NCBI GenBank assembly: GCA_037043015.1
Contig: CM073321.1
Location: forward strand, 19,279,001-19,343,000
DNA from: Bryum argenteum
Lineage: Eukaryota; Streptophyta; Bryopsida; Bryales; Bryaceae
Reading direction: 5' to 3'
Length of the DNA stretch: 64,000 nucleotides
This document shows, piece by piece, positions 1 through 64,000 of the stretch. Made by a program: the position numbers and the translations under genes. Each line of letters starts with the position of its first letter. Positions within the stretch are counted from its first letter, which is position 1. Under the pieces are notes generated by a model. That model worked only from the letters and a program-made list of their open reading frames with translations, was not told where the DNA came from and did not search any database.

Positions 1-204
1 GGAATGTTCTCAATTACTCTAGTTACTCTAATTTTCTAATTCTTATGTTTTATTCAATGAATATATTAATACAAATTTGTATTTTTCTTCCACTACTCAC
101 AATTATGTATAATATGTATAGTTTTATGGAGATAAATTTAAAACACAATTGCTTGCAAAAGATAAAAAATCCATATTTATGAATGGGTTTCCCTCCAAAA
201 TCAA

Positions 205-213
205 TTTCCCGCC
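205..213 (+). promoter_or_regulatory. E2F-like site upstream of locus A
   Basis: The sequence TTTCCCGCC matches the plant E2F consensus TTTSSCGS. It lies about 510 bp upstream of the leader 5' splice site at 719. Loci B, C and D have similar motifs in the equivalent place. A single match to a degenerate 8-mer is weak evidence alone; the repeated placement makes it interesting. Confidence 0.35.
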
Positions 214-718
214 TAAACATCTTTGCCGCCGAATACTTTCAAAATTCAGTTTTAAAAAGTGGAATCCTATTCAGAAGCCTATTCAAGACAAAATCCATGT
301 TGAGACAAATTCTGTCGGCTTTTTGCACGAAATCTCGCGTCGAGATACTCTCACGATGTAGCCGTTGGGGTCGGGCTGGGGTTGCTAACTCAGTCTCATA
401 AGTCTCCTATCATTTTCTCTCACTCTTGTCCGTGCTCTCAAGGTGCGTTTCGTTTCATATTTCGTTCCGGTGTGCGTGTTCAAGGATGTGTGTGTGTGTA
501 AATGAAGTTTGAGTAGGTGCTGATTGCGTACAATGTAGTTTCTCATTTAGAGGTTTCAGTATTGTAGAAGAGGCGCATGTTGTATTAGTTTGATAATGTT
601 TCAAGTTATGACAGTTGCTCGTCATGTATTTTTCGACTTCTGTATTAGCTACTGATTGTTGTGCGTGGTTTCTCTAGTTGGGAGCCCTAGTTTTCCTTTC
701 AAATTCTGCAATTCGCAG

Positions 719-1228
719 GTGAGCATTGTTTGCAAATTGAGTGCAAGGCATGATTCCTTAGTGTTTCAGCACTTACTATTAATAGAATGCAAGTTATCCC
801 CGGGCCGGGGATAACTTCTACTGTCTGTGGGGATTATTCTCGGAATCTATGCTCCGATGATTATCCACGCCCCTGGGATAACCATGCATCCGCCCAAAAA
901 AACCATTATCCCCGGGTCGGGGATAACATTATTTTCGTGGGCAGTTGCATAATTATCCCCGGGTCGGGGATAACAGTTTTTTGTGGGCGGTAGAATGGTT
1001 ATCGCCGGGCCGGGAATAACTATGTAACCGCCTACAAAAATACTATTATCCTCTTCTTGTTGATTTCTCGCCGGGCAAGGAGTCATCTTTCATTCGTTAA
1101 GGATAGTCTGTTATCCACGGGCCGGGAATAACTGTGGCGGAACTTTTGCCTTTGATTTCTAGTTTGATGATCTCGTATACTATTGACCGAGCACTAAGTT
1201 ATCTTTTCAATCCTCTTCTTTTTTATAG
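719..1228 (+). other. Predicted 5'-leader intron of locus A
   Basis: The 5' splice site reads CAG then GTGAGC at 719. The 3' site is a pyrimidine-rich stretch ending TTTTATAG at 1228. All the locus A palindromes fall inside these boundaries. The reading frame that follows matches the start of the DUF7869-type proteins at loci B and C. The intron is predicted, not confirmed by transcripts. Confidence 0.5.
791..1132. repeat. Palindrome array of locus A
   Basis: Five clear copies of a 21-bp palindrome have arms near TTATCCCCG and CGGGGATAA around a 3-nt centre (GGC or GGT). They lie near 791, 905, 952, 998 and 1110. Decayed copies lie near 861 and 1045. Spacing is about 45-110 bp and spacers are not conserved. 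The 9-3-9 design matches loci B-E, although the arm sequence does not. Confidence 0.8.
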
Positions 1229-4045
1229 GATATAGACTTTCGTTGTCAACGGTGTCGATTTCCGTCCACCAGTTCTACCTGACGAAGTTGCACAGTGCGA
1301 GGGTTTTAACCGTTCATCATGGGTGTCGAAACGAGTCACTCTTCTAAATGACGTCGCTGTCGACGTTGCAAAAGCTGTCTGTCAATCGATTGACTCAAGC
1401 GTCGTTCCAGAGACTGGTGGTCGTCCTCTTGGATCCAACTTTGTCTGCATGCAGATAGCAAAGTCATTAATAGAAGCAGAGGTTCCTTTCGGTTGGATCT
1501 ACTCTTTGCATGCATGGCCAATCACGCATGTCCTTCTCAACGGAGCAAGCCTCTACGACCACGACCAACGCGCCATCTTCAATGCGGCTTGCAAGGTTTT
1601 TGGTCGGGCACCACGAGTTGGTCTCCGTCAGTACGAGAGCAAACGTCAAAGGTGTCTTCGGGATTCACCACCTAAGAAGGAGTACTTTCTTACACCGGAG
1701 TCCATCAACTTTGTTTCAACAACTTATTGTTGTCCAAAGAACTGTGTGCAGCTCTATCCTCGAGGTAAAATTAAAGATCTGAGGTTCCAGTTCTATGTTC
1801 GCAGTGATGTTTACTTCAAAATACATTGTCTCCTTAGTGTGCATGGTCAAGTCCACAAAGCGGCGGACGGAAATGACATGATTATGTTGGAGGGTATTGA
1901 GGTGTGTTGCGTGGCGTGGTACCTGATTATGGGTGTGTCACGTGCCACATTTTTCCGGTGGAGGTATGCCTATCAAGACGGACAACAAGCAGAGGACCAT
2001 GGAAACTGTGGTTCAAAGAAACCTCGTATCCAGACATTGCAAGCCACAGCATCCCTTCAAGCCATTGTGGAAAATGCTGCCGATCTCATGCCTCATTGAA
2101 CGAAGACTATTGATATAGGCAAGAAGGTAGTCTCCAAATGCTTGCCCTCTTCATTCCGCTGGAGGGACAATTTACCAGAGGTGAATGCCATCAATGTCGT
2201 CCACGGTCTTCCTCCTATATCGAATTCTGCTCTTAGTAGGATCCGGCAAGAATCATTCCAAGAGTACTATTCCAAGCAAAAGGGTGACACATTTGCTCGT
2301 TGTGGTGAATGTGACAAAATCAAACAACTTCGAGCATCCAGTACTCGAGGCAGTCGTGCATGGGCTCTTCATGATGCCAAATTCAAACGTCATAATACTC
2401 CTCAAATGGCGCATAGGTTGCTCTATTACACCAACCGTTCAGAGTCTAAGGCCCGGCCCGAATCGTCTTTGTGCATTATTCATGACAAAATGGATCATTC
2501 CAAGACAGCCTCTCCACAATTCTCACACAAGAGTAAATCAACCAATTCCTTCATGAAATTGCCGGTTTCCATCACAAGCATGATTGCTCATGGACACAAA
2601 GATGTACGTTACGCACATTACGGCCTCGATACATATCCAACGGATTCAAATCATACTATCGCTTCATTTGCTCAACCGCTAAGAGATTTGGAATCTCCTC
2701 CGAAGTGCTCTTCCAGGCAGTTGTTTGGTGGTGGTAGAAGTAGCCCTCTCTCTGAGGCTGTTTTGGATGGGGCGGACATGTGGTTCGATTCGCTTGGTCT
2801 TCTCCCAGAGGCTCCAATCCCGGGAAAGACTCTTCCTCCGGTGCTACACATGCAGCTTGATAATGCTTGCGGGGATAATAAGAATCGGTTTGTTTTTGCA
2901 TTCTTTTCATTGCTCGTGTACAAGAGCGTTTTTAGAGAGATTTACTTGAACTTCCTTATCGTGGGTCACACTCATGAAGATATTGATGCTCTTTTCGGGC
3001 GATGGAGTAGTAAGCTCAAGACCAACAGCTACCCTACTGTTCCCCTTCTCATGAGATCCTTCATAGACACAGAGGATAAGCCGGTAATTCCTCACTTAAT
3101 TGAAGAAGTTCCGGATTTCAAGACGTTCATCAAAGGTTACCTTTGTGATGGCGACGAGGCGTTATCTGGGCATACTAGTGCCCAACAATTTAGGTTTTTT
3201 AGAGATGCTTCCGGCTGGCCTTTGATGCAGTACAAAATTCTGTGTACAGATAGCGAGTGGCTTCCTCAAGATAGTGCAGGGGTTAGGTTGTGGAAAGTTT
3301 TGTTAAATGATCAACCTCAGGTTCTCTTGGAGATCCTAAGTTACTAGTTCCAAACGAAATGAAGAATATAGAAGACATTTGAAAGGGAATTAGTAGGTTT
3401 GTGAGCTTGTGGGAGTCTTTGGCGGATGCTGATCCAACAGGCAACTACCGTAGACATCATGAACAATTCATTTACTATTGGAAAGCAGTTCGTGAGGCTT
3501 TAGATTTACCCATCCCTGCTCCATCAACGTTTAGGGATGGATTTTGGCCTACTTCTAGGTACTCTCCAAGTGAAAAGGATTGATTTGAAGATAACGGAGA
3601 ATTGCGCGAGGAATTTGCTGTTGATCCTCCGTTCGTAGGACAAATACGAGATTGTCCACAAGCATCATTCAGAGTTGGACGGGATGTTTATGAGGGATAC
3701 CTACTTGTGCTACGTCCGGCTGATGGAGATCTCAAGAAATTTTGGATAGCTCGTGCTTTGAGCAACCCAAATGCTAGTGTAGAGCATCCTCAAGAAATCC
3801 ACATTGAGTATTGGAAGCCAATATCTTCTAAACATGTCAATCATGACACTTACGAAGGGTGGGATACAAGAAGAGGTAACTCTTGGTGTAAAGATATGGA
3901 TTATGATCCAACTTGGGTGGCTACAACAACAATCATGGGAGCTTGGAAGCCAAGATCTCGTCTTGAAACCGTTAATTCCAAGATGTGCATACCGGAGCTA
4001 CAAATTTCAATTATAAAGGACTCAATTATCGAGTTTGATGAGTAG
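1229..4045 (+). pseudogene. DUF7869-type protein gene, locus A (broken)
   Basis: Conceptual translation gives a DUF7869-type protein interrupted by stops and a frameshift. The frame is open at 1323-2099, stops with TGA after MPH, resumes at 2142-3347, then shifts frame for 3401-3583 and 3602-4045. Visible motifs are a CCPKNC cysteine cluster (about 1725-1745), a CGEC pair (about 2311), HDKMDHSKTASP (about 2479), LDNACGDNKNR (about 2853-2888) and VGHTHEDIDALFGRW (about 2962-3006). The last two are the family signature and look like acidic active-site blocks of an RNase H-like fold, which is inference. A conserved C-terminal module with WDTRRG and AWKPRSR ends at 4045. The coding start is unclear: an upstream in-frame stretch (VVNGVDFRPP) suggests translation begins before 1323. 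Function is unknown; a transposase role is plausible because of copy number and decay. This is the most complete of the four copies. Confidence 0.75.
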
Positions 4046-4603
4046 TTTTCATGTTATATAGTTATATTAGATTATATTAGTTTCATTGGTACACCCTTTC
4101 TCATTGCAATGTAGCCAACGCAAATTAGAGTAGTATGACACTACTATTAAACATGATTTATCTATTTATAGTAAGATGGTATATCCATTTCAATGTATTT
4201 CCATGGGATTATTTCATTCCATTGGTGTTGTGATAATTTTATTTCTCTATAGATATTATGTCCTTTCATCGAATTACATCTTGTTTAAATATTTCTCTTT
4301 GAAGTAACGATATTAATCATGCAAAATACTTTTCTGGTCCTTGAAGCTTGCAATCTATGACTCAAGTAATGAGATGTGAAGTAGTCTCAATATACTTAAC
4401 GTCTCAAAATAATGAATATTAACGGTCAACAAATATATTAATAGAATTTTTGGTATCCAGAGTTCATCTTACATTCTTTTATTGGGTTCATTCGAGTCTC
4501 ATTTTCAATTTAGTCCCATTTTACTTAACACTAGATTTACTACATTTAACCACTAATTTAAATTGAGATTGCAATTTGTCTCAAAATACTTAATATCCCC
4601 TTT
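4046..4603. other. AT-rich gap after locus A
   Basis: No open frame or RNA gene was recognised. I see no terminal inverted repeat that would mark the 3' end of locus A. Confidence 0.5.
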
Positions 4604-7600
4604 GTAGTAGTTGCGGCCCCCAGCTGCACTAGTTGAAGTTCAGCAGTAGTAGTTGGGGCCCCCAGCTGCACTAGTTGGGCCCCCAGCTGTAGTAGTTGGG
4701 GCCCCCAGCTGTAGTATCTGGGCCCCCAGCTGCACTTGATGGGGCCCCAGTAGTTGGAGCCCCCAACTCCACTAGTTGGGGCCCCAGCTGTAGTGGTTGG
4801 GGCCCCTAGCTGCAATAGTTGGCGCACAGCTGCAGTAGTGGGGGCCCTAGCTGCACTAGTTGGGGCCCCGGCTGTAGTAGTTGGGGCCCCCTGCTGCACT
4901 AGTTGGGGCCCTTGCTGCACTAGTTGGGGCCCTAGGTGTAGTAGTTGGGGCCCCTAACTGCACTAGTTGGGGCCCCAGCTGTAGTAGTTGGGGCCCGAGC
5001 TGTAGTAGCTAGGGCCCCTAGTCGCACTAGTTGGGGCTCGTGTTGTAGTAGTTGGGGTCCCTAGCTGCACTAGTTGAGGTCCCTAGCTGCACTAGTTGGG
5101 GCCCAAGCTCTTGCAGTTGGGGTCCGCAGCTGCACTAGTTGGCGCCCCAGCTGTAATAGTTGGGGCCCCCAGCTGCACTTGATGGGGCCCCAACTGCACT
5201 TGATGGGGCCCCAGCTGTAGTAGTTGGGGCCCCCATCTCCACTAGTTGGGGCTCAGCTGTAATCGTTGGGGCCCCTAGCTGCACTAGTTGGGGCTCCAGC
5301 TCTAGAAGTTGGAGCCCCCAGCTGCAGTGGTTGGGGCCCCAGCTGTAGTAGTTGGGGCCCCAGCTGTAGTAGTTGGGGTCCCTCGCTGCACTAGTTGGGG
5401 CTCGAGGTGTAGTAGTTGGGGCGCCCATCTGCATTAGTTGGGGCCCCAGTTGTAGTAGTTGGGGCCTCTAGCTGCACTAGTTGGGGCCCAGCTGTAGTAG
5501 TTGGGGCCCCGAGCTGCACTAGTTGAGGCCCCAACTATAGTAGTTGGGGCCCTGAGCTGCACTAATTGGGGCCACAGCTGTAGTAGTTGAGGCCCCTAGC
5601 TGCACTAGTTGGGGCGCAGTTGTAGTAGTTGGGGCCCCCAGCTGCACTAGCCTGGGCCCTAGGTGTCGTAGTTGAGGCCCCTAGCTGCACTTGTTGGGGC
5701 CCCAGCTTTAGTAGCGGGGGTCACCAACTGCACTAGTTGGGGCCCCAGTTGTAGTAGTTGGGGCCCCCAGCTGCACTTGATGGGGCCCCAGCGATAGTAG
5801 TTGGGGCGCCCAATTCCACTAGTTGGGGCCCCAGCTGTAGTGGTTGGGGCCCCTAGCTGCACTAGTTGGCGCACAGCTCCAGTAGTATGGGCCCCAGCTG
5901 TACTAGTTGGGGCTCCGGCTGTAGAAGTTGGGGCCCCCTGGTGCACTAGTTGGGGCCCTTGCTGTAGTAGTTGGGGCCCACAGCTACACTAATTGGGGCC
6001 CACAGCTACACTAATTGGGGCCCCAGGTGTAGTAGTTGGGGCCCCTAGCTGCACTAGTTGGGGCCCGAGCTGTAGTAGTTGGGGCCCGAGCTATAGTAGC
6101 TGGGGCCCCTAGCTGCACTAGTTGGGGCTCGTGTTGTAGTGGTTGGGGTCCCTAGCTGCACTAGTTGGGGCCCCAGTTGTAGTAGTTGGGGCCCTGAGCT
6201 GCACTACTTGGGGCCCCAGCTGTAGTAGTTGGGGCCCCCAACTGCACTTGATGGGGCCCCAACTGTAATAGTTGAGGCCCCTAGCTGCAGTAGTTGGCGC
6301 ACAACTGCAGTAGTGGGGGCCCCTGTTGCAGTAGTTGGGGCCCCGGCTGTAGTAGTTGGGGCCCCGTGCTGCACTACTTGGGGCCCTTGCTGTAGTACCC
6401 GGGGCCCACAACTGCACTAGTCCGGGCCCCAGGTTTAGAAGTTGGGGCCCCTTGCTACACTAGTTGGGGCCCCAGGTGTAGTAGTTGGGGCCCGAGGTGT
6501 AGTAGCTAGGGCCCCTAGCTGCACTAGTTGGGGCTCGTGTTGTAGTAGTTGGGTCCCTAGCTGCACTAGTTGGGGCCCAAGCTCTAGTAGTTGGGGTCCC
6601 TAGCTGCACTAGTTGGCGCCCGAGCTGTAATAGTTGGGGCCCGCAACTGCACTAGTTGGGGCCCTAGCTGTAGTAGTTCGCGTCCCCAGCTCGACTAATT
6701 GGGGCCCATGTGTAGTAGATGGGGCCCCCAGCTGCACAAGCTACCCAGCTGTAGTAGTTGGGTCCCCCAACTGCACTAGTTGGGGCTTCAGCTCTAGTAG
6801 TTGGGGTGCCTAGCTGCACTAGTTGGCGCCGCTGCTGTAGTAGTTGGGGCTCCTAGCTGCACTAGTTGGTGCGCAGCTGTAGTAGCTGGGGCCCCTAGCT
6901 GCACTAGTTGGGGCCCAGCTGTAGTAGTTGGGGCCCTGAGCTGCACTAATTGGGGCCACAGCTCTAGTAGTTGGGGCCCCTACCTACACTAGTTGGGGCC
7001 CCAGGTGTCGTAGTTGAGGCCCCTAGCTGCACTTGTTGGGGCCCCAGTTTTAGTAATTGGGGTCCCCAGCTGCACTAGTTAGGGCCCTAGTTGTAGTAGT
7101 TGGGGCCCCGAGCTGCACTACTTGTGCCCCTGCTGTAGTAGTTGGGGCCCCCAGCTGCACTAGTTGGGGCTTCAATTGTAGTAGTTTGGGCCCGTAGCTG
7201 CACTAGTTTGGGCGTTGCTGTAGTAATTGGGGCCCTGAGCTGCAGTAGTTGGGGCCCTTGCTGTTGTAGTTGGGGTCCCCAACTGGACTAGTTGGGGCCC
7301 CAGCTGTAGTAGTTGGGGCCCCGAGGTGCACTAGTTTGGGCCCCAGCTGTAGTAATTGGGGTCCCCAGCTGCACTATTTGGGACCCCTGCTGTAGTAGTT
7401 GGGGTCAGCAGCTGGACTAGTTGGGGCCCCAGCTCTAGTAGTTGGGGCCCCGAGCTGCACTAGTTGGGGCCACAGCTGTAGTAATTGGGGTCCCCAGCTG
7501 CACTAGTTGGGGCCCTGCTGTAGTAGACTGGGCCCCCAACTGCACTAGTTTGGGGCCCCAACTGTAGTAGTTGGGTCCTCCAGCTGCACTAGTTGGGGCC

Positions 7601-8057
7601 CCTACTGTAGTAGTTGGGGCCCCCAACTGCACTAGTTGGGGCCTTGGTGTAGTAGTTCGGGCCCCTTGCTGCACTAGTTGGGGCCCCAGCTTTAGTAGTT
7701 GGGGTCCGCAGCTGGACTAGTTGGGGCCCGAGCTGTAGTAGTTGGGGTCCCCAGCTAGACTAGTTGGGGCCTCAGCTGTTAGTAGTAGTTGGGGCCCCTA
7801 GTTGTAGTAGTTGGGGCCTCCAGATGCAGTAGTTGGGGCTCTTGCTGTAGTAGTTGGGTCCCCGTGCTGCACTAGTTGGGGCCCTGCTGTAGTAGTTGTG
7901 GCCCCTAGTTGCACTAGTTGGGGCCCCTGCTGTAGTAGTTGGGGCCCCTGCTGTAGTAGTTGGGGCTTCTAGCTGCACTAGTTGGGGCCCCAGCTGTAGT
8001 AGTTGGGGTCCTCAACTGCATTAGTTGGGGTCCGAGTTATAGTAGTTAAAGCCCCTG
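4604..8057. repeat. 3.45-kb palindromic minisatellite
   Basis: This is a tandem array of roughly 21-22-bp units that alternate two forms, TTGGGGCCCCCAGCTGCAC and TTGGGGCCCCAGCTGTAGT, giving a dimer of about 43-44 bp. Each unit contains the palindromes TTGGGGCCCCA and CAGCTG. Units vary by point changes and 1-2-bp indels. Occasional variants break the phase, such as TTGATGGGGCCCC and units with GCGC. The array is GC-rich and sits abruptly between AT-rich flanks. Open frames on both strands here are by-products of the repeat. Confidence 0.95.
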
Positions 8058-8502
8058 GTCTACTTTTAATTTATATTTTTATATTTTTAAAATTTATTAT
8101 AGACTTTTATGTTTCCTACTTTTAAAAAACCCTTTTAATTTGAAAAGCAAAGTAAAAGCTTGTTCAAATAACTACATATAATGTTAGGAATGTATATTAT
8201 ATTTATTATAATATTTGTAGAGATTTTGTGCGTTAAACTTTATTGCCTTATATTTTCATAGTCTATAATTATTCATTTTTTTGCCAAGATGGATAAGCTT
8301 GTAGTGCATGAGGCAAAAAAGCTTAGAATTGCATAAGTGACTACCCTTAAGTTCATGGAATCTCAAATTTTTTTAAAAGTTAATATATAATTTTGAAACT
8401 AGAGATTGTAAAACCCCGCAACAGTCTCATAAATTGTTCCATTGTTTGTATGTTATTCCATGCAAAAAAACTTTAGAGTGCCAGTAATTCCATAAAATTT
8501 TT
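8058..8502. other. AT-rich gap with no gene seen
   Basis: Sequence is very AT-rich. No open frame, tRNA or repeat was recognised. Confidence 0.5.
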
Positions 8503-8519
8503 ATGGAACGAACATCTAG

Positions 8520-8870
8520 AGTGGAATTGCTAAGTCTTGCGAAACAACAATATTATGTTCATTATTGCCACAAAATTTGTGGTGTTTACTTGAAAAAACA
8601 TCACGTTGTCTTATATGTGAAAATTTATTGAACCTTGATTTCTTGAAACACACAAAATATATCTTTGATACATTTATCACAAAAGATATTGAAATAACTA
8701 CTTTACAGGATTTTCATGATACTTTCCATCGAGTACAAATCTTTTTACAAAAAAAAAGTGAAGAAAACAGAAAAAAGATGCCTCTTTCAAACAAGATACT
8801 TCAATGTGCATTGATACAAAAAGGACATCTTGAATTATATTTTCTCAAGAAATTTGATATAAAAAAATAA
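8520..8870 (+). CDS. Unidentified AT-rich ORF, possibly an LRR-protein tail fragment
   Basis: The frame is open from 8520 with no ATG near its start; the first near-cognate start is a TTG at 8565. An overlapping frame beginning ATG at 8503 reads MERTSRVELLSLAKQQ. The string LPQNLWCLLEKTSRCLIC in the main frame resembles the LP-x-L-x-L-x-C-x-x-C tail at the end of some leucine-rich-repeat proteins, with the SRVELL stretch in the other frame just before it. That would imply a frameshifted fragment. The product is lysine-rich and its base use is much more AT-rich than the transposon genes around it. The resemblance is from memory and weak. It could be noncoding. Confidence 0.25.
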   Translation, partial: SGIAKSCETTILCSLLPQNLWCLLEKTSRCLICENLLNLDFLKHTKYIFDTFITKDIEITTLQDFHDTFHRVQIFLQKKSEENRKKMPLSNKILQCALIQKGHLELYFLKKFDIKK

Positions 8871-8871
8871 C

Positions 8872-9366
8872 ATGAAAATTATTATTAGCTACACAAGTAT
8901 TCTAGCAGATAAAAATAAAAAAGAAACACCATATTGGGAGAATATCAAATTTGAAAATGAGCGGCAAGAACTTTATAAAGACAATCATCTTATACCAACA
9001 ACATCTATTGCTTCATTATTATTAGATAATAATAAAATAATAAATGATAAAATATTGAATCCAATTGATTTATCACTCAATCATGTTTTATTTATCTATA
9101 TACCTGAAATATGGAATAATGATCTGGTTGCATATCAAAGCACATTAGCTGAAGCAAACATATACTATGAAACTGCTCCGTACGAGAGGAGGTCCAGTCA
9201 AACAGACCCAAAAAGAGGTTATTATAAGTCCGTGGGCCATGGGTATATAGCCCATGGAGGAGTAAACTCAAGAGGAGATGTGATACCATATGATCGAAAA
9301 AACATGTCTCAGAGCACAAAACTTGCTGTCAATCGTATAAGTGATTCTGTTGCAACAAAGATGTAG
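8872..9366 (+). CDS. Unidentified AT-rich ORF, 164 aa
   Basis: An ATG-started frame of 164 codons begins one base after the previous frame's stop. The N-terminal two-thirds is lysine, asparagine and isoleucine rich. The C-terminal part (YETAPYERRSSQTDPKRG onward) has a different composition and overlies a DNA inverted repeat with CCATGGG and CCCATGG arms around TATATAG (about 9238-9258). No domain was recognised. The one-base gap between two AT-rich frames is unusual for a plant nuclear gene and hints at a foreign insert or chance frames. I cannot tell which. Confidence 0.25.
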   Translation: MKIIISYTSILADKNKKETPYWENIKFENERQELYKDNHLIPTTSIASLLLDNNKIINDKILNPIDLSLNHVLFIYIPEIWNNDLVAYQSTLAEANIYYETAPYERRSSQTDPKRGYYKSVGHGYIAHGGVNSRGDVIPYDRKNMSQSTKLAVNRISDSVATKM

Positions 9367-11282
9367 AAGGCATTAGATTTATTTGGACATTCTTAGATGT
9401 TTGTGCTATGGAACGAGTTGATTTTATAATTGAGATACTTTAAAGACTTCCCCTTTACTTTAACTATAAATAAGTTTGTTTTCTACAAATGCATAGAATA
9501 TGATTACCCTCATTGCTAAAATATTTTTACATCTTGAATTGTACTTTTTTCCTAAGATGACGACATGGTGTTTATTAGTTAAAGTAAAATATGGATTCTT
9601 TTATCCATCAACAAGTATCATAGTCTAATTATGTTACTTAAGTATATTTTTCATGGTTGTCATATTATTAATTTCATATTGTTTTGTTGTTATCCACTGA
9701 ACCTTGATAATGTAATGAATTATGTCATTGAGTAATAGCCATGAATTATACATGGCATTTTAAAAAGATTACCATATTTCAATAAGAGTTTGTTGAGTAG
9801 ATAACAATATACAATTGTTACGAAATGGTTCATGAAAACGTTGTCAACACTCAAGAAATCCGGAAAACATGACATTAACATATGCATACAAATAATTACA
9901 AGAGGTCGAGTGATGAGAAGCTCATCACTCAAGCGTTTTATAAAAATTTGTATGATTGCCTAACTGTCTAACTGTTAACCGCATGTTCTGTTAGACTTCA
10001 GTCCAGCTCTTACGGTCTGATCGTAACATATTTCAATAAGAGTTTGTTGAGTAGATAACAATATACAATATATTGGATAGCAAAGAAATTAGAAGCAAGC
10101 ATTCATGGAAGAGGATATCTTTACAAAGAATTTAACACCCTAAAACTATAAAATATGAGTGGATACTAAGGAAAATAATTTAACATTAAATTTGGTACTT
10201 AATAACATTATAAATTACGCATAAAATGGATAAAAGTATATATATGATATATATATAACGTTTATCAATATTTGTCAAAGGTTATAATTTTTTTTATTAT
10301 ATATAAGGATAAGAACTAGGTTAAGAAACTAAAATGTGGGTGAGACTAAAGATATATTTTATAAAGAGAAGATACTATGAACTTTAAAGGGCACATAATC
10401 AACTATTTTTATATTAGTCTGAATTTAAGTTATTATTTATTATAAAATAAAAATAATAGAGCGAATTTAATTGTCTTCTAAGGACTCTTAGAGAATTAGT
10501 TGAGAGAATTATGAAAAAACAATCTAGTTACTTAAGTAACTGTACATGAATATAAGTAACAGCCTAGGACATCTTTTATAGGTTTATAGTTTTGAATCAT
10601 GGTAGAGCTATTAGGTGTTTAGAAGAGAAGAGTTTGTAAGCTTTTAATAATACATAATGTCACTCTGTTAGTCCAAACTAGAATGGGTTGTACTATAAAG
10701 CTACATAAATATGCACTTTGCACAATAACACAATTATAATAAAGTTATGAAATTTGAAACTCTGAGAAAACTTAATGAATATATACATTCTTCTAAAGTT
10801 GCTAACTATTGCATTTAAGTTTGGTTCTATAGTCTTGTATGTTAAGTTAGAATATTTTTTATAATACACATTTTACTCATATTGTATTCTAAGGTTGACA
10901 TTCAACCTACATTATGCTACTTTAAGTATTTACAAACGTTATTATAACGCCAAATTTTGAAATTCATATGTTACATATTGTAAATGTAAAATGGTGAATA
11001 AGTGATAACAATATAAGAAAAATTTACATTTGTTAACACCAAACAAAAACATTTAGTTATAATTACCTTCATTACAAAATCTTTTAGAATTTTACCAACT
11101 ATTTAAACGGAAAGCTTACAGCCTTTAGATAGATAGAATAGATAGAAACTCCGGTCCCTTTCTAAGGGGCCGGCGTGAATGAAGTGTCCGTTCGTAATGC
11201 TAATATCCCAATGGCCCTACAGCCTTTACTTTAAAGAAACTTACATTGAGTTTACTAACCCCTAAAGCGTTAAGCATTGACC
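9367..11282. other. AT-rich noncoding stretch with one short direct repeat
   Basis: No gene was recognised over 1.9 kb. A direct repeat of about 38 bp, beginning ATATTTCAATAAGAG, occurs near 9774-9812 and again near 10029-10067, bracketing about 220 bp. A small hairpin (GGTCCC / GGGGCC) lies near 11154-11172. No tRNA fold was found. Confidence 0.5.
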
Positions 11283-11372
11283 GTAAACCCTAAATTTTTA
11301 ACCAAAAAATCTTAAAGTCTAAACTCTAACCCCTAAAACCAAAACCCCAAATCCTAAACCCTAAAAACACGT
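11283..11372. repeat. Degenerate CCCTAAA tract
   Basis: The tract is rich in CCCTAAA, CCCCTAAAA and TCCTAAACCCTAAA variants, the C-rich strand of the plant telomere repeat TTTAGGG. It is too short and diverged to be a telomere. Part of it closely matches the tract at 32780-32862. No gene was seen between here and the end of locus B-left at 11817. Confidence 0.7.
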
Positions 11373-11816
11373 AATTCATTATAATGGTAATATTCAAACT
11401 CTCAAAAACCGATCGACCTAAATTCCAACATACGTATCGAGCAAAACGCGCATATTGTAGAGCTAAATTGCATATAACAGATGTTGAAAGTACCAAACGC
11501 AAAATGCATTCCAACAGCAATTTGGAAAAAGAGCACAATAAAACGAGAAACTCAATTAGACTAGGAATCAACAATCAACGCCCAAAAAATCCAAACACCT
11601 GAATCGTTGACCTTTAAAGGACAACAATTGTATCAATACTTAACTACGAATATCAACTACTAGTAAAGATAAGAGATAGGACTTCTACATGCATTTCTAA
11701 GATGGTTCTATTGGCAAAAACTTACGTCAAGATAAATTGAAAGCTAAAATTGCACTCAAGTCATTTAGCTCGGCTAGAGCTTAATTGGCATGCCGAAATA
11801 AACTAGGGCTGTCAGG

Positions 11817-13205
11817 CTACTCCTCTCCACCGTCGAACTGCTCAATACTCTGTTTGATGATGTCGATTTGACGCTCCGATAATGAAATAATCGGACGCCG
11901 AGAGCCAAGTTTTGCACTTGATTTCCATGACGTAAAAATAGCATCTGCATGAAGCCATTTCGGAATGTGAGTGTCATCAACTTTCCATTTGAAAGTCTTC
12001 TTTGTATCCCAACTAGCATAGGTTTTCTGAACGACACTATTTTTGGATGTAGGTTGAAAATATTGGAATGGAATACAGCCTGGATAGTTGTGATCAACAG
12101 CGAAATCAGTTAAAGCCCTAGCAATCCAGAAAGGACAAGCATCCCCATTGGCTGGACGTAGAGCTACAAAATATCCAGCTAAAATATCTCGACCATCCCG
12201 AAACGACTCCCTTGGTCTATCACACAACCGTCCGATAAAGTGCGGATCACGCCCATATTCCTCTCGCAATTCGCCAGTATTTAAGTATTCTCGTGTAGCG
12301 GGTACTCGAGTTAAAGGCCAACAACCGTTCTTCAAAAATGAAGACACTTCTATAGGCTCAACCAACGCAAGGTTCACAGCTCGCCAATAGCAAATAACAA
12401 ATTCATCATGCCGACGAAATTGTGGTTTGTGGTTTCTTCACGCGAACATTGCCATAGTGGCAAGCACGTAGTCTCGCTGCAGCTTCTGCCTTCCTCCTGT
12501 AGAACGTTGAAATCAGAAATCTACTTATATGTTGCCATGCACACGCACAAACGGCGATGCCTTCAGTGGATACCATCATCGTGCCGTCAGGTGCCTGATA
12601 AAAACGATTATGAACATCTATATTGAAATGTGACTTAACTTAAAACCCGACACCTCGTACATCTGCTTTCGGAGAGCCATAATTTTCTCTCGAGAGAAAG
12701 GTTGGCAACAGTTCTTGCTGCAGCAAATCTTGCTTGCAACCAAGTTGACTGAATCTAACGTCAGGAGCTCCTCTTCTCTCTTGGTCCTCAAGAATTGAGA
12801 GTTTTGTTGTCCCAACTCATACGGTCGCACCCCCTTTCTCTTTGGATGATCGCGGGCATAAACAACGACGTTAAATTTATCAACTCGTAAATGATCAAGT
12901 AGTGACCAACCCTCATGGATAGCATGGCTAAGCTTCCAACTCCTACTTGCAAATATGGTATCAGCACATACGAAGTCGAAATTCAAGCACTTCACAATCT
13001 GCACAACTACTTGATCTTCACATATGGGCTCGTCATTACTCTGTAACATTCTTTGAGCGTCCAGAGTCTGACAAATGCCTTCACCTACAACGTCCACTCT
13101 ATCGTTGAGAAGGGTCACAAATTTCGTAACCTATTTGCTTCTTGGCAGTCCGGGGCAATCTTTTAAATGGTCCGGAAGAAGCTCAGAAGGGACATCCAAG
13201 TCCTA
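11817..13205 (-). pseudogene. DUF7869-type gene, locus B-left main exon, internally deleted
   Basis: Read on the minus strand, the N-terminal half (ORF 13118-12618: RVDVVGEGICQTLD, then a CCSKNC cysteine cluster) runs into a degraded stretch matching the locus A block DGNDMIMLEGIEVC up to about HYGN. It then jumps directly to the C-terminal module (ORF 12377-11817: GELREEYGRD, WDTKKTFKW). Compared with locus A, the whole central block carrying LDN-x-x-GDNKNR and HTHEDID is missing. An in-frame TAG stands where loci A and C have Trp, just before the VT-x-LLND stretch; B-right has the same stop, so it predates the duplication. The 3' splice site of intron 2 is at about 13203. The CACTA element at 13209 lies inside that intron. 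Confidence 0.75.
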
Positions 13206-13208
13206 TGA

Positions 13209-15713
13209 CACTAGAGGAAAACAGTGTTTTGTCCACTGTTATTTTGCGTTAGAAGTGACGTATACCCAGACTAGTCGAAATTAGTGCGGAAAGGTTGAAA
13301 AAAGTGACGTAGTGCATGTTAAACAGTTTAACATACTTTCGTCATTGTTGACATCCGTTTAACATCGAGTGCCAATAGTGACACGGTTGGATTTTGAGAG
13401 AACAGTTTTGCGACAAAAATAACAGAACCACGTCAACGTTGACATGTACGTCCCTTGTGGGAGGTAACTTTAGTACTACGTTTCTTACCCTCTACTAATA
13501 TTTTAATGATTAAATATAGTAAGATCCATGTCAGCAGGTTTTTTTGAACGTAGATGATGTTTAAAGTGACATGGGCGATGTTCAGGTGTGTTACTTTTGA
13601 CATATTCTAAAATCCTACGTGGAATGCCTTGGTGACGTGGAAAGCTTATGTGGAGGATATGGGTGACGAGGACAACTTGGTGTTTGGTCCTGGGGGTGTC
13701 AATAGTGACGTTGGCGTTTTTTTTACGCAAACTTCTGTCAACGTGTTTTTAAGGAAACGCAATCACATAGCTGACGTGTCAAGTGCATTTATGGTAAAGG
13801 TGACGTGGCTATTAGAGTTTGACTTGGTCCATGATCCTAGAGAGTGTCAATGGTGGCGTGCATGTCAAAAGTTACATAGATTATGTTAAACTCTGTTTTA
13901 GGAAACACGTTTCAAGAAAGTGTATGGAGCTTTAGGATTTTGCGGCGGCTAGGATTTCTGCGTCATAAGTGACGCGCGCGTCAAAAGTGACATAGGTTGT
14001 GTTAAACATTGTTTTTAGAAACGTTATCATATAGGGTACGTGAATGCGTCACTATTGCTGCAGGTTTAACGCCAGCGCGTCACTTTTGACGTCGTATAAC
14101 GTAAACGCGTCACTTGTGAACCTGCTTTCACGTGAACATGACACTATTGACGTTTTTGAAACTTGAAGTCGTGGACGTACTTTAGTCTATCCAGAGGGAT
14201 GACTTTCATCGGGGTGGATGAACAGAGGCAGCTAGGGTTAGCCGCCATAGTTAGGTCATGGTACTTTTGGGGAAGATATAAGCTAGAATCTCACTCTTAC
14301 TTTCATTTCTACACATTTTGTGTTAGAGTTCTACAGTTTTAGAGATTAACATGTTAGATTGTTAAAGTATGAGTTGTAGAGGTGTTGGAGTTTTACAAGT
14401 TTTTCTTCTCTCTTTGCAATTCTTAGGTTGTTCAAGAGTTGCATCGTGATGATCTCCATCCCGGTTTGATTGCATGACGTGCCTTATTAAACTTAGCGTG
14501 TCCGTGGTAATGTGTGCTGTGCAGATCAAGAAAAATCCAGCATGAGGAAACCCAGAAAGTCATTCTACGGGGGCTAGGGTTTCTGCGTCAAAAGTGATGC
14601 GCGCGTCAAAAGTGATGTGCGCGTCAAAAGTGATGCGCGCGTCAAAAGTGATGCGCGCGTCAAAAGTGACATAGGTTGTGTTTAACATTGTTTTTAGAGA
14701 CGTCATCATATAGGGTACGTGAATGCGTCACTATTGACGCAAGGTTTAACGCTAGCGCATTACTTTTGACGTTGTATAACGCAAGGGGTACCCAATCACA
14801 CAGCACATATATGTAGCCTTTATGCTTTATGCTACTCAATTCTTGCGACTTTGTATCAGTGGCTAATTTTCCATCTAATACAGCAAAAGCATTGACCAGT
14901 TTCATGTTGCACTCCATTTCGTGTCTGTTTTTGTCAGAGTGTGTTATTTTTGACGTTGCATTTATGTTATTGATTGTGTCATGTAATGTCACTTTTGACG
15001 TTTTCATTTCCGTCATGTTGTGTCATGTAACGTCACTTTTGACGTTTTCATTTCCGTCATGTTGTGTCATGTAACGTCACTTTGACACGAGGCCTTGTTT
15101 CTATTGACACATAACTCGATAACGCGAATGTCACCCTACGCAAAAACACGTCATCCAAAACGCGTTAAAACAAATGACATTTGTATTTAACAATGTTAAA
15201 CAACGTCAAATTTAACGTCGGTGACGCATTCCAGAAACACGTCACTCTGCGTCAACGTTAACACAATATAAGTATGTAACGGATACCTAAATTCTAGCGC
15301 AAAATTATACGCAAAATCCAAGATCACGCCACGTGTCTAAATCTCAACCATTAAGAATCTGCCACATCAGCAAATTCTTCATCCATCCAAAACGACGGAG
15401 GCGTGTGCACGTCATAACCTACGTGGAAATTAAACATGAGAAATGTCCATGTCATAGCCACCGTAGAAACTAAGTTACTTTGGAAGTTATTGACCCTAGG
15501 TAACTTACCTGCCCTAAGATGACGCGTTTTGACGTAGCACGTCATCTTATGTTAAACGGTTTAACACGTTTAGACGTGCGACGTCAAGCCCAAAAGATGT
15601 CCGTGACTATTTTGGCATTTTTGCGTCACATAAATTGACCCTGTTAAACCGCGTTAAATTGCGTTAAAACGCACGTTAAACTGTGTCCCTCTGCACACTG
15701 TTTTCCTCTAGTG
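13209..15713. mobile_element. Non-autonomous CACTA element, 2,505 bp
   Basis: The termini are perfect 19-bp inverted repeats, CACTAGAGGAAAACAGTGT. The element is flanked by TGA on both sides (13206-13208 and 15714-15716), a 3-bp target duplication as expected for the CACTA (En/Spm) superfamily. B-right contains the same intron with one TGA and no insert (near 30415-30420), which defines both ends exactly. There is no transposase frame. The interior is packed with CGTCAC / GTGACG and CGTCAAAAGTGAC-type motifs in both orientations, typical of CACTA subterminal protein-binding repeats. Confidence 0.93.
13947..14785. repeat. Internal duplication and 18-bp tandem repeat within the CACTA element
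   Basis: Two direct copies of a segment of about 160-210 bp lie at about 13947-14110 and 14568-14785. Both start at GGCTAGG-TTTCTGCGTC and share CATATAGGGTACGTGAATGC. The second copy is expanded by about five tandem copies of an 18-bp unit, CGTCAAAAGTGATGCGCG (14587-14672). Confidence 0.75.
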
Positions 15714-16227
15714 TGAGACCACAAACAAAGACGTATTAGTACGAATAGATAAACTCAAGACAAAAATATATTAAGCAAAATTAGTAAATCCAATACCCAA
15801 GGTGGTGTCAATGCCTGCGGTGAGCAGAGAGTAGTGAACGGTGAGCAGATTTTCACGAGCAATGGGCAGATTTTCAAGAGCAATGAACAGGTTTTTGAGT
15901 TGAAATTAAGCAGAGTACATCGAAATCATCAATATAAAAGGCGACGGCCATAGTGGCGGGGGTTCATTGCATAAACCCATGACCGTGTGAACAAGTTATC
16001 GTTTGTGGCCGTAGAGGTGGTCGTCGCTGAACTGGAATGGTATGGCTCGTCTTCACTTCACACGGGGGCGAGTGCACTGTGCAGGCGGGGGCGCGTTCCA
16101 TACACGGGCGCGCCCGCCGTGGTAGACATGGTGCGCCGTGGCATGCAAGGAGGGTGTGCAAGGGGTAAGATACCCGTGACGGGGTCATGCTTCTGACGGT
16201 GACGTTAGTCGTTAGAGCCAGGGTAGA

Positions 16228-16470
16228 AGTTGAACATAATGAGGGTGAGAGTGAGCGAGGTTGAACATAGTGAGAGTGAGCGAGGTTGAACATAGTGAGA
16301 GTGAGCGAGGGTGAACAGAGTGAGAATGAGAGAGGGTGAACAGAGTGAGACTGTGAGAGTGAGCGAGGGTAAATAGAGTGAGAGTGAGCAAGAGTGATCA
16401 GAGTGAGAGTGAGCGAGGGTAAACAGAGTGAGAGTGAGCGAGGGTGAACAAAGTGAGAGTGAGCGAGGGT
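16228..16470. repeat. About 25-bp tandem repeat in MULE1
   Basis: Roughly ten tandem copies of a unit near AGAGTGAGCGAGGTTGAACA plus a few bases lie in the subterminal zone of MULE1. Later copies replace TTGAAC with GTAAAC or GTGAAC. A 118-residue open frame across it (YVQPRSLSLCS repeats) reflects the repeat and is not a gene. Confidence 0.8.
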
Positions 16471-16671
16471 ATAAGTTGAACAACGAAGCAGAACTCAAGA
16501 TAAGGTGGTGCATCCAAAATGTTTGTGAGCTATGTTCATGATTAAGGAAATCTGAAATCACAACATTTTTCTAAAAAAGTGGGATGTTGGTTAAACCACT
16601 TTGGTATTCTAGATACCGAAGGCTGTGACGTAGACCTTTGTGAACAAGGACTACTAATTTTGTACCGGGAT

Positions 16672-17699
16672 TCAATCGAAAATCCCTGCAAGCAATACGC
16701 GCTTTATCTCGTTGAAGCTTAAGGTGGGGGCGGTCACGAGGTGGTCGTCTTGGAGTCGGAATCCACAAACCATGCGGAAAATGTAGCATAGGTGCTTGCA
16801 GTTACAATATCCTCCACGCCCTTTGTAGCACGATGCCATATCTGTGAAATTAATACAAGTGCAGCTGGAGAATGATCCCGTCGTAAGCTTGTACTCCGCT
16901 CCCTCTGACCCGCAGGTTGATTTCAAATCAATGACTGCTCCGATACCCGGGCTAGGAATAAGGGTGATCCTGGCCATCTGTGCGTGTAGAAGCGTTGCCG
17001 AGTGCCACCTTGCGAGCTGCTTCTCTGAGTTCTTACGAGTGACAAAACGCTTGCAGGATTTGTCGTTGCCCACCGCCATGTACTTATCTGGTTGTGTTGG
17101 AATTGGGATGCATATCACGTCGAGAGAAATATTTAAGCAAATCACAGAAACAAAAGTTAAAGCACGCTTACAAGATCCATGAAGCCTCCCCATTGCCCGT
17201 AATGAAAATGCCACCGCGCCAGCCAGGACTCCATGGCTGGCAAATTTGAATCTGTAACAGCTTCACTTGACACCCACCACGACCGAACTGCAAGGTAGCG
17301 TGTCTCGGCCTCGTCCATATTGATTGCATCTTTATATTGTGTACAGATTTGCTTATGCTCATCACGGAGCACCGGGGTTACGTATAAGTTTGTTACTCTG
17401 TGCATGCATTTTTTCCTGTGGAGTAGACACGATCTCTCCTTCTCTTTCATGGGCACAATCTTGTCTCCCGTCCCGTAAATCTCTCTAATAGCGTTCCAGT
17501 TGGCTTGAGCGCTGTCAGCCATGAAACCTTTGAAATTGACGTCGACGACACCGTGACGCGCCATAACTTTGTTAAGCATCCTCCAAAGGTATGATTGTCC
17601 GTCCTTTGTCTCAGATTGCATGTCGCAAATGGCAATTGTCATCACCTTGCTGTGTTGACGGTGTGACTCGCCCTGTAACACTACTGTAGCACTGTCCAC
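16672..17699 (-). pseudogene. MULE transposase with SWIM zinc finger, 5'-truncated
   Basis: The first exon (17699 to 17172) contains the MULE core: KVMTIAICDMQSETKDGQSY, then KGFMADSAQANWNAIREIYG with a conserved Asp in the FMADSA block. It ends in QWGGFMDL. An 84-bp intron follows (17171 to 17088, GTAAGC to ACCAG). The second exon (ORF to 16672) carries a C-x-C ... C-x-H SWIM finger (CTC ... CNCKH) and the tail TAPTLSFNEIKRVL. The equivalent gene at the right end of the window has an intron at the same codon, so this is a real gene family. The N-terminal part is gone, and exon 2 is shorter than in MULE2, lacking most of the linker before the SWIM finger. The element is therefore probably not autonomous. 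Confidence 0.85.
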
Positions 17700-18239
17700 T
17701 ATTGGTGTGCTGATGTGACCATTATCCCTATAACACCGGTGCAGCCCTCTCTAAAAACACCGGTGTAGCTCCGTGCACTGCAAGTGTGATAGTGTGACCC
17801 TAAGCCATGAACCTTAAAAACCCCATGGTTTGTCAAAAACTTCATCCGTCAATATCGCATCCATAGGATGTCCGATTGCAGCGAATCAAAACATTTCGGA
17901 ATCCACAGGTCCCGGGCAACACAGTGGACGGACCCTTGTTAGCAAATTCCACCTCATTCAAGAGTCGTTTCTTTGGAGTTGCACATCTGGACGCATCGAG
18001 GATCTCTTGATTACGCAAAAAAATCTCAACCATGCTGTAGGGTACAGCGCGAGGATTCCGAAACCACCTCAAGTTTGCGATTTGGACGTAAGCCGGATGA
18101 GCCATCTGCGGATGAAGTTTGGGAATCCAAAACTTCATCCGTCCATAACTCCTTCGTTTTAAGTCCGATCACAACGTACTTTACCGTTTTGGAATGGGCT
18201 TGACATAGGCTACAGCTTGGTTGCCTTGGATTTATGGCC

Positions 18240-19225
18240 TTTACCCCATCCGGTGCCGGACCATAGTATAGGCGGATAGCCTCTATCACTTACTTGGGCC
18301 GCATCACATAAACCGCATCACAAAATAGTGAGTTGAACCGATTGAAGCCAATTCTCTGCCACTTTGACATGGTAACCAAGGCCTCCCAGATGAGCCCTAA
18401 ACATTGCATCGGGTACCCGATGGGATAAAATCGATGTTTTGCGCACTGAAGCAGCGGCATTGAAGCAGCGCCCGTCACGACATCCAATGGCACCTAAGAC
18501 CCCATCCGGTATCGGACGGGGGCAAGATGAAGAATCTTGCATCTCCTCGATGATATTCTGCCGCGCTTGTCATGCCTACTATTCGGCAACTCTGACCTTA
18601 TCGGGTGACCGATGGGGACTTTCGATTGATTTTTTTTTCATGGCCAGGACAAGATCATCAATGCAAACGAGGTTAGTTTGCCTAATACTTTCGCTAAATC
18701 TTCAAATATGATAACAAAAACTTTTGTTGAATGGGCTTGTATTTATAAATGTCAAAATTAAATGGAAAACTATTGATCTGTATTTCCCATCGGGTACCCG
18801 ATAGGGTATTTCTATTCGATTTGTTGTGATTCTGAAAATATTTTGAAGTTTTTCCAGGTGAATTTGCAATCAAGGAAGGGGTCTGGCGGTTGCTGGTGTC
18901 CAAGGACCCTCACTTGCCGCAACCCAGCGCGTGGGCGCTGCTTGAGGTGGGTGAGGGCTACGTTGCAGTATGGTGGGGGTCGGGTGGCCGATGGGGTCCT
19001 GGGACCCTCACTCGCCCCACCGCGGCGCCTCGACGCCAGAGGCCTGGGTTCGCCCCTCGGGGACGCGGTCGCCCCTCCCAGCCATAATCGGCGATGTAGG
19101 TGGGGTTGGGTGCCCGATGGGGCCCTCGCGCGCTCACCTACCCCGACCCTAGCGTCGCTCAAGGCCGCATCTTTACTCCCTGACGCAGCCGGCGTGGGGG
19201 GGTCGGGCGCCCGATGAGGTCCCAG
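18240..19225. repeat. Palindrome cluster inside MULE1
   Basis: About eight short palindromes of the form CATCGGGTACCCGATG, with variants, lie near 18244, 18407, 18502, 18598, 18787, 18977, 19105 and 19203. Many are flanked by ATGGGG or CCCCAT. They lie upstream of the captured gene that starts near 19543. They lack the CG-NGY-CG centre of the DUF7869-locus palindromes, so the relationship is uncertain. Flanking sequence at 18880-19330 is markedly GC-rich. Confidence 0.7.
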
Positions 19226-19542
19226 GATCCGCAAGGGCCTTACCATGCCGAGGCTTTACCTTGCCCCTACCAGCCGTCGAAAGCCGCGAAGGACGCGTCG
19301 AGACGAAGTGGAGGGCGCGTTGGGACACAGCGTGCCGAGGCGACAATATCAAACCCCAACTTCGACATTGTGCCCAAGAACTATTAATCACCTTATGAAG
19401 CAGCTTTCATTGTCTGCCTTCCCTGGAATAAGCTTCATCAAATGAAGGTAGACGATATAGGATAAGATTTGTAACTCATTTCTTGTATAAGTTTTCTTGA
19501 CTATTCTTCCGTTTCTGTGTTCAAACAAATGAGCTTAGTCAG

Positions 19543-21410
19543 TTGGAAGGGGAGTCGGCTTTGACGAACACAACCTTCGCCACACCGGCATCTGAGAATC
19601 GACTTGCAACTCGATCAACGCATACAAATGACGTAGACGATGCTGATCGACTGGCGAAGATGTCATTGACCTCGAGGCTGGATAAGGGCAAAGGTCCCGC
19701 TAAGGAGAGCGTCGTTGAACACGGACGGCCTGCTGAGGAGTCGCGCTCTTTTGAACAAATAGTGGTTGAGGGTGGACATCCCGATGAAGGACCCCAACCA
19801 GCTGAGGAGAGTTTGGTGGATCACGATAGCATTCCCTTGATAGAGGCTGAGGTCGAGGAGAATTAAAACAGTCTTGTAAGCCAGGGGCTGTTTACACTGG
19901 ATTCCGGATAGACGCGCTTCATTTGAAGCCCAAACAAAAGTCACGTCTAAACATTCCTCTTTGCAGGCTGAAGGGACTGACAGTTGCAAGACCAAAAATG
20001 AAGAATGATATCGAACTTCTTCAAAGTCAATTTGTTAATGGAGGATACATTGAGGGCGCGGCTGTCTTCTACATTGCATTAGAAGATGACAACTCCAAGT
20101 CCCTTGACGTGACTGAGGGGGACATGCTGTAGTGGAGCGACAACTAGCGCGCTGTTAACGACGAGTTTGAAGCGAAATTGAAAGATGATCCAGTTTTGCA
20201 ACAGTTCTCGAACAAAATGTTTAATGTTTGGGATGGTAATCACCGGTTGCAAGCTTGGCTACCAATAGTCAACAGAAAGCACGCTCATGACATTGAGTGG
20301 CATCTCTCCATCGATTGCATCATTCTGGACGTCAGGGGTAGAGTTATGGACACGCTTTCGATGTTGTATGACATAAATCAGTAAGTTTCTACCTTCATAA
20401 TCCTTTCAACTATTTCAATTTGAAATTTAACTCAATCCGTTTTCTCATTTATTGCTTGCCGTTGATGGATTTTCAGGCGCAATCAAAACAGCCATGTGAA
20501 GGAGAATTTTGTGCATAAGTTATATCGACTGTATGCAGTTGGAAAAAAGCCTCTTGAATATTTCAAGGGCTTGGTGTCAGCGGCTGATTATAACAAAGCA
20601 GAGACCAAAAGTGTTAGGACTTGGTTTTCGCTTACGCTTCCGGGGCTTACAAACTTCCTCTACGAGGTTAGTAATCACATATGAGTTCATGCCAACATAC
20701 ACTTTTGTACCGCCACTAATAAACCTTTCTTGTGAATGCAGAGTGACATATCAAAGGCTGCTGATACTGCAGCAAAGAATTTCGAGAAGATGTTTCCAAA
20801 TAGGGACAAATGGACTGGGCACGAGATTAACGAATACATCCACAAGCATGTAACAGCCAGGAGAGGTACTTTAGAACGGGAGCTGAAGAAGCTTCTTCCA
20901 ATTTGCGAAGAGAAGTACGAAGGTAAGTTCATCAACAAGGTGAAGGAGCATTACGAGACCTTCCATCCCCCCGAGATGCTCATCGAGAAGTTGTACGCAT
21001 TTGCAACCTCTGCAATAGACATCAACTCCAAGCTCTCTTGGTTGGACTGATGGAACTAGAACCCAAAGTCTAGGGAGGAATTGAAATTTCCAAAACAGAA
21101 GTTCTCCAATGAGCAATTCAATTCCTTCTTGAACAAAGCTACTTTCTGGGCACAGGTAAATGTCGGCAATTGAATTTGGACCTTTGGAATGTCTGGCTTC
21201 TTATGGAACGTCTCTTCTCCTTTTCTTGCAGCTTTTGAAAGATTGTCAAACCCAAGTAGTTGGTGCTCTCAAGGCGTTGAGGGTGGACGTCGATTCTCAA
21301 CCAGAGGGGCGAGACCGAATCATGCAAATCCAGGACTTATGCAGGGCCCCAAGTCAGAATACTAAGGTCGCGATTCTAAGGACCTACCTTTACGTAAATT
21401 ATATATTTAT
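19543..21410 (+). pseudogene. Captured multi-exon gene with a ParB-like DGNHR motif, inside MULE1
   Basis: The first open stretch (19543-19866) encodes a low-complexity acidic segment. A second block (19923-20390, interrupted by a TAG) contains MKNDIELLQSQFVNGGYIEG and NVWDGNHRLQAWLP. The DGNHR string is the kind of G-x-H-R motif seen in ParB/Srx-fold nuclease-like domains. Plausible introns follow at about 20382-20477, 20668-20741 and 21158-21231, each with GT and a pyrimidine-AG end. Downstream exons (RNQNSHVKENFVHKLYRLY; SDISKAADTAAKNFEKMF; LLKDCQTQVVGALKALRVDV) are helical and charged. TGA and TAG codons near 21048-21057 break the last exons. The neighbour on the opposite strand is the MULE transposase, so this looks like a host or element cargo gene carried by the MULE. 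The exact family is unknown to me. Confidence 0.55.
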
Positions 21411-21812
21411 ACATTAATGACGTCAGCCCTGAATTTCTTAGTTACAATATATATATGACGTCAACCCTAATTTCCAAAAAACATAGTAAGAGATGTTCCA
21501 ACTTAAAACCATAATTTTTCACGGCCATAGGCACCCTAAATGCTAAAGCACGGTTATACACATTCCTTCTCCAAAACTGTTTGTCATCAAATCGTTGCAT
21601 AATCCACCCAAATTGGAGCAACGTCTAATTTATTCTAAGTAAATTGAAGGACCCTCATAAGAAGTCCAAATAATTTGGCCCAAACTGAGTCAAAACTTCC
21701 CTCTAAAAATGGAAAATCGCTCACGAAAATGTGTCCGCCGCTCATAAAAGTTTACTCACCACTCATGAAAATCTGCTCACTGCACGCACCGTAGCAATCC
21801 TCATCCAATACC

Positions 21813-21926
21813 TCAGAAAAGAGACGCTGAAAATCTCCGTCGCCATCGGATTCACAAAATTCCATGATTACCTGAATGCCAGCAATAAACAAACAATTAT
21901 GAGTAATCACTGGTAAATTGATATAC
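21813..21926 (-). pseudogene. Locus B-left small coding exon 1
   Basis: On the minus strand an ATG (near 21866) begins MEFCESDGDGDFQRLFSE, matching MEFSESDGDGDFQRLFSE in B-right. The exon is bounded by a 3' splice site reading GCAG at 21927 and the GAG-GT donor at its end. MULE1 sits right at that donor, so splicing to the next exon is interrupted by about 8.5 kb of inserted DNA. Confidence 0.6.
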
Positions 21927-21968
21927 CTGCAATCCGAAATGTGTATAAACATAAAGGAAATTGTATAG

Positions 21969-22856
21969 CCATTTAGCTCGAGTCAAGCTAAATAGTCATG
22001 AAGCAAACAGTTCATCACGCTAACCTCGAGGCTGTTCTATGTCGATGACTATTGAGCTCGAGTCGAGCTAAATGGTCATCCAGCTACAAATGCTTCGGGG
22101 TTTGTTGATGAACAGTAATCTTGATGACCATTTAGCTCGACGCGAGCTAAATGGTCATCAAGATAACTGCTCACCTCGAAGCAGTTGTATCTAGATGACC
22201 ATTTAGCTCGACTCGGGCTAAATGGTCTTCTTTTTAGAAATGCTTCGGGGGTTGTTGATGAACAGTTTTCTTGAAGTCAGACCATTTATCTCGACTCGAG
22301 CTAAATGGTCATTAAGATAAATGCTCACCTCGAAGCAGTTGTATCTAGATGACCATGTAGCTCGACTCGAGCTAAATGGTCTTCCTTTTAGAAATGCTTC
22401 GGGGGTTGTTGATGAACAGTTTTCTTGAAGACCATTTAGCTCGACGCGAGCTAAATGGTCATCAAGATAACTGCTCACCTCGAAGCAGTTGTATCTAGAT
22501 GACCATTTAGCTCGACTCGAGCTAAATGGTCTTCCTTTTACAAATGCTTTGGGGTTTGTTGATGAACAATTTTCTTGAAGACCATTTAGCTCGACTCGAG
22601 CTAAATGGTCTTCAAGAAAACAGATTCATCACGCTAACCTCAAAGCATTTGTAAAAAAAGAGACCATTTAGCTCGAGTCGAGAAAATGATCCTTCCACAA
22701 TTATCTCTCAAGACAAACTCAAATTATATATTCGTGGATGACCATTTAGCTCGAGTCGAGCTAATTGGTCTTCCTATAAATAACTCAACTAGACGAATTC
22801 GTGAACTCGAATCATTTGTATGTGAATGCCCATTTAGCTCGACTCGAGCTAAATGA
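21969..22856. repeat. Palindrome array of locus B-left
   Basis: About twelve copies have arms near TTTAGCTCG and CGAGCTAAA with a 3-nt centre (AGT, ACT, or ACG/CGT variants). Most extend outward to GACCATTTAG. Two spacer types of about 40 and 48 bp alternate, giving a 150-bp higher-order unit. The array lies in the predicted leader intron (minus strand 23139 to 21927). Confidence 0.9.
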
Positions 22857-23139
22857 GCCTGTGTCCATATTACATGCATTCGTGATAAGAAATTGCCTCG
22901 ATATTCGTGCACAGTGATTTGTGAGATTGATTCTTGGGAACCGTGCACAAGTATAATAATGTCTTCGCCTCGATTTCTGTGCACAAGTAGAACAGTATCT
23001 TTGCCTCGATTTCCGTGCACACAACCTCCGACAAAATCCACTTTGTCATCAGGAATGCACCTCGATGAAGGCAACATATGACCAATCAACAACAAATTCT
23101 TGTTATACATTGAAATTGAGGTTATTGATCGAACTCACC

Positions 23140-23528
23140 CTCACACCGTGCTCGACAGCTGCAATAATGTAACGAAGGCCTTGGGCATCCTCAAAAGCAG
23201 CATGCGCATCAACACCAGAGCTACTAAGAGTCCCAAACCCTAATCAGACTTTACTAAACCGGAAGCACAAATGGGAAACGAAGTATAGGCGAAACGGAGT
23301 ATAGTGAGACGAAGGGCAAAGGTGCGGAAGTGTGGAGGTGAGGCCAAGGGCAAAGGTAGAAGGTGCGGAGGAGCGGAGGAGCAGAGGAGCGGAGCGGAGC
23401 AGCGGAGTTGAGCAGCGGAGCGGAGTAGCGGGATAGTGTGCGATGAGAAAGAAGAGCGAGCAAGACCAAGGGGGAAGAAAAATGGCGCCAAAAAGAGCAC
23501 CAACTCGGCAGAGAAAGGGCGCCAAAAA
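23140..23528 (-). promoter_or_regulatory. Leader exon and E2F-like sites of locus B-left
   Basis: Two TTTTTGGCGCC motifs (minus strand, 23494-23483 and 23528-23518) match TTTSSCGS. Downstream on the minus strand come a CGGAG/GCGGA-rich simple repeat (about 23365-23430) and a leader exon ending at the GAGG-GTGAGT donor near 23139. The leader exon is nearly identical to that of B-right. Confidence 0.45.
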
Positions 23529-24464
23529 GGCCACTAACGGTCGAGTATTTTGACTTTTTGAGTAAAAGCGATGTGGTTGGTCTTGGTCGTGCACTGGTCA
23601 AAAAGGAGGGAACTTGGGAGGAACTGGAACATCATGGGAGAGTAAAAATCATTTGAAGTTAAGTCTCCGAGAAATCCGGAATATTTCTAAAAATAGAAAT
23701 TACATAATTCTAATTAAAAGAACCGGATTCGCGAGGAAAATGTATAACCCAAACTCAAATTAACAAAATAATCACATATTGGGCACTAGAATGTTAACCC
23801 CTAAATGCGACGAATGTCCAAAAACGACATTTTGGATGGAAGGCAGCACTTTGAATAGCCATATCTTCTTCATCCAAGGTCCGTTTTGGACGAAATCACT
23901 TGAGTTATGCTCCAAATCAAGTCTAGTTTGTATTGTAAAATTTGCAAGCCCATAAAATAAAGTATGAATTAATGGAATGCACTTTAGTTAAGACAGCTCT
24001 TCTTTTTTATTGGATCTCCAAGCATGGGGCATGTATTATCATTGCAAGCCAATTATGTGAAATTAAAAATAGTTTTTCATGATTTGTTTTTTCATGGTCA
24101 TGATCTTAAGGTGATTCTTAACAACTTTGTAGTGAGAAGTTTTCTGATCATAATGATTTTGCTATTCGATTTGTAATGATGTTTTGTCAACAGAAAAAGT
24201 GACAAAATGGATGATATTTGAGGGGCTATATCTCCTTTATCCACCGTTGGATTTCAACTTAATTTTTTGGGATGGCCTATATTAGAGCCTAGTCTAAGTG
24301 ATAGAAACCTTAACAAGATTTAAGATGTTTTGAAGATAAGGCATGAAATTGAATGCAAAGGATCTAGTTTTGGACTATTTTTCCTTTGTAAAATTTTAGG
24401 TAGTTTTTACCATTCATTTGCATAGCTTTTATTTGAGCCAAGAATTTTTTTGGTGGATTTTTGT

Positions 24465-27237
24465 GGCATGTTAATGTTTGGTGAGTTAATGTATTATTAG
24501 TTAAGAAATTAGTCAAGTTTACATTAAACCATAAAACCGTAATGAAAAACTCTAAACCCTGGACAATAACCAACTTAACTTTTGATATTTTAAAAATCGA
24601 AAACTTTTATAATAAAACTTTTACCATTGCTGCAAACATTGTTTACCACAATTCATCCGACTACACAAAGAGAAAATGATACTTCTAGTTGTTAAAGAGA
24701 TAGTGTAATTTGTTATTTGAACCTTAGATTACAAGATTACCTTAAATAGAGTATAGGGAGAAAAACGTGAAAATATTTAATTACATGAAACTTATACTTA
24801 ATAAATATTCAAAGAGAAAACAAATTGTTCTCGTCGTGTACCTTGGATTGATGTAGTCTTGAATGATTTAATTTTATTTTATACTAATTTAAGTACGCAG
24901 AACTTCGAAGAGTTTTATAGAGCTGTAATAGAGTAGGAAATGGAGAGTAGGATTATAGAGTAATTATGTGAATCTATTTGCTTTACTTCCATATTTCACT
25001 CCTAACAATTGTTAGGTTTATTTTGGTGAATGAGCATGTGAAATGGTGGACGCTATTAACATTTCCTAAGCCTTTATGCCTAGCGTTTATGCTCAATTTA
25101 TCAAAACCGACAATTGATGTGAGGTATTGTAAGATTTGTATTTACTAAAATACGTGTAATATTAAAAGATTAATACTTTGTACATTAAAACAGTTATAGT
25201 AAGTATAATATTGAATTTATTTAAATGTGAATCCATAAGATTTTTTATGTGTTTCTACTTAATTAGGTGTGCTATATTAAGTATGATATTCAATAGGTTG
25301 AATGTGGTATTTTACAAATGCATATTGTAAACATAATATTCAATATATTTATGTGAGATACTATTATATAAGTACATAGACAGTGAATAAGTTGAGGAAT
25401 TATAAGTTTATTAGTTACTTTTTTCAAGTGTATCATTCCATATATGATACTTAGAGTATAATATTATTGGTTTAATATTAAATCTTGTTAACATTTAGTG
25501 AGTAAATATATTTTAGAGGTTTAGTATTCTATGTGTGATATTCAAACGTAATAATATTTAGTTTTACATCAATTCTTATGCTAAGATGATTTTTATATTA
25601 TGGTATTCTAAACCTATTTTCAAAAATTTAGAATGTATCCGCATTTACGCTTTCTTCCATAAAGTTGCGATCTAGCTTCTATCTTTACTTTTCAATCCTA
25701 AATCTTTAACTTCAAAAATAATTAACCCTTAATCCTGAATCCTTAACCCTATAACCAAAACTTTAATTCCTAAATTCTATAGCCTAAACCCTATACACTA
25801 AACCCTATACTAAAGCCTTAACCCTAAACACCTTATTCTGAATCATAACTACTACACTGTAAAATATTTTAAACTTGGTAGTTACTTTGAACTCCAATCC
25901 GTATGAAAAAATACCGAAGAATACAAATTTTAGAATTCGAACCGTCGAACACTAGATAATTTTTGAGGAAAACTAGTTAAAGGTATTTTTTAGTATTACG
26001 TAAATTTTTTAAGAAATGAAGATTAAATTGTTTACAAAATAAAGAATAAAAACCATATGTAAAAAAATAATTATGTACAGTTTTGAGACAAGGTTTTAAT
26101 AAAAAGTTATCATTTTTTAAACTAGGTTAAAATTATTATGAAGTTAGGCGTTTAGCAATTGATCCTTATGATTGAAGTTATATACTATTTATGAACATAG
26201 TTCTTATTACTACAACTAATACAAAGCACATCACATTCCACGTAAGTATGCATCAAGTATATATATGGCCTCTTAAACTAACATGCTACCAGATGTTCAC
26301 AACTCAAGGTACCATTTATTGATCGAATGTCAGTAATGTTAAACAACATTGCTCAAGCCAAATTTGATTAAAAATTGCCACAGTTCAGGCATGACCAGAA
26401 ATAACTGGTTTCTTCACAAGGAAAGCATGCTTCCAAAAGCTTACGAAGAAGCACTTGAAAGAGCGACTCCACAAACGCGTGCTTTCTAAAGTTCGAACAA
26501 GAGAATGACGCGTGCTTTGACTTGCAATCTGAACACAAGCCTTTGAAAAACACAGGAAGCTAATATCGTCTCCTATACAAAGTAGTCGTGTGCAGAATGG
26601 ATGTAAAATGTGCATGTCTGTATATAAAGTTGATCGAATTGGACATCTTGGGCTAAAAAGGTGAACGGGACAGCTTGGGGTGACTTTGACAAATCCAATT
26701 ATGCATAACAGTAGCTTCATGAGTATATATGCAATGTGATGGTTTGACAAAGACTGATATGTTGGAACAAATCTAGATACACAAAGTGCATTTTTCAAGT
26801 TGACAATATAAGTGTAAAGGAGGAAAAGTAAGCACTCTGTTGGAACTGTGATCATAATTTTACTACCATGATCGGTTTTCAAAGAAGTAGTGTGGGCACG
26901 GTGATGGGCTGGAGGCTGTGACATGTGAAGCCTTTGACAAACTGGAATGCCAGATACTAAAAAACCACCGCAAGCAACACAAACAGCGATATACAGAGCG
27001 ACTAAAAAATTACCGCAAGCAACACACAGAGCGATACACAGAGCAACCTAAGATGAGATGGACCTCAGAATGTGTAGTTTACAAGGGCGATAAGGATCGG
27101 TTTGATAGAAATTCGCCAAACATGAAGATAATGGTCATAATACAATGCATCTTAGTTCAAAAGTGGATGCATTAGCACCAAGGAGAGTTGGTGGGGGTGA
27201 TAAAGAAGGTGACGTAGTTCTTATTCCTAAAACTAAT
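24465..27237. other. AT-rich spacer between the inverted-repeat arms
   Basis: No gene was recognised. It contains a degenerate CCCTAAA-type tract (about 25690-25830) and two tandem copies of a unit of about 45 bp containing ACCGCAAGCAACACA (about 26956-27046). A 179-residue minus-strand frame (26385-26924) is cysteine- and histidine-rich, without any domain I recognise, and is probably spurious. Confidence 0.6.
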
Positions 27238-28175
27238 ACAAAAATTCACCAAAAAAAATTCTTGGCTCAAATAAAAGCTATGCAAATGAATGGTAAAACT
27301 ACCTAAAATTTTACAAAGGAAAAATAGTCCAAAACTAGATCCTTTGCATTCAATTTCATGCCTTATCTTCAAAACATCTTAAATCTTGTTAAGGTTTCTA
27401 TCACTTAGACTAGGCTCTAATATAGGCCATCCCAAAAAATTAAGTTGAAATCCAACGGTGGATAAAGGAGATATAGCCCCTCAAATATCATCCATTTTGT
27501 CACTTTTTCTGTTGACAAAACATCATTACAAATCGAATAGCAAAATCATTATGATCAGAAAACTTCTCACTACAAAGTTGTTAAGAATCACCTTAAGATC
27601 ATGACCATGAAAAAACAAATCATGAAAAACTATTTTTAATTTCACATAATTGGCTTGCAATGATAATACATGCCCCATGCTTGGAGATCCAATAAAAAAG
27701 AAGAGCTGTCTTAACTAAAGTGCATTCCATTAATTCATACTTTATTTTATGGGCTTGCAAATTTTACAATACAAACTAGACTTGATTTGGAGCATAACTC
27801 AAGTGATTTCGTCCAAAACGGACCTTGGATGAAGAAGATATGGCTATTCAAAGTGCTGCCTTCCATCCAAAATGTCGTTTTTGGACATTCGTCGCATTTA
27901 GGGGTTAACATTCTAGTGCCCAATATGTGATTATTTTGTTAATTTGAGTTTGGGTTATACATTTTCCTCGCGAATCCGGTTCTTTTAATTAGAATTATGT
28001 AATTTCTATTTTTAGAAATATTCCGGATTTCTCGGAGACTTAACTTCAAATGATTTTTACTCTCCCATGATGTTCCAGTTCCTCCTGAAGTTCCCTCCTT
28101 TTTGACCAGTGCACGACCAAGACCAACCACATCGCTTTTACTCAAAAAGTCAAAATACTCTGACCGTTAGTGGCC

Positions 28176-28222
28176 TTTTTTGGCGCCCTTTCTCTGCCGA
28201 GTTGGTGCTCTTTTTTGGCGCC
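28176..28222 (+). promoter_or_regulatory. Paired E2F-like sites of locus B-right
   Basis: Two copies of TTTTTTGGCGCC (28176-28187 and 28211-28222), 35 bp apart, match TTTSSCGS. They lie about 350-390 bp upstream of the leader donor at 28568. A simple repeat of CCGCT/CTCCG units (about 28270-28340) lies between. Confidence 0.45.
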
Positions 28223-28476
28223 ATTTTTCTTCCCCCTTGGTCTTGCTCGCTCTTCTTTCTCATCGCACACTATCCCGCTACTCCGCTCCGCTGCTCAACT
28301 CCGCTGCTCCGCTCCGCTCCTCTGCTCCTCCGCTCCTCCGCACCTTCTACCTTTGCCCTTGGCCTCACCTCCACACTTCCGCACCTTTGCCCTTCGTCTC
28401 ACTATACTCCGTTTCGCCTATACTTCGTTTCCCATTTGTGCTTCCGGTTTAGTAAAGTCTGATTAGGGTTTGGGAC

Positions 28477-28567
28477 TCTTAGTAGCTCTGGTGTTGATGC
28501 GCATGCTGCTTTTGAGGATGCCCAAGGCCTTCGTTACATTATTGCAGCTGTCGAGCACGGTGTGAGG
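28477..28567 (+). pseudogene. Leader exon of locus B-right with possible exonuclease-like fragment
   Basis: One frame reads TLSSSGVDAHAAFEDAQG followed by LRYIIAAVEHGV, ending at the donor GAGG-GTGAGT (intron from 28568). The H-x4-D string (DAHAAFED) is the pattern of motif III in DEDDh 3'-5' exonucleases. No other DUF7869 locus here has a comparable leader, so it may be a captured exon. About thirty residues is too little for a firm call. Confidence 0.3.
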
Positions 28568-28847
28568 GTGAGTTCGATCAATAACCTCAATTTCAATGTA
28601 TAACAAGAATTTGTTGTTGATTGGTCATATGTTGCCTTCATCGAGGTGCATTCCTGATGACAAAGTGGATTTTGTCGGAGGTTGTGTGCACGGAAATCGA
28701 GGCAAAGATACTGTTCTACTTGTGCACAGAAATCGAGGCGAAGACATTATTATACTTGTGCACGGTTCCCAAGAATCAATCTCACAAATCACTGTGCACG
28801 AATATCGAGGCAATTTCTTATCACGAATGCATGTAATATGGACAGGC

Positions 28848-30183
28848 TCATTTAGCTCGAGTCGAGCTAAATGGGCATTCACATACAAATGATTCGAGTT
28901 CACGAATTCGTCTAGTTGAGTTATTTATAGGAAGACCAATTAGCTCGACTCGAGCTAAATGGTCATCCACGAATATATAATTTGAGTTTGTCTTGAGAGA
29001 TAATTGTGGAAGGATCATTTCTCTCGACTCGAGCTAAATGGTCTTCTTTTTTACAAATGCTTTGAGGTTAGCGTGACGAACTGTTTTCTTGAAGACCATT
29101 TAGCTCGAGTCGAGCTAAATGGTCTTCAAGAAAATTGTTCATCAACAAACCCCAAAGCATTTGTAAAAGGAAGACCATTTAGCTCGAGTCGAGCTAAATG
29201 GTCATCTAGATACAACTGCTTCGAGGTGAGCAGTTATCTTGATGACCATTTAGCTCGCGTCGAGCTAAATGGTCTTCAAGAAAACTGTTCATCAACAACC
29301 CCCGAAGCATTTCTAAAAGGAAGACCATTTAGCTCGAGTCGAGCTACATGGTCATCTAGATACAACTGCTTCGAGGTGAGCATTTATCTTAATGACCATT
29401 TAGCTCGGGTCGAGCTAAATGGTCTTCAAGAAAACTGTTCATCAACAACCCCCGAAGCATTTCTAAAAAGAAGACCATTTAGCCCGAGTCGAGCTAAATG
29501 GTCATCTAGATACAATCGCTTGAGGTGAGCGATTATCTTAATGACCATTTAGCTCGGGTCGAGCTAAATGGTCTTCAAGAAAACTGTTCATCAACAACCC
29601 CCGAAGCATTTCTAAAAAGAAGACCATTTAGCCCGAGTCGAGCTAAATGGTCATCTAGATACAACTGCTTCGAGGTGAGCAGTTATCTTAATGACCATTT
29701 AGCTCGGGTCGAGCTAAATGGTCTTCAAGAAAACTGTTCATCAACAACCCCCGAAGCATTTCTAAAAAGAAGACCATTTAGCCCGAGTCGAGCTAAATGG
29801 TCATCTAGATACAACTGCTTCGAGGTGAGCAGTTATCTTAATGACCATTTAGCTCGGGTCGAGCTAAATGGTCTTCAAGAAAAGTGTTCATTAAGAACCC
29901 TTGAAGCATTTCTAAAAGGAAGACCATTTAGCTCGAGTCGAGCTTATTGGTCATCCAAATACAATTGCTTCGAGGTGAGCAGTTATCTTGATGTCCATTT
30001 AGCTCGACTCGAGCTAAATGGTCATCAAGATAACTGTTCATCAACAAACCCCGAAGCAGTTGTAGCTAGATGACCATTTAGCTCGACTCGAGCTCAATAG
30101 TCATCGACATAGAACTGCCTCGAGGTTAGCGTGATGAAGTGTTTGCTTCATGACTATTTAGCTCGACTCGAGCTAAATGGCTA
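28848..30183. repeat. Palindrome array of locus B-right
   Basis: About eighteen palindromes have arms near TTTAGCTCG and CGAGCTAAA, with centres AGT, ACT, GGT or CGT. They are separated alternately by a spacer of about 48 bp (containing ACTGTTCATCAACAA) and one of about 40 bp (containing CTGCTTCGAGGTGAGCAG, itself an imperfect palindrome). The 150-bp dimer repeats most regularly at 29390-29850. Because 150 is divisible by three, long frames stay open through it (29004-29528, 29525-30073). The array fills the predicted leader intron 28568-30222. Confidence 0.92.
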
Positions 30184-30284
30184 TACAATTTCCTTAATGT
30201 TCATACGCATTTCCGTTTGCAGGTATATCAATTTACAAGTGATTACTCATAATTTTTTGTTTATTGCCGGCATTCACGTAATCA

Positions 30285-30916
30285 TGGAATTTAGTGAATC
30301 CGATGGCGACGGAGATTTTCAGCGTCTTTTTTCTGAGGTATTGGATTTACTAATTTTACTTAATATATTTTTGTCTTGAGTTTATCTATTCGTACTAATA
30401 CGTCTTTGTTTGTGGTCTCATAGGACTTGGATGTCCCTTCCGAGCTTCTTCCGGACCATTTAAAAGATTGCCCCGGACTGCCAAGAAGCAAATAGGTTAC
30501 GAAATTTGTGACCCTTCTCAACGATAGAGTGGACGTTGTAGGTGAAGGCATTTGTCAGACTCTGGACGCTCAAAGAATGTTACAGAGTAATGACGAGCCC
30601 ATATGTGAAGATCAAGTAGTTGTGCAGATTGTGAAGTGCTTGAATTTCGACTTCGTATGTGCTGATACCATATTTGCAAGTAGGAGTTGGAAGCTTAGCC
30701 ATGCTATCCATGAGGGTTGGTCACTACTTGATCATTTACGAGTTGATCAATTTAACGTCGTTGTTTATGCCCGGGATCATCCAAAGAGAAAGGGGGTGCG
30801 ACCGTATGAGTTGGGACAACGAAACTCTCAATTCTTGAGGACCAAGAGAGAAGAGGAGCTCCTGACGTTAGATTCAGTCAACTTGGTTGCAAGCAAGGTT
30901 TGCTGCAGCAAGAACG
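30285..30916 (+). pseudogene. DUF7869-type gene, locus B-right N-terminal exons
   Basis: Exon 1 encodes MEFSESDGDGDFQRLFSE and ends at the donor GAG-GTATTGG. An 86-bp intron (30338-30423, ending CTCATAG) separates it from exon 2, which reads DLDVPSELLPDHLKDC. An in-frame TAG follows where loci A and C have Trp (RSSW, RAQW), then VTKFVTLLNDRVDVVGEGIC. Identity to B-left is near complete up to CCSKN, where homology stops abruptly at about 30916 and unrelated sequence begins. The central DUF7869 block and C-terminal module are absent. The protein is therefore truncated, and two independent changes (early stop and replaced 3' part) make it nonfunctional as a DUF7869 protein. Confidence 0.75.
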
Positions 30917-31702
30917 CTACCCATTACGCATATCTCGCGCAGTCTTTTATGGTCTAAGCCCAAATGGTTGAATGTGGTGTTGGAGTTGGACGGGGTTCTG
31001 TGTTTGATGGCCTCTGTGTCTACCTCAACGCCTGCAGAGTTCCTGTCTTTTCCAAATCCCAATAGTCCTCCGGTCTTTTCCTCCACCGTCCCAACCTTAG
31101 TTGCCGGCAGGGTCGTCTACTGTCGTCTCGGGTTGACCGGGTTCCTTTGTTTATTAAATTTGTTTCGCCACATCCACATCTGGAGTACCCTAGGTCCTAA
31201 GGTTGTCTATGGACTCTGCTCCTTTGTGTTCTCGAAGTCAAACGCTGCCCTTGGAGTTGTCTTGGCTTCTAACGGATGCAATAATTTGTTGTTGAAGAAT
31301 TACGCATTCGCCAAGGCCCCCGGCACGACAAATCACATCCTCGTAAAATATCCTCGGGTGCGGTTGTATCCTAGGAAGGGTGCCAATTTCAATGCCGACA
31401 ACTTGCTAATTGTTGATTCCAAGCCTCAGACTTGCATTGTGGTGCCCACAAAGAACACACTTTACACTATTCCGTGGAACCATTCCTGTCCGGTGGAGCC
31501 AAAGTCCGAGTTATTACAAAGGATAGGCGAGATATGTCTTGCCGTGCATTTGAACGATTTTGAGAATTTTCATGAGACTATGCGCTATCGTAGACCAACG
31601 CATAATAAACTATCGAAGGACTCAGAGTTGTATAAGCTCCTGAGCCGTAATCTTCCATATTTGTGGAATCAAGACCGAATCACTGAGAAGAATTTGCCTT
31701 AA
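30917..31702 (+). pseudogene. FCP1/NIF-like HAD phosphatase domain fused to locus B-right
   Basis: The frame 30887-31702 contains KWLNVVLELDGVLCLMASV, the position of the HAD nucleophile motif DxDx(T/V). It continues with GLTGFLCLLNLFRHIHIWST (the RPG-x-x-x-FL...VxIWSS region of FCP1/NIF domains) and then DSKPQTCIVVPTKNT and IPWNHSCPVE near the C-terminus. The first catalytic aspartate is replaced by glutamate (ELDGV), and the RPG motif reads RLG, so phosphatase activity is unlikely. Further conceptual exons may follow (LLRWRYIVDRLVNPP at about 31765; an acidic YAKEDMDNDEDD stretch at about 32085; a basic frame 32268-32508). The join to the DUF7869 fragment at about 30916 is abrupt, with no intron border obvious. 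Confidence 0.6.
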
Positions 31703-32508
31703 ATACTTTCATCATTGGTATTATTCTAATTTTTACCATAGGAACCTTATGGTTATTGGTTGCTTAGATGGAGATATATTGTGGATCGATTGGTCAATCC
31801 CCCCCGAACATACGTGATTAAATGCATTGTTATATTGTGTACCTTTTTCATTGCACTTAGTGTCATGGACTCACTTTCTAAAATGGGTGTGTTTATAAAC
31901 CAGGTTGCTGCCGTTGGACGTCAGCTCTCTCCACTTCCATCATGTGCTTTGCAAGCAAATCTTATAATTGGTCCTTCAATGTTGTCAGATCCTTCCATTA
32001 CAAGTGAGAACTCGAGAACTTTTTCGAAATGAAGGTAGAAACGGTTAATCTACTATGCTCCGGACGACGCATCGGCTGTAGATTACGCGAAGGAGGACAT
32101 GGATAATGACGAGGACGATGTAGTAGACAGTCCCCCTATTCAAAATCAACCATGTATTGCAACCTGCCATGATCAAATGGGTGTGATGATGTTGGTTGGA
32201 GCGGCACCCCAAGGTGTAGCTGTATTTCGCACGTGCCTATTTAGCTCAATTCGATCTAAATAGTTCCTTGCCGAATACTGTGGCTCATTGCGCCTTGTCT
32301 CTTGGGGCAAACACTCGCGTTCATCCTGCACGATTATCGTCCGAGACTCACTGTCTATTACGGAGACGTGCATTGAAGCGTCGTAGGAGTGGTGCGCTTA
32401 TGGAGATGGACGAACATGCATTCTCTAAATACACACGTAGTGAGGAACATGTATTCACTAAGAAGGATTCTAGTGGTGATACCTCCTCTCCGCCACGTCG
32501 TGATTGGT

Positions 32509-33060
32509 AGATAATATAATGCCTACATGTTGGAGCTCTACAATTACACCAATAAATTGTATTTGTGCTTTCATATCAATAAAATTTTCTCTTGGAGAAA
32601 CAAATTTCTTAGCTTGCATTATGATTTTCTTTCTCTTATTGTCTTTAATATTGAGAAAATTCATCATTATCAGTAATAACCTGATGATTTGGTAAATAAT
32701 CAGGTGAGAATCGATCTAAATGGAAGTCTCCCTAATTACCAAAATCAGTATATATTCCCATTATAACAAACTACGTGTTTAAACCCTACACTCTAACCAC
32801 TAAAACCACAACCCCAAATCCTAAACCCTAAACCCTTAATCCTAAACCCCAAACCCTGAGGTTTTATTTTGTAAGCCTTTATTTATGTATTTGTTCCACA
32901 AAGCGGAATTTCATGGAAGATGCTATTTGGGACGTATATTGTTACAAAAGTTCGTCAATAAATTCGTTACAAAAGTTCTGGGTCCTCATTTATTAGCCGG
33001 ATCTTATCTTGAATATGTCTTATACAAAGATCCGTTTGAACAATGACCGTTTGAATTTTA
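32509..33060. other. Noncoding gap with a degenerate CCCTAAA tract
   Basis: No gene was recognised. At 32775-32862 the sequence is a run of CCCTAAA, TCCTAAACCCTAAA and CCCCAAA variants closely matching the tract at 11283-11372. A lone decayed palindrome (TTTAGCTCAATTCGATCTAA) lies just upstream at about 32241. Confidence 0.6.
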
Positions 33061-33087
33061 TTTTTGGCGGCAAATTATTCCCGCTCT
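33061..33087 (+). promoter_or_regulatory. E2F-like sites of locus C
   Basis: TTTTTGGCGGCAAA (33061-33074) is followed by ATTCCCGCTC (33078-33087). The first matches TTTSSCGS; the second is one base off. They lie about 300 bp before the predicted leader donor at 33358. Confidence 0.4.
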
Positions 33088-33357
33088 TTCTTTATGCGCG
33101 GAATTCATCCTTTGATTTCATCGTTTGATCGCGCGAGGAACTACCTTGGCTTTCAGCATTCTTTTTAGTCAAGGCTCTTCGCGTTGTGTAAACTCCAGTC
33201 AAGTTCTAGCGCTGTTCTTCCTTCGGCTTGAGGCGCTGCTCTTCCTTCGGCTTGAGGCGCTACTCTTCCGCGCTTTCTCTCTTCCTGTCTTCTTCTCTTC
33301 TTTTCTATCAATTCGTGGGCGCTACTTCACAGTGTTGGCTCTTAACTTCCTCTGCAG

Positions 33358-34590
33358 GTTAGCTAACATTCCACGACACTTCCTTTTGCGGTTGTATAGA
33401 ATGTATAATCCGCCTCTTGTTGTCGAGGTGATCGTCTTTGTTTTTGTTTATTGTTCGTCGTCTTTATTTGAGATTATTGTTCTTCGATTATTCTGTAGTA
33501 TATCGATTGAGTTGATTGATGTTGTATCTGTGTTAACCTTTGTTAACAAACTTGTGCTTACAACGTACATTTCGCCCTTTACATCGAATAATTTGAAAAT
33601 GCCTTGGGATCTGTGCCATCATCTGATCGATGATAACCTTGAGGGTCGCCTCGGGGGGCGTGCAGTCTTCGAATTTTTTTTGTCAGGTTATCGTTGGGTC
33701 GACGATAACCATTATGATTACTAGTAGGTTCATTTCATATTGAAATGTTTAGCATGCCAGGTTATCGTCGTGTGGACGATAACTTTTATGGTAACCTTTT
33801 ATGTTAACCTCTCATGTATGCCAGGTTATCGTCGTGTCGACGATAAACTTTTATGATAACCTCTTATGTTAACCTCTTTAAATGTCAAGTTATTGTCGTG
33901 TCGACGATAACTCTTATGTCGTTTGGTACCATGTCATGTTATTGTCGTGTCGACGATAATATGTATGTTAACCAATACGAGAATGTAAATTGAAAATATT
34001 GCTTCTATGGCATGCTATCGTCGAGTCAACGATATCTTCCAAGCTACCCACGAGGTAGTATATTAAGTAGTAAATTATTTTTACCATTGGTTGTTATTGT
34101 CGAGTGGACGATACCCCTTCTATCCACGGTCGGGGAGTATTTTATCTTAGAATTATGTGGTCAACCATTAAGTTATCGTCGGGTCGACGATAACTTTGAT
34201 TGATAGGGCTATCGGCTATCAAGATAGACTCTATGTTGTTGTACGAACAACTCAATGTAGTATAATAGTTAGGTTTGATAGCCTCTGTGTGTAGGGCTAT
34301 AGGAAAACTACCCATTGTTGGTCACTTGTTGTGGATATCGTCAGGTCGATGATTTGTGAGGTTTCTATCTTCACTTTACAGTTGGGAGACGGTTACTGTT
34401 AGGATAGTATTGTCGAGTCGACAATTTGTGTCCCTTAAAGTGCTCTTCTTCTCGTCTTTATCATATTCCCGATACTTCAATGTCATTTTCGCCGGTGGTC
34501 AGAATATTAAGCGTTCCACATGAAGTTTTGTTATTCTCTCAGTCGTCCAAATGAACTTCATTTTGGTATTTATTGTTGATTTTCCTGCAG
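33358..34590 (+). other. Predicted 5'-leader intron of locus C
   Basis: The donor is CTGCAG then GTTAGC at 33358. The acceptor is TTGATTTTCCTGCAG ending 34590, immediately followed by G and the ATG at 34592. The palindrome array lies wholly inside. Confidence 0.55.
33686..34428. repeat. Palindrome array of locus C
   Basis: About ten copies have arms TTATCGTCG and CGACGATAA around centres TGT, GGT or AGT. They lie near 33688, 33761, 33825, 33889, 33939, 34014, 34096, 34172, 34334 and 34410; the last ones are more decayed. Spacing is about 50-160 bp and spacers are unrelated to each other except short GTTAACCTCT runs. Confidence 0.85.
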
Positions 34591-34591
34591 G

Positions 34592-36851
34592 ATGGATATG
34601 CATCGTCCAGAAGAATTTGCAAGGTCATTGCCTTCTTTGGCTCCTGGTGTCGCTGTTTGCGACGGCATATCTCGGGCTCAATGGATGTTAAAAGTTGTGA
34701 CCCTTCGCAACAATGAAGATCTTGACGTGGCCAAAGCATTGTGCGAGAACCTGGATCTGGATGTGGATGACGGGATAGAAGGCTTAATTCTTGGTGAAAA
34801 TCAGGTTATGGTGCAAATCGCGGAGTCCCTATCTGAGGAGCATTTCCCATCCGGACAGATGTGGTCCTTCCACGCATGGGACACAAAACATGTTTTGCTT
34901 GATGGCGTGAGTCTCTACGACCATGAGCAGACTTACAAGTACAAGGAGGCTATGAAAGCAGTAAATCGAAAAGGTCGGAAAGGTGTTCGTTCATATAACT
35001 CTATGCGTCAAAGAGTAGAGAATGTTGCTCCACCCAAGAAAGATGCTTTGCTAGCGACAACATCTATCCTTGCAGTCTCCACACAATCGTGTTGTGAGGG
35101 ATATTGCTTACAACCATTTCCCCGTGGACATATTCATGATATCCGCTCTCAACTACATGTGAATGATGGGGTCTCTGCTCGTAAGAAGTGTCTCTTTGAG
35201 GTCCATAGACAGATCCACAAGGACCTGGCAGGCTTGGAGTGGATTACCTTGAAAGGTAGAGAAGTGTGCCCTACTGCTTGGTGGATCATTCATGGTATTT
35301 TTAGAGCTACATTCTACAGGTACAGGGAAATGTCCAAAAGTGGGAAACAAGCTGAGGGTCACGGGAATGTGGGGTTGAAAAAACCCCGAAAACATACGGT
35401 CCAAGCAGCTGCGACGCTTCGTATGCTCATAGTTTCTGATGCCGACAAAATGCCTCACAAAACAAGGACGCTCGCGAAGGGTTTAAAAGTCCCTGCCATG
35501 GTGTTGCCATCTGCGTTCTATTGGAGTGACATGTTAGCTCACATCAATGAGATGAATGCAAGATTCGAGCTGTCGCCAATTTCCTCAAGTGGCCTGAGTA
35601 ACATTCGGCGTTCTTCATTTCCAGAGTTTGCCCCAAAGGCCCGTGGTGATACTTTTTCTCGATGTGGCCTGTGTTATAGATACAAGCAACTTCAAAGCGC
35701 TTGCACACCTCTATCGTATGCACAGCAAAAGTGGTCAAATAAATTGGAAAGCTACCTCATCTCTCAACGAGCACATAGAGAACTATACTATTTCAATTGC
35801 ACCCTTTCGGATGATTCTCCTCACAAGCTGCTGACCATCATTCATGATAAAATGGATCACTCCAAGACCGCGTCCCCACACTTTTCTCACAATACCAAGG
35901 CAACAGATTTTTACACAAAAATGCCTATTGTAGTCACGGGAATGATTGCACATGGTCATGGAGATGTTAAATACGCGCACTATGGTCTTGACATCTTCCC
36001 CGCAAATTCTAACTCAACTATTGGATCTCTTACAAAACTCCTACGTGATCTCGAAGGACAACCTAGGAATTCATCTCGTAAGCTCTTTTCAAATGAGAAT
36101 ACTCGATCAACATTATCCAATGCAGTTCTGCAACGTTCAGATACATGCGTTGACTCCTTTTTTCCTCAACCTGATGCTCCTGTCCCTGCTCAAGCTTTGC
36201 CCCCTATACTAATCTTGCAGCTAGATAATGCTTCAGGGGACAATAAGAATAGATGGCTTTTGGCCTTTTGTTCACTCCTTATATAGAAAGGGATTTTTCG
36301 TGACGTTTACATAAACTTCCTCATAGTTGGACACACGCACGAAGATATAGATGCCATGTTTGGCCGATGGAGCTCGAAGTTGAATACAAATGACTATCTA
36401 ACAATCCCACGACTTATGAAATCCTTTATGGATTGTGAAACACAACCTGTCATTCCCCATTTAATTGAGGAGGTTCCCGATTTCAAGGAATTTTGCGATG
36501 GTTATCTGGGCACACACGGTGACTTTCTAAAGGGTCATTCTAAGGCAAAGCAGTTTAAGTTCTGTTTATGATCCAAATTCAATATTGGGCTCCTGCAGCT
36601 AGAAAACATATCAATATGGACACGTATGTAGGATGGGACACAAAAAAGGGAATGTGTGGCGAGAAGATTGAACAATGGATCCAACATGGTCTAATACATC
36701 ATATATCATGACAGCTTGGAAGCCAAGAGCGCGCGAATCAACTTCAGATCCCAAGATAGCTATACCAACGCCTCAAATTGACATCATCAAGGCATCAGTA
36801 AATGCTTTTACGACAAACTCTGAAGACGACGCATCTACTCCGGAAGGATGA
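34592..36851 (+). pseudogene. DUF7869-type gene, locus C, near-complete but interrupted
   Basis: An ATG right after the acceptor opens 564 codons to a TAG at 36284. The N-terminal part contains RAQWMLKVVTLRNN and SCCEGYCLQPFPRG (cysteine cluster, about 35089). The middle contains CGLCYRYKQL, IHDKMDHSKTASPHFSH and MIAHGHGDVKYAHYGLD, and the signature LDNASGDNKNR lies at about 36220. After the stop the frame continues with VGHTHEDIDAMFGRW (about 36328) and VIPHLIEEVPDFKEF. At about 36565 a deletion jumps to the last part of the C-terminal module (INMDTYVGWDTKKGN, MTAWKPRAR), which ends at 36851. A single-codon stop (Tyr in A, TAG in C) plus one deletion separate it from an open frame. It is the best template for the N-terminal start in this family. 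Function is unknown. Confidence 0.78.
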
Positions 36852-37268
36852 TATATGCTTTCGATGTTGAAGTTTCACATCGTAGAGTGTCTTAGTGTCT
36901 TATGGGGCATTTCTTTGTTATGATATTGCTTGGTAGGAAATAGATAGAATAGTTCCCTTCATAGTTGTATTCTAGCTAGTAGATTGTGCAAGGAGGACTT
37001 GGTCTTTACTTCATCTATCCAATTTGGAAATAAATAGCATATTATTCTTACTAAAACTTTACCTTTGAGGAGTTATTTTGAGAATCCCAATTTGATGGAA
37101 TGTCTCAAATTGGTTCAATAGATAATCACTTTGTATTATGTATCAATTATCAAAACACTCAAAAGTATCAATTTAATGGAATGTCTCAATTTAATTTGCA
37201 TATTTAGAAGTCTATTTATAGGAGAGATTAAATTGAGACTTCAATGTGTCTCAATTTAATGAATAAGG
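36852..37268. other. Noncoding gap after locus C
   Basis: No gene was seen. The motif AATGTCTCAAWTT recurs about three times (near 37099, 37178 and 37244). Confidence 0.4.
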
Positions 37269-37269
37269 C

Positions 37270-37792
37270 CTTCATGATGCAAATTATCTACACAACGACA
37301 TTACTCCAATCAATGTTCTACTACACTTCGATGATTGGAGACCAGAGACGGCTTTGCGATTGGGGGATTTCAAGTCAAATAGTGGAACAAGCGCCATCCA
37401 AGTATAGATATGCCAAGTAAGAGGAGTTGGACGAACAACAAGGATGGCGAAAATGGGTGGCACTGGAATTATGGTTTTTATATGGTCCACGCAATTCCGA
37501 CAATCCCCTTCATGTTATGGAATCCAAGCACATATATTCTAAAGCAACCGAGGCATTCTCCACCGGTTGGTTAGCACAACAAATTTGGCAAGAAGAGTAT
37601 GATATGAAGTACTTTATGCCACACCGCTCAGAACGCGCCCACAATCACAGGTTATTCCGCTACAAACTGAAATGCCTCCATGACCCAGATGTGTCCAAAA
37701 GATTGACAGTGTTCGATGCTATTGAAGCCTTGGAAAAGCATGCATTTAGTTGGACCATGCCCATGTATTGTTACTATAATTCAGCTGTCTAG
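37270..37792 (+). pseudogene. Protein-kinase C-lobe fragment (captured)
   Basis: One frame near 37276-37370 reads YLHNDITPINVLLHF, matching the kinase catalytic loop (HRD written here as HND, then P-x-N-V-L). A shift to the neighbouring frame gives RLCDWGISSQIVEQAPSKYR, a DFG-like DWG block, interrupted by one TAG. The frame 37427-37792 continues with RKWVALELWFLYGP (APE-like block), YSKATEAFSTGWLAQQIWQE and DPDVSKRLTVFDAIEALEKH, the end of the C-lobe. The N-lobe is missing. A second, inverted copy lies at 54505-54790, and both copies sit next to hAT-like terminal sequence. This suggests capture and movement by a hAT-type element. HND and DWG variants occur in some atypical kinase families. 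Confidence 0.55.
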
Positions 37793-37845
37793 TTTACCAA
37801 TCTCCACACCCGCCCCACACCACCCTCACCCGCCTTCTCATCAGT

Positions 37846-38014
37846 CCCACGTGGCGCGTACGTGGCGGCGAAGTGGCTTACTTTTCACCTAAACCCTTGC
37901 GACGTCCTTGTTTTTTTTACCTAAACTAAAAGTCAACAAACGTTTGACCATATCGGGCCAGCGAGAGCTCAATCAGGCGGAGGGGCCGCGTGCCTGCTCA
38001 GTCTCACAACCTTG
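37846..38014 (+). mobile_element. hAT-like right terminus next to the kinase fragment
   Basis: This matches the right half of the complete MITE at 39972-40310: ACGTGGCGGC, AAGTGGCTTA, TTTTCACCTAAACCCT, CCTAAACTAAAAGTCAA and the end TCACAACCTTG at 38014. No matching left terminus or 8-bp duplication was found upstream, so the element is partial. Confidence 0.5.
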
Positions 38015-38762
38015 CGTAAAAGTGCAGATTGACTTACTGGTAAGGTGAGCTTCAGCAAGGACTCTAACCCATCACACTTTGAGCTCCGTGCAAAATTGTC
38101 TCCTGCCTTGTGAACCCTCGATACGGTTCACTTGGATGGGAAGTCTTTCCTATAGCTTCAAGACATGTTTTTCTGCATTGTGTTAGCCTAATTCACGCTT
38201 CTTATGCTATCTAGTAGAATGTCTGTTTTGAATTGTGTTGGATTTATTGTCATAGTATATTTATGAGGTTTTCCTTATTATCTAATATTTAGCAGCTTGC
38301 GGTGTTCCATGATTATAGTTATGAGAATTTAGGAGTTTGGTTGGCTTTACTTGTTGCTCTACTCTAACTACGTGGCTTAAGTGTGCTATAAGTTTTTATT
38401 CTAAGTGTCCTAGGGGTTGAGGTAAGCAAGGAACTTGGGCTTAGAGAGAGGGGTAAGAAAGTTGGATGGATGAATTTTGACGAACGGATTTTGTCTGGGC
38501 AAAACGGATGTAGAGTTTCCTTATGAATTCCATCTATTGCAATGTCTCCGGAGGGTGTCTGTGAGAGTGTGTGTTTGTTTTTTAGGCTAGATCTAAGTTT
38601 GTGGGTATGGATCCAAGAGTTGGGAAGTTTTTTGTGAAGAAGGGTTGGATCTAGGTTTAGGTTGTGATTGACCTTTGTTTTTAACCTTGTTGTTGAAATT
38701 TCAGGGGAATTGGCCGGAGTCGCGACAAGTTCTGGAGGATAGCAATGGAGAGCCAACTTTGA
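38015..38762. other. Noncoding gap
   Basis: No gene or repeat was recognised. A 130-residue minus-strand frame (38364-38756) has no recognisable domain. Confidence 0.4.
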
Positions 38763-39476
38763 AAGGCGAGATCTAGAGATCTACATTGAATTGGAGGACA
38801 GTCCTTTGGAATCACAAGCTTTGTTAAGTCTTCTTTTAGACGAGATCAAGCTCGCCGCCAACGGATCTAAGACAAGGGAGCAGTAGCCGTTTGCGTGAGG
38901 GAGGTCCGCTGTGGCGGCCGATTTGGTGTACCAACTTTGCAAGGCAAGATCTAGAGATCTACATCGAATTGAAGGACAAGCCTTTGGAATCACAACCTTT
39001 GTCAAGTCCTCTTTTAGACGAGATTAAGCTTGTCTCTAACGGATCCAAGACAAGGGAGCAATAGCCGTTTGCGTGAGGGAGGTCCGCTGTGGCGGCTGAT
39101 TTGGTGTACCAACTTTGCAAGGCAAGATCAGGAGATTTACATCGAATTGAAGGACAAGCCTCTGGAATCACAAGCGTCGTCAAGTCTTCTTTTAGACAAG
39201 ATCAAGCTTGCCCCCCAACAAATCTAAGACAAGGGAACAGTAGCCATTTGCGTGAGGGAGGTCCGCTGTGGTGGCCGATTTGGTGTACCAACTTTGCAAG
39301 GCGAGATCTGGAGATTTACATCAAATTGGAAGACAAACCTTTGGAATCACAAGCGTCTTCAAGTCTTCTTTCAGATGAGGTCAAACTCGCCCCCAACGGA
39401 TCCAAGACGAGGGCGTAGTAGCCGTTGCCGTGGAAGAGGTCTACCGTGGCGGCAGAATATTTGGGAGAAATCCCTT
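38763..39476 (+). repeat. 178-bp tandem repeat, four copies
   Basis: Units start near 38764, 38942, 39120 and 39299. Each contains GGCAAGATCTAGAGATCTAC, TTTGGAATCACAAGC, CTTTTAGACGAGATCAAGC, GGATCCAAGACAAGGGAG and GAGGTCCGCTGTGGCGGC. Copies differ at scattered positions. The last unit is partial and diverged. Short frames on both strands repeat with the unit. Confidence 0.9.
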
Positions 39477-39971
39477 CCTCTTCTTTTTGCTCCAATTTGA
39501 TCCATTTTTCCCGTAGATCACTTGTGATTGAAGTTGATAGAGAATTAGAATTGCTCTTAACTTGAAAATAGCAACTTAATTGCCCCAAAAATTGTGTAGT
39601 TTGTATGTACGGGTTGGATGCATGCAAGCTTTGAGTGTTTGCTTGTAGTTGATGTGTAGTTGCTAGTAGTTGCATTTGCTTGTGTGGTTGCTAGTAGTTG
39701 CATTGGCTTGTATGGTTGCATGTGTGTTGAATGTTGGTGGTTGCTCATCATCTTGGTCCTTGAGGTTGGTTGGACTTGGGTTGTGAATGATGATGGAAAT
39801 CACCTGCATGTTTTGATTCCTTTGGTGGATTTGGAATTCCAATTGCATATTGTATGAATGATTTGGGTGTTTATTGCTTGGAAGGCTACATAAGATTGCA
39901 CACTACTTCACGCCCCAACTTGTGACCTTAAAACTGGGCAACCGGAATTAGGACCCACATGCCCTCTTGGC
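39477..39971. other. Noncoding gap before the MITE
   Basis: A short GTAGTTGC-rich stretch (about 39645-39725) holds two near copies of a unit of about 33 bp containing TTGCTAGTAGTTGCATT. Nothing else was recognised. The last 8 bases are the target duplication of the MITE. Confidence 0.5.
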
Positions 39972-40310
39972 CAAGGTTGTCATATCAGGCGTGTTGACGT
40001 AATCGGGCGGGCAAAACGGGCGTACAAGTTGTCCCGGACGGACGGGCTTCCCACCCACCTTGATTGTAGGGGGTGTGTAATTTTTTGTGGATAACAAACT
40101 TTGCAGTAAAAAGCGTGTGTGGCGTTCCACGCGGCCCGTACGCTGCAGCCAAGTGGCTTAGTTTTCACCTATACCCCTAGCACGTTGTTGTTTTTTTACC
40201 TAAACTGAAAGTCAAGAGCCATTTGACCCTATCGGGCGAGCCTCAACTCAATCGGACGGACAAGGCGGACGGACGGGTGGGCGGCGTGCCCGCCCGGTAT
40301 GACAACCTTG
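39972..40310. mobile_element. hAT-type MITE, 339 bp
   Basis: The element begins CAAGGTTGTCATATCAGGCG and ends in the inverted match CGCCCGGTATGACAACCTTG. It is flanked by CTCTTGGC on both sides (39964-39971 and 40311-40318). An 8-bp target duplication with a CAAGG-type terminus fits the hAT superfamily. It has no coding capacity. Related terminal sequences occur at 37846-38014 and 53800-53965. Confidence 0.9.
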
Positions 40311-40499
40311 CTCTTGGCGTAGTACTCCGCATAGCCGAGGCGGAAAATCATGCTAAGGTTTGAAGCTGACACTGGTGGAAGCTTGCATTAAGCAAGATGT
40401 TGACATATAGGTGGAATCTGATTTTTCCACTTAGAACTTGAAGGAAGTATCTTTGTTACAACCTTCTCTCTTGATTAGAGGCTATTAGACTTGTGAGAC

Positions 40500-41353
40500 A
40501 TGTGGTTAGCATGCGTAGTAAGTCATGCACCCAAGACAACACAAGCTACAAGAGTATAACCCCTTTGCTTTCGTTTTCCAGTATTTCCATGGTGTTGGGC
40601 TTCAATACGAGCAGCTGCGTTTAAAGCATTGCGATAAAAGACGCTAGAACTAACACCCATTATTTGCATCTACGCTAACGAACACACATCTATACCTTCA
40701 AGTGTCACCACATTCCATCCACTAGCGTTTATATGGAACTGCCGATGAATATCCAGTTTGATGTAATTTCTGAATTGCAATGTTGTCTTTTCATATATGC
40801 GAGACCTAAGAACCTTGATCTTCTCTCTAGGGTAGAGTTGGACACAGTTTTGGCTATAGGAGGTATTTGATGCGACCTCATTGATAGACTGAGGAGTCAA
40901 CTCGTTCAGGGCTCTGCGAGGTGCTTGAGTAGGAACATTCCTATCAAAATTGTCATATGAACGAGTGCGTCTACCACGGACCCTACACTGTTCTTTGACC
41001 CATATGTTGTACACATCTCGTTGGGTATTGTGCAAAAGACTAACATGGTTCAAAAAAACTTGTCAAATGGGCCACAACTTGAAGGAGTAAATCGAGTCGT
41101 CAAGATTGTCCACAGACACAAACAAAGTTGAAACTTGCACCACGATAAGAGAATGATCAAGAAGACGCCAAGTATCAGTAAGGGCACTGGATCGCAAATT
41201 CCGAGGTAAACCTTCAGCAATTTTGAGACCAACCCTGTTGTGCAACGACAACGTCCTTTCCGATTACAGTCAAGGCGAAAGAACTTGAAAGTCTAAAATA
41301 TCTGGGTTCATTGGTGGAACAACAGACTGCTCTTCAGCGATGGATACGTTCAT
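40500..41353 (-). pseudogene. DUF7869-type gene, locus D, N-terminal half only
   Basis: On the minus strand an ATG at 41353 follows a splice acceptor (TGTGCAG) and begins MNVSIAEEQSVVPPMNPDIL. Frame breaks follow. A stretch at 41251-41063 matches the second block of loci A-C, and 41053-40670 contains SQNCVQLYPREKIKVLR and WNVVTLEGIDVC. A tail near 40610-40540 (QHHGNTGKRKQRGYTL) matches the HGN-x-G-x-KKPR block of A and C. One cysteine of the CC-x3-C cluster is lost (SYSQNC). The central signature and the C-terminal module are missing, and the hAT MITE lies about 190 bp further on. Confidence 0.7.
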
Positions 41354-41354
41354 A

Positions 41355-42515
41355 CTGCACATGCACAAGAACATAGGATACTGGTTCTAAGTTATGCAAA
41401 CAATCACACCAAAGTCCCATAAGAGATTTATATAATGTCTCCTTATACAGTTTAGCTCGAGTCGAGCTAACTATTGATTTGTAGAATGTCAGCTCATGTA
41501 GTTTAGCTCGTCTTGATTAAAAATGTATGAGAATTAATGTCTAACTCATTTGACAAAGAACACTTCTGTAGTTGAGAAATTTAGCTCGACTTGAGCTAAA
41601 CTTCATGACATGGAATGTCATTCACTTAAGCTCGAGTCGAGTTGAATTGTATGTCATCACAGCCAGCATAGTGAAGCATGCTAAATGATACAACATGTTA
41701 AACAAATTATCTTAAGTCAAGCTAAACTTCAAAGATTGAGATGTCATGAAATTTAGTCTGAATCGAGCTAAAACACGGACTAGTATTGAATGTCCTGCAG
41801 TTTAGCTGGATTTGAGGTGAACTGCTTAGAGGGAAATGAGTTTGACAATTTAGCTCGAATGAGCTAAAACTTGATGTATTAATTTTCTTGCAATTTAGTA
41901 CAAATCAATTACCCGTAAATGTACTACAATATAGCTCGAATTGGGATAAACTGCTAAGCGGAAAATGTCTTGCACTTTAGCTTAAATCGAGCTAAACTGC
42001 GTTGTATTGAATGTCCTGCAATTTAGTTTGACTCGAACTAAATTCCTCAGCTGGAAATGTCCATTTGTTTAGCCCGACTCGAGCGTAGTTTTATGTACTA
42101 ATTGTCCTTCCATTTAGCTCGACCCGAGCTAAACTGCTTCGCGAGAAATGATTTGCCATTTAGCTCGACTCAAGCTAAAATGCTTAGTGGAAAATATCCA
42201 TTCATTTAGCATGACTTGAGCTAAGTTTCATGTAGCGATTGTCCCTCAATTTAGCTCAACTTGAGGCTTGTGTGGAACTGCTTAGCGGGAAATGATTTGC
42301 CATTTAGCTCCACTCGAGCTTAACAGCTTCGTGGGAAATGACATGCAATTTAGCTCGACTCAAGCTAAACTGCTTAGCGGGAATTGACTTGCCGTTTAGC
42401 TCAACCCAAGCTAAAATGCTTAACGAGAAATGCCCTGCAATTTAGCTCGACTTGAGCTAAACTGCTTGATTGTAAAAGTCCTTCAATTTAGCTCAAATTG
42501 AGCTAAATAGCATAC
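41355..42515 (-). other. Predicted 5'-leader intron of locus D
   Basis: On the minus strand the donor is GAAG-GTATGC (42515) and the acceptor is TTCTTGTGCATGTGCAG ending at 41355, one base before the ATG. The intron is 1,161 bp. All locus D palindromes lie inside. Confidence 0.55.
41452..42510. repeat. Palindrome array of locus D
   Basis: About twenty palindromes or half-palindromes have arms TTTAGCTCG and CGAGCTAAA with centres AGT, ACT or decayed forms (for example TTTAGCTCGACCCGAGCTAA near 42116). Many are followed by CTGCTTAGCGGGAAATG. The copies are more diverged than in locus B, suggesting an older or less homogenised array. Confidence 0.85.
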
Positions 42516-42988
42516 CTTCTTCGTCTCTGAGAATTGTGGCACATATATTGGATTCGTACACACCTCCTCATACTATGAAAGCAGTAGATTTGCACTGGAT
42601 AACGATGCAACCAACTTGAAAGCTTTCATGCACTTACATTGAAAATTCAGAGCCTGAAAGGAAGCACAAGAGGCGTCGATGAGGCATCTGCTATGATACT
42701 TTGCCTAGGGTATGTTTACGACGCCAAAATTCAATGTATCAATCAATATAAAATTCAAGATGCACTATTATGTACGATAACGCAGATACAATTCTATATA
42801 TTGCCAAATACCGTGGAGTCATACCTTGAGGCTTGTGTGGAGCTCATCTGGATCGCAACCTAGAGTGCGGTGGAATCTAAAACGCCGACGGAGTCAAATA
42901 CCGTGAAGGAGGAGCATGAACTTCAAAAAATGAAGAAAAGGAATCAACATAGCCACATTCTCGGAGGTCGTTCAGATTTGACTAACCG

Positions 42989-43077
42989 TTTCCCGCGCTC
43001 TTCCTTATCTCGAGATGTGGCGGGAAATACATATGCGATACATTAGGAAAATCAAAGGTAAGACTTTGGCGGGAAAC
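42989..43077 (-). promoter_or_regulatory. Cluster of three E2F-like sites, locus D
   Basis: TTTCCCGCG (42989-42997), TGGCGGGAAA (43018-43027) and TTTGGCGGGAAAC (43065-43077) lie within 90 bp, about 475 bp upstream of the leader donor on the minus strand. The last is a textbook two-sided E2F site. Confidence 0.5.
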
Positions 43078-44161
43078 TTTCTTATTCTTATATTTCTACA
43101 TAGAAGTGGCATTCGTGAAGGATAGCGAAAATCTACCCTCGATTCGTGCCTACTTCAACAATCTCTGTACATCACTGCTACAAGCATTTATCGAGGGCAA
43201 AGCAGTGATGTGGTAAATGGCCCCTCAAATTGTTAATGCATACTCAGATAATGTCGAGGAGTAGGTATTTAGGGTAATTTGTTGCCCTTGGCCCCAATTC
43301 TGTATAAAAACTTCTCAAAAATGGCCGTCGGGAGTTCAAAATTCAAATTTCCGATAAATCTTAAGTAAAAATCCATCTTCGAAATCCATAGAAAGGCTTC
43401 CAATGAAAGCATGCATTTCAAATTTAGCATGCATTTTCTAACCATGCAATTAAAACTTAGGCATACTCGAATACTTTATCTTTGAAAGATATATTCTTCC
43501 AAATATTGAATAATCATTTTGACGGTATGTTAGAATGTAAGATGATCTATTAAATGAATAGAGGAATGAGTACTTTAATTGTTACTATGGACATCGATCA
43601 CGATCCGTATTGCTTAATGAGATATGATTCATTTCAAAGTTTCTTTAAGATGGGTTTTTCCCCATGTAGATATGGTTTATTTCACATATACACTTGGATG
43701 GGTATTTTGTTAATAATGTAATGCAATTCTCAATCTTCTCGAAATGAGTGTTTTCTAAGCGTTTTGAGGCATTTCAAAGTCCCTCGTCATGAATACATTT
43801 AAAATAAGTATTTCTCATAGAGTGTCATGAATTTCATATGATTAGGCAGTTAAAATAATGCATTGTAGATAACACTTTGTTTGAATCACACTTAAGATTT
43901 TTTGCGAAAAAGTCACGATAATGAATTCTCAATAATAACAAACTAAAAAAACTTGATTAGGAATCTCTATGCAATATCCACTTTAGAGCATAAAAAAAAT
44001 GTATCACGACAGAATACTCCAAAGAAATACGCTGCTTAATATAAGCCTCGCAACTTACTTTGCAACAAATAGCATAAAGCCTAAATCAAAACATAGAATG
44101 TATCAAATGTATCAAATATAATATATTATACCGGCATTATTATGAACATTATAAACGACAC
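43078..44161. other. AT-rich gap with no gene seen
   Basis: No open frame of interest and no repeat structure were recognised. Confidence 0.45.
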
Positions 44162-44305
44162 GTCGACAAAAAGGCTATCTACGGGCATAACAACACGGAA
44201 TGATAAATAAATTGCATTAGGGCTCATCGAAACATCCATCTATAGCGATACACATGACTACTTTCATTCTCCCACTCTCCCGTGTGAGTAAAACATTAAT
44301 CTCTA
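44162..44305 (+). repeat. 144-bp direct repeat, left copy
   Basis: It begins GTCGACAAAAAGGCTATCTA and ends AAAACATTAATCTCTA. It matches 50392-50535 over the full 144 bp with about nine mismatches and no gaps. The two copies bracket about 6.09 kb of Athila/Tat-like sequence. Confidence 0.9.
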
Positions 44306-44827
44306 TTGTCGAATCCTGTTCTCCAATATTTTAAATTTTATTGCGCGTTTAGGGTTAAAATGAGATGTTTAGAGTTTGGGAATAAAGACCGGATAGTTAA
44401 AACCGGTCTGTAGATAGCGTTCTAGCTTTGTTGTTCATCCGATTGGCCTTAGTAGATGCTAGAGCTTACCGGATTGTTGTGGACTCATCCGGTTTCCCCT
44501 GGGAATTCCGAGTGACCCGCTTTTTCTGCCGGTTGGCTACCGGAGCGACCGGTAGACCCGACGTATAGCCGGATAATCCACTTACGCCTGCAAGTATCAC
44601 CGGCGGCTTACTCGCGCTAGGAAGAATAACCGGTGTACCTCTCGAGGCAGGAGTATTGATGTCTTGGGAGGACATCTCTGGATTATGGCTTTTAAGCTCT
44701 GTTGCCACCATTCTTTGTCATTCCAAGTTTGACTTGCGCACCCTCAGTCCTCATACGTCGCCGGGCGCTCAACACACCGGAGTAGAGCGTCAATCAGCAA
44801 GCCCAGTAAGGAGTTTGGGAGAAAGGG

Positions 44828-45781
44828 TTGACGAGTGAGGAAGCCAATCCCCATCAAGATGGTGAAGCCGGACTTTCCCGGACGACGCGCCATGAAGCGG
44901 AACTAAAGGAGGACCTCCTCCAGATGGGGTGGACCGGCCTTTTTGACGTTACGTGGGACATGTCCGACCAGTTGATCATGGAGGAGACGATTAGCAAGCG
45001 ATTCCCTGAGCACTTTGTGGAACACCGATTGAGGGGGAAGCCGGAATACTGGGCGCCGTGCCATTCGAGGGCGATGTACCAGTTTCTGGAGTCCGATGTG
45101 GGCTACATCACGCGCAAGGGTGACAAAGGGCTACGGAGTCGATTCCGGAAGTCGCCCGACACGAAGAACGGCTTCACAATCGAGTACTGCAAGAGTGACC
45201 GGGAGATGCGGGTACTCCGGTTTCTTGTACTCATCCTCAACCCGGACAAGCCAACGTCTTGCACCATCAAGCTTATAAAGTCGATTCTATGGAGCTACGT
45301 TGGTAAGCAGCAGATCGGGTGGCATCACATCATCAGCGATGTGGTGCACCGAGAGGTTGCCAAGATTGGCAACCGAAAGAGGTGTCCCGTAACCCCCTTC
45401 CTTTTCCATCTCTACGCCCGATTTGGCCTCCTCACTGACCGGGAGCTGTGCTTCTGGAGCAATATTCAGCCGCTGTTATCCGAAGACTTGTAGGAGGATA
45501 TCTCATCGCAGTCCGACGATGAGCACCCAGGGGTGCGGCCAATCGACCTAGAGAGATCACCGGCGCCCGCAAGTGAGCGGAAGAGGAAGCAAACGGAAGT
45601 AAGCCAAGCCGGGCCCAGCAGCGCACCCCGGACGACTACCCCAAGGTAGAAGGTGAACCGGGGGCCTGCTACCTGGTCAAGCAAGGCTACCCCGGCCGTG
45701 CCCTCCTTATTCATGTCCTATGGAGGTGACGAGGAGGAGGAAGAGCAAGAGCAAGAAGAACGTGCCCACCCGGAGGAGGAG
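44828..45781 (+). pseudogene. Athila/Tat-like gag-type ORF, first part
   Basis: A 221-codon frame (44828-45493) contains DVTWDMSDQLIMEETISKRF, HSRAMYQFLESDVGYI and LIKSILWSYVGKQQIGWHHI. This is the character of the 'putative plant transposon protein' domain in Athila/Tat retrotransposon gag regions (family resemblance from memory). A TAG at about 45491 interrupts it. The frame continues as acidic, proline-rich sequence (PASERKRKQ, MSYGGDEEEEEQEQEE) up to the solo LTR at 45782, which splits the ORF. Confidence 0.5.
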
Positions 45782-47266
45782 TGTCGCGACCCTAGTTACT
45801 CCAACTCATTTTTTTCTAAGTGAGCCTTACTTGGTAGCGGAATCCCGGCTCACTTAGTTGGTAGCAACCGGCCACAACTTTGCTAACACTTGCATGTGCC
45901 CACACACACAATGTTAGCACCATTTTAAGTCAAGGTGTCTAGTCCACCTTGACTTTATAACTCATTACCGGATGTTCATTACCCGGAACTCCCATCAACA
46001 CATGGGCATGCCACTTGGTGGCACGGGGCGGCCTTCCACAAATATCCAAGCTCCCAAGGGTGCTACTAATCACCCCCAGAGCTAACCGCCCTTATCCATT
46101 GTTTAACTTCCCACTAGTCCCCCTTCCACTCTTGTCTCTCACTCCATTCGGGACATTGCCGGAAACCCGCCGGGAATCTGGCACTAGTCTTCCCTGGGAC
46201 TAGTTTGGAGCGGGACTCTTTCCAACCCAATGTTGCGGGATGCTCAAAAGCATCCCACAATGTCCAAGGTGTGGGAGTGAGGCTTCATTTCCATGCCTCA
46301 CCATTTTGAGCCATTCCCGGTTACTCCCGGGAACCGGCACTACTTATCACGGGGACTAACTTGGAGAGGGACACTTCCCAACCCCATGTTTAGAGATGCT
46401 CCAAAGCACTCTCCATTTTCCACAAGGTGCGGGAGTGAGGCCCCATTCCAAGCCTCACCCCTTGGAGCCACCCCGGCTCCTTATGGCACCATGTGCAAGT
46501 GAGGAGGGAGACCGCCCCTCCTCATAGTACTCTCTGGAGTCTTCGGTAGGCCCCCCCCTCTTGTGTTGGAGGGCCTTCCGTGACACACTTTCTTTTTGGA
46601 AGACCACCCGTTTTTGCCTTAGTCTCAAAAACGGGCCGTAACTACTTCTCGGGCTAGCTCCTAGCTCAGGTATCCAAATGGGACGTGCAAGCCCATTTTC
46701 GACATCTACTCTTTGGGTAGATATTGATGGAGTACCTACTTGCCTCAATCAGGTCTGTCCCAGAGGAGATATGCCCTCTGAACATTCGGTGTCCCGGGAG
46801 GCAACATTCCCGAGTCCCGAAGTCCCGACCACTTTGAGGAGCCATATCTCCTAAACTATTGCTTTGCTCATCATGAGCCTTAGCAACCTAGAAAGCCCTT
46901 GTCATTAGATTTCCAGCAACATGCAACATGCCGCCCTCCACGAAGGTCGACACATTGAGTCCCGAAAGGCAACACTCCCGAGTCCCGGAGTGGCCGGGAA
47001 CGCGCTCCAACTTTGGGGAGCCATATCTCATGACTCACAACTCCAAATCGCGCTTTCTTTGGACCCATGGGTGCGTGCTTGAACAAGGTTTCCAACCATG
47101 TAAGGCACACTACCAAGCTCGTCCCAAACACTACCCTATTGCGTGCTGTTTGCTCGGGACTCTCCTTGGTCACCTCACCTTGTCTTTTGCCAAGCCCGGG
47201 GCGTCACTCCCGGGGTCCTCTTGGCTAACCACGGTGTTCGATCATCCTTTGGAAAGGGATGTGACA
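45782..47266 (+). mobile_element. Solo LTR, 1,485 bp
   Basis: The sequence starts TGTCGCGACCC and ends GGGATGTGACA, the TG...CA ends of a plant LTR. It is flanked by AGGAG on both sides (45777-45781 and 47267-47271), a 5-bp target duplication. The acidic coding sequence resumes right after it. It contains internal repeats around CAACTTTGGGGAGCCATATC / CACTTTGAGGAGCCATATCT. No internal region remains, consistent with LTR-LTR recombination. Confidence 0.88.
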
Positions 47267-48895
47267 AGGAGGAAGAAGAGGAAGAGGCGAACACCCCCCT
47301 CATGTGAAGGACGAGGCCCCACATGAGAAGGGTCGAAGTCGTGGCAAAGGCTGGCAGGGACCTGTCCGAGAAGGAGGACGACGAGGAGGTTGAAGATGAA
47401 GAGGAAGAGACCCCTCCCCAACCTAAGAGGCCATCGGGAGGAGTGAGAAGGAAGAACACTACCGGGTTTGGTAGAATGCGTTCTTCCATCCGGCCCCTCC
47501 CGACAGCGCAGTAGGCATCCGGCTGAGGAGCCAGGACTGCTCTTCCTACCGGAGTTACCCGGGTAGCTCCAACGACCGAACAGGGACTCCATGAAGGGAG
47601 ATTGCCTAACCTCAAAGTCAAGGGCAAGAAAAAGAAGCGATCGGCCAGTTTGGAGGTGGCTACCCGGGTTACGGAGGTAGAGCGAGAACCAAGCCCGGAC
47701 TCGACTTTGATGCAAGAACTGGAGCCGATTCCGGTAGCGGAGCCCAAACCAATGAGTCCCCCCAAGCCTGAGGTAAAGAGAAGGCTACTCGAAGCCGAGA
47801 AGAATGTTGTCACGGAGGAGGTTACCCCTCCTCGAATCAATTCATCGTAGCAGGCGGATGCTCCAACTTCCTCAACGCCAGTAGTAGGAGTGGCTCCGGA
47901 GTCATCTCACCGATGCATGGTGACTCCTGGGACGGAGAAGACAACTCCAACGCTCCCCCAGCCGTTTTACCGGATCCCCACCGAGGGCATCTTGAAACCA
48001 ATCGGGTGGTGCTTGATGAAGTCGAGCAGGAGACGCGCTAGATGTTTGACGCCATCTCTCAACTCAGGGTTCTGTTCCGGACAGAGTTTGTTCGGAGCCT
48101 GCAAGCCAAGGTAGAGGAGCTCCGGATCGCAAAACGGAAGGTGAAGCAGGAAGCACACGCCCTCAAGAAGAAGATCCGGGAGAAGAATAGGGCGCTCCGG
48201 GAGTTGCAGGTGATCGACCGGACAGTTCTGTAGTCCCTCAAGAGGGTGCTGCAATCGGAGGTTGAGGTTCAGACCAAGGCCACCTTCTACAACGCCCAAA
48301 TTGGCATCAGTGAGTCGCTCCAATTGGCGGAGCTACTTCGGAGGCACACGGTGGGGGTCAACCAGTGTTTGAAGGAGTTTCGGGTACTAATCGGTAAGCT
48401 TGTACAGGCCCTTCCTCCTACGGATTCAATGGAGGCTGCTACCCCGGCGAGGGAAGTATTCATACGGTTACCAGAACCAAGTAGAGGACCGGTTGAAGAA
48501 CCGGTGCCCTTGGATAGTAGGGAGGTGCCGACACTTGCTCCAGAGGACTCGACTGCCCAGGAACTGGAGGAGATGAAGGAGGCAAGACCAGAGGTACATG
48601 AGGTAACGCCACCTATGATTAAGGAAGACACAGAAGAGGTGGAGGCACCAGGGGTTCCTTTGGAGGAGAGGCAGCTGGAACCAACAGTGGAACCGGGTGG
48701 AGTCCCCATGGAGGAGGATGTAGCGGACTTAAGGGTGGAAGTGATAGGTGACCCACCCCAGAAACCGGATGAGGACTCGTATGGGATACCAGAGGAGGAG
48801 GAGAAAGAGCCTACTACCGATCTAACCGAGGAGTCAGACTCTCATCCGGTGTCGAGAGGGGAGGAAATGGAGTTCAGTGAAGAACAATTAGAATA
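47267..48895 (+). pseudogene. Athila/Tat-like gag-type ORF, second part
   Basis: Acidic and lysine-rich segments follow the solo LTR (frames 47323-47514 and 47602-47850). Then comes a likely coiled coil (48042-48233: SLQAKVEELRIAKRKVKQEA) and a long acidic, proline-rich tail (48246-48896: PVEEPVPLDSREVPTLAPE, DLTEESDSHPVSRGEEME). TAG stops at about 47848, 48231 and 48894 separate the pieces. No reverse transcriptase, integrase or protease was seen, so this is a pol-less derivative. Codon use is GC-richer than the flanks. Confidence 0.5.
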
Positions 48896-50369
48896 GGAGG
48901 AGCCCACACCTCACCCGATGGAACAAGAGGCCTTCACCGGTCCCCCACCGTCGAAGCTCAAGGCGCTCTAAAATAAATGGAAGAACAAGAGGACTCAGTA
49001 GCTCCTGAGGCCACCATCGCCTTTCGCAGGAATCCAAGAAGCCTCTTCGGATACGGCGGAGCAATACCAAGAGGACAAATTACCCCCTTTACAAACATCG
49101 GCATCTCCAAAAAGACGACACCGCCGTCATCGCCCTCAAATTCGTCAAGTGGCCAACCAGTAGAAGATAGAATTTAGAATTAGTTAGACATAGGCAGAAA
49201 TTGTAGATGCTTGTCTAGCCCACTCACTCCGGAAATCTTGGATTCAAGGTATTTCAGATCTGATAAGGGTTTGGGGGAAATCCGGAGATCTCAGATACTA
49301 ACCAGAGCCTCTACGGAGTGCTCCGGGTCTTTTCTGTTTTCTCTACACATGTGAGTAAAGATTTAGCTTGCATTCCAAACTCGTGTGTCCTTGCTTTTGG
49401 TTGTGTGATTCCGGATTGTCTTGTGCAAGTGCGGTCTGGATCCGGTTGTAGTGACAGGAAGTCCCTTGCAGATTTGGTGGCTTCTATTCTAGTACTCGGG
49501 TTGGGGTTATTAGAGTGGTTGCTTTGTCAGTAAGAGATCCGAGTGGGAGAGTCCGATCGTTTGTGTTTGTGTCTGCTGGTTGTGGGATTTATTACTGTAA
49601 TCCGGATTGGACAGAGGTGTTGGGTTGGCGAGTAAAGCCGACATGGTAACCAACCTCCCGGACGAGATATCCGGTCAAGGGAACTCTTGACAAGAATTTG
49701 CGTGCAAACCCGGACACCAGTTTGGTTCCAAGTAATATTAGTTGAAATCTCGCGGATTGAACGGTGGGATACTGTTCACTGCAATCCAAATCGCAAGTAT
49801 CATTGGACTAGGGAAAGGGAGAGAACCAGATAACTGCTGGAGTGACGTGCTGTTCGGAAGGCAAAACCGGATAATGGCAGTAGTTGTAAGGGAAAAACTC
49901 TGGGAGAGAGAGAGAAAGTACTAGGTAACAAATCGGTGAAACTCCGATCACCTAAATCAACTGGTAGAGGGTGAACTAATTCCGTACCCTTCAAACTAAT
50001 AGGGAGGACCTCACCGAGGATTTACGGAGGTAAAACTAAATCAACGTTATCCGGTTAACTAAACGGTATCCGGTTAAAAGGGTACTCAACCGAGAAGGGA
50101 AATCGGATCAAGAATTACCCGGTGAACCTGGCAGGGGTTTTGGTTTGAGGCTGACCGGATCCGATTGTGTGAGTCACTGGTCCAGCCAACCGGATTGTGG
50201 TAGGTCGTTGTAGCGTAAACCGGTAGTCCAAACCGGATTGAGTCTTGTTTCACACTTCACAGAGTCTCCGAGAAATGTTACCCGGAAGGTGGACCCTTTT
50301 GTTAAGTATTAGTGGAGAATTGGGTGGTTTTGGTCCTACTTGGTTTAGTATCTCTCGACATGAGGAAAA
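48896..50369 (+). other. LTR-like sequence ahead of a primer-binding site
   Basis: This holds no gene and is rich in TCCGGAT / ATCCGGT motifs (for example near 49411, 49441, 49600, 50048, 50160 and 50233). Because it is followed at once by a PBS, its right part is expected to be an LTR. No second copy was found in the window, and I could not define the left edge. Confidence 0.35.
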
Positions 50370-50390
50370 TTTTGGCGCCGCTGCCGAGGA
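50370..50390 (+). other. Athila/Tat-type primer-binding site
   Basis: TTTTGGCGCCGCTGCCGAGG is very close to the conserved plant PBS that begins TGGCGCCGTTGCCGGGG. Instead of an internal retrotransposon region, the 144-bp direct repeat follows immediately. Confidence 0.6.
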
Positions 50391-50391
50391 T

Positions 50392-50535
50392 GTCGACAAA
50401 AAGGCTATCTACAAGCATAACAACATGGAATGATAAATAAATTGCATTTGGGCTCATCGAAACATCCATCCATAGCAAAACACATGACTACTTTCATTCT
50501 CCCACTCTCCCGTATGAGTAAAACATTAACCTCTA
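50392..50535 (+). repeat. 144-bp direct repeat, right copy
   Basis: Gap-free partner of 44162-44305. It starts two bases after the PBS-like sequence ends, which makes it likely to be the flank of the 6.1-kb block and not part of it. Confidence 0.9.
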
Positions 50536-50540
50536 CGTAA

Positions 50541-50610
50541 GGTACTATAACCCTAAACCCTAAATCCTAAACACTAAACTCTAAACCATAAATCCTGAAT
50601 CCTTAACTGG
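50541..50610. repeat. Degenerate CCCTAAA tract
   Basis: Runs of ACCCTAAACCCTAAATCC and CTAAACC variants. Fourth such tract in the window. From 50611 to about 51367 the DNA is AT-rich with no gene seen. Confidence 0.7.
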
Positions 50611-51367
50611 AAATGCTAAACATCAGCCACAACTTCTTGTTTATTACGAACACTCTGCTTCATATGTTTACTATCGATGACAATTTTAGGCTTTCGTTCA
50701 CCTTGCGAGTGCAAGTCCCCATTTTTTATACTATTGGCTAGGTTTTAAGCTCCAAGACAAGTTCCACGAGACAAAGTCTTAACTTATCTATCAAGTTCAG
50801 TGCAAAGCTTAAAAATGGCTTGCCCTATTAGGTGGAAGCATATACCAAAATAGTTGAGCAACAAAAGGTCAGCTTATGTAAAGGAATTGAAATATATAGA
50901 ACTTGAAATGAAACTAATCCTTCCATGTTAAGTAGATCCTTACAACAATAAGTAACATGGATGTATCATGTTCAGCCTTGAATGTGAAATGTGCACATAA
51001 TTTCAAATTAATATTTGAAGGACTTCGACTTATCCTGAACTATTTATTTTTAATAATACACATACATAAATAGTTCTTAGTAATAAATAATAATTACGTT
51101 CTAATCATTATTATCTATAACCATGCAATAACAATGATAACGTTCAAAATTATGATTTGATTTTGAACTACATTCATAATAATGTTAAATACCTTTTAAT
51201 ATATTACTATACATGATGTTTTCCAATGTTAGTGCATTATATTGACATTGTTATCAATAAAGTGAATATTAAATTATCGTAACAAATAAATAACAGTTAC
51301 ATTTAAATACTTTGTAGAAGTATATGGAGAATACATGGCATTAGTAAATGATATGTAGTGATTACTT

Positions 51368-51690
51368 ATGGACAAAAGTTGGAAACTAAACCCATTACAC
51401 TTGACTCCAAAAGTGATACAATACCATGTACAAACGTTGAAACGAAACCCTTTGCACTTGAATCCAAGTATAATACTTAATAGATACAATACCATTAACA
51501 AAAGTTGGAAACTTCACACTTTACACTTGAATCTAAAAGTATTACTTATGTACATTACCATGAAGAAAAGTTCGAAACTAAACCCACCTTTTACACTTGA
51601 ATCCAAAAGTGATACGTATGTGTAATACCATAGACAAAAGTTGGAAACTAAACTCTTTACACTTTAATCTAAAAGTAATACTTATGTAAA
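51368..51690. repeat. About 60-70-bp AT-rich tandem repeat, five copies
   Basis: Each unit contains AAAAGTTGGAAACTAAACCC, TTTACACTTGAATC, AAAAGTRATAC and ATACCATG variants. The 85-residue frame over it (HLTPKVIQYHVQ) is a by-product of the repeat. Confidence 0.85.
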
Positions 51691-52239
51691 GAATATATGA
51701 ATGAAAAAGTATTGTTGATTTCACATAATTATGGTGCTAGAGTAAACATGCCACAAGTCTTGGAACTTTGAATTCTAAAATTTAATTCAATAACTAATAA
51801 ACTTAGCTAGTTTAACTCAATAGACTAATCTCTAAAAAAGAACTCGGTTGAAAATTGTGATAGGAATTACATTGTAAAGTACTCATAATTGGAATAGTGT
51901 ATTAAATATTGCACAAAAACTTAGTTAAAAAAAAAAGTACAAGACTAAATAAAAAACTAATTTTATTAAAACTAAGTACAAAATTTAGCGTATTTGACTT
52001 AGAGTTCTAATTTGTCTAGGAAAAAGATGATTAAGAGAAGTGAATGAATTAAAATTTACGTTTTAGGATATATAATAACGAGTACTAAACTTAGATAGAA
52101 AAATAGTGGAATAAATATATTTTTTGAGAAATGATTGCCATGGCCATAATCATGTGCATACAAATGCTCATGATCATGGCCATGGCAATAATCATGATGA
52201 TTGGGTTCATCATAACTCCACCAACGTCATCTTTTACCT
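51691..52239. other. AT-rich gap
   Basis: No gene was recognised. The end (52125-52215) is a low-complexity CATGATCATGGCCATGG-type stretch. Confidence 0.4.
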
Positions 52240-53790
52240 CCACCTCCCCATCTCACACTCTCATTTTCACTTTCATCTTATTTCCGCTTGTTCCGCATTT
52301 CCGCTTGTTCTCTCCGGCTTCGCTGATCTCTCGAGCTTTGTTGTTCTCTCCCTCGCTTTCCGCGGCGCTCGTTGTTCTCTTCCTCTGCATTCAGTTCATT
52401 TCACTTTGCATTCGTGAGCTTTAGCGTTGCAAGTGCGCTGCTTCTTTACGCCCTTTTGGCCGTGTTTAGTTTTCTTGTTTTTGTTCCGCTATCACAATTT
52501 TGCATTTGAGGTACTGGTCTTCCTCTTATCTGGGTTTGCAGTGGGGCGTCGAAGGAGTTGGAAAATTAGGAGGAGAGTGGCGGTCGCGGTGTTTGAGGAA
52601 GAGTTGCAGAGCGGAGAACTTTGGAGTTTCTATAGTCTGAGCCCAGTACGACTTATCAGGTTATTTTTCAGTACTCAGTTTTTCAGTTTATTGCGGAACC
52701 CTAGTATTTGCTAGAGTTGTGATATTGAATGCTTGTTTGTCACTGTCACTTTTGAATTACTATGCAATTGCACTAAATTTTGAACAATCATCGTCTAAGA
52801 GTTTGGAAAGTAGAAACTGCCTCGCCTGTTAACGATTCGAAGTAGGGTTTTGGTTATATGAGTTTGTGTGTCATTGTTTGTAAGATTCATGCTTAATGGT
52901 TGCTCAGCTGCTAATTGCAAATGTGAAGAAGTGAAAATTTTGAGTTTTGTTGCTACAAGCGCATCGGCACTCAGGTTTCATTTGTGTGGTAAGACAACAT
53001 TTGTAAAATTATTTGATTATGTGATTGATTGATTATTTGATGTTTATATGCTTTGATATTCGCAATTCAGTGTTCGTCACAAAATTGCTGTGAATGCAAA
53101 CTCTTCAATAAGGAGAAGCTTACAGTTTAGCTCGACTCGAGCTAAACTGCACCTAGAAATGATTGATTATAATGCAGTTTAGCTCGACTTGAGCTAAACT
53201 GTGGAGCCTGCGTAATTCTAGAATGTAACTTTAGCTCCAGGAGAGGTAAAATGCCACTTTTACCAAACGTAGACACTGCATTTCAGCTCGACTCGAGCTG
53301 AAGTGCACGTAGATTTGAACGCTCATGATGCAGTTTAGCTCGAGTCGAGCTAAATTGCTACATACGCCAACCAAGGTTTGTATTGCAATTTAGCTTGACT
53401 CAAGCTAACCTGTAAAGTCTCCGGAATTCTAGAATGTAACTTTAGCTCCAGGAGAGGTATACTGTAACTTCTACCAAACGATGACACCAAAGTTTAGCTC
53501 GACTCGAGGTAAACTGCATCTAGAAATGAAGGCTTAGAATACCGTTTAGCTCGTCTCGAGCTAAACTTCAACTACTATAACTCGTTGACATTCCCGTTTA
53601 GCTTGACTCGAGCTAAATTGCTACAAATGCACGACGAAGTTTGTTATGCACTTTAGCTCGAGTCAAGGTAAACTGCAACTACTACAGCTTCTTGACGTTG
53701 CAGTTTTGCTCGACTCGAGCTAAATTGCTACAAGAGCCCAACAATGATTTTAATACAGTTTAGTTCAACTCGAGCTAAACTGCAAGTTGT
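52240..53790 (+). pseudogene. Orphan leader of a DUF7869-type locus (locus E)
   Basis: A pyrimidine-rich promoter-like stretch (TTTCCGCTTGTTCCGCATTTC, near 52278, cut here to its core TTTCCGCTTGTTCCGC) is followed by weakly coding leader sequence and an array of palindromes of the same arm type as loci B and D. No DUF7869 coding sequence follows; hAT-like sequence begins at 53800. By analogy this is the 5' half of a fifth locus whose body was lost or displaced. No perfect TTTSSCGS site was found here. Confidence 0.4.
53124..53781. repeat. Palindrome array of locus E
   Basis: About eleven palindromes have arms TTTAGCTCG and CGAGCTAAA, mostly with centre ACT. They lie near 53129, 53178, 53285, 53335, 53390, 53493, 53555, 53601, 53651, 53706 and 53759. 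A GCAGTTTAG...CTAAACTGC extension is common. Two copies of TAGAATGTAACTTTAGCTCC (53219 and 53428) mark a partial duplication of about 210 bp. Confidence 0.88.
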
Positions 53791-53799
53791 ATTTTTCGC

Positions 53800-54504
53800 C
53801 AAGGTTGTCAAATTAGACAGGCACACGATTGAGCTCTCGCTCCTCTGATATTGTCAAACGCATGTTGACTTTGAGTTTAGGGAAAAAACAAGGACGTAGC
53901 AAGGGTTTAGGTGGAAACCAAGTCACTTGGCCGCCACGTACGCGCCACGTGGGACCGATGATAGGGTGAGTGAAATTATGTATAAGCGGGTGAGGAAGAT
54001 GCGGAGCGAGTTAGGAAGTCTTGGGCAGGTAAGTAGGTTGTTCGAGGCGGGTGAGGGGGGTTCATGGCGGGTGAGGGGGTAGTTCGGGGCAGGTAAGGGG
54101 TCGAGGGCGAGTGCAGGAGGGTGCGGAGTGGATGCGGTGGGGTCCGGGGGGGGTCCGAGTAAGTGCGGGGGGAGGTCGGAGGAGAGTGTGGGGTGGGGGT
54201 TCGGGGCGGGTGAGGGGGCACGGGCAGCTGGGTTCTTTTTTTATGTTTTTTTCTTGTCGTGCTTCAAAACCAATTTAAGCATGGCTGGGTTGTATTTGGC
54301 AAAGTATATATATAAATGGTTGGGCGAGTGACAAGAGGTGGGAAGAAGTAAATCTGTGCAATCAAATTAAAACAATGCAATTAAATATGTTATACGGAGA
54401 CGTACGCATACATTGGATAAGAGAAGGCTGCTCTCGTTTTGGCACACTTGGAAGTACATATAGTATTGTAATTATCCATGCAATCCTTCTACATACAAGA
54501 GCCA
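53800..54504 (-). mobile_element. hAT-like terminus with G-rich minisatellite
   Basis: CAAGGTTGTCA at 53800 is the hAT-MITE terminus. The next 160 bp match the MITE right half in reverse (CCTAAACCCTTGC region, CACGTACGCGCCACGTGG). Then comes a G-rich repeat of about 17-23 bp (GGGTGAGGGGGTTCGGGGCG variants, 53983-54230). No second terminus or duplication was found before 55253. Confidence 0.5.
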
Positions 54505-54790
54505 TACGCTAACTTCGGAGATCGGTAAACAAGACAGCTCAATTACGGAAACAACACATGGGCACGATCCAACTAAATGGATGCTTCTCCAAGGCCCCAA
54601 TACCATCGGACACTGTCAACCTTTTGGACACATCTGGGTCTTGGAGGTCTTTTAATTTGTAGCAGAGATATTCTTGATTCTAGGCGCGTTCTGGGCGGTG
54701 TGGCATAAAATACTTGATATCATACTCTTCGTGCCAAATGTGTGGTGCTAACCACGCGGTGGAGAATACATCGGTTGCCTAGGAATATAT
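54505..54790 (-). pseudogene. Second protein-kinase C-lobe fragment (inverted copy)
   Basis: Read on the minus strand: FSTAWLAPHIWHEEYDIKYF, MPHRPERA, a TAG, YKLKDLQDPDVSKRLTVSD and GALEKHPFSWIVPM, closely matching 37427-37792. Only the last third of the C-lobe is present. It again lies next to hAT-like terminal sequence, here about 700 bp away instead of about 220 bp. Confidence 0.6.
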
Positions 54791-55253
54791 GGGCTTGAAT
54801 CATGGATGTCAAGATGGACCTCTTTTAAGAATTTTTGGACAAACGTCCGGACGTCCGTCCAGACGTCTATCCATGGACGTCCAGACAGTAAATGGACAAA
54901 CATCCGCGGGGCAAATTGTAATTATCAGGGCAATAGTAAAATTTCTAATCGTTAGATCGTTTTTGAGGTTGCACCTTACCCGTTCCAATCTGATTTACAG
55001 AAGAGTGACCTGGAAAAATCAGGCCGTCCAGCCCCCGAACGAGCTGACCAAACTCTCGTGGTTACCATTAGATTGGATTAGGCAGCCCACGACTGTCAGA
55101 TTGATCGCAGCCAACCAATCTGTCGGCAGCAGCCGAAACGGTCGCATCCAACCGATCCATCTTCTGATCAGTCGGAGGCAGTCGCATCCGTACAGTCGCA
55201 TCCGATTAAGTGCGGTTGATTGATCAGCCGCCGTTCGTTCAATCGGTCGTGGC
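54791..55253. other. Gap upstream of the chromovirus
   Basis: No gene was recognised. A cluster of GGACGTCC / GGACGTCCGTCC palindromic motifs lies at about 54840-54892. GTCGCATCC and CAGTCGCATCCG motifs recur at 55140-55205. Confidence 0.45.
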
Positions 55254-55552
55254 TGTCACGGACATACATTAGAAACTTCTAGAAGATGGAGAAGCGTCTC
55301 GAAGCGTCTCGGAAGTTGCTAGAGAAGTCTCGGAAGTTGCTTGAGAAGTCTCGGAAGAAGCTTCTCATCTAGTAGTATATATAGGAGTCGAGGTTGAAGG
55401 ATTCTACACTCTCGACAACACATCTCTTGTAGTTCTCACCTTTCTTGGTGTTGTTTGTGTTCTCGTTCTGTTAAACCAAGTTCTTGTTAGTTTCTGTTTA
55501 GAATATCCTTGTGTCTTTCCGTGTCCTTGACAGTTTGTTGAGACTATACACA
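55254..55552 (+). repeat. 5' LTR of a Ty3/gypsy chromovirus
   Basis: It starts TGTCACGGACATAC and ends TATACACA, about 299 bp. It contains AAGTCTCGGAAGTTGC repeats and a TATATATAGGAG box near 55375. The first part matches 60560-60740. Confidence 0.85.
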
Positions 55553-55555
55553 TCC

Positions 55556-55568
55556 TTGATATCAGAGC
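55556..55568 (+). other. Primer-binding site (initiator Met tRNA type)
   Basis: TTGATATCAGAGC differs by one base from the plant retrotransposon PBS core TGGTATCAGAGC. Confidence 0.75.
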
Positions 55569-55724
55569 TAGTTCCTTCTCGTTGAAGTGTAGATTACCCC
55601 TACTCAAAGACGTACTAGCGCGTTAGAATTTGCGGATTACCCTCCTCTAAACCAATATTGTTTTCTGTAGATTCATCTTTTTTTTTTTCTCCTGCTTAGT
55701 GTGGCTGGGGGTCAAGACATCCAT

Positions 55725-56683
55725 ATGGCTAAAAATAGAGAGTCCAAACTAGACGCCATCATGAATGCTCTAGCTTTGTTGTCTCAGAGAGGTGCGGAGA
55801 TTGAAGGAGTCATAGCAAGATTATACAATGATGCTTTGACACCTGAAGAAGCAGCTTTGCCTTTAGTTCGATGAGAACTGTTGGTTCAACCACAAAAAGA
55901 ACCTCGAGTCACCCTTCCGGACAAATTCGATGGTATGCGTTCCAAGTTTTGAGGTTTCGTCAACCAAGTTAGGTTGATAACAGTTCTACAGCCTGAACGC
56001 TATCCAACGGAGGAGTCACGGTTGGATTGGTTGGGACTCTGCACACGGGACAAGCGTTATCGTAGTTTGCTCCTTTATTCGAGAAACAATCATCAATTCT
56101 GAGCAACTTTGAGACTTTCTTAGAGGCGTTTGCAGAAGCATTTGGCAAACATGACAAAGCTCAATGGGCCACAACAAATATTTGGTCGCTACAATAAGGT
56201 ACATGCTCTACATCGACCTATGCATCCAATTTCCAGCAATTGGCCTACAACATCAATTGGGGCGAAGAAGCATTGATGAGCCAATTTTACTGCCGTCTGA
56301 GGGACGATGTGAAGGACTTGTTATTATCTCTTCCTGATCCACAAACACTAAACGAGGCTATTAGCCAAGCTGTGAAGTGTGATAATCGCTTATTCGAGCG
56401 TCGCCAAGATCAACGCCCAAGACAATATACAACTCTTCATAGTGCAACTATGCCAGCAAGAGGTCTATTTTCATAATCGGAGGCGGAAGACATGCAAATT
56501 GAGGCGGTACGTCTAAAGTCTCTCACTCCAGAAGAAAAGAAACAATGTATGGAATCAGGATTATGTTTGTACTGCGGTGAAGAAGGCCATAAGACTGCGA
56601 ACTGTCCTAAGAAGCCTAACAGACGCATTGTCAAGACCATAAGCTTTGTGATTCAGGAAAATGAAGGTGCCCAGCCACAGTAG
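55725..56683 (+). pseudogene. Chromovirus gag
   Basis: An ATG at 55725 begins MAKNRESKLDAIMNALALLS. A retrotransposon gag domain follows in pieces (TLPDKFDGMRSKF; NINWGEEALMSQFYCRLRDD; LPDPQTLNEAISQAVKCDN). It ends in an intact CCHC zinc knuckle, CLYCGEEGHKTANC (about 56559-56600). At least one frameshift (near 56035) and several stops, including TGA in place of an Arg codon at about 55873, inactivate it. Confidence 0.82.
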
Positions 56684-56779
56684 AAACCGTGCGGCTGGAC
56701 AATTCAATACCTCAATCAGGTTCCTCCTTTGCTGCCCAACCTGCCCGCTGTTTTCCAATTCCTTTGTCTTTAGGCCCGT

Positions 56780-57290
56780 AAAAATTAAAAACCTTAGCAT
56801 TAGTAGATTCAAGAGCATCTGCTTGTTTCTTAGATGAGGAATTTGCCAAGCATAATAAGATTCCTCTAGTACAAAAATCCAAATCAGTACATGTAGAAGT
56901 AATAGATGGACGACCTCTATTATTCAGTAGTGTTATCTATGAGGCGGAACCTATGGAAGTAACCTTTGAAGACCATAGTAGCTATAATATTTTCAACATT
57001 ATCAGAACTCCATCAAACCCTTTTGTTCTTGGCCTTTCTTGGTTAGAAGAATATAACCTGTCCATAGATTGGAGGTTGCTGAGGATAACATTCCCTAGAG
57101 TTTACCTCGAAAATAAGCTTGATAAGACATCTCGAGTTAGGAAACCCCTGTTTATAAGAGCAAGAGCGTCTGCAAGGACATCTAGGGAAGGCACACCATT
57201 TGTTATTTACGCGGCCCGACCTAGCACAGAAACAATTTCAACAGCAAGCATACCGGAGAAATACAAGGATTTCCAAGACGTATTTTAAAA
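56780..57290 (+). pseudogene. Chromovirus aspartic protease region
   Basis: The frame reads ALVDSRASACFLDEEFAKHN from about 56797. The catalytic triad DSG has become DSR (Asp codon at 56806). The rest (VTFEDHSSYNIFNIIRTPSN; FVLGLSWLEEYNLSIDW) matches the protease-like tail before reverse transcriptase. A TAA ends the frame at 57288. Confidence 0.7.
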
Positions 57291-57299
57291 GAAGAATGC

Positions 57300-58638
57300 T
57301 GACATGCTACATGAGCACCCGCCATACGATTGCGCCATTGATTTGCAGGAAGGAGCACAACGATCGTTTGGCCCAATCTACAATCTGTCGCGAACGGAGT
57401 TGGCAGAGTTGCGGAGGTACATCAACGAGAATCTCGCCAAGAATTTCATTTGTCATTCTAAGTCGCCGGATGGAGCACCAATCTTATTTGTGAAGAAGGA
57501 TGGATCATTGCGGATGTGCGTTGATTATTGAGGCCTCAACAAGGTGACTAAGAAGAATTGTTATCTGTTACCGTTGATCTCCGGTCTATTAAAACAACTT
57601 GGACATGCAAGGATCTTCACAAAAATTGATCTAAGAGGCGCTTACAATCTTGTGCGTATCAAGGAAGGAGACAAATGGAAGACAACTTTCCATACAAGAT
57701 ATGGCCATTTTGAGTACAATGTCATGCCTTTTGGCCTTACCAATGCTCCTGGCGTCTTCCAACACATGATGAATGACATCTTTCGAGAGCACCTTGATGA
57801 CTTCATTGTCATCTACTTAGATGACATTCTTATATTTTCAAAGAACAAGGAGGAACATGAGAAACACGTTTGTTTGGTCCTGGAGAAACTACGCGAACGA
57901 GGGCTCTACGCCAAATTGGAGAAATGCCTATTACACCAGACTGACCAAAAGTTCCAACGACAGTTTGTGACGTACAATGCTTCCTCGGCTTTGCTAACTT
58001 CTATTGGATTTCATCAAAAATTACTCCCAGGTTGCTGCTCCCCTCACTCGGTTGACATGTAAAGACAAACTCGAAAGGGGACCTCAAGCGGAAAAAGCAT
58101 TTCAAGATCTTAAGGCCGCATTTACTATGGCTCCAATCTTGGTACATCCTGATTTTGCAAAAGCCTTCTATTGAGAGACCAATGCTTCAGATTTTGCTTT
58201 GAGAGCGGTGCTTTTACAGATGGGCGCAGACGGGAAGCTCCATCCAGTTACATTCTATTGCCGCAAGTTTTTCCAGCTGCCGAGATCAACTATGAGATCT
58301 ATGATAAAGAACTCCTTGCAATAGTGGATTCTTTTCAAGAGTGGCGTCATTTTCTCGAAGAAGCTGCATATCCAGTGACCGTATACACGGATCACAAGAA
58401 TTTGGATTTCTTCATGACGTCTCGAGTTCTCAATTGTTGTCAAGCTCGATGGAATATGTCGCTATCTAAAATTGACCTCATTATTACTTATCGACCTGGA
58501 AAACAACAAGGATTATCCGATGCATTATCAAGGAGATATATCTTGCGCAAAGGTTGGAGATGCAGTTTTCTACCAACAGTGTGCAACATTGTTGAAGCCA
58601 CAACACTTTACAATTTGCGCTGCTTCTATGCCAATTGA
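57300..58638 (+). pseudogene. Chromovirus reverse transcriptase and RNase H
   Basis: The RT frame runs from [20 protein letters not shown] through LRMCVDY, a TGA where Arg is expected, [45 protein letters not shown] and the intact catalytic YLDD (57814-57825). A frame break lies near 57940-58060. RNase H continues with NASDFALRAVLLQMGADGKL, INYEIYDKELLAIVDSFQEW, VYTDHKNLDFF and the TYRPGKQQGLSDALSRR end (about 58488-58540). Order and motifs are those of a Ty3/gypsy pol. Several stops arise from CGA or TGG codons. Confidence 0.88.
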
Positions 58639-58639
58639 T

Positions 58640-60480
58640 GCCGATTTCCTCAACCAAGTACGTGTTGCAACTCTTGAAGATGTTGTGGCCGTTGATATCA
58701 AGCAACGCATCGACAATGACAAATTCAAAGTCAAAGAAGATCTCTTATACTTTGAAGAGCGGTTGTACATTCTGAAGGGTGTTGAAGACTAGACTGCTCG
58801 TAGTTACTAAGGGTAACTAGAGTTGATTAGAGTGTGTGGAGAGGGTTCGATGAATAGAGTCTTATCGTATATGGAGAGTGTTGGATGAATAGAGTCTTAT
58901 CGTATATGGAGAGGGCTTGTCCACAAGAGCCTTATCGTGTGTAGAGAAGGATGGACCACTAGAGCCTTATCGTATGTAGAGAGAGAAGGTCCTCTAGTGG
59001 TCTATCCTTTGTAGAGTGTTCTTGATTACTCAAACCTTATCTTTGTTGTAGCACCTAGTGCCTTCACTTGGATATATAAGTAAGTACTTGGAATGAGTGA
59101 GTATCTCATTCAAGCATTCTTGGCTCTACTACTTGTGAGCTTTGAGTGTGTTGTTTTTTCTCTCTCCCTCTATTGAATCTCAATAAAGGGACCAACACGG
59201 CTCCGAGTTCTTCAATCTCGTCATGACTTTCCAGCTGCGGGACATTTCAGGTTGAATAAGACTTTGGAACTTATCTCCCAAGTTTTTTGGTGGCCTCAAA
59301 TGTGAAAGGATGTAAAGGAGTTTGTCCTTACTTATGGCATTTGTTCGGAATCCAAGAATCCTCGGCATCGCCCTTATGGACTTCTACAGCCATCGCCTAT
59401 TCCGCGTCGACCATGGTCTTCGGTTTCTATGGACTTCATTACAGACCTAACACCAACAGGTTCATTTTTTATAGCATTTTTGTTGTAGTGGATCGGCTCA
59501 CAAAGATGGCACATTTTTTCCCTTGCAAGAAGGCGTCTTGAAGTGAAGATACTGCAAGGCTCTTTCTTGATAACATATATCATTATCATGGCCTACTAGA
59601 TGATATTGTTACGGATCGAGGAACTCAGCTCGTATCGAAGTTCTATAGATCTCTCTTTGAAGCATTGATGGTGGATATCAAGTTTTTCTCGGCTTTCCAT
59701 CCCCATACTGACGGCCAAACAAAGTGGGTGAATCAAGTTTTGAAGCAAAACCTACAATGCAACATCAACTATCAACAAGACAATCGGACCACATATCTAC
59801 CACTTGCCGAGTTGGCTTACAACAACACTCTTCATGCGTCAACTCAACTAACACCATTCTTTTCCAACTATGGATATCATCCAAAGCATGATTTGTTGAG
59901 TTCATCAACAAAGTGACATCAATTTGGTAGCTAAGGAATCTACGAAGCAACTATCAAAGATTCAAGCAATGTTGAAACTTCAATTGCAAGCCTTACAAGG
60001 CGTCCGCAGATACATTTTGGGACGAGGGACCTAGTTTCAAGATTGGAGATAAGGTATGGCTGCTTCGACAGAACATCAAGACCAAGCGGCCGTGTGACAA
60101 GTTGCAATATCGAAAATTGGGACCATTTGTCATCAAGAAACAAACCAATCCAGTGTCTTGCCGTCTAGAGTTACCAGCTGCTATGAAGGTACATCCAGTC
60201 TTCAACGTGTCTTTGTTGGAACCTTATCGCGCGTGGACTTTTTCGGAAAGAGTGCAAGGGCCGCCACCTAGTATCGAAATTGAGAACCACGAGGAATATG
60301 AAGTGGAAACAATATTAGATTCACGGCACAGAAGGGGAAAATTGGAGTATTTTGTGCATTGGAGCGGCTACGACATCAATGAAAGAACGTGGGAGGATGC
60401 CGAAAATCTTGCGAACGCGCTAGAAAAGGTACAGGAATTTCATCAACGATACCCTCATAAGCCTAGGCCATCCTAACAAT
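58640..60480 (+). pseudogene. Chromovirus integrase with chromodomain, split by an insert
   Basis: The segment before the insert ends VKEDLLYFEERLYILKG. After the insert (58780-59185) it resumes TRLRVLQSRHDFPAAGHFRL, with the zinc-binding His region, a TGA at WWPQM, then SMDFITDLTPT (first catalytic Asp), VDRLTKMAHFFPCKK and DDIVTDRGTQLVSKFY (second Asp). The usual DGQTERVN reads DGQTKWVN, so the catalytic Glu is Lys. The C-terminal chromodomain is intact and in frame: EYEVETILDSRHRRGKLEYF then VHWSGYDINERTWEDAENL (about 60297-60412). Frameshifts separate the blocks. The chromodomain places it among chromoviruses. Confidence 0.88.
58780..59185 (+). mobile_element. 406-bp insert in integrase, probable solo LTR
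   Basis: The insert begins TGTTGAAGACTAG and is flanked by AAGGG on both sides (58775-58779 and 59186-59190). The flanking frame joins correctly if the insert and one AAGGG are removed. It has a TATATAAG box near 59070, a CAATAAA signal at its end, and about four 40-bp repeats around AGAGTCTTATCGTATATGGA. The 3' end reads CAATA and not CA, so the LTR call is probable, not certain. Confidence 0.7.
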
Positions 60481-60545
60481 AGTTTCTCTCTGACGCCATT
60501 ACACCACCATGATTTACAATATTGCTTCTTGAAGACCTTGAAGTT

Positions 60546-60556
60546 AGAAGGGGAGG
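60546..60556 (+). other. Polypurine tract of the chromovirus
   Basis: AGAAGGGGAGG lies three bases before the TGTCACGG start of the 3' LTR. Confidence 0.7.
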
Positions 60557-60559
60557 TGA

Positions 60560-60742
60560 TGTCACGGATATACATTAGAAACTTCTAGAAGTTAGAGAAG
60601 CGTCTCAAAGCGTCTCGGAAGTTGCCAGAGAAGTCTCAGAACTTGCCAGAGAAGTCTCGCAAGTTGCCAGAGAAGTCGTGAAAGAAGCGTCTCATCTGGT
60701 AGTATATATAGGAGTCGAGGTTGAAGGGTTCTTCAGTCTCAG
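60560..60742 (+). repeat. 3' LTR of the chromovirus, truncated
   Basis: It matches the first roughly 180 bp of the 5' LTR through GGAGTCGAGGTTGAAGG, then similarity fades and stops near 60740. MULE2 begins there. Confidence 0.82.
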
Positions 60743-63700
60743 ACGTAGCTACGGTGTGAGCGGAGAGCGGTGAGCGGTGAGCGTTGAGCCATCAAATTTC
60801 AGGAATTTGAGCGGTGAATTGGTATTTTTATTAAAAAAAATTCTAAAAATAACATTTTACTATTTTTTCTGGAATATTCTCAAGAATCTTTGAATATTCT
60901 TGACTTATTACCGTGGTTTAGTGTTCCTAAACCCGTGAAAATGAGGCTAAAATTTTTGAAATTCGGTGGACTTAAACCACGTTCTTCAAACGTTAAGAGA
61001 CATTTAAGAATTTTTACAGAGTAGACTAGTATATTGTCACTACGAAATCAACAGTCGAAGTTGTATAACAATTCATAATTTTTTGTAAATAGGGATGCAT
61101 TTATTGACTTTTGTAAAACGCTGACATCAAAATAAATAACGTGTGAAATACACAATTACAGGGATAACATATAGAACGGGTAGTTGTGGATGTTGGTTTA
61201 CGTAATGTGACCTTGAGGCAGTCTACTCTGTAACTTGGTCTAGGATTCCCCTCTCTAGGATCATTTTCACCTCGTTGAAACTGAGGGTGGGCGCGTGGAT
61301 GAAGAGGTCCCTATCAACATCAAATTTGCATACCAGTACCAACACGAAGTATAGGTGCTTGCAATGTCTATACGGTTCGCATTTTCATCCTAACTTAGTT
61401 ATGGTTTTTTTGAACACCGGGCAAGAACACTCAGGGTTCTCACTTAGAGATAGTTTATAGATAGACTCTGAATCCGACTCCAAAGCAATGATACATCCAA
61501 AACTAGGTTGTGGTATCATGGTGACCTCGAGTATTTTTGCCTCCATGGCACGAGCTGAGTCAATGTTCTTCATGTGCTTCGGAGTCACAGCCTTGATACG
61601 CCGAAGAACTTTAGACTTGCGTGATTTGGGGTACAGATCAGCTTTGTCCGGCACTGGAATATGTGACAAGTCTCTCGGTGGGGCAGAAGTATTGATTGTG
61701 CGGTTGAGAGGAAGGCGTTCTTTTGTGGGAGCCGAAAACCCGCATTCTCCAACGCCTCTATTTCGTCACGTGTCAGATTAGTCCCAATCTTCACAGGCCA
61801 AACCGAGGGAATAGGCGGTCGACCTTGTTTCCGAGAGAACGGCTCAATCCATTTACGACGACTGCCCTTCATACAACGCTCAATGTTGTCTGGACAAAAG
61901 AAGAACTGATCAGTTTTTTTTGGACCTTCTTGAAGACGCTGCCATACTCCGGTGTAGGTTGGAGCTGCGGTCGCGTTCTCGTTTTGGACAATGCGGGATT
62001 CGCATTTCTTCATGGTTTTAGCGATAATACCCCAACAAGCCTTAGATGAGGATTCGTCTCTTGTATAGCAATGACGCGCTGAATACTAGGTCCAGGAGAA
62101 GAGGACGGTTCCAACGGTTGCTCTTGATCTTCATCTTCTTCGTGGATAAGACTGAGATTCTCAGCAAGAGCTCGTTTGACTCTTCTCCCTATTCGAGGAC
62201 GTGAGTAGCTCACGGTGTCAGGTCGATGAGTTTCATCTTCAGCACCAATGGGAACATCAGTCTTACATTTCCTGGAACCAAAAATCTCTGCCCCCTCCAA
62301 GTGGGCGTGACGCGTACAGTAAGCTTCTGCTTCAGGGAAGTCCATAACAGCCTTGTTGAGGCAAGATGGATTTCGAGATCGATTCGCACGACGTTGAGCG
62401 GTATAAAGACGCTGACGAAGTTCTTCTACGGATAGTCTAGAACCACTTGCTCCGCCTTTGTTAAATTGATGGTAGCCGACGACTTGGAGGAAGGCACGAA
62501 CGTAGTTGTTAACGGTCGCGACGTAGAGATCTCTACCCTTATTGCCAGACGCTTGCAGCCACTTCTTATGGATTGACTCAGCAAGATTACAAGAAGGCAT
62601 CTCTGCGAGTTCTTCTGCCGCATATTTTTTCCCTTGCAATGTACAAACGTATTAGATCTTTATTCATATTTTATATTTGTACTAAGTATAGATTCAAAGT
62701 ATATAAATCCACAAAAAAAATCAACTAATAATATATAAAAAATAACTGTTAATTTCTTCGGTACTGTCATAACATTACAGAAGCTACCATAGAGCATAAA
62801 ATCAGCAAAAATATCGCAAAGAAATTGTACACTTACTAGTTCCATAAATCCTCCCCATTGTCTGTATCTGAAGTGCCAGTACGCAAGCCAATGACCTAAG
62901 TGTTCTAAACCAACTTCGGAGGTGGCCTTCGAGGATGCCCACCACGCTCTTATAGCCCAATATCGGGTCTCAGCCTCTTCCATGGTGCGCGCATCCTTAT
63001 ACTACTTACACAGAATCCGGTGTTGGCCTTGCAATTCAGGCACAATCTATTGTTTCGTATGTTTCTTAAGAGACTGCGTCCAATGGAAATAACATGTTCG
63101 TTCGCGGCCTTCCATGAGGAGAGCAGGGTTTCCAGAGCCGTAGATGATGCTCACTGCGTTTTAGTTGGCTTCAGCACTATCAGCCATAAATCCTTGTAAC
63201 TGCGGCTTGGGTACTCCGTTCCTAGCCATCACATGATTAAGGTTCTTCCAGAAGACGAGTTGAGCATCTTTGTCCTTTGATTGGAAATCACAGCATGCAA
63301 TGGTTAAAATGCGTTGGTAACGTGAGTCGTACATGTGGCAGGCCATGGTGGTCCAGTCCGTAACGCGTTTGACATGGTCAAACATCATCCATGCGTACGA
63401 GAGATTTCCTACAGGCTGCATACGGCGAACCAGAGCAACACCGCTACCGGTGCCGACCTCGGACATCTTGAAGATGAAGACTTTCTCCGATTCATCGCCT
63501 TGGCCAGGGAACATGTTGCGTTGCATATATGCCCAGTTGCTGAGACCTCTAAGCTTCGTAATCCCATCGAGAATGCCATACCTACGCAAGTACTTGAAAG
63601 TGTAGATACTATTCCGCATGCTCGGAGAGTTTAACTCTTTGCATTGTTCAAAGACTGGTTGCAGCTGCTGGAGAGAAAGGTTGCCAGTTTCGAGGTCACC

Positions 63701-64000
63701 TTCGTCACGGAGAAGTAGGTTACCTAACAAGTCTTTGCTGGTTTCCATAACTATTTTGGAAACGGTTGCTTGAGGGTTACGGTCAACATGCTCTTCTAGT
63801 AACTCATCTATTTGTTTTCTTACACATCTATAATCTCCAACTTTGACAGGGTGTTTGTGCGTTCCTATATGGACACATGCACGCTCCTGACAATCTTCTC
63901 CAAGTACGTAAAAGATCTTTGCAAAACAAGGCGCAACACAAACAGGAGGATCTTTGCAAAGCTTACAGACCAAAGTCGAGGTGGGCGGGGGCGCTCCGTC
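60743..64000. mobile_element. Mutator-like element MULE2, left part (continues past window)
   Basis: The boundary with the chromovirus LTR reads AGCTACGGTGTGAGCGG followed by several GAGCGGTGAGCG repeats. The outer end of MULE1, reverse-complemented, reads TGCTACGGTGCGTGCAGTGA, so the two share a terminal motif. The element contains a MULE/SWIM gene related to the one in MULE1. The other end and the target duplication are outside the window. Confidence 0.7.
61200..63973 (-). pseudogene. MULE transposase with SWIM zinc finger (MULE2), nearly full length
   Basis: Reading right to left, a cysteine-rich start (MVCKLCKDPPVCVAPCFAKI) is followed by a helical region and the MULE core (YQRILTIACCDFQSKDKDAQ; LQGFMADSAEAN). 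The core is cut by TAA where MULE1 has Trp, then two TAG stops (before IVPELQG and before YKDAR). QWGGFMEL ends the exon at 62837. An intron of about 200 bp follows (GTAAGT to TGCAAG), at the same codon as in MULE1. The next exon (62639-62010) begins GKKYAAEELAEMPSCNLAES. Further frames (62013-61585; 61669-61385) lead to the SWIM finger (CSC ... CKH, about 61420-61330) and the tail APTLSFNEVKMILERGILD. Frameshifts lie near 62010 and 61600, and a stop lies in the SWIM loop at about 61384. The true N-terminus may extend beyond 63973. Confidence 0.85.

Follow-up and report, generated by a model that had tools for sequence, protein, structure and literature searches.

The palindrome arrays that accompany DUF7869 genes in a 64-kb moss window (the whole stretch of DNA analysed) are probably, with a likelihood of roughly 0.6, clusters of sites bound by a protein that recognises specific DNA sequences and is encoded by the same giant DNA transposon. 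In the elements read far enough, this transposon has two divergent genes, one for the transposase-like DUF7869 protein and one for a protein with a ParB/sulfiredoxin (Srx) fold, and its sites cluster in the leaders of both. By binding there, the protein would regulate transcription of the element itself and/or protect it from host silencing. The preliminary description of this DNA, which reported palindrome arrays in a 5'-leader intron of DUF7869 genes, holds and generalises, and the wider picture is new: the literature searched contained no description of a giant DUF7869 plant transposon, nor any mention of the term DUF7869.

Giant transposons and their DUF7869 genes

Judging from their sequence, the DUF7869 genes of the window are parts of giant transposons with terminal inverted repeats (TIRs). 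The elements measure 12-22 kb (12 end pairs) and have termini AAGG..., and a target site duplication (TSD) of 4 bp is identical at 11 of the 12 end pairs; in pair c234 the right end is altered and the duplication is missing. The 26-bp ends show one mismatch (family C) or three (family A) between two typical ends. Element C4 stands outside the TSD count because its automated match fell within the gene; read by hand, it would have TAGT on both sides. The 5' ends were located by pattern. Breaks in the pairwise similarity of 5' flanks proved not to be element ends, and TTA/GAACATG was rejected as the 5' end of family A, being such a break. The TIR/TSD result led us to discard readings as a Helitron, Crypton or foldback element. 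No relative was found in the viral contigs searched, and a search of genome contigs gave one plant-like contig, L082, from another organism. The genes and outer ends in the window are:

1229..4045, + strand: DUF7869 gene of locus A, decayed, with in-frame stops and no start codon left (PF25273, E=1.9e-42)
4577..4602, - strand: locus A outer (3') terminal inverted repeat, AAGGGGATATTAAGTATTTTGAGACA
11835..13202, - strand: B-left DUF7869 remnant, keeping ~270 aa at the N terminus and ~200 aa at the C terminus but not the catalytic middle
30406..30915, + strand: B-right DUF7869 N-terminal remnant
34592..36848, + strand: locus C DUF7869 gene, 564-aa open frame with stop at 36284-36286, rest decayed
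37247..37272, - strand: locus C outer (3') terminal inverted repeat, AAGGCCTTATTCATTAAATTGAGACA
40307..41353, - strand: 5' part of locus D DUF7869 gene, decayed, interrupted at 40307

Locus A reaches 145.5 bits and locus C 54.7 bits against PF25273 (DUF7869), whose curated cut-off is 26. Structure modelling gives DUF7869 an RNase H-like core of transposase type, in which acidic residues sit on b1, on b4 and in the helix that follows b5: D419 is present in 27 of 28 rows, D547 is invariant, and E/D586 and D589 occur in all 26 rows with letters there. Neither Pfam rve, among the 28 DUF7869 members, nor a PDB sequence search with gene 1 (the DUF7869 gene) gave a match at E≤1, and absence of a family from the fold lists does not amount to its exclusion. 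Ginger is a eukaryotic DDE superfamily with an integrase-like RNase H core and short target duplications; the moss element resembles it in its short TSD and in an RNase H-like core resembling integrases, but differs in its AAGG termini and in its proteins, a Pfam scan of the 28 having given no convincing family besides DUF7869. We propose a function and a vehicle for DUF7869, which appears to serve a giant plant transposon as its transposase. An HTH-like stretch was noticed in DUF7869 by eye only.

Palindrome arrays and their borders

Palindromes were defined by arms of 9 with at most one mismatch and a loop of 1-5, the control being the mean of 20 mononucleotide shuffles. All five arrays of the preliminary description were recovered, with counts of near-perfect palindromes far above shuffles at every one: 3 vs 0.1 at locus A, 11 vs 0.5 at B-left, 17 vs 0.65 at B-right, 11 vs 0.7 at locus C and 10 vs 0.9 at locus D. 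A sixth array, overlooked there, lies at 53100-53800 (10 vs 0.15), and 71 further such palindromes are spread across the other 57.5 kb of the window, some of them in a tandem array at 4.6-8.0 kb. The repeat unit of the arrays is a 21-bp palindrome, which reads TTATCCCCG-NNN-CGGGGATAA in A, TTATCGTCG-NNN-CGACGATAA in C, and TTTAGCTCG-NNN-CGAGCTAAA in B and D alike; the claim that arm sequences differ greatly among the four loci does not apply to B and D, whose arms are the same. A scan allowing up to 3 mismatches in 18 positions gave the following sites:

719..1228, + strand: locus A leader-intron array, A motif, 6 sites (motif scan, palindrome count)
21927..23139, - strand: B-left leader-intron array, D-type motif, 12 sites (motif scan, palindrome count)
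28568..30222, + strand: B-right leader-intron array, D-type motif, 18 sites (motif scan)
33358..34590, + strand: locus C leader-intron array, C motif, 8 sites at ≤3 mismatches
41355..42515, - strand: locus D leader-intron array, D motif, 13 sites (motif scan)
53121..53785, strand not given: sixth array, D motif, 12 sites

Outside the arrays, the only family-motif sites in the 64 kb are two single D-type ones (11764 and 32240). B-right repeats B-left in inverted orientation (97% across 2.5 kb), and about 8.6 kb of other DNA lies between the B-left array and its gene. The sixth array is perhaps the second array of the D element, that of gene 2 (see below), judged by its location alone; the window yielded no homologue of gene 2. 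The window has no tRNA or Rfam matches, and a noncoding tandem array (4603-8047) lies near the palindrome loci.

Concerning the splice sites said to enclose the arrays just before the coding start, splice-like borders are indeed present: CAG/GTGAGC...TATAG/GATATAG at locus A, GAGG/GTGAGT...TGCAG/GTATAT at B, CAG/GTTAGC...TGCAG/GATGG at C, and GAAG/GTATGC...TGCAG/TATG at D. However, B has no ATG directly after the acceptor, its recognisable DUF7869 sequence starting from 30406, and in the window copy of A the ATG is lost.

Paired arrays in the elements read further, and one motif per family

In the elements read further (c42, c37 and part of one A element), a second gene (gene 2), divergent to DUF7869, has an array of its own. 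Gene 2 encodes a ParB/Srx fold, in which the fold of the ParB N-domain was found, and in c42 also a NIF phosphatase domain; in the frames scanned, only DUF7869 and NIF passed Pfam cut-offs. A joined gene-2 query gave no match at E≤0.001, and the best E in a PDB sequence search with gene 2 was 0.16. A methylase-like stretch, seen by eye only and unsupported by Pfam, was set aside.

The two arrays of an element share one motif: c42 (family C) has 12 and 11 C-motif sites, and the A element at C1:957871-980068 has the A motif in common to its arrays at 975554-976303 and 968725-969711. At one and the same coding position, in intron 1 of gene 2, family A has A-motif sites and family C has a C-motif site. 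We gave up the idea of sites restricted to introns, as presumed coding repeats of gene 2 also hold 8 of them; with sites both there and in the small introns of gene 2, the intron is not the defining feature of the arrays. These placements bear on a role at the RNA level, in which the palindromes would form leader-intron hairpins that steer splicing or yield small RNAs. Such a role would suit arrays lying between a GT and an AG, kept in C-type copies in 20 of 22 donor and 22 of 24 acceptor rows, as well as the sites in short internal introns of gene 2, but we consider it improbable: the 8 sites in presumed coding repeats would remain in the mRNA, and mismatched arm pairs (unique sites) show no wobble bias (G-T 111, A-C 119). 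Nor was the covariation seen that hairpin RNA production, suggested in the preliminary description, would lead one to look for, changes in both arms pairing in 19 cases and failing in 26, vs 397 one-sided ones, which is a weak test with many copies decayed.

The tested A segments hold only A sites, C segments only C and D segments only D (≤3 mismatches), and across the genome the exact A motif occurs 805 times forward and 810 times reverse, vs 0 for the reversed control. Arrays precede 28 of 30 C-type genes, the two others (L027 and L029) having protein matches that start only at residues 70 and 90, and D sites precede all 8 selected D-type genes, in six of which they are mostly 45-46 bp apart; family copies mostly lacking upstream palindromes, the pattern named beforehand as refuting, were not seen. 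The D motif is also present on contig L082, whose protein is nearest to window D (52.6%, vs ≤41.2% for A, C and E). Identity inside one array proves little, since tandem arrays homogenise by duplication. A motif that tracks the element family, is common to an element's two arrays and stays with the protein lineage in another organism nonetheless supports the selected role suggested earlier, and in particular binding sites for an encoded protein. We infer protein binding at the arrays, and likewise which protein would bind and to what effect.

The copy number and spacing of sites vary strongly among near-identical copies, and another noncoding tandem array (4603-8047) is close by, as might be expected of selfish tandem repeats that have no function and expand, through slippage or unequal exchange, where introns tolerate them. 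This seems unlikely to us: arrays about 6 kb apart in one element, single internal introns and presumed coding repeats all carry the family motif, in a set that differs between families, whereas slippage acts locally, and the D motif is kept between organisms.

Alternatively, the transposase might assemble on the arrays, as it does on the subterminal repeats of CACTA elements. Sites that are many and family-specific would be consistent with this, as would the transposase-like fold of DUF7869, with its HTH-like stretch seen by eye. In c42, however, the arrays lie inside the element, at a distance of about 3.5 kb from one end and 7.8 kb from the other, and sites are absent from the gene 1 CDS, from the central 5.8 kb and from the ends (outermost 2.2 and 3.3 kb), so that the sites are not where the transposase would cut; we hold assembly there to be very unlikely.

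Counting against binding-site clusters are the leader array of family E, which is barely palindromic, so that palindromes are not universal, the lack of arrays at L027 and L029, and copy c10, which still has array 1 although other DNA has taken the place of gene 2. That the centre NGT of a palindrome points towards the gene is true in C but fails in A and D, and was dropped as a rule. In favour of binding sites, D centres (ACT 55 vs AGT 47) have no strand preference, as expected for double-stranded DNA.

Comparison with known systems

As binding-site clusters, the arrays would be comparable to the targets of VANC in VANDAL elements of Arabidopsis, a comparison of likeness rather than a claim of kinship. 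VANC are anti-silencing proteins, and short family-specific motifs (8-9 nt) lie in tandem repeats (PMC5735166, PMC10398659). Both systems have tandem arrays of a family-specific motif in noncoding parts including introns, a motif that differs between related families, and a multi-gene DNA transposon in a plant; the moss element differs in its palindromic 21-mers, in a DUF7869 protein that seems to stand where VANDAL has the VANA transposase, and in its clear TIRs, 4-bp duplications and ParB/Srx-fold partner gene. No fewer than three families share one genome, and each uses its own 21-bp palindrome, repeated many times and in several places, the palindromes differing as a set. This offers a natural experiment in recognition, making testable how co-resident transposons keep their regulation separate, and whether private motifs evolve in the manner of VANDAL where both the plant lineage and the transposase are different.

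A more specific and rather doubtful possibility is a eukaryotic counterpart of partition clamps, where the ParB/Srx-fold protein would load at the family palindrome clusters before both genes and spread along the element, marking it as self and keeping it open or setting its expression, while motif and protein would diverge together, without cross-talk among co-resident families. ParB, Noc and KorB clamps act with palindromic sites and have a GERRxR motif, from which KorB departs at one place (PMC11790492). Gene 2 lacks GERRxR and has GQHS instead (INGQHS, 22 of 22 rows), and the ParB/Srx fold is also found, besides ParB clamps, in sulfiredoxin and a serine kinase. The D half-site TTTAGC resembles the KorB operator TTTAGCGGCTAAA, which we judge to be chance, since the A and C half-sites differ.

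Palindrome arrays in the leaders of DUF7869 genes

The five palindrome arrays claimed in the preliminary description were all found where it had placed them, with counts far above those of shuffled sequence, and the window contains a sixth at 53.1-53.8 kb. At three mismatches or fewer, window sites are confined to these six arrays, apart from two single D-type sites. The unit is a 21-bp palindrome with 9-base arms around 3 bases, many A sites having 10-base arms around 1 base instead. Three motifs are present, TTATCCCCG-NNN-CGGGGATAA in A, TTATCGTCG-NNN-CGACGATAA in C and TTTAGCTCG-NNN-CGAGCTAAA in both B and D; the great divergence in arm sequence proposed between loci thus holds among these three, but not between B and D. 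As also proposed, all five arrays have a GT donor at one border and an AG acceptor at the other, and the coding start follows directly in C and D, but the ATG is lost in A, and in B-right the first recognisable coding sequence begins 183 bases further on. Telomere-like CCCTAAA repeats at 32780-32857 of the window, some 0.5 kb before the leader intron of locus C, are perhaps promoter telo-boxes.

That palindromes also precede other copies was borne out by a search of the genome holding the window (G000; 259 Mb, 25 contigs) with the locus C protein: among 30 loci, window C included, 28 carry 4-17 C sites (≤4 mismatches) in the upstream 1.5 kb, and two (L027 and L029) carry none. There are no C sites in the matched coding parts or in the 1.5 kb downstream of the same loci, and shuffles gave 0. 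In the D family, eight stop-free genes selected from 49 matches to the protein of contig L082, from another organism, have 7-16 D sites each (≤3 mismatches), with a spacing mainly of 45-46 bp in six of the eight; of two downstream pieces examined, one has a single weak site and the other none. L034, L035 and window A, of the A family, are all positive. At C-type loci the donor is GT in 20 of 22 rows, and 22 of 24 have AG before GATG; several rows repeat a copy already counted, and a further one (L029) stops short of the donor. AG precedes the start in all eight D genes; the A-family acceptor is AG in L035 and the window copy, and TG in L034. Leaders of the E family (L036, L061) hold 30-bp repeats with TTTAG...CTAAA, five per locus scoring D-like. 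The E gene with such an array at L061:3606-7710 lies immediately upstream of the window.

Giant transposons and their distribution

The DUF7869 genes of the window are parts of giant transposons. Copies have an exact outer end in common (...GGCCTT in C, ...CCCCTT in A), beyond which the flanks are unrelated. Genome-wide, the 26-base ends match 132 and 128 places at ≤3 mismatches (reversed control, 0), a number of which pair in inverted orientation among the matches listed. Twelve end pairs (seven C, five A) read at sequence level span 11,993 to 22,198 bp. Identical 4-bp flanks, resembling the target duplications left by cut-and-paste transposition, occur at 11 of them (ATAA, AATA, TTAA, ATGT, AGAA, AAAA, CTAG, GTGT, ATAT, AAAC and ACTT); one end of the twelfth is altered. 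One end each of the window A and C copies was identified by a 26-base match, and their opposite ends were sought and not found:

Window 4577-4602: end of the A element
Window 37247-37272: end of the C element

A GC-rich tandem array with a 43-bp unit (4603-8047) adjoins the 3' end of element A. Locus B is a head-to-head inverted duplication (11835-30915; 97% over 2.5 kb, 99% over 0.5 kb) of a DUF7869 copy without the catalytic middle, and about 8.6 kb of other DNA separates the B-left array from its gene. Similarity of the D gene stops at 40307 and restarts at 38109, as if by an insertion (38110-40306). Separate from this break is a 284-bp repeat (37522-37805), with an inverted copy at 54517-54800 (85%).

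Copy counts in the genome are lower bounds: at least 81 matches to the locus C protein (77 of 1997 candidates scored), at least 64 of them on contig C1, and at least 49 to the L082 protein (48 of 2589 scored), at least 37 on C1. C1 makes up 17% of the bases and carries 64/81 and 37/49 of the matches listed; it is possibly a sex chromosome, or else a contig with little recombination for some other reason. Among the listed matches to the locus C protein, 19 of 64 on C1 are stop-free, against 13 of 17 elsewhere.

Two arrays in one element, and a second gene

In the C-family element c42 (G000:C1:42035567-42055546), the DUF7869 gene (gene 1) is preceded by 12 C sites, and gene 2, a divergent gene with a ParB/sulfiredoxin fold, by 11; there are none in the 5.8 kb between the arrays, nor within or after gene 1. 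An A element (C1:957871-980068) has two A-motif arrays:

C1:975554-976303: A-motif array
C1:968725-969711: A-motif array

At an identical coding position, gene 2 intron 1 holds A sites in A and one C site in C. Eight motif-like sites (2-5 mismatches) in c42 gene 2 lie inside long open frames of acidic repeats; their spacings (93, 165, 825, 138, 72, 144 and 72) are all multiples of 3, in keeping with coding repeats. The palindrome itself encodes the RRADD-like acidic repeats of the presumed protein, so that the motif in the DNA and the repeat in the protein would coevolve.

A putative reader of the sites

The sites are best explained by a trans-acting, DNA-reading protein encoded by the element, since they differ as a set per family, occupy several separated places per element and show no mixing between families in the same genome. 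This protein would read its family-specific sites in DNA; the more conventional candidate is the N-terminal part of the transposase, the more provocative one the ParB-fold gene. In pooled unique sites (A 30, B 10, C 138, D 64), mismatched arm pairs comprise 111 G-T, 119 A-C and 193 others, and arm changes comprise 19 both-arm pairing, 26 both-arm failing and 397 one-sided; no RNA covariation was seen, at low power, many copies being decayed and related.

Two reports describe VANC proteins that recognise short motifs tandemly repeated in introns and other noncoding parts of VANDAL elements; the motifs vary from one VANDAL family to another (PMC5735166, PMC10398659). By analogy, the moss arrays may work in the same way, with anti-silencing as one candidate effect; the parallel concerns the motif arrays and implies no kinship between the proteins. 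The literature searched contained neither the term DUF7869 nor, among the titles listed, a match on giant transposons in mosses, palindromic or subterminal arrays, new superfamilies that make 4-bp duplications or ParB in transposons, and the available part of a giant-transposon review (PMC6431247) does not mention moss; such silence on DUF7869 transposons is not proof of novelty.

The study samples one genome and one contig, L082 (1-4327; 4.3 kb), which is plant-like despite being filed under an uncultured Synechococcales (cyanobacterial) genome. Named proteins among the DUF7869 matches come from the mosses Physcomitrium and Ceratodon, which points to a bryophyte as the source of the window. 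The 944-aa DUF7869 protein of L082 is closest, among those compared, to window D (52.6%; E 41.2%, A 35.1%, C 29.9-32.9%). Three D-motif palindromes and ACAG|GATG precede its start, and three weaker palindromes lie downstream, unlike in the G000 pieces examined. A gene 2 homologue, P0155, is named to the same genome as L082.
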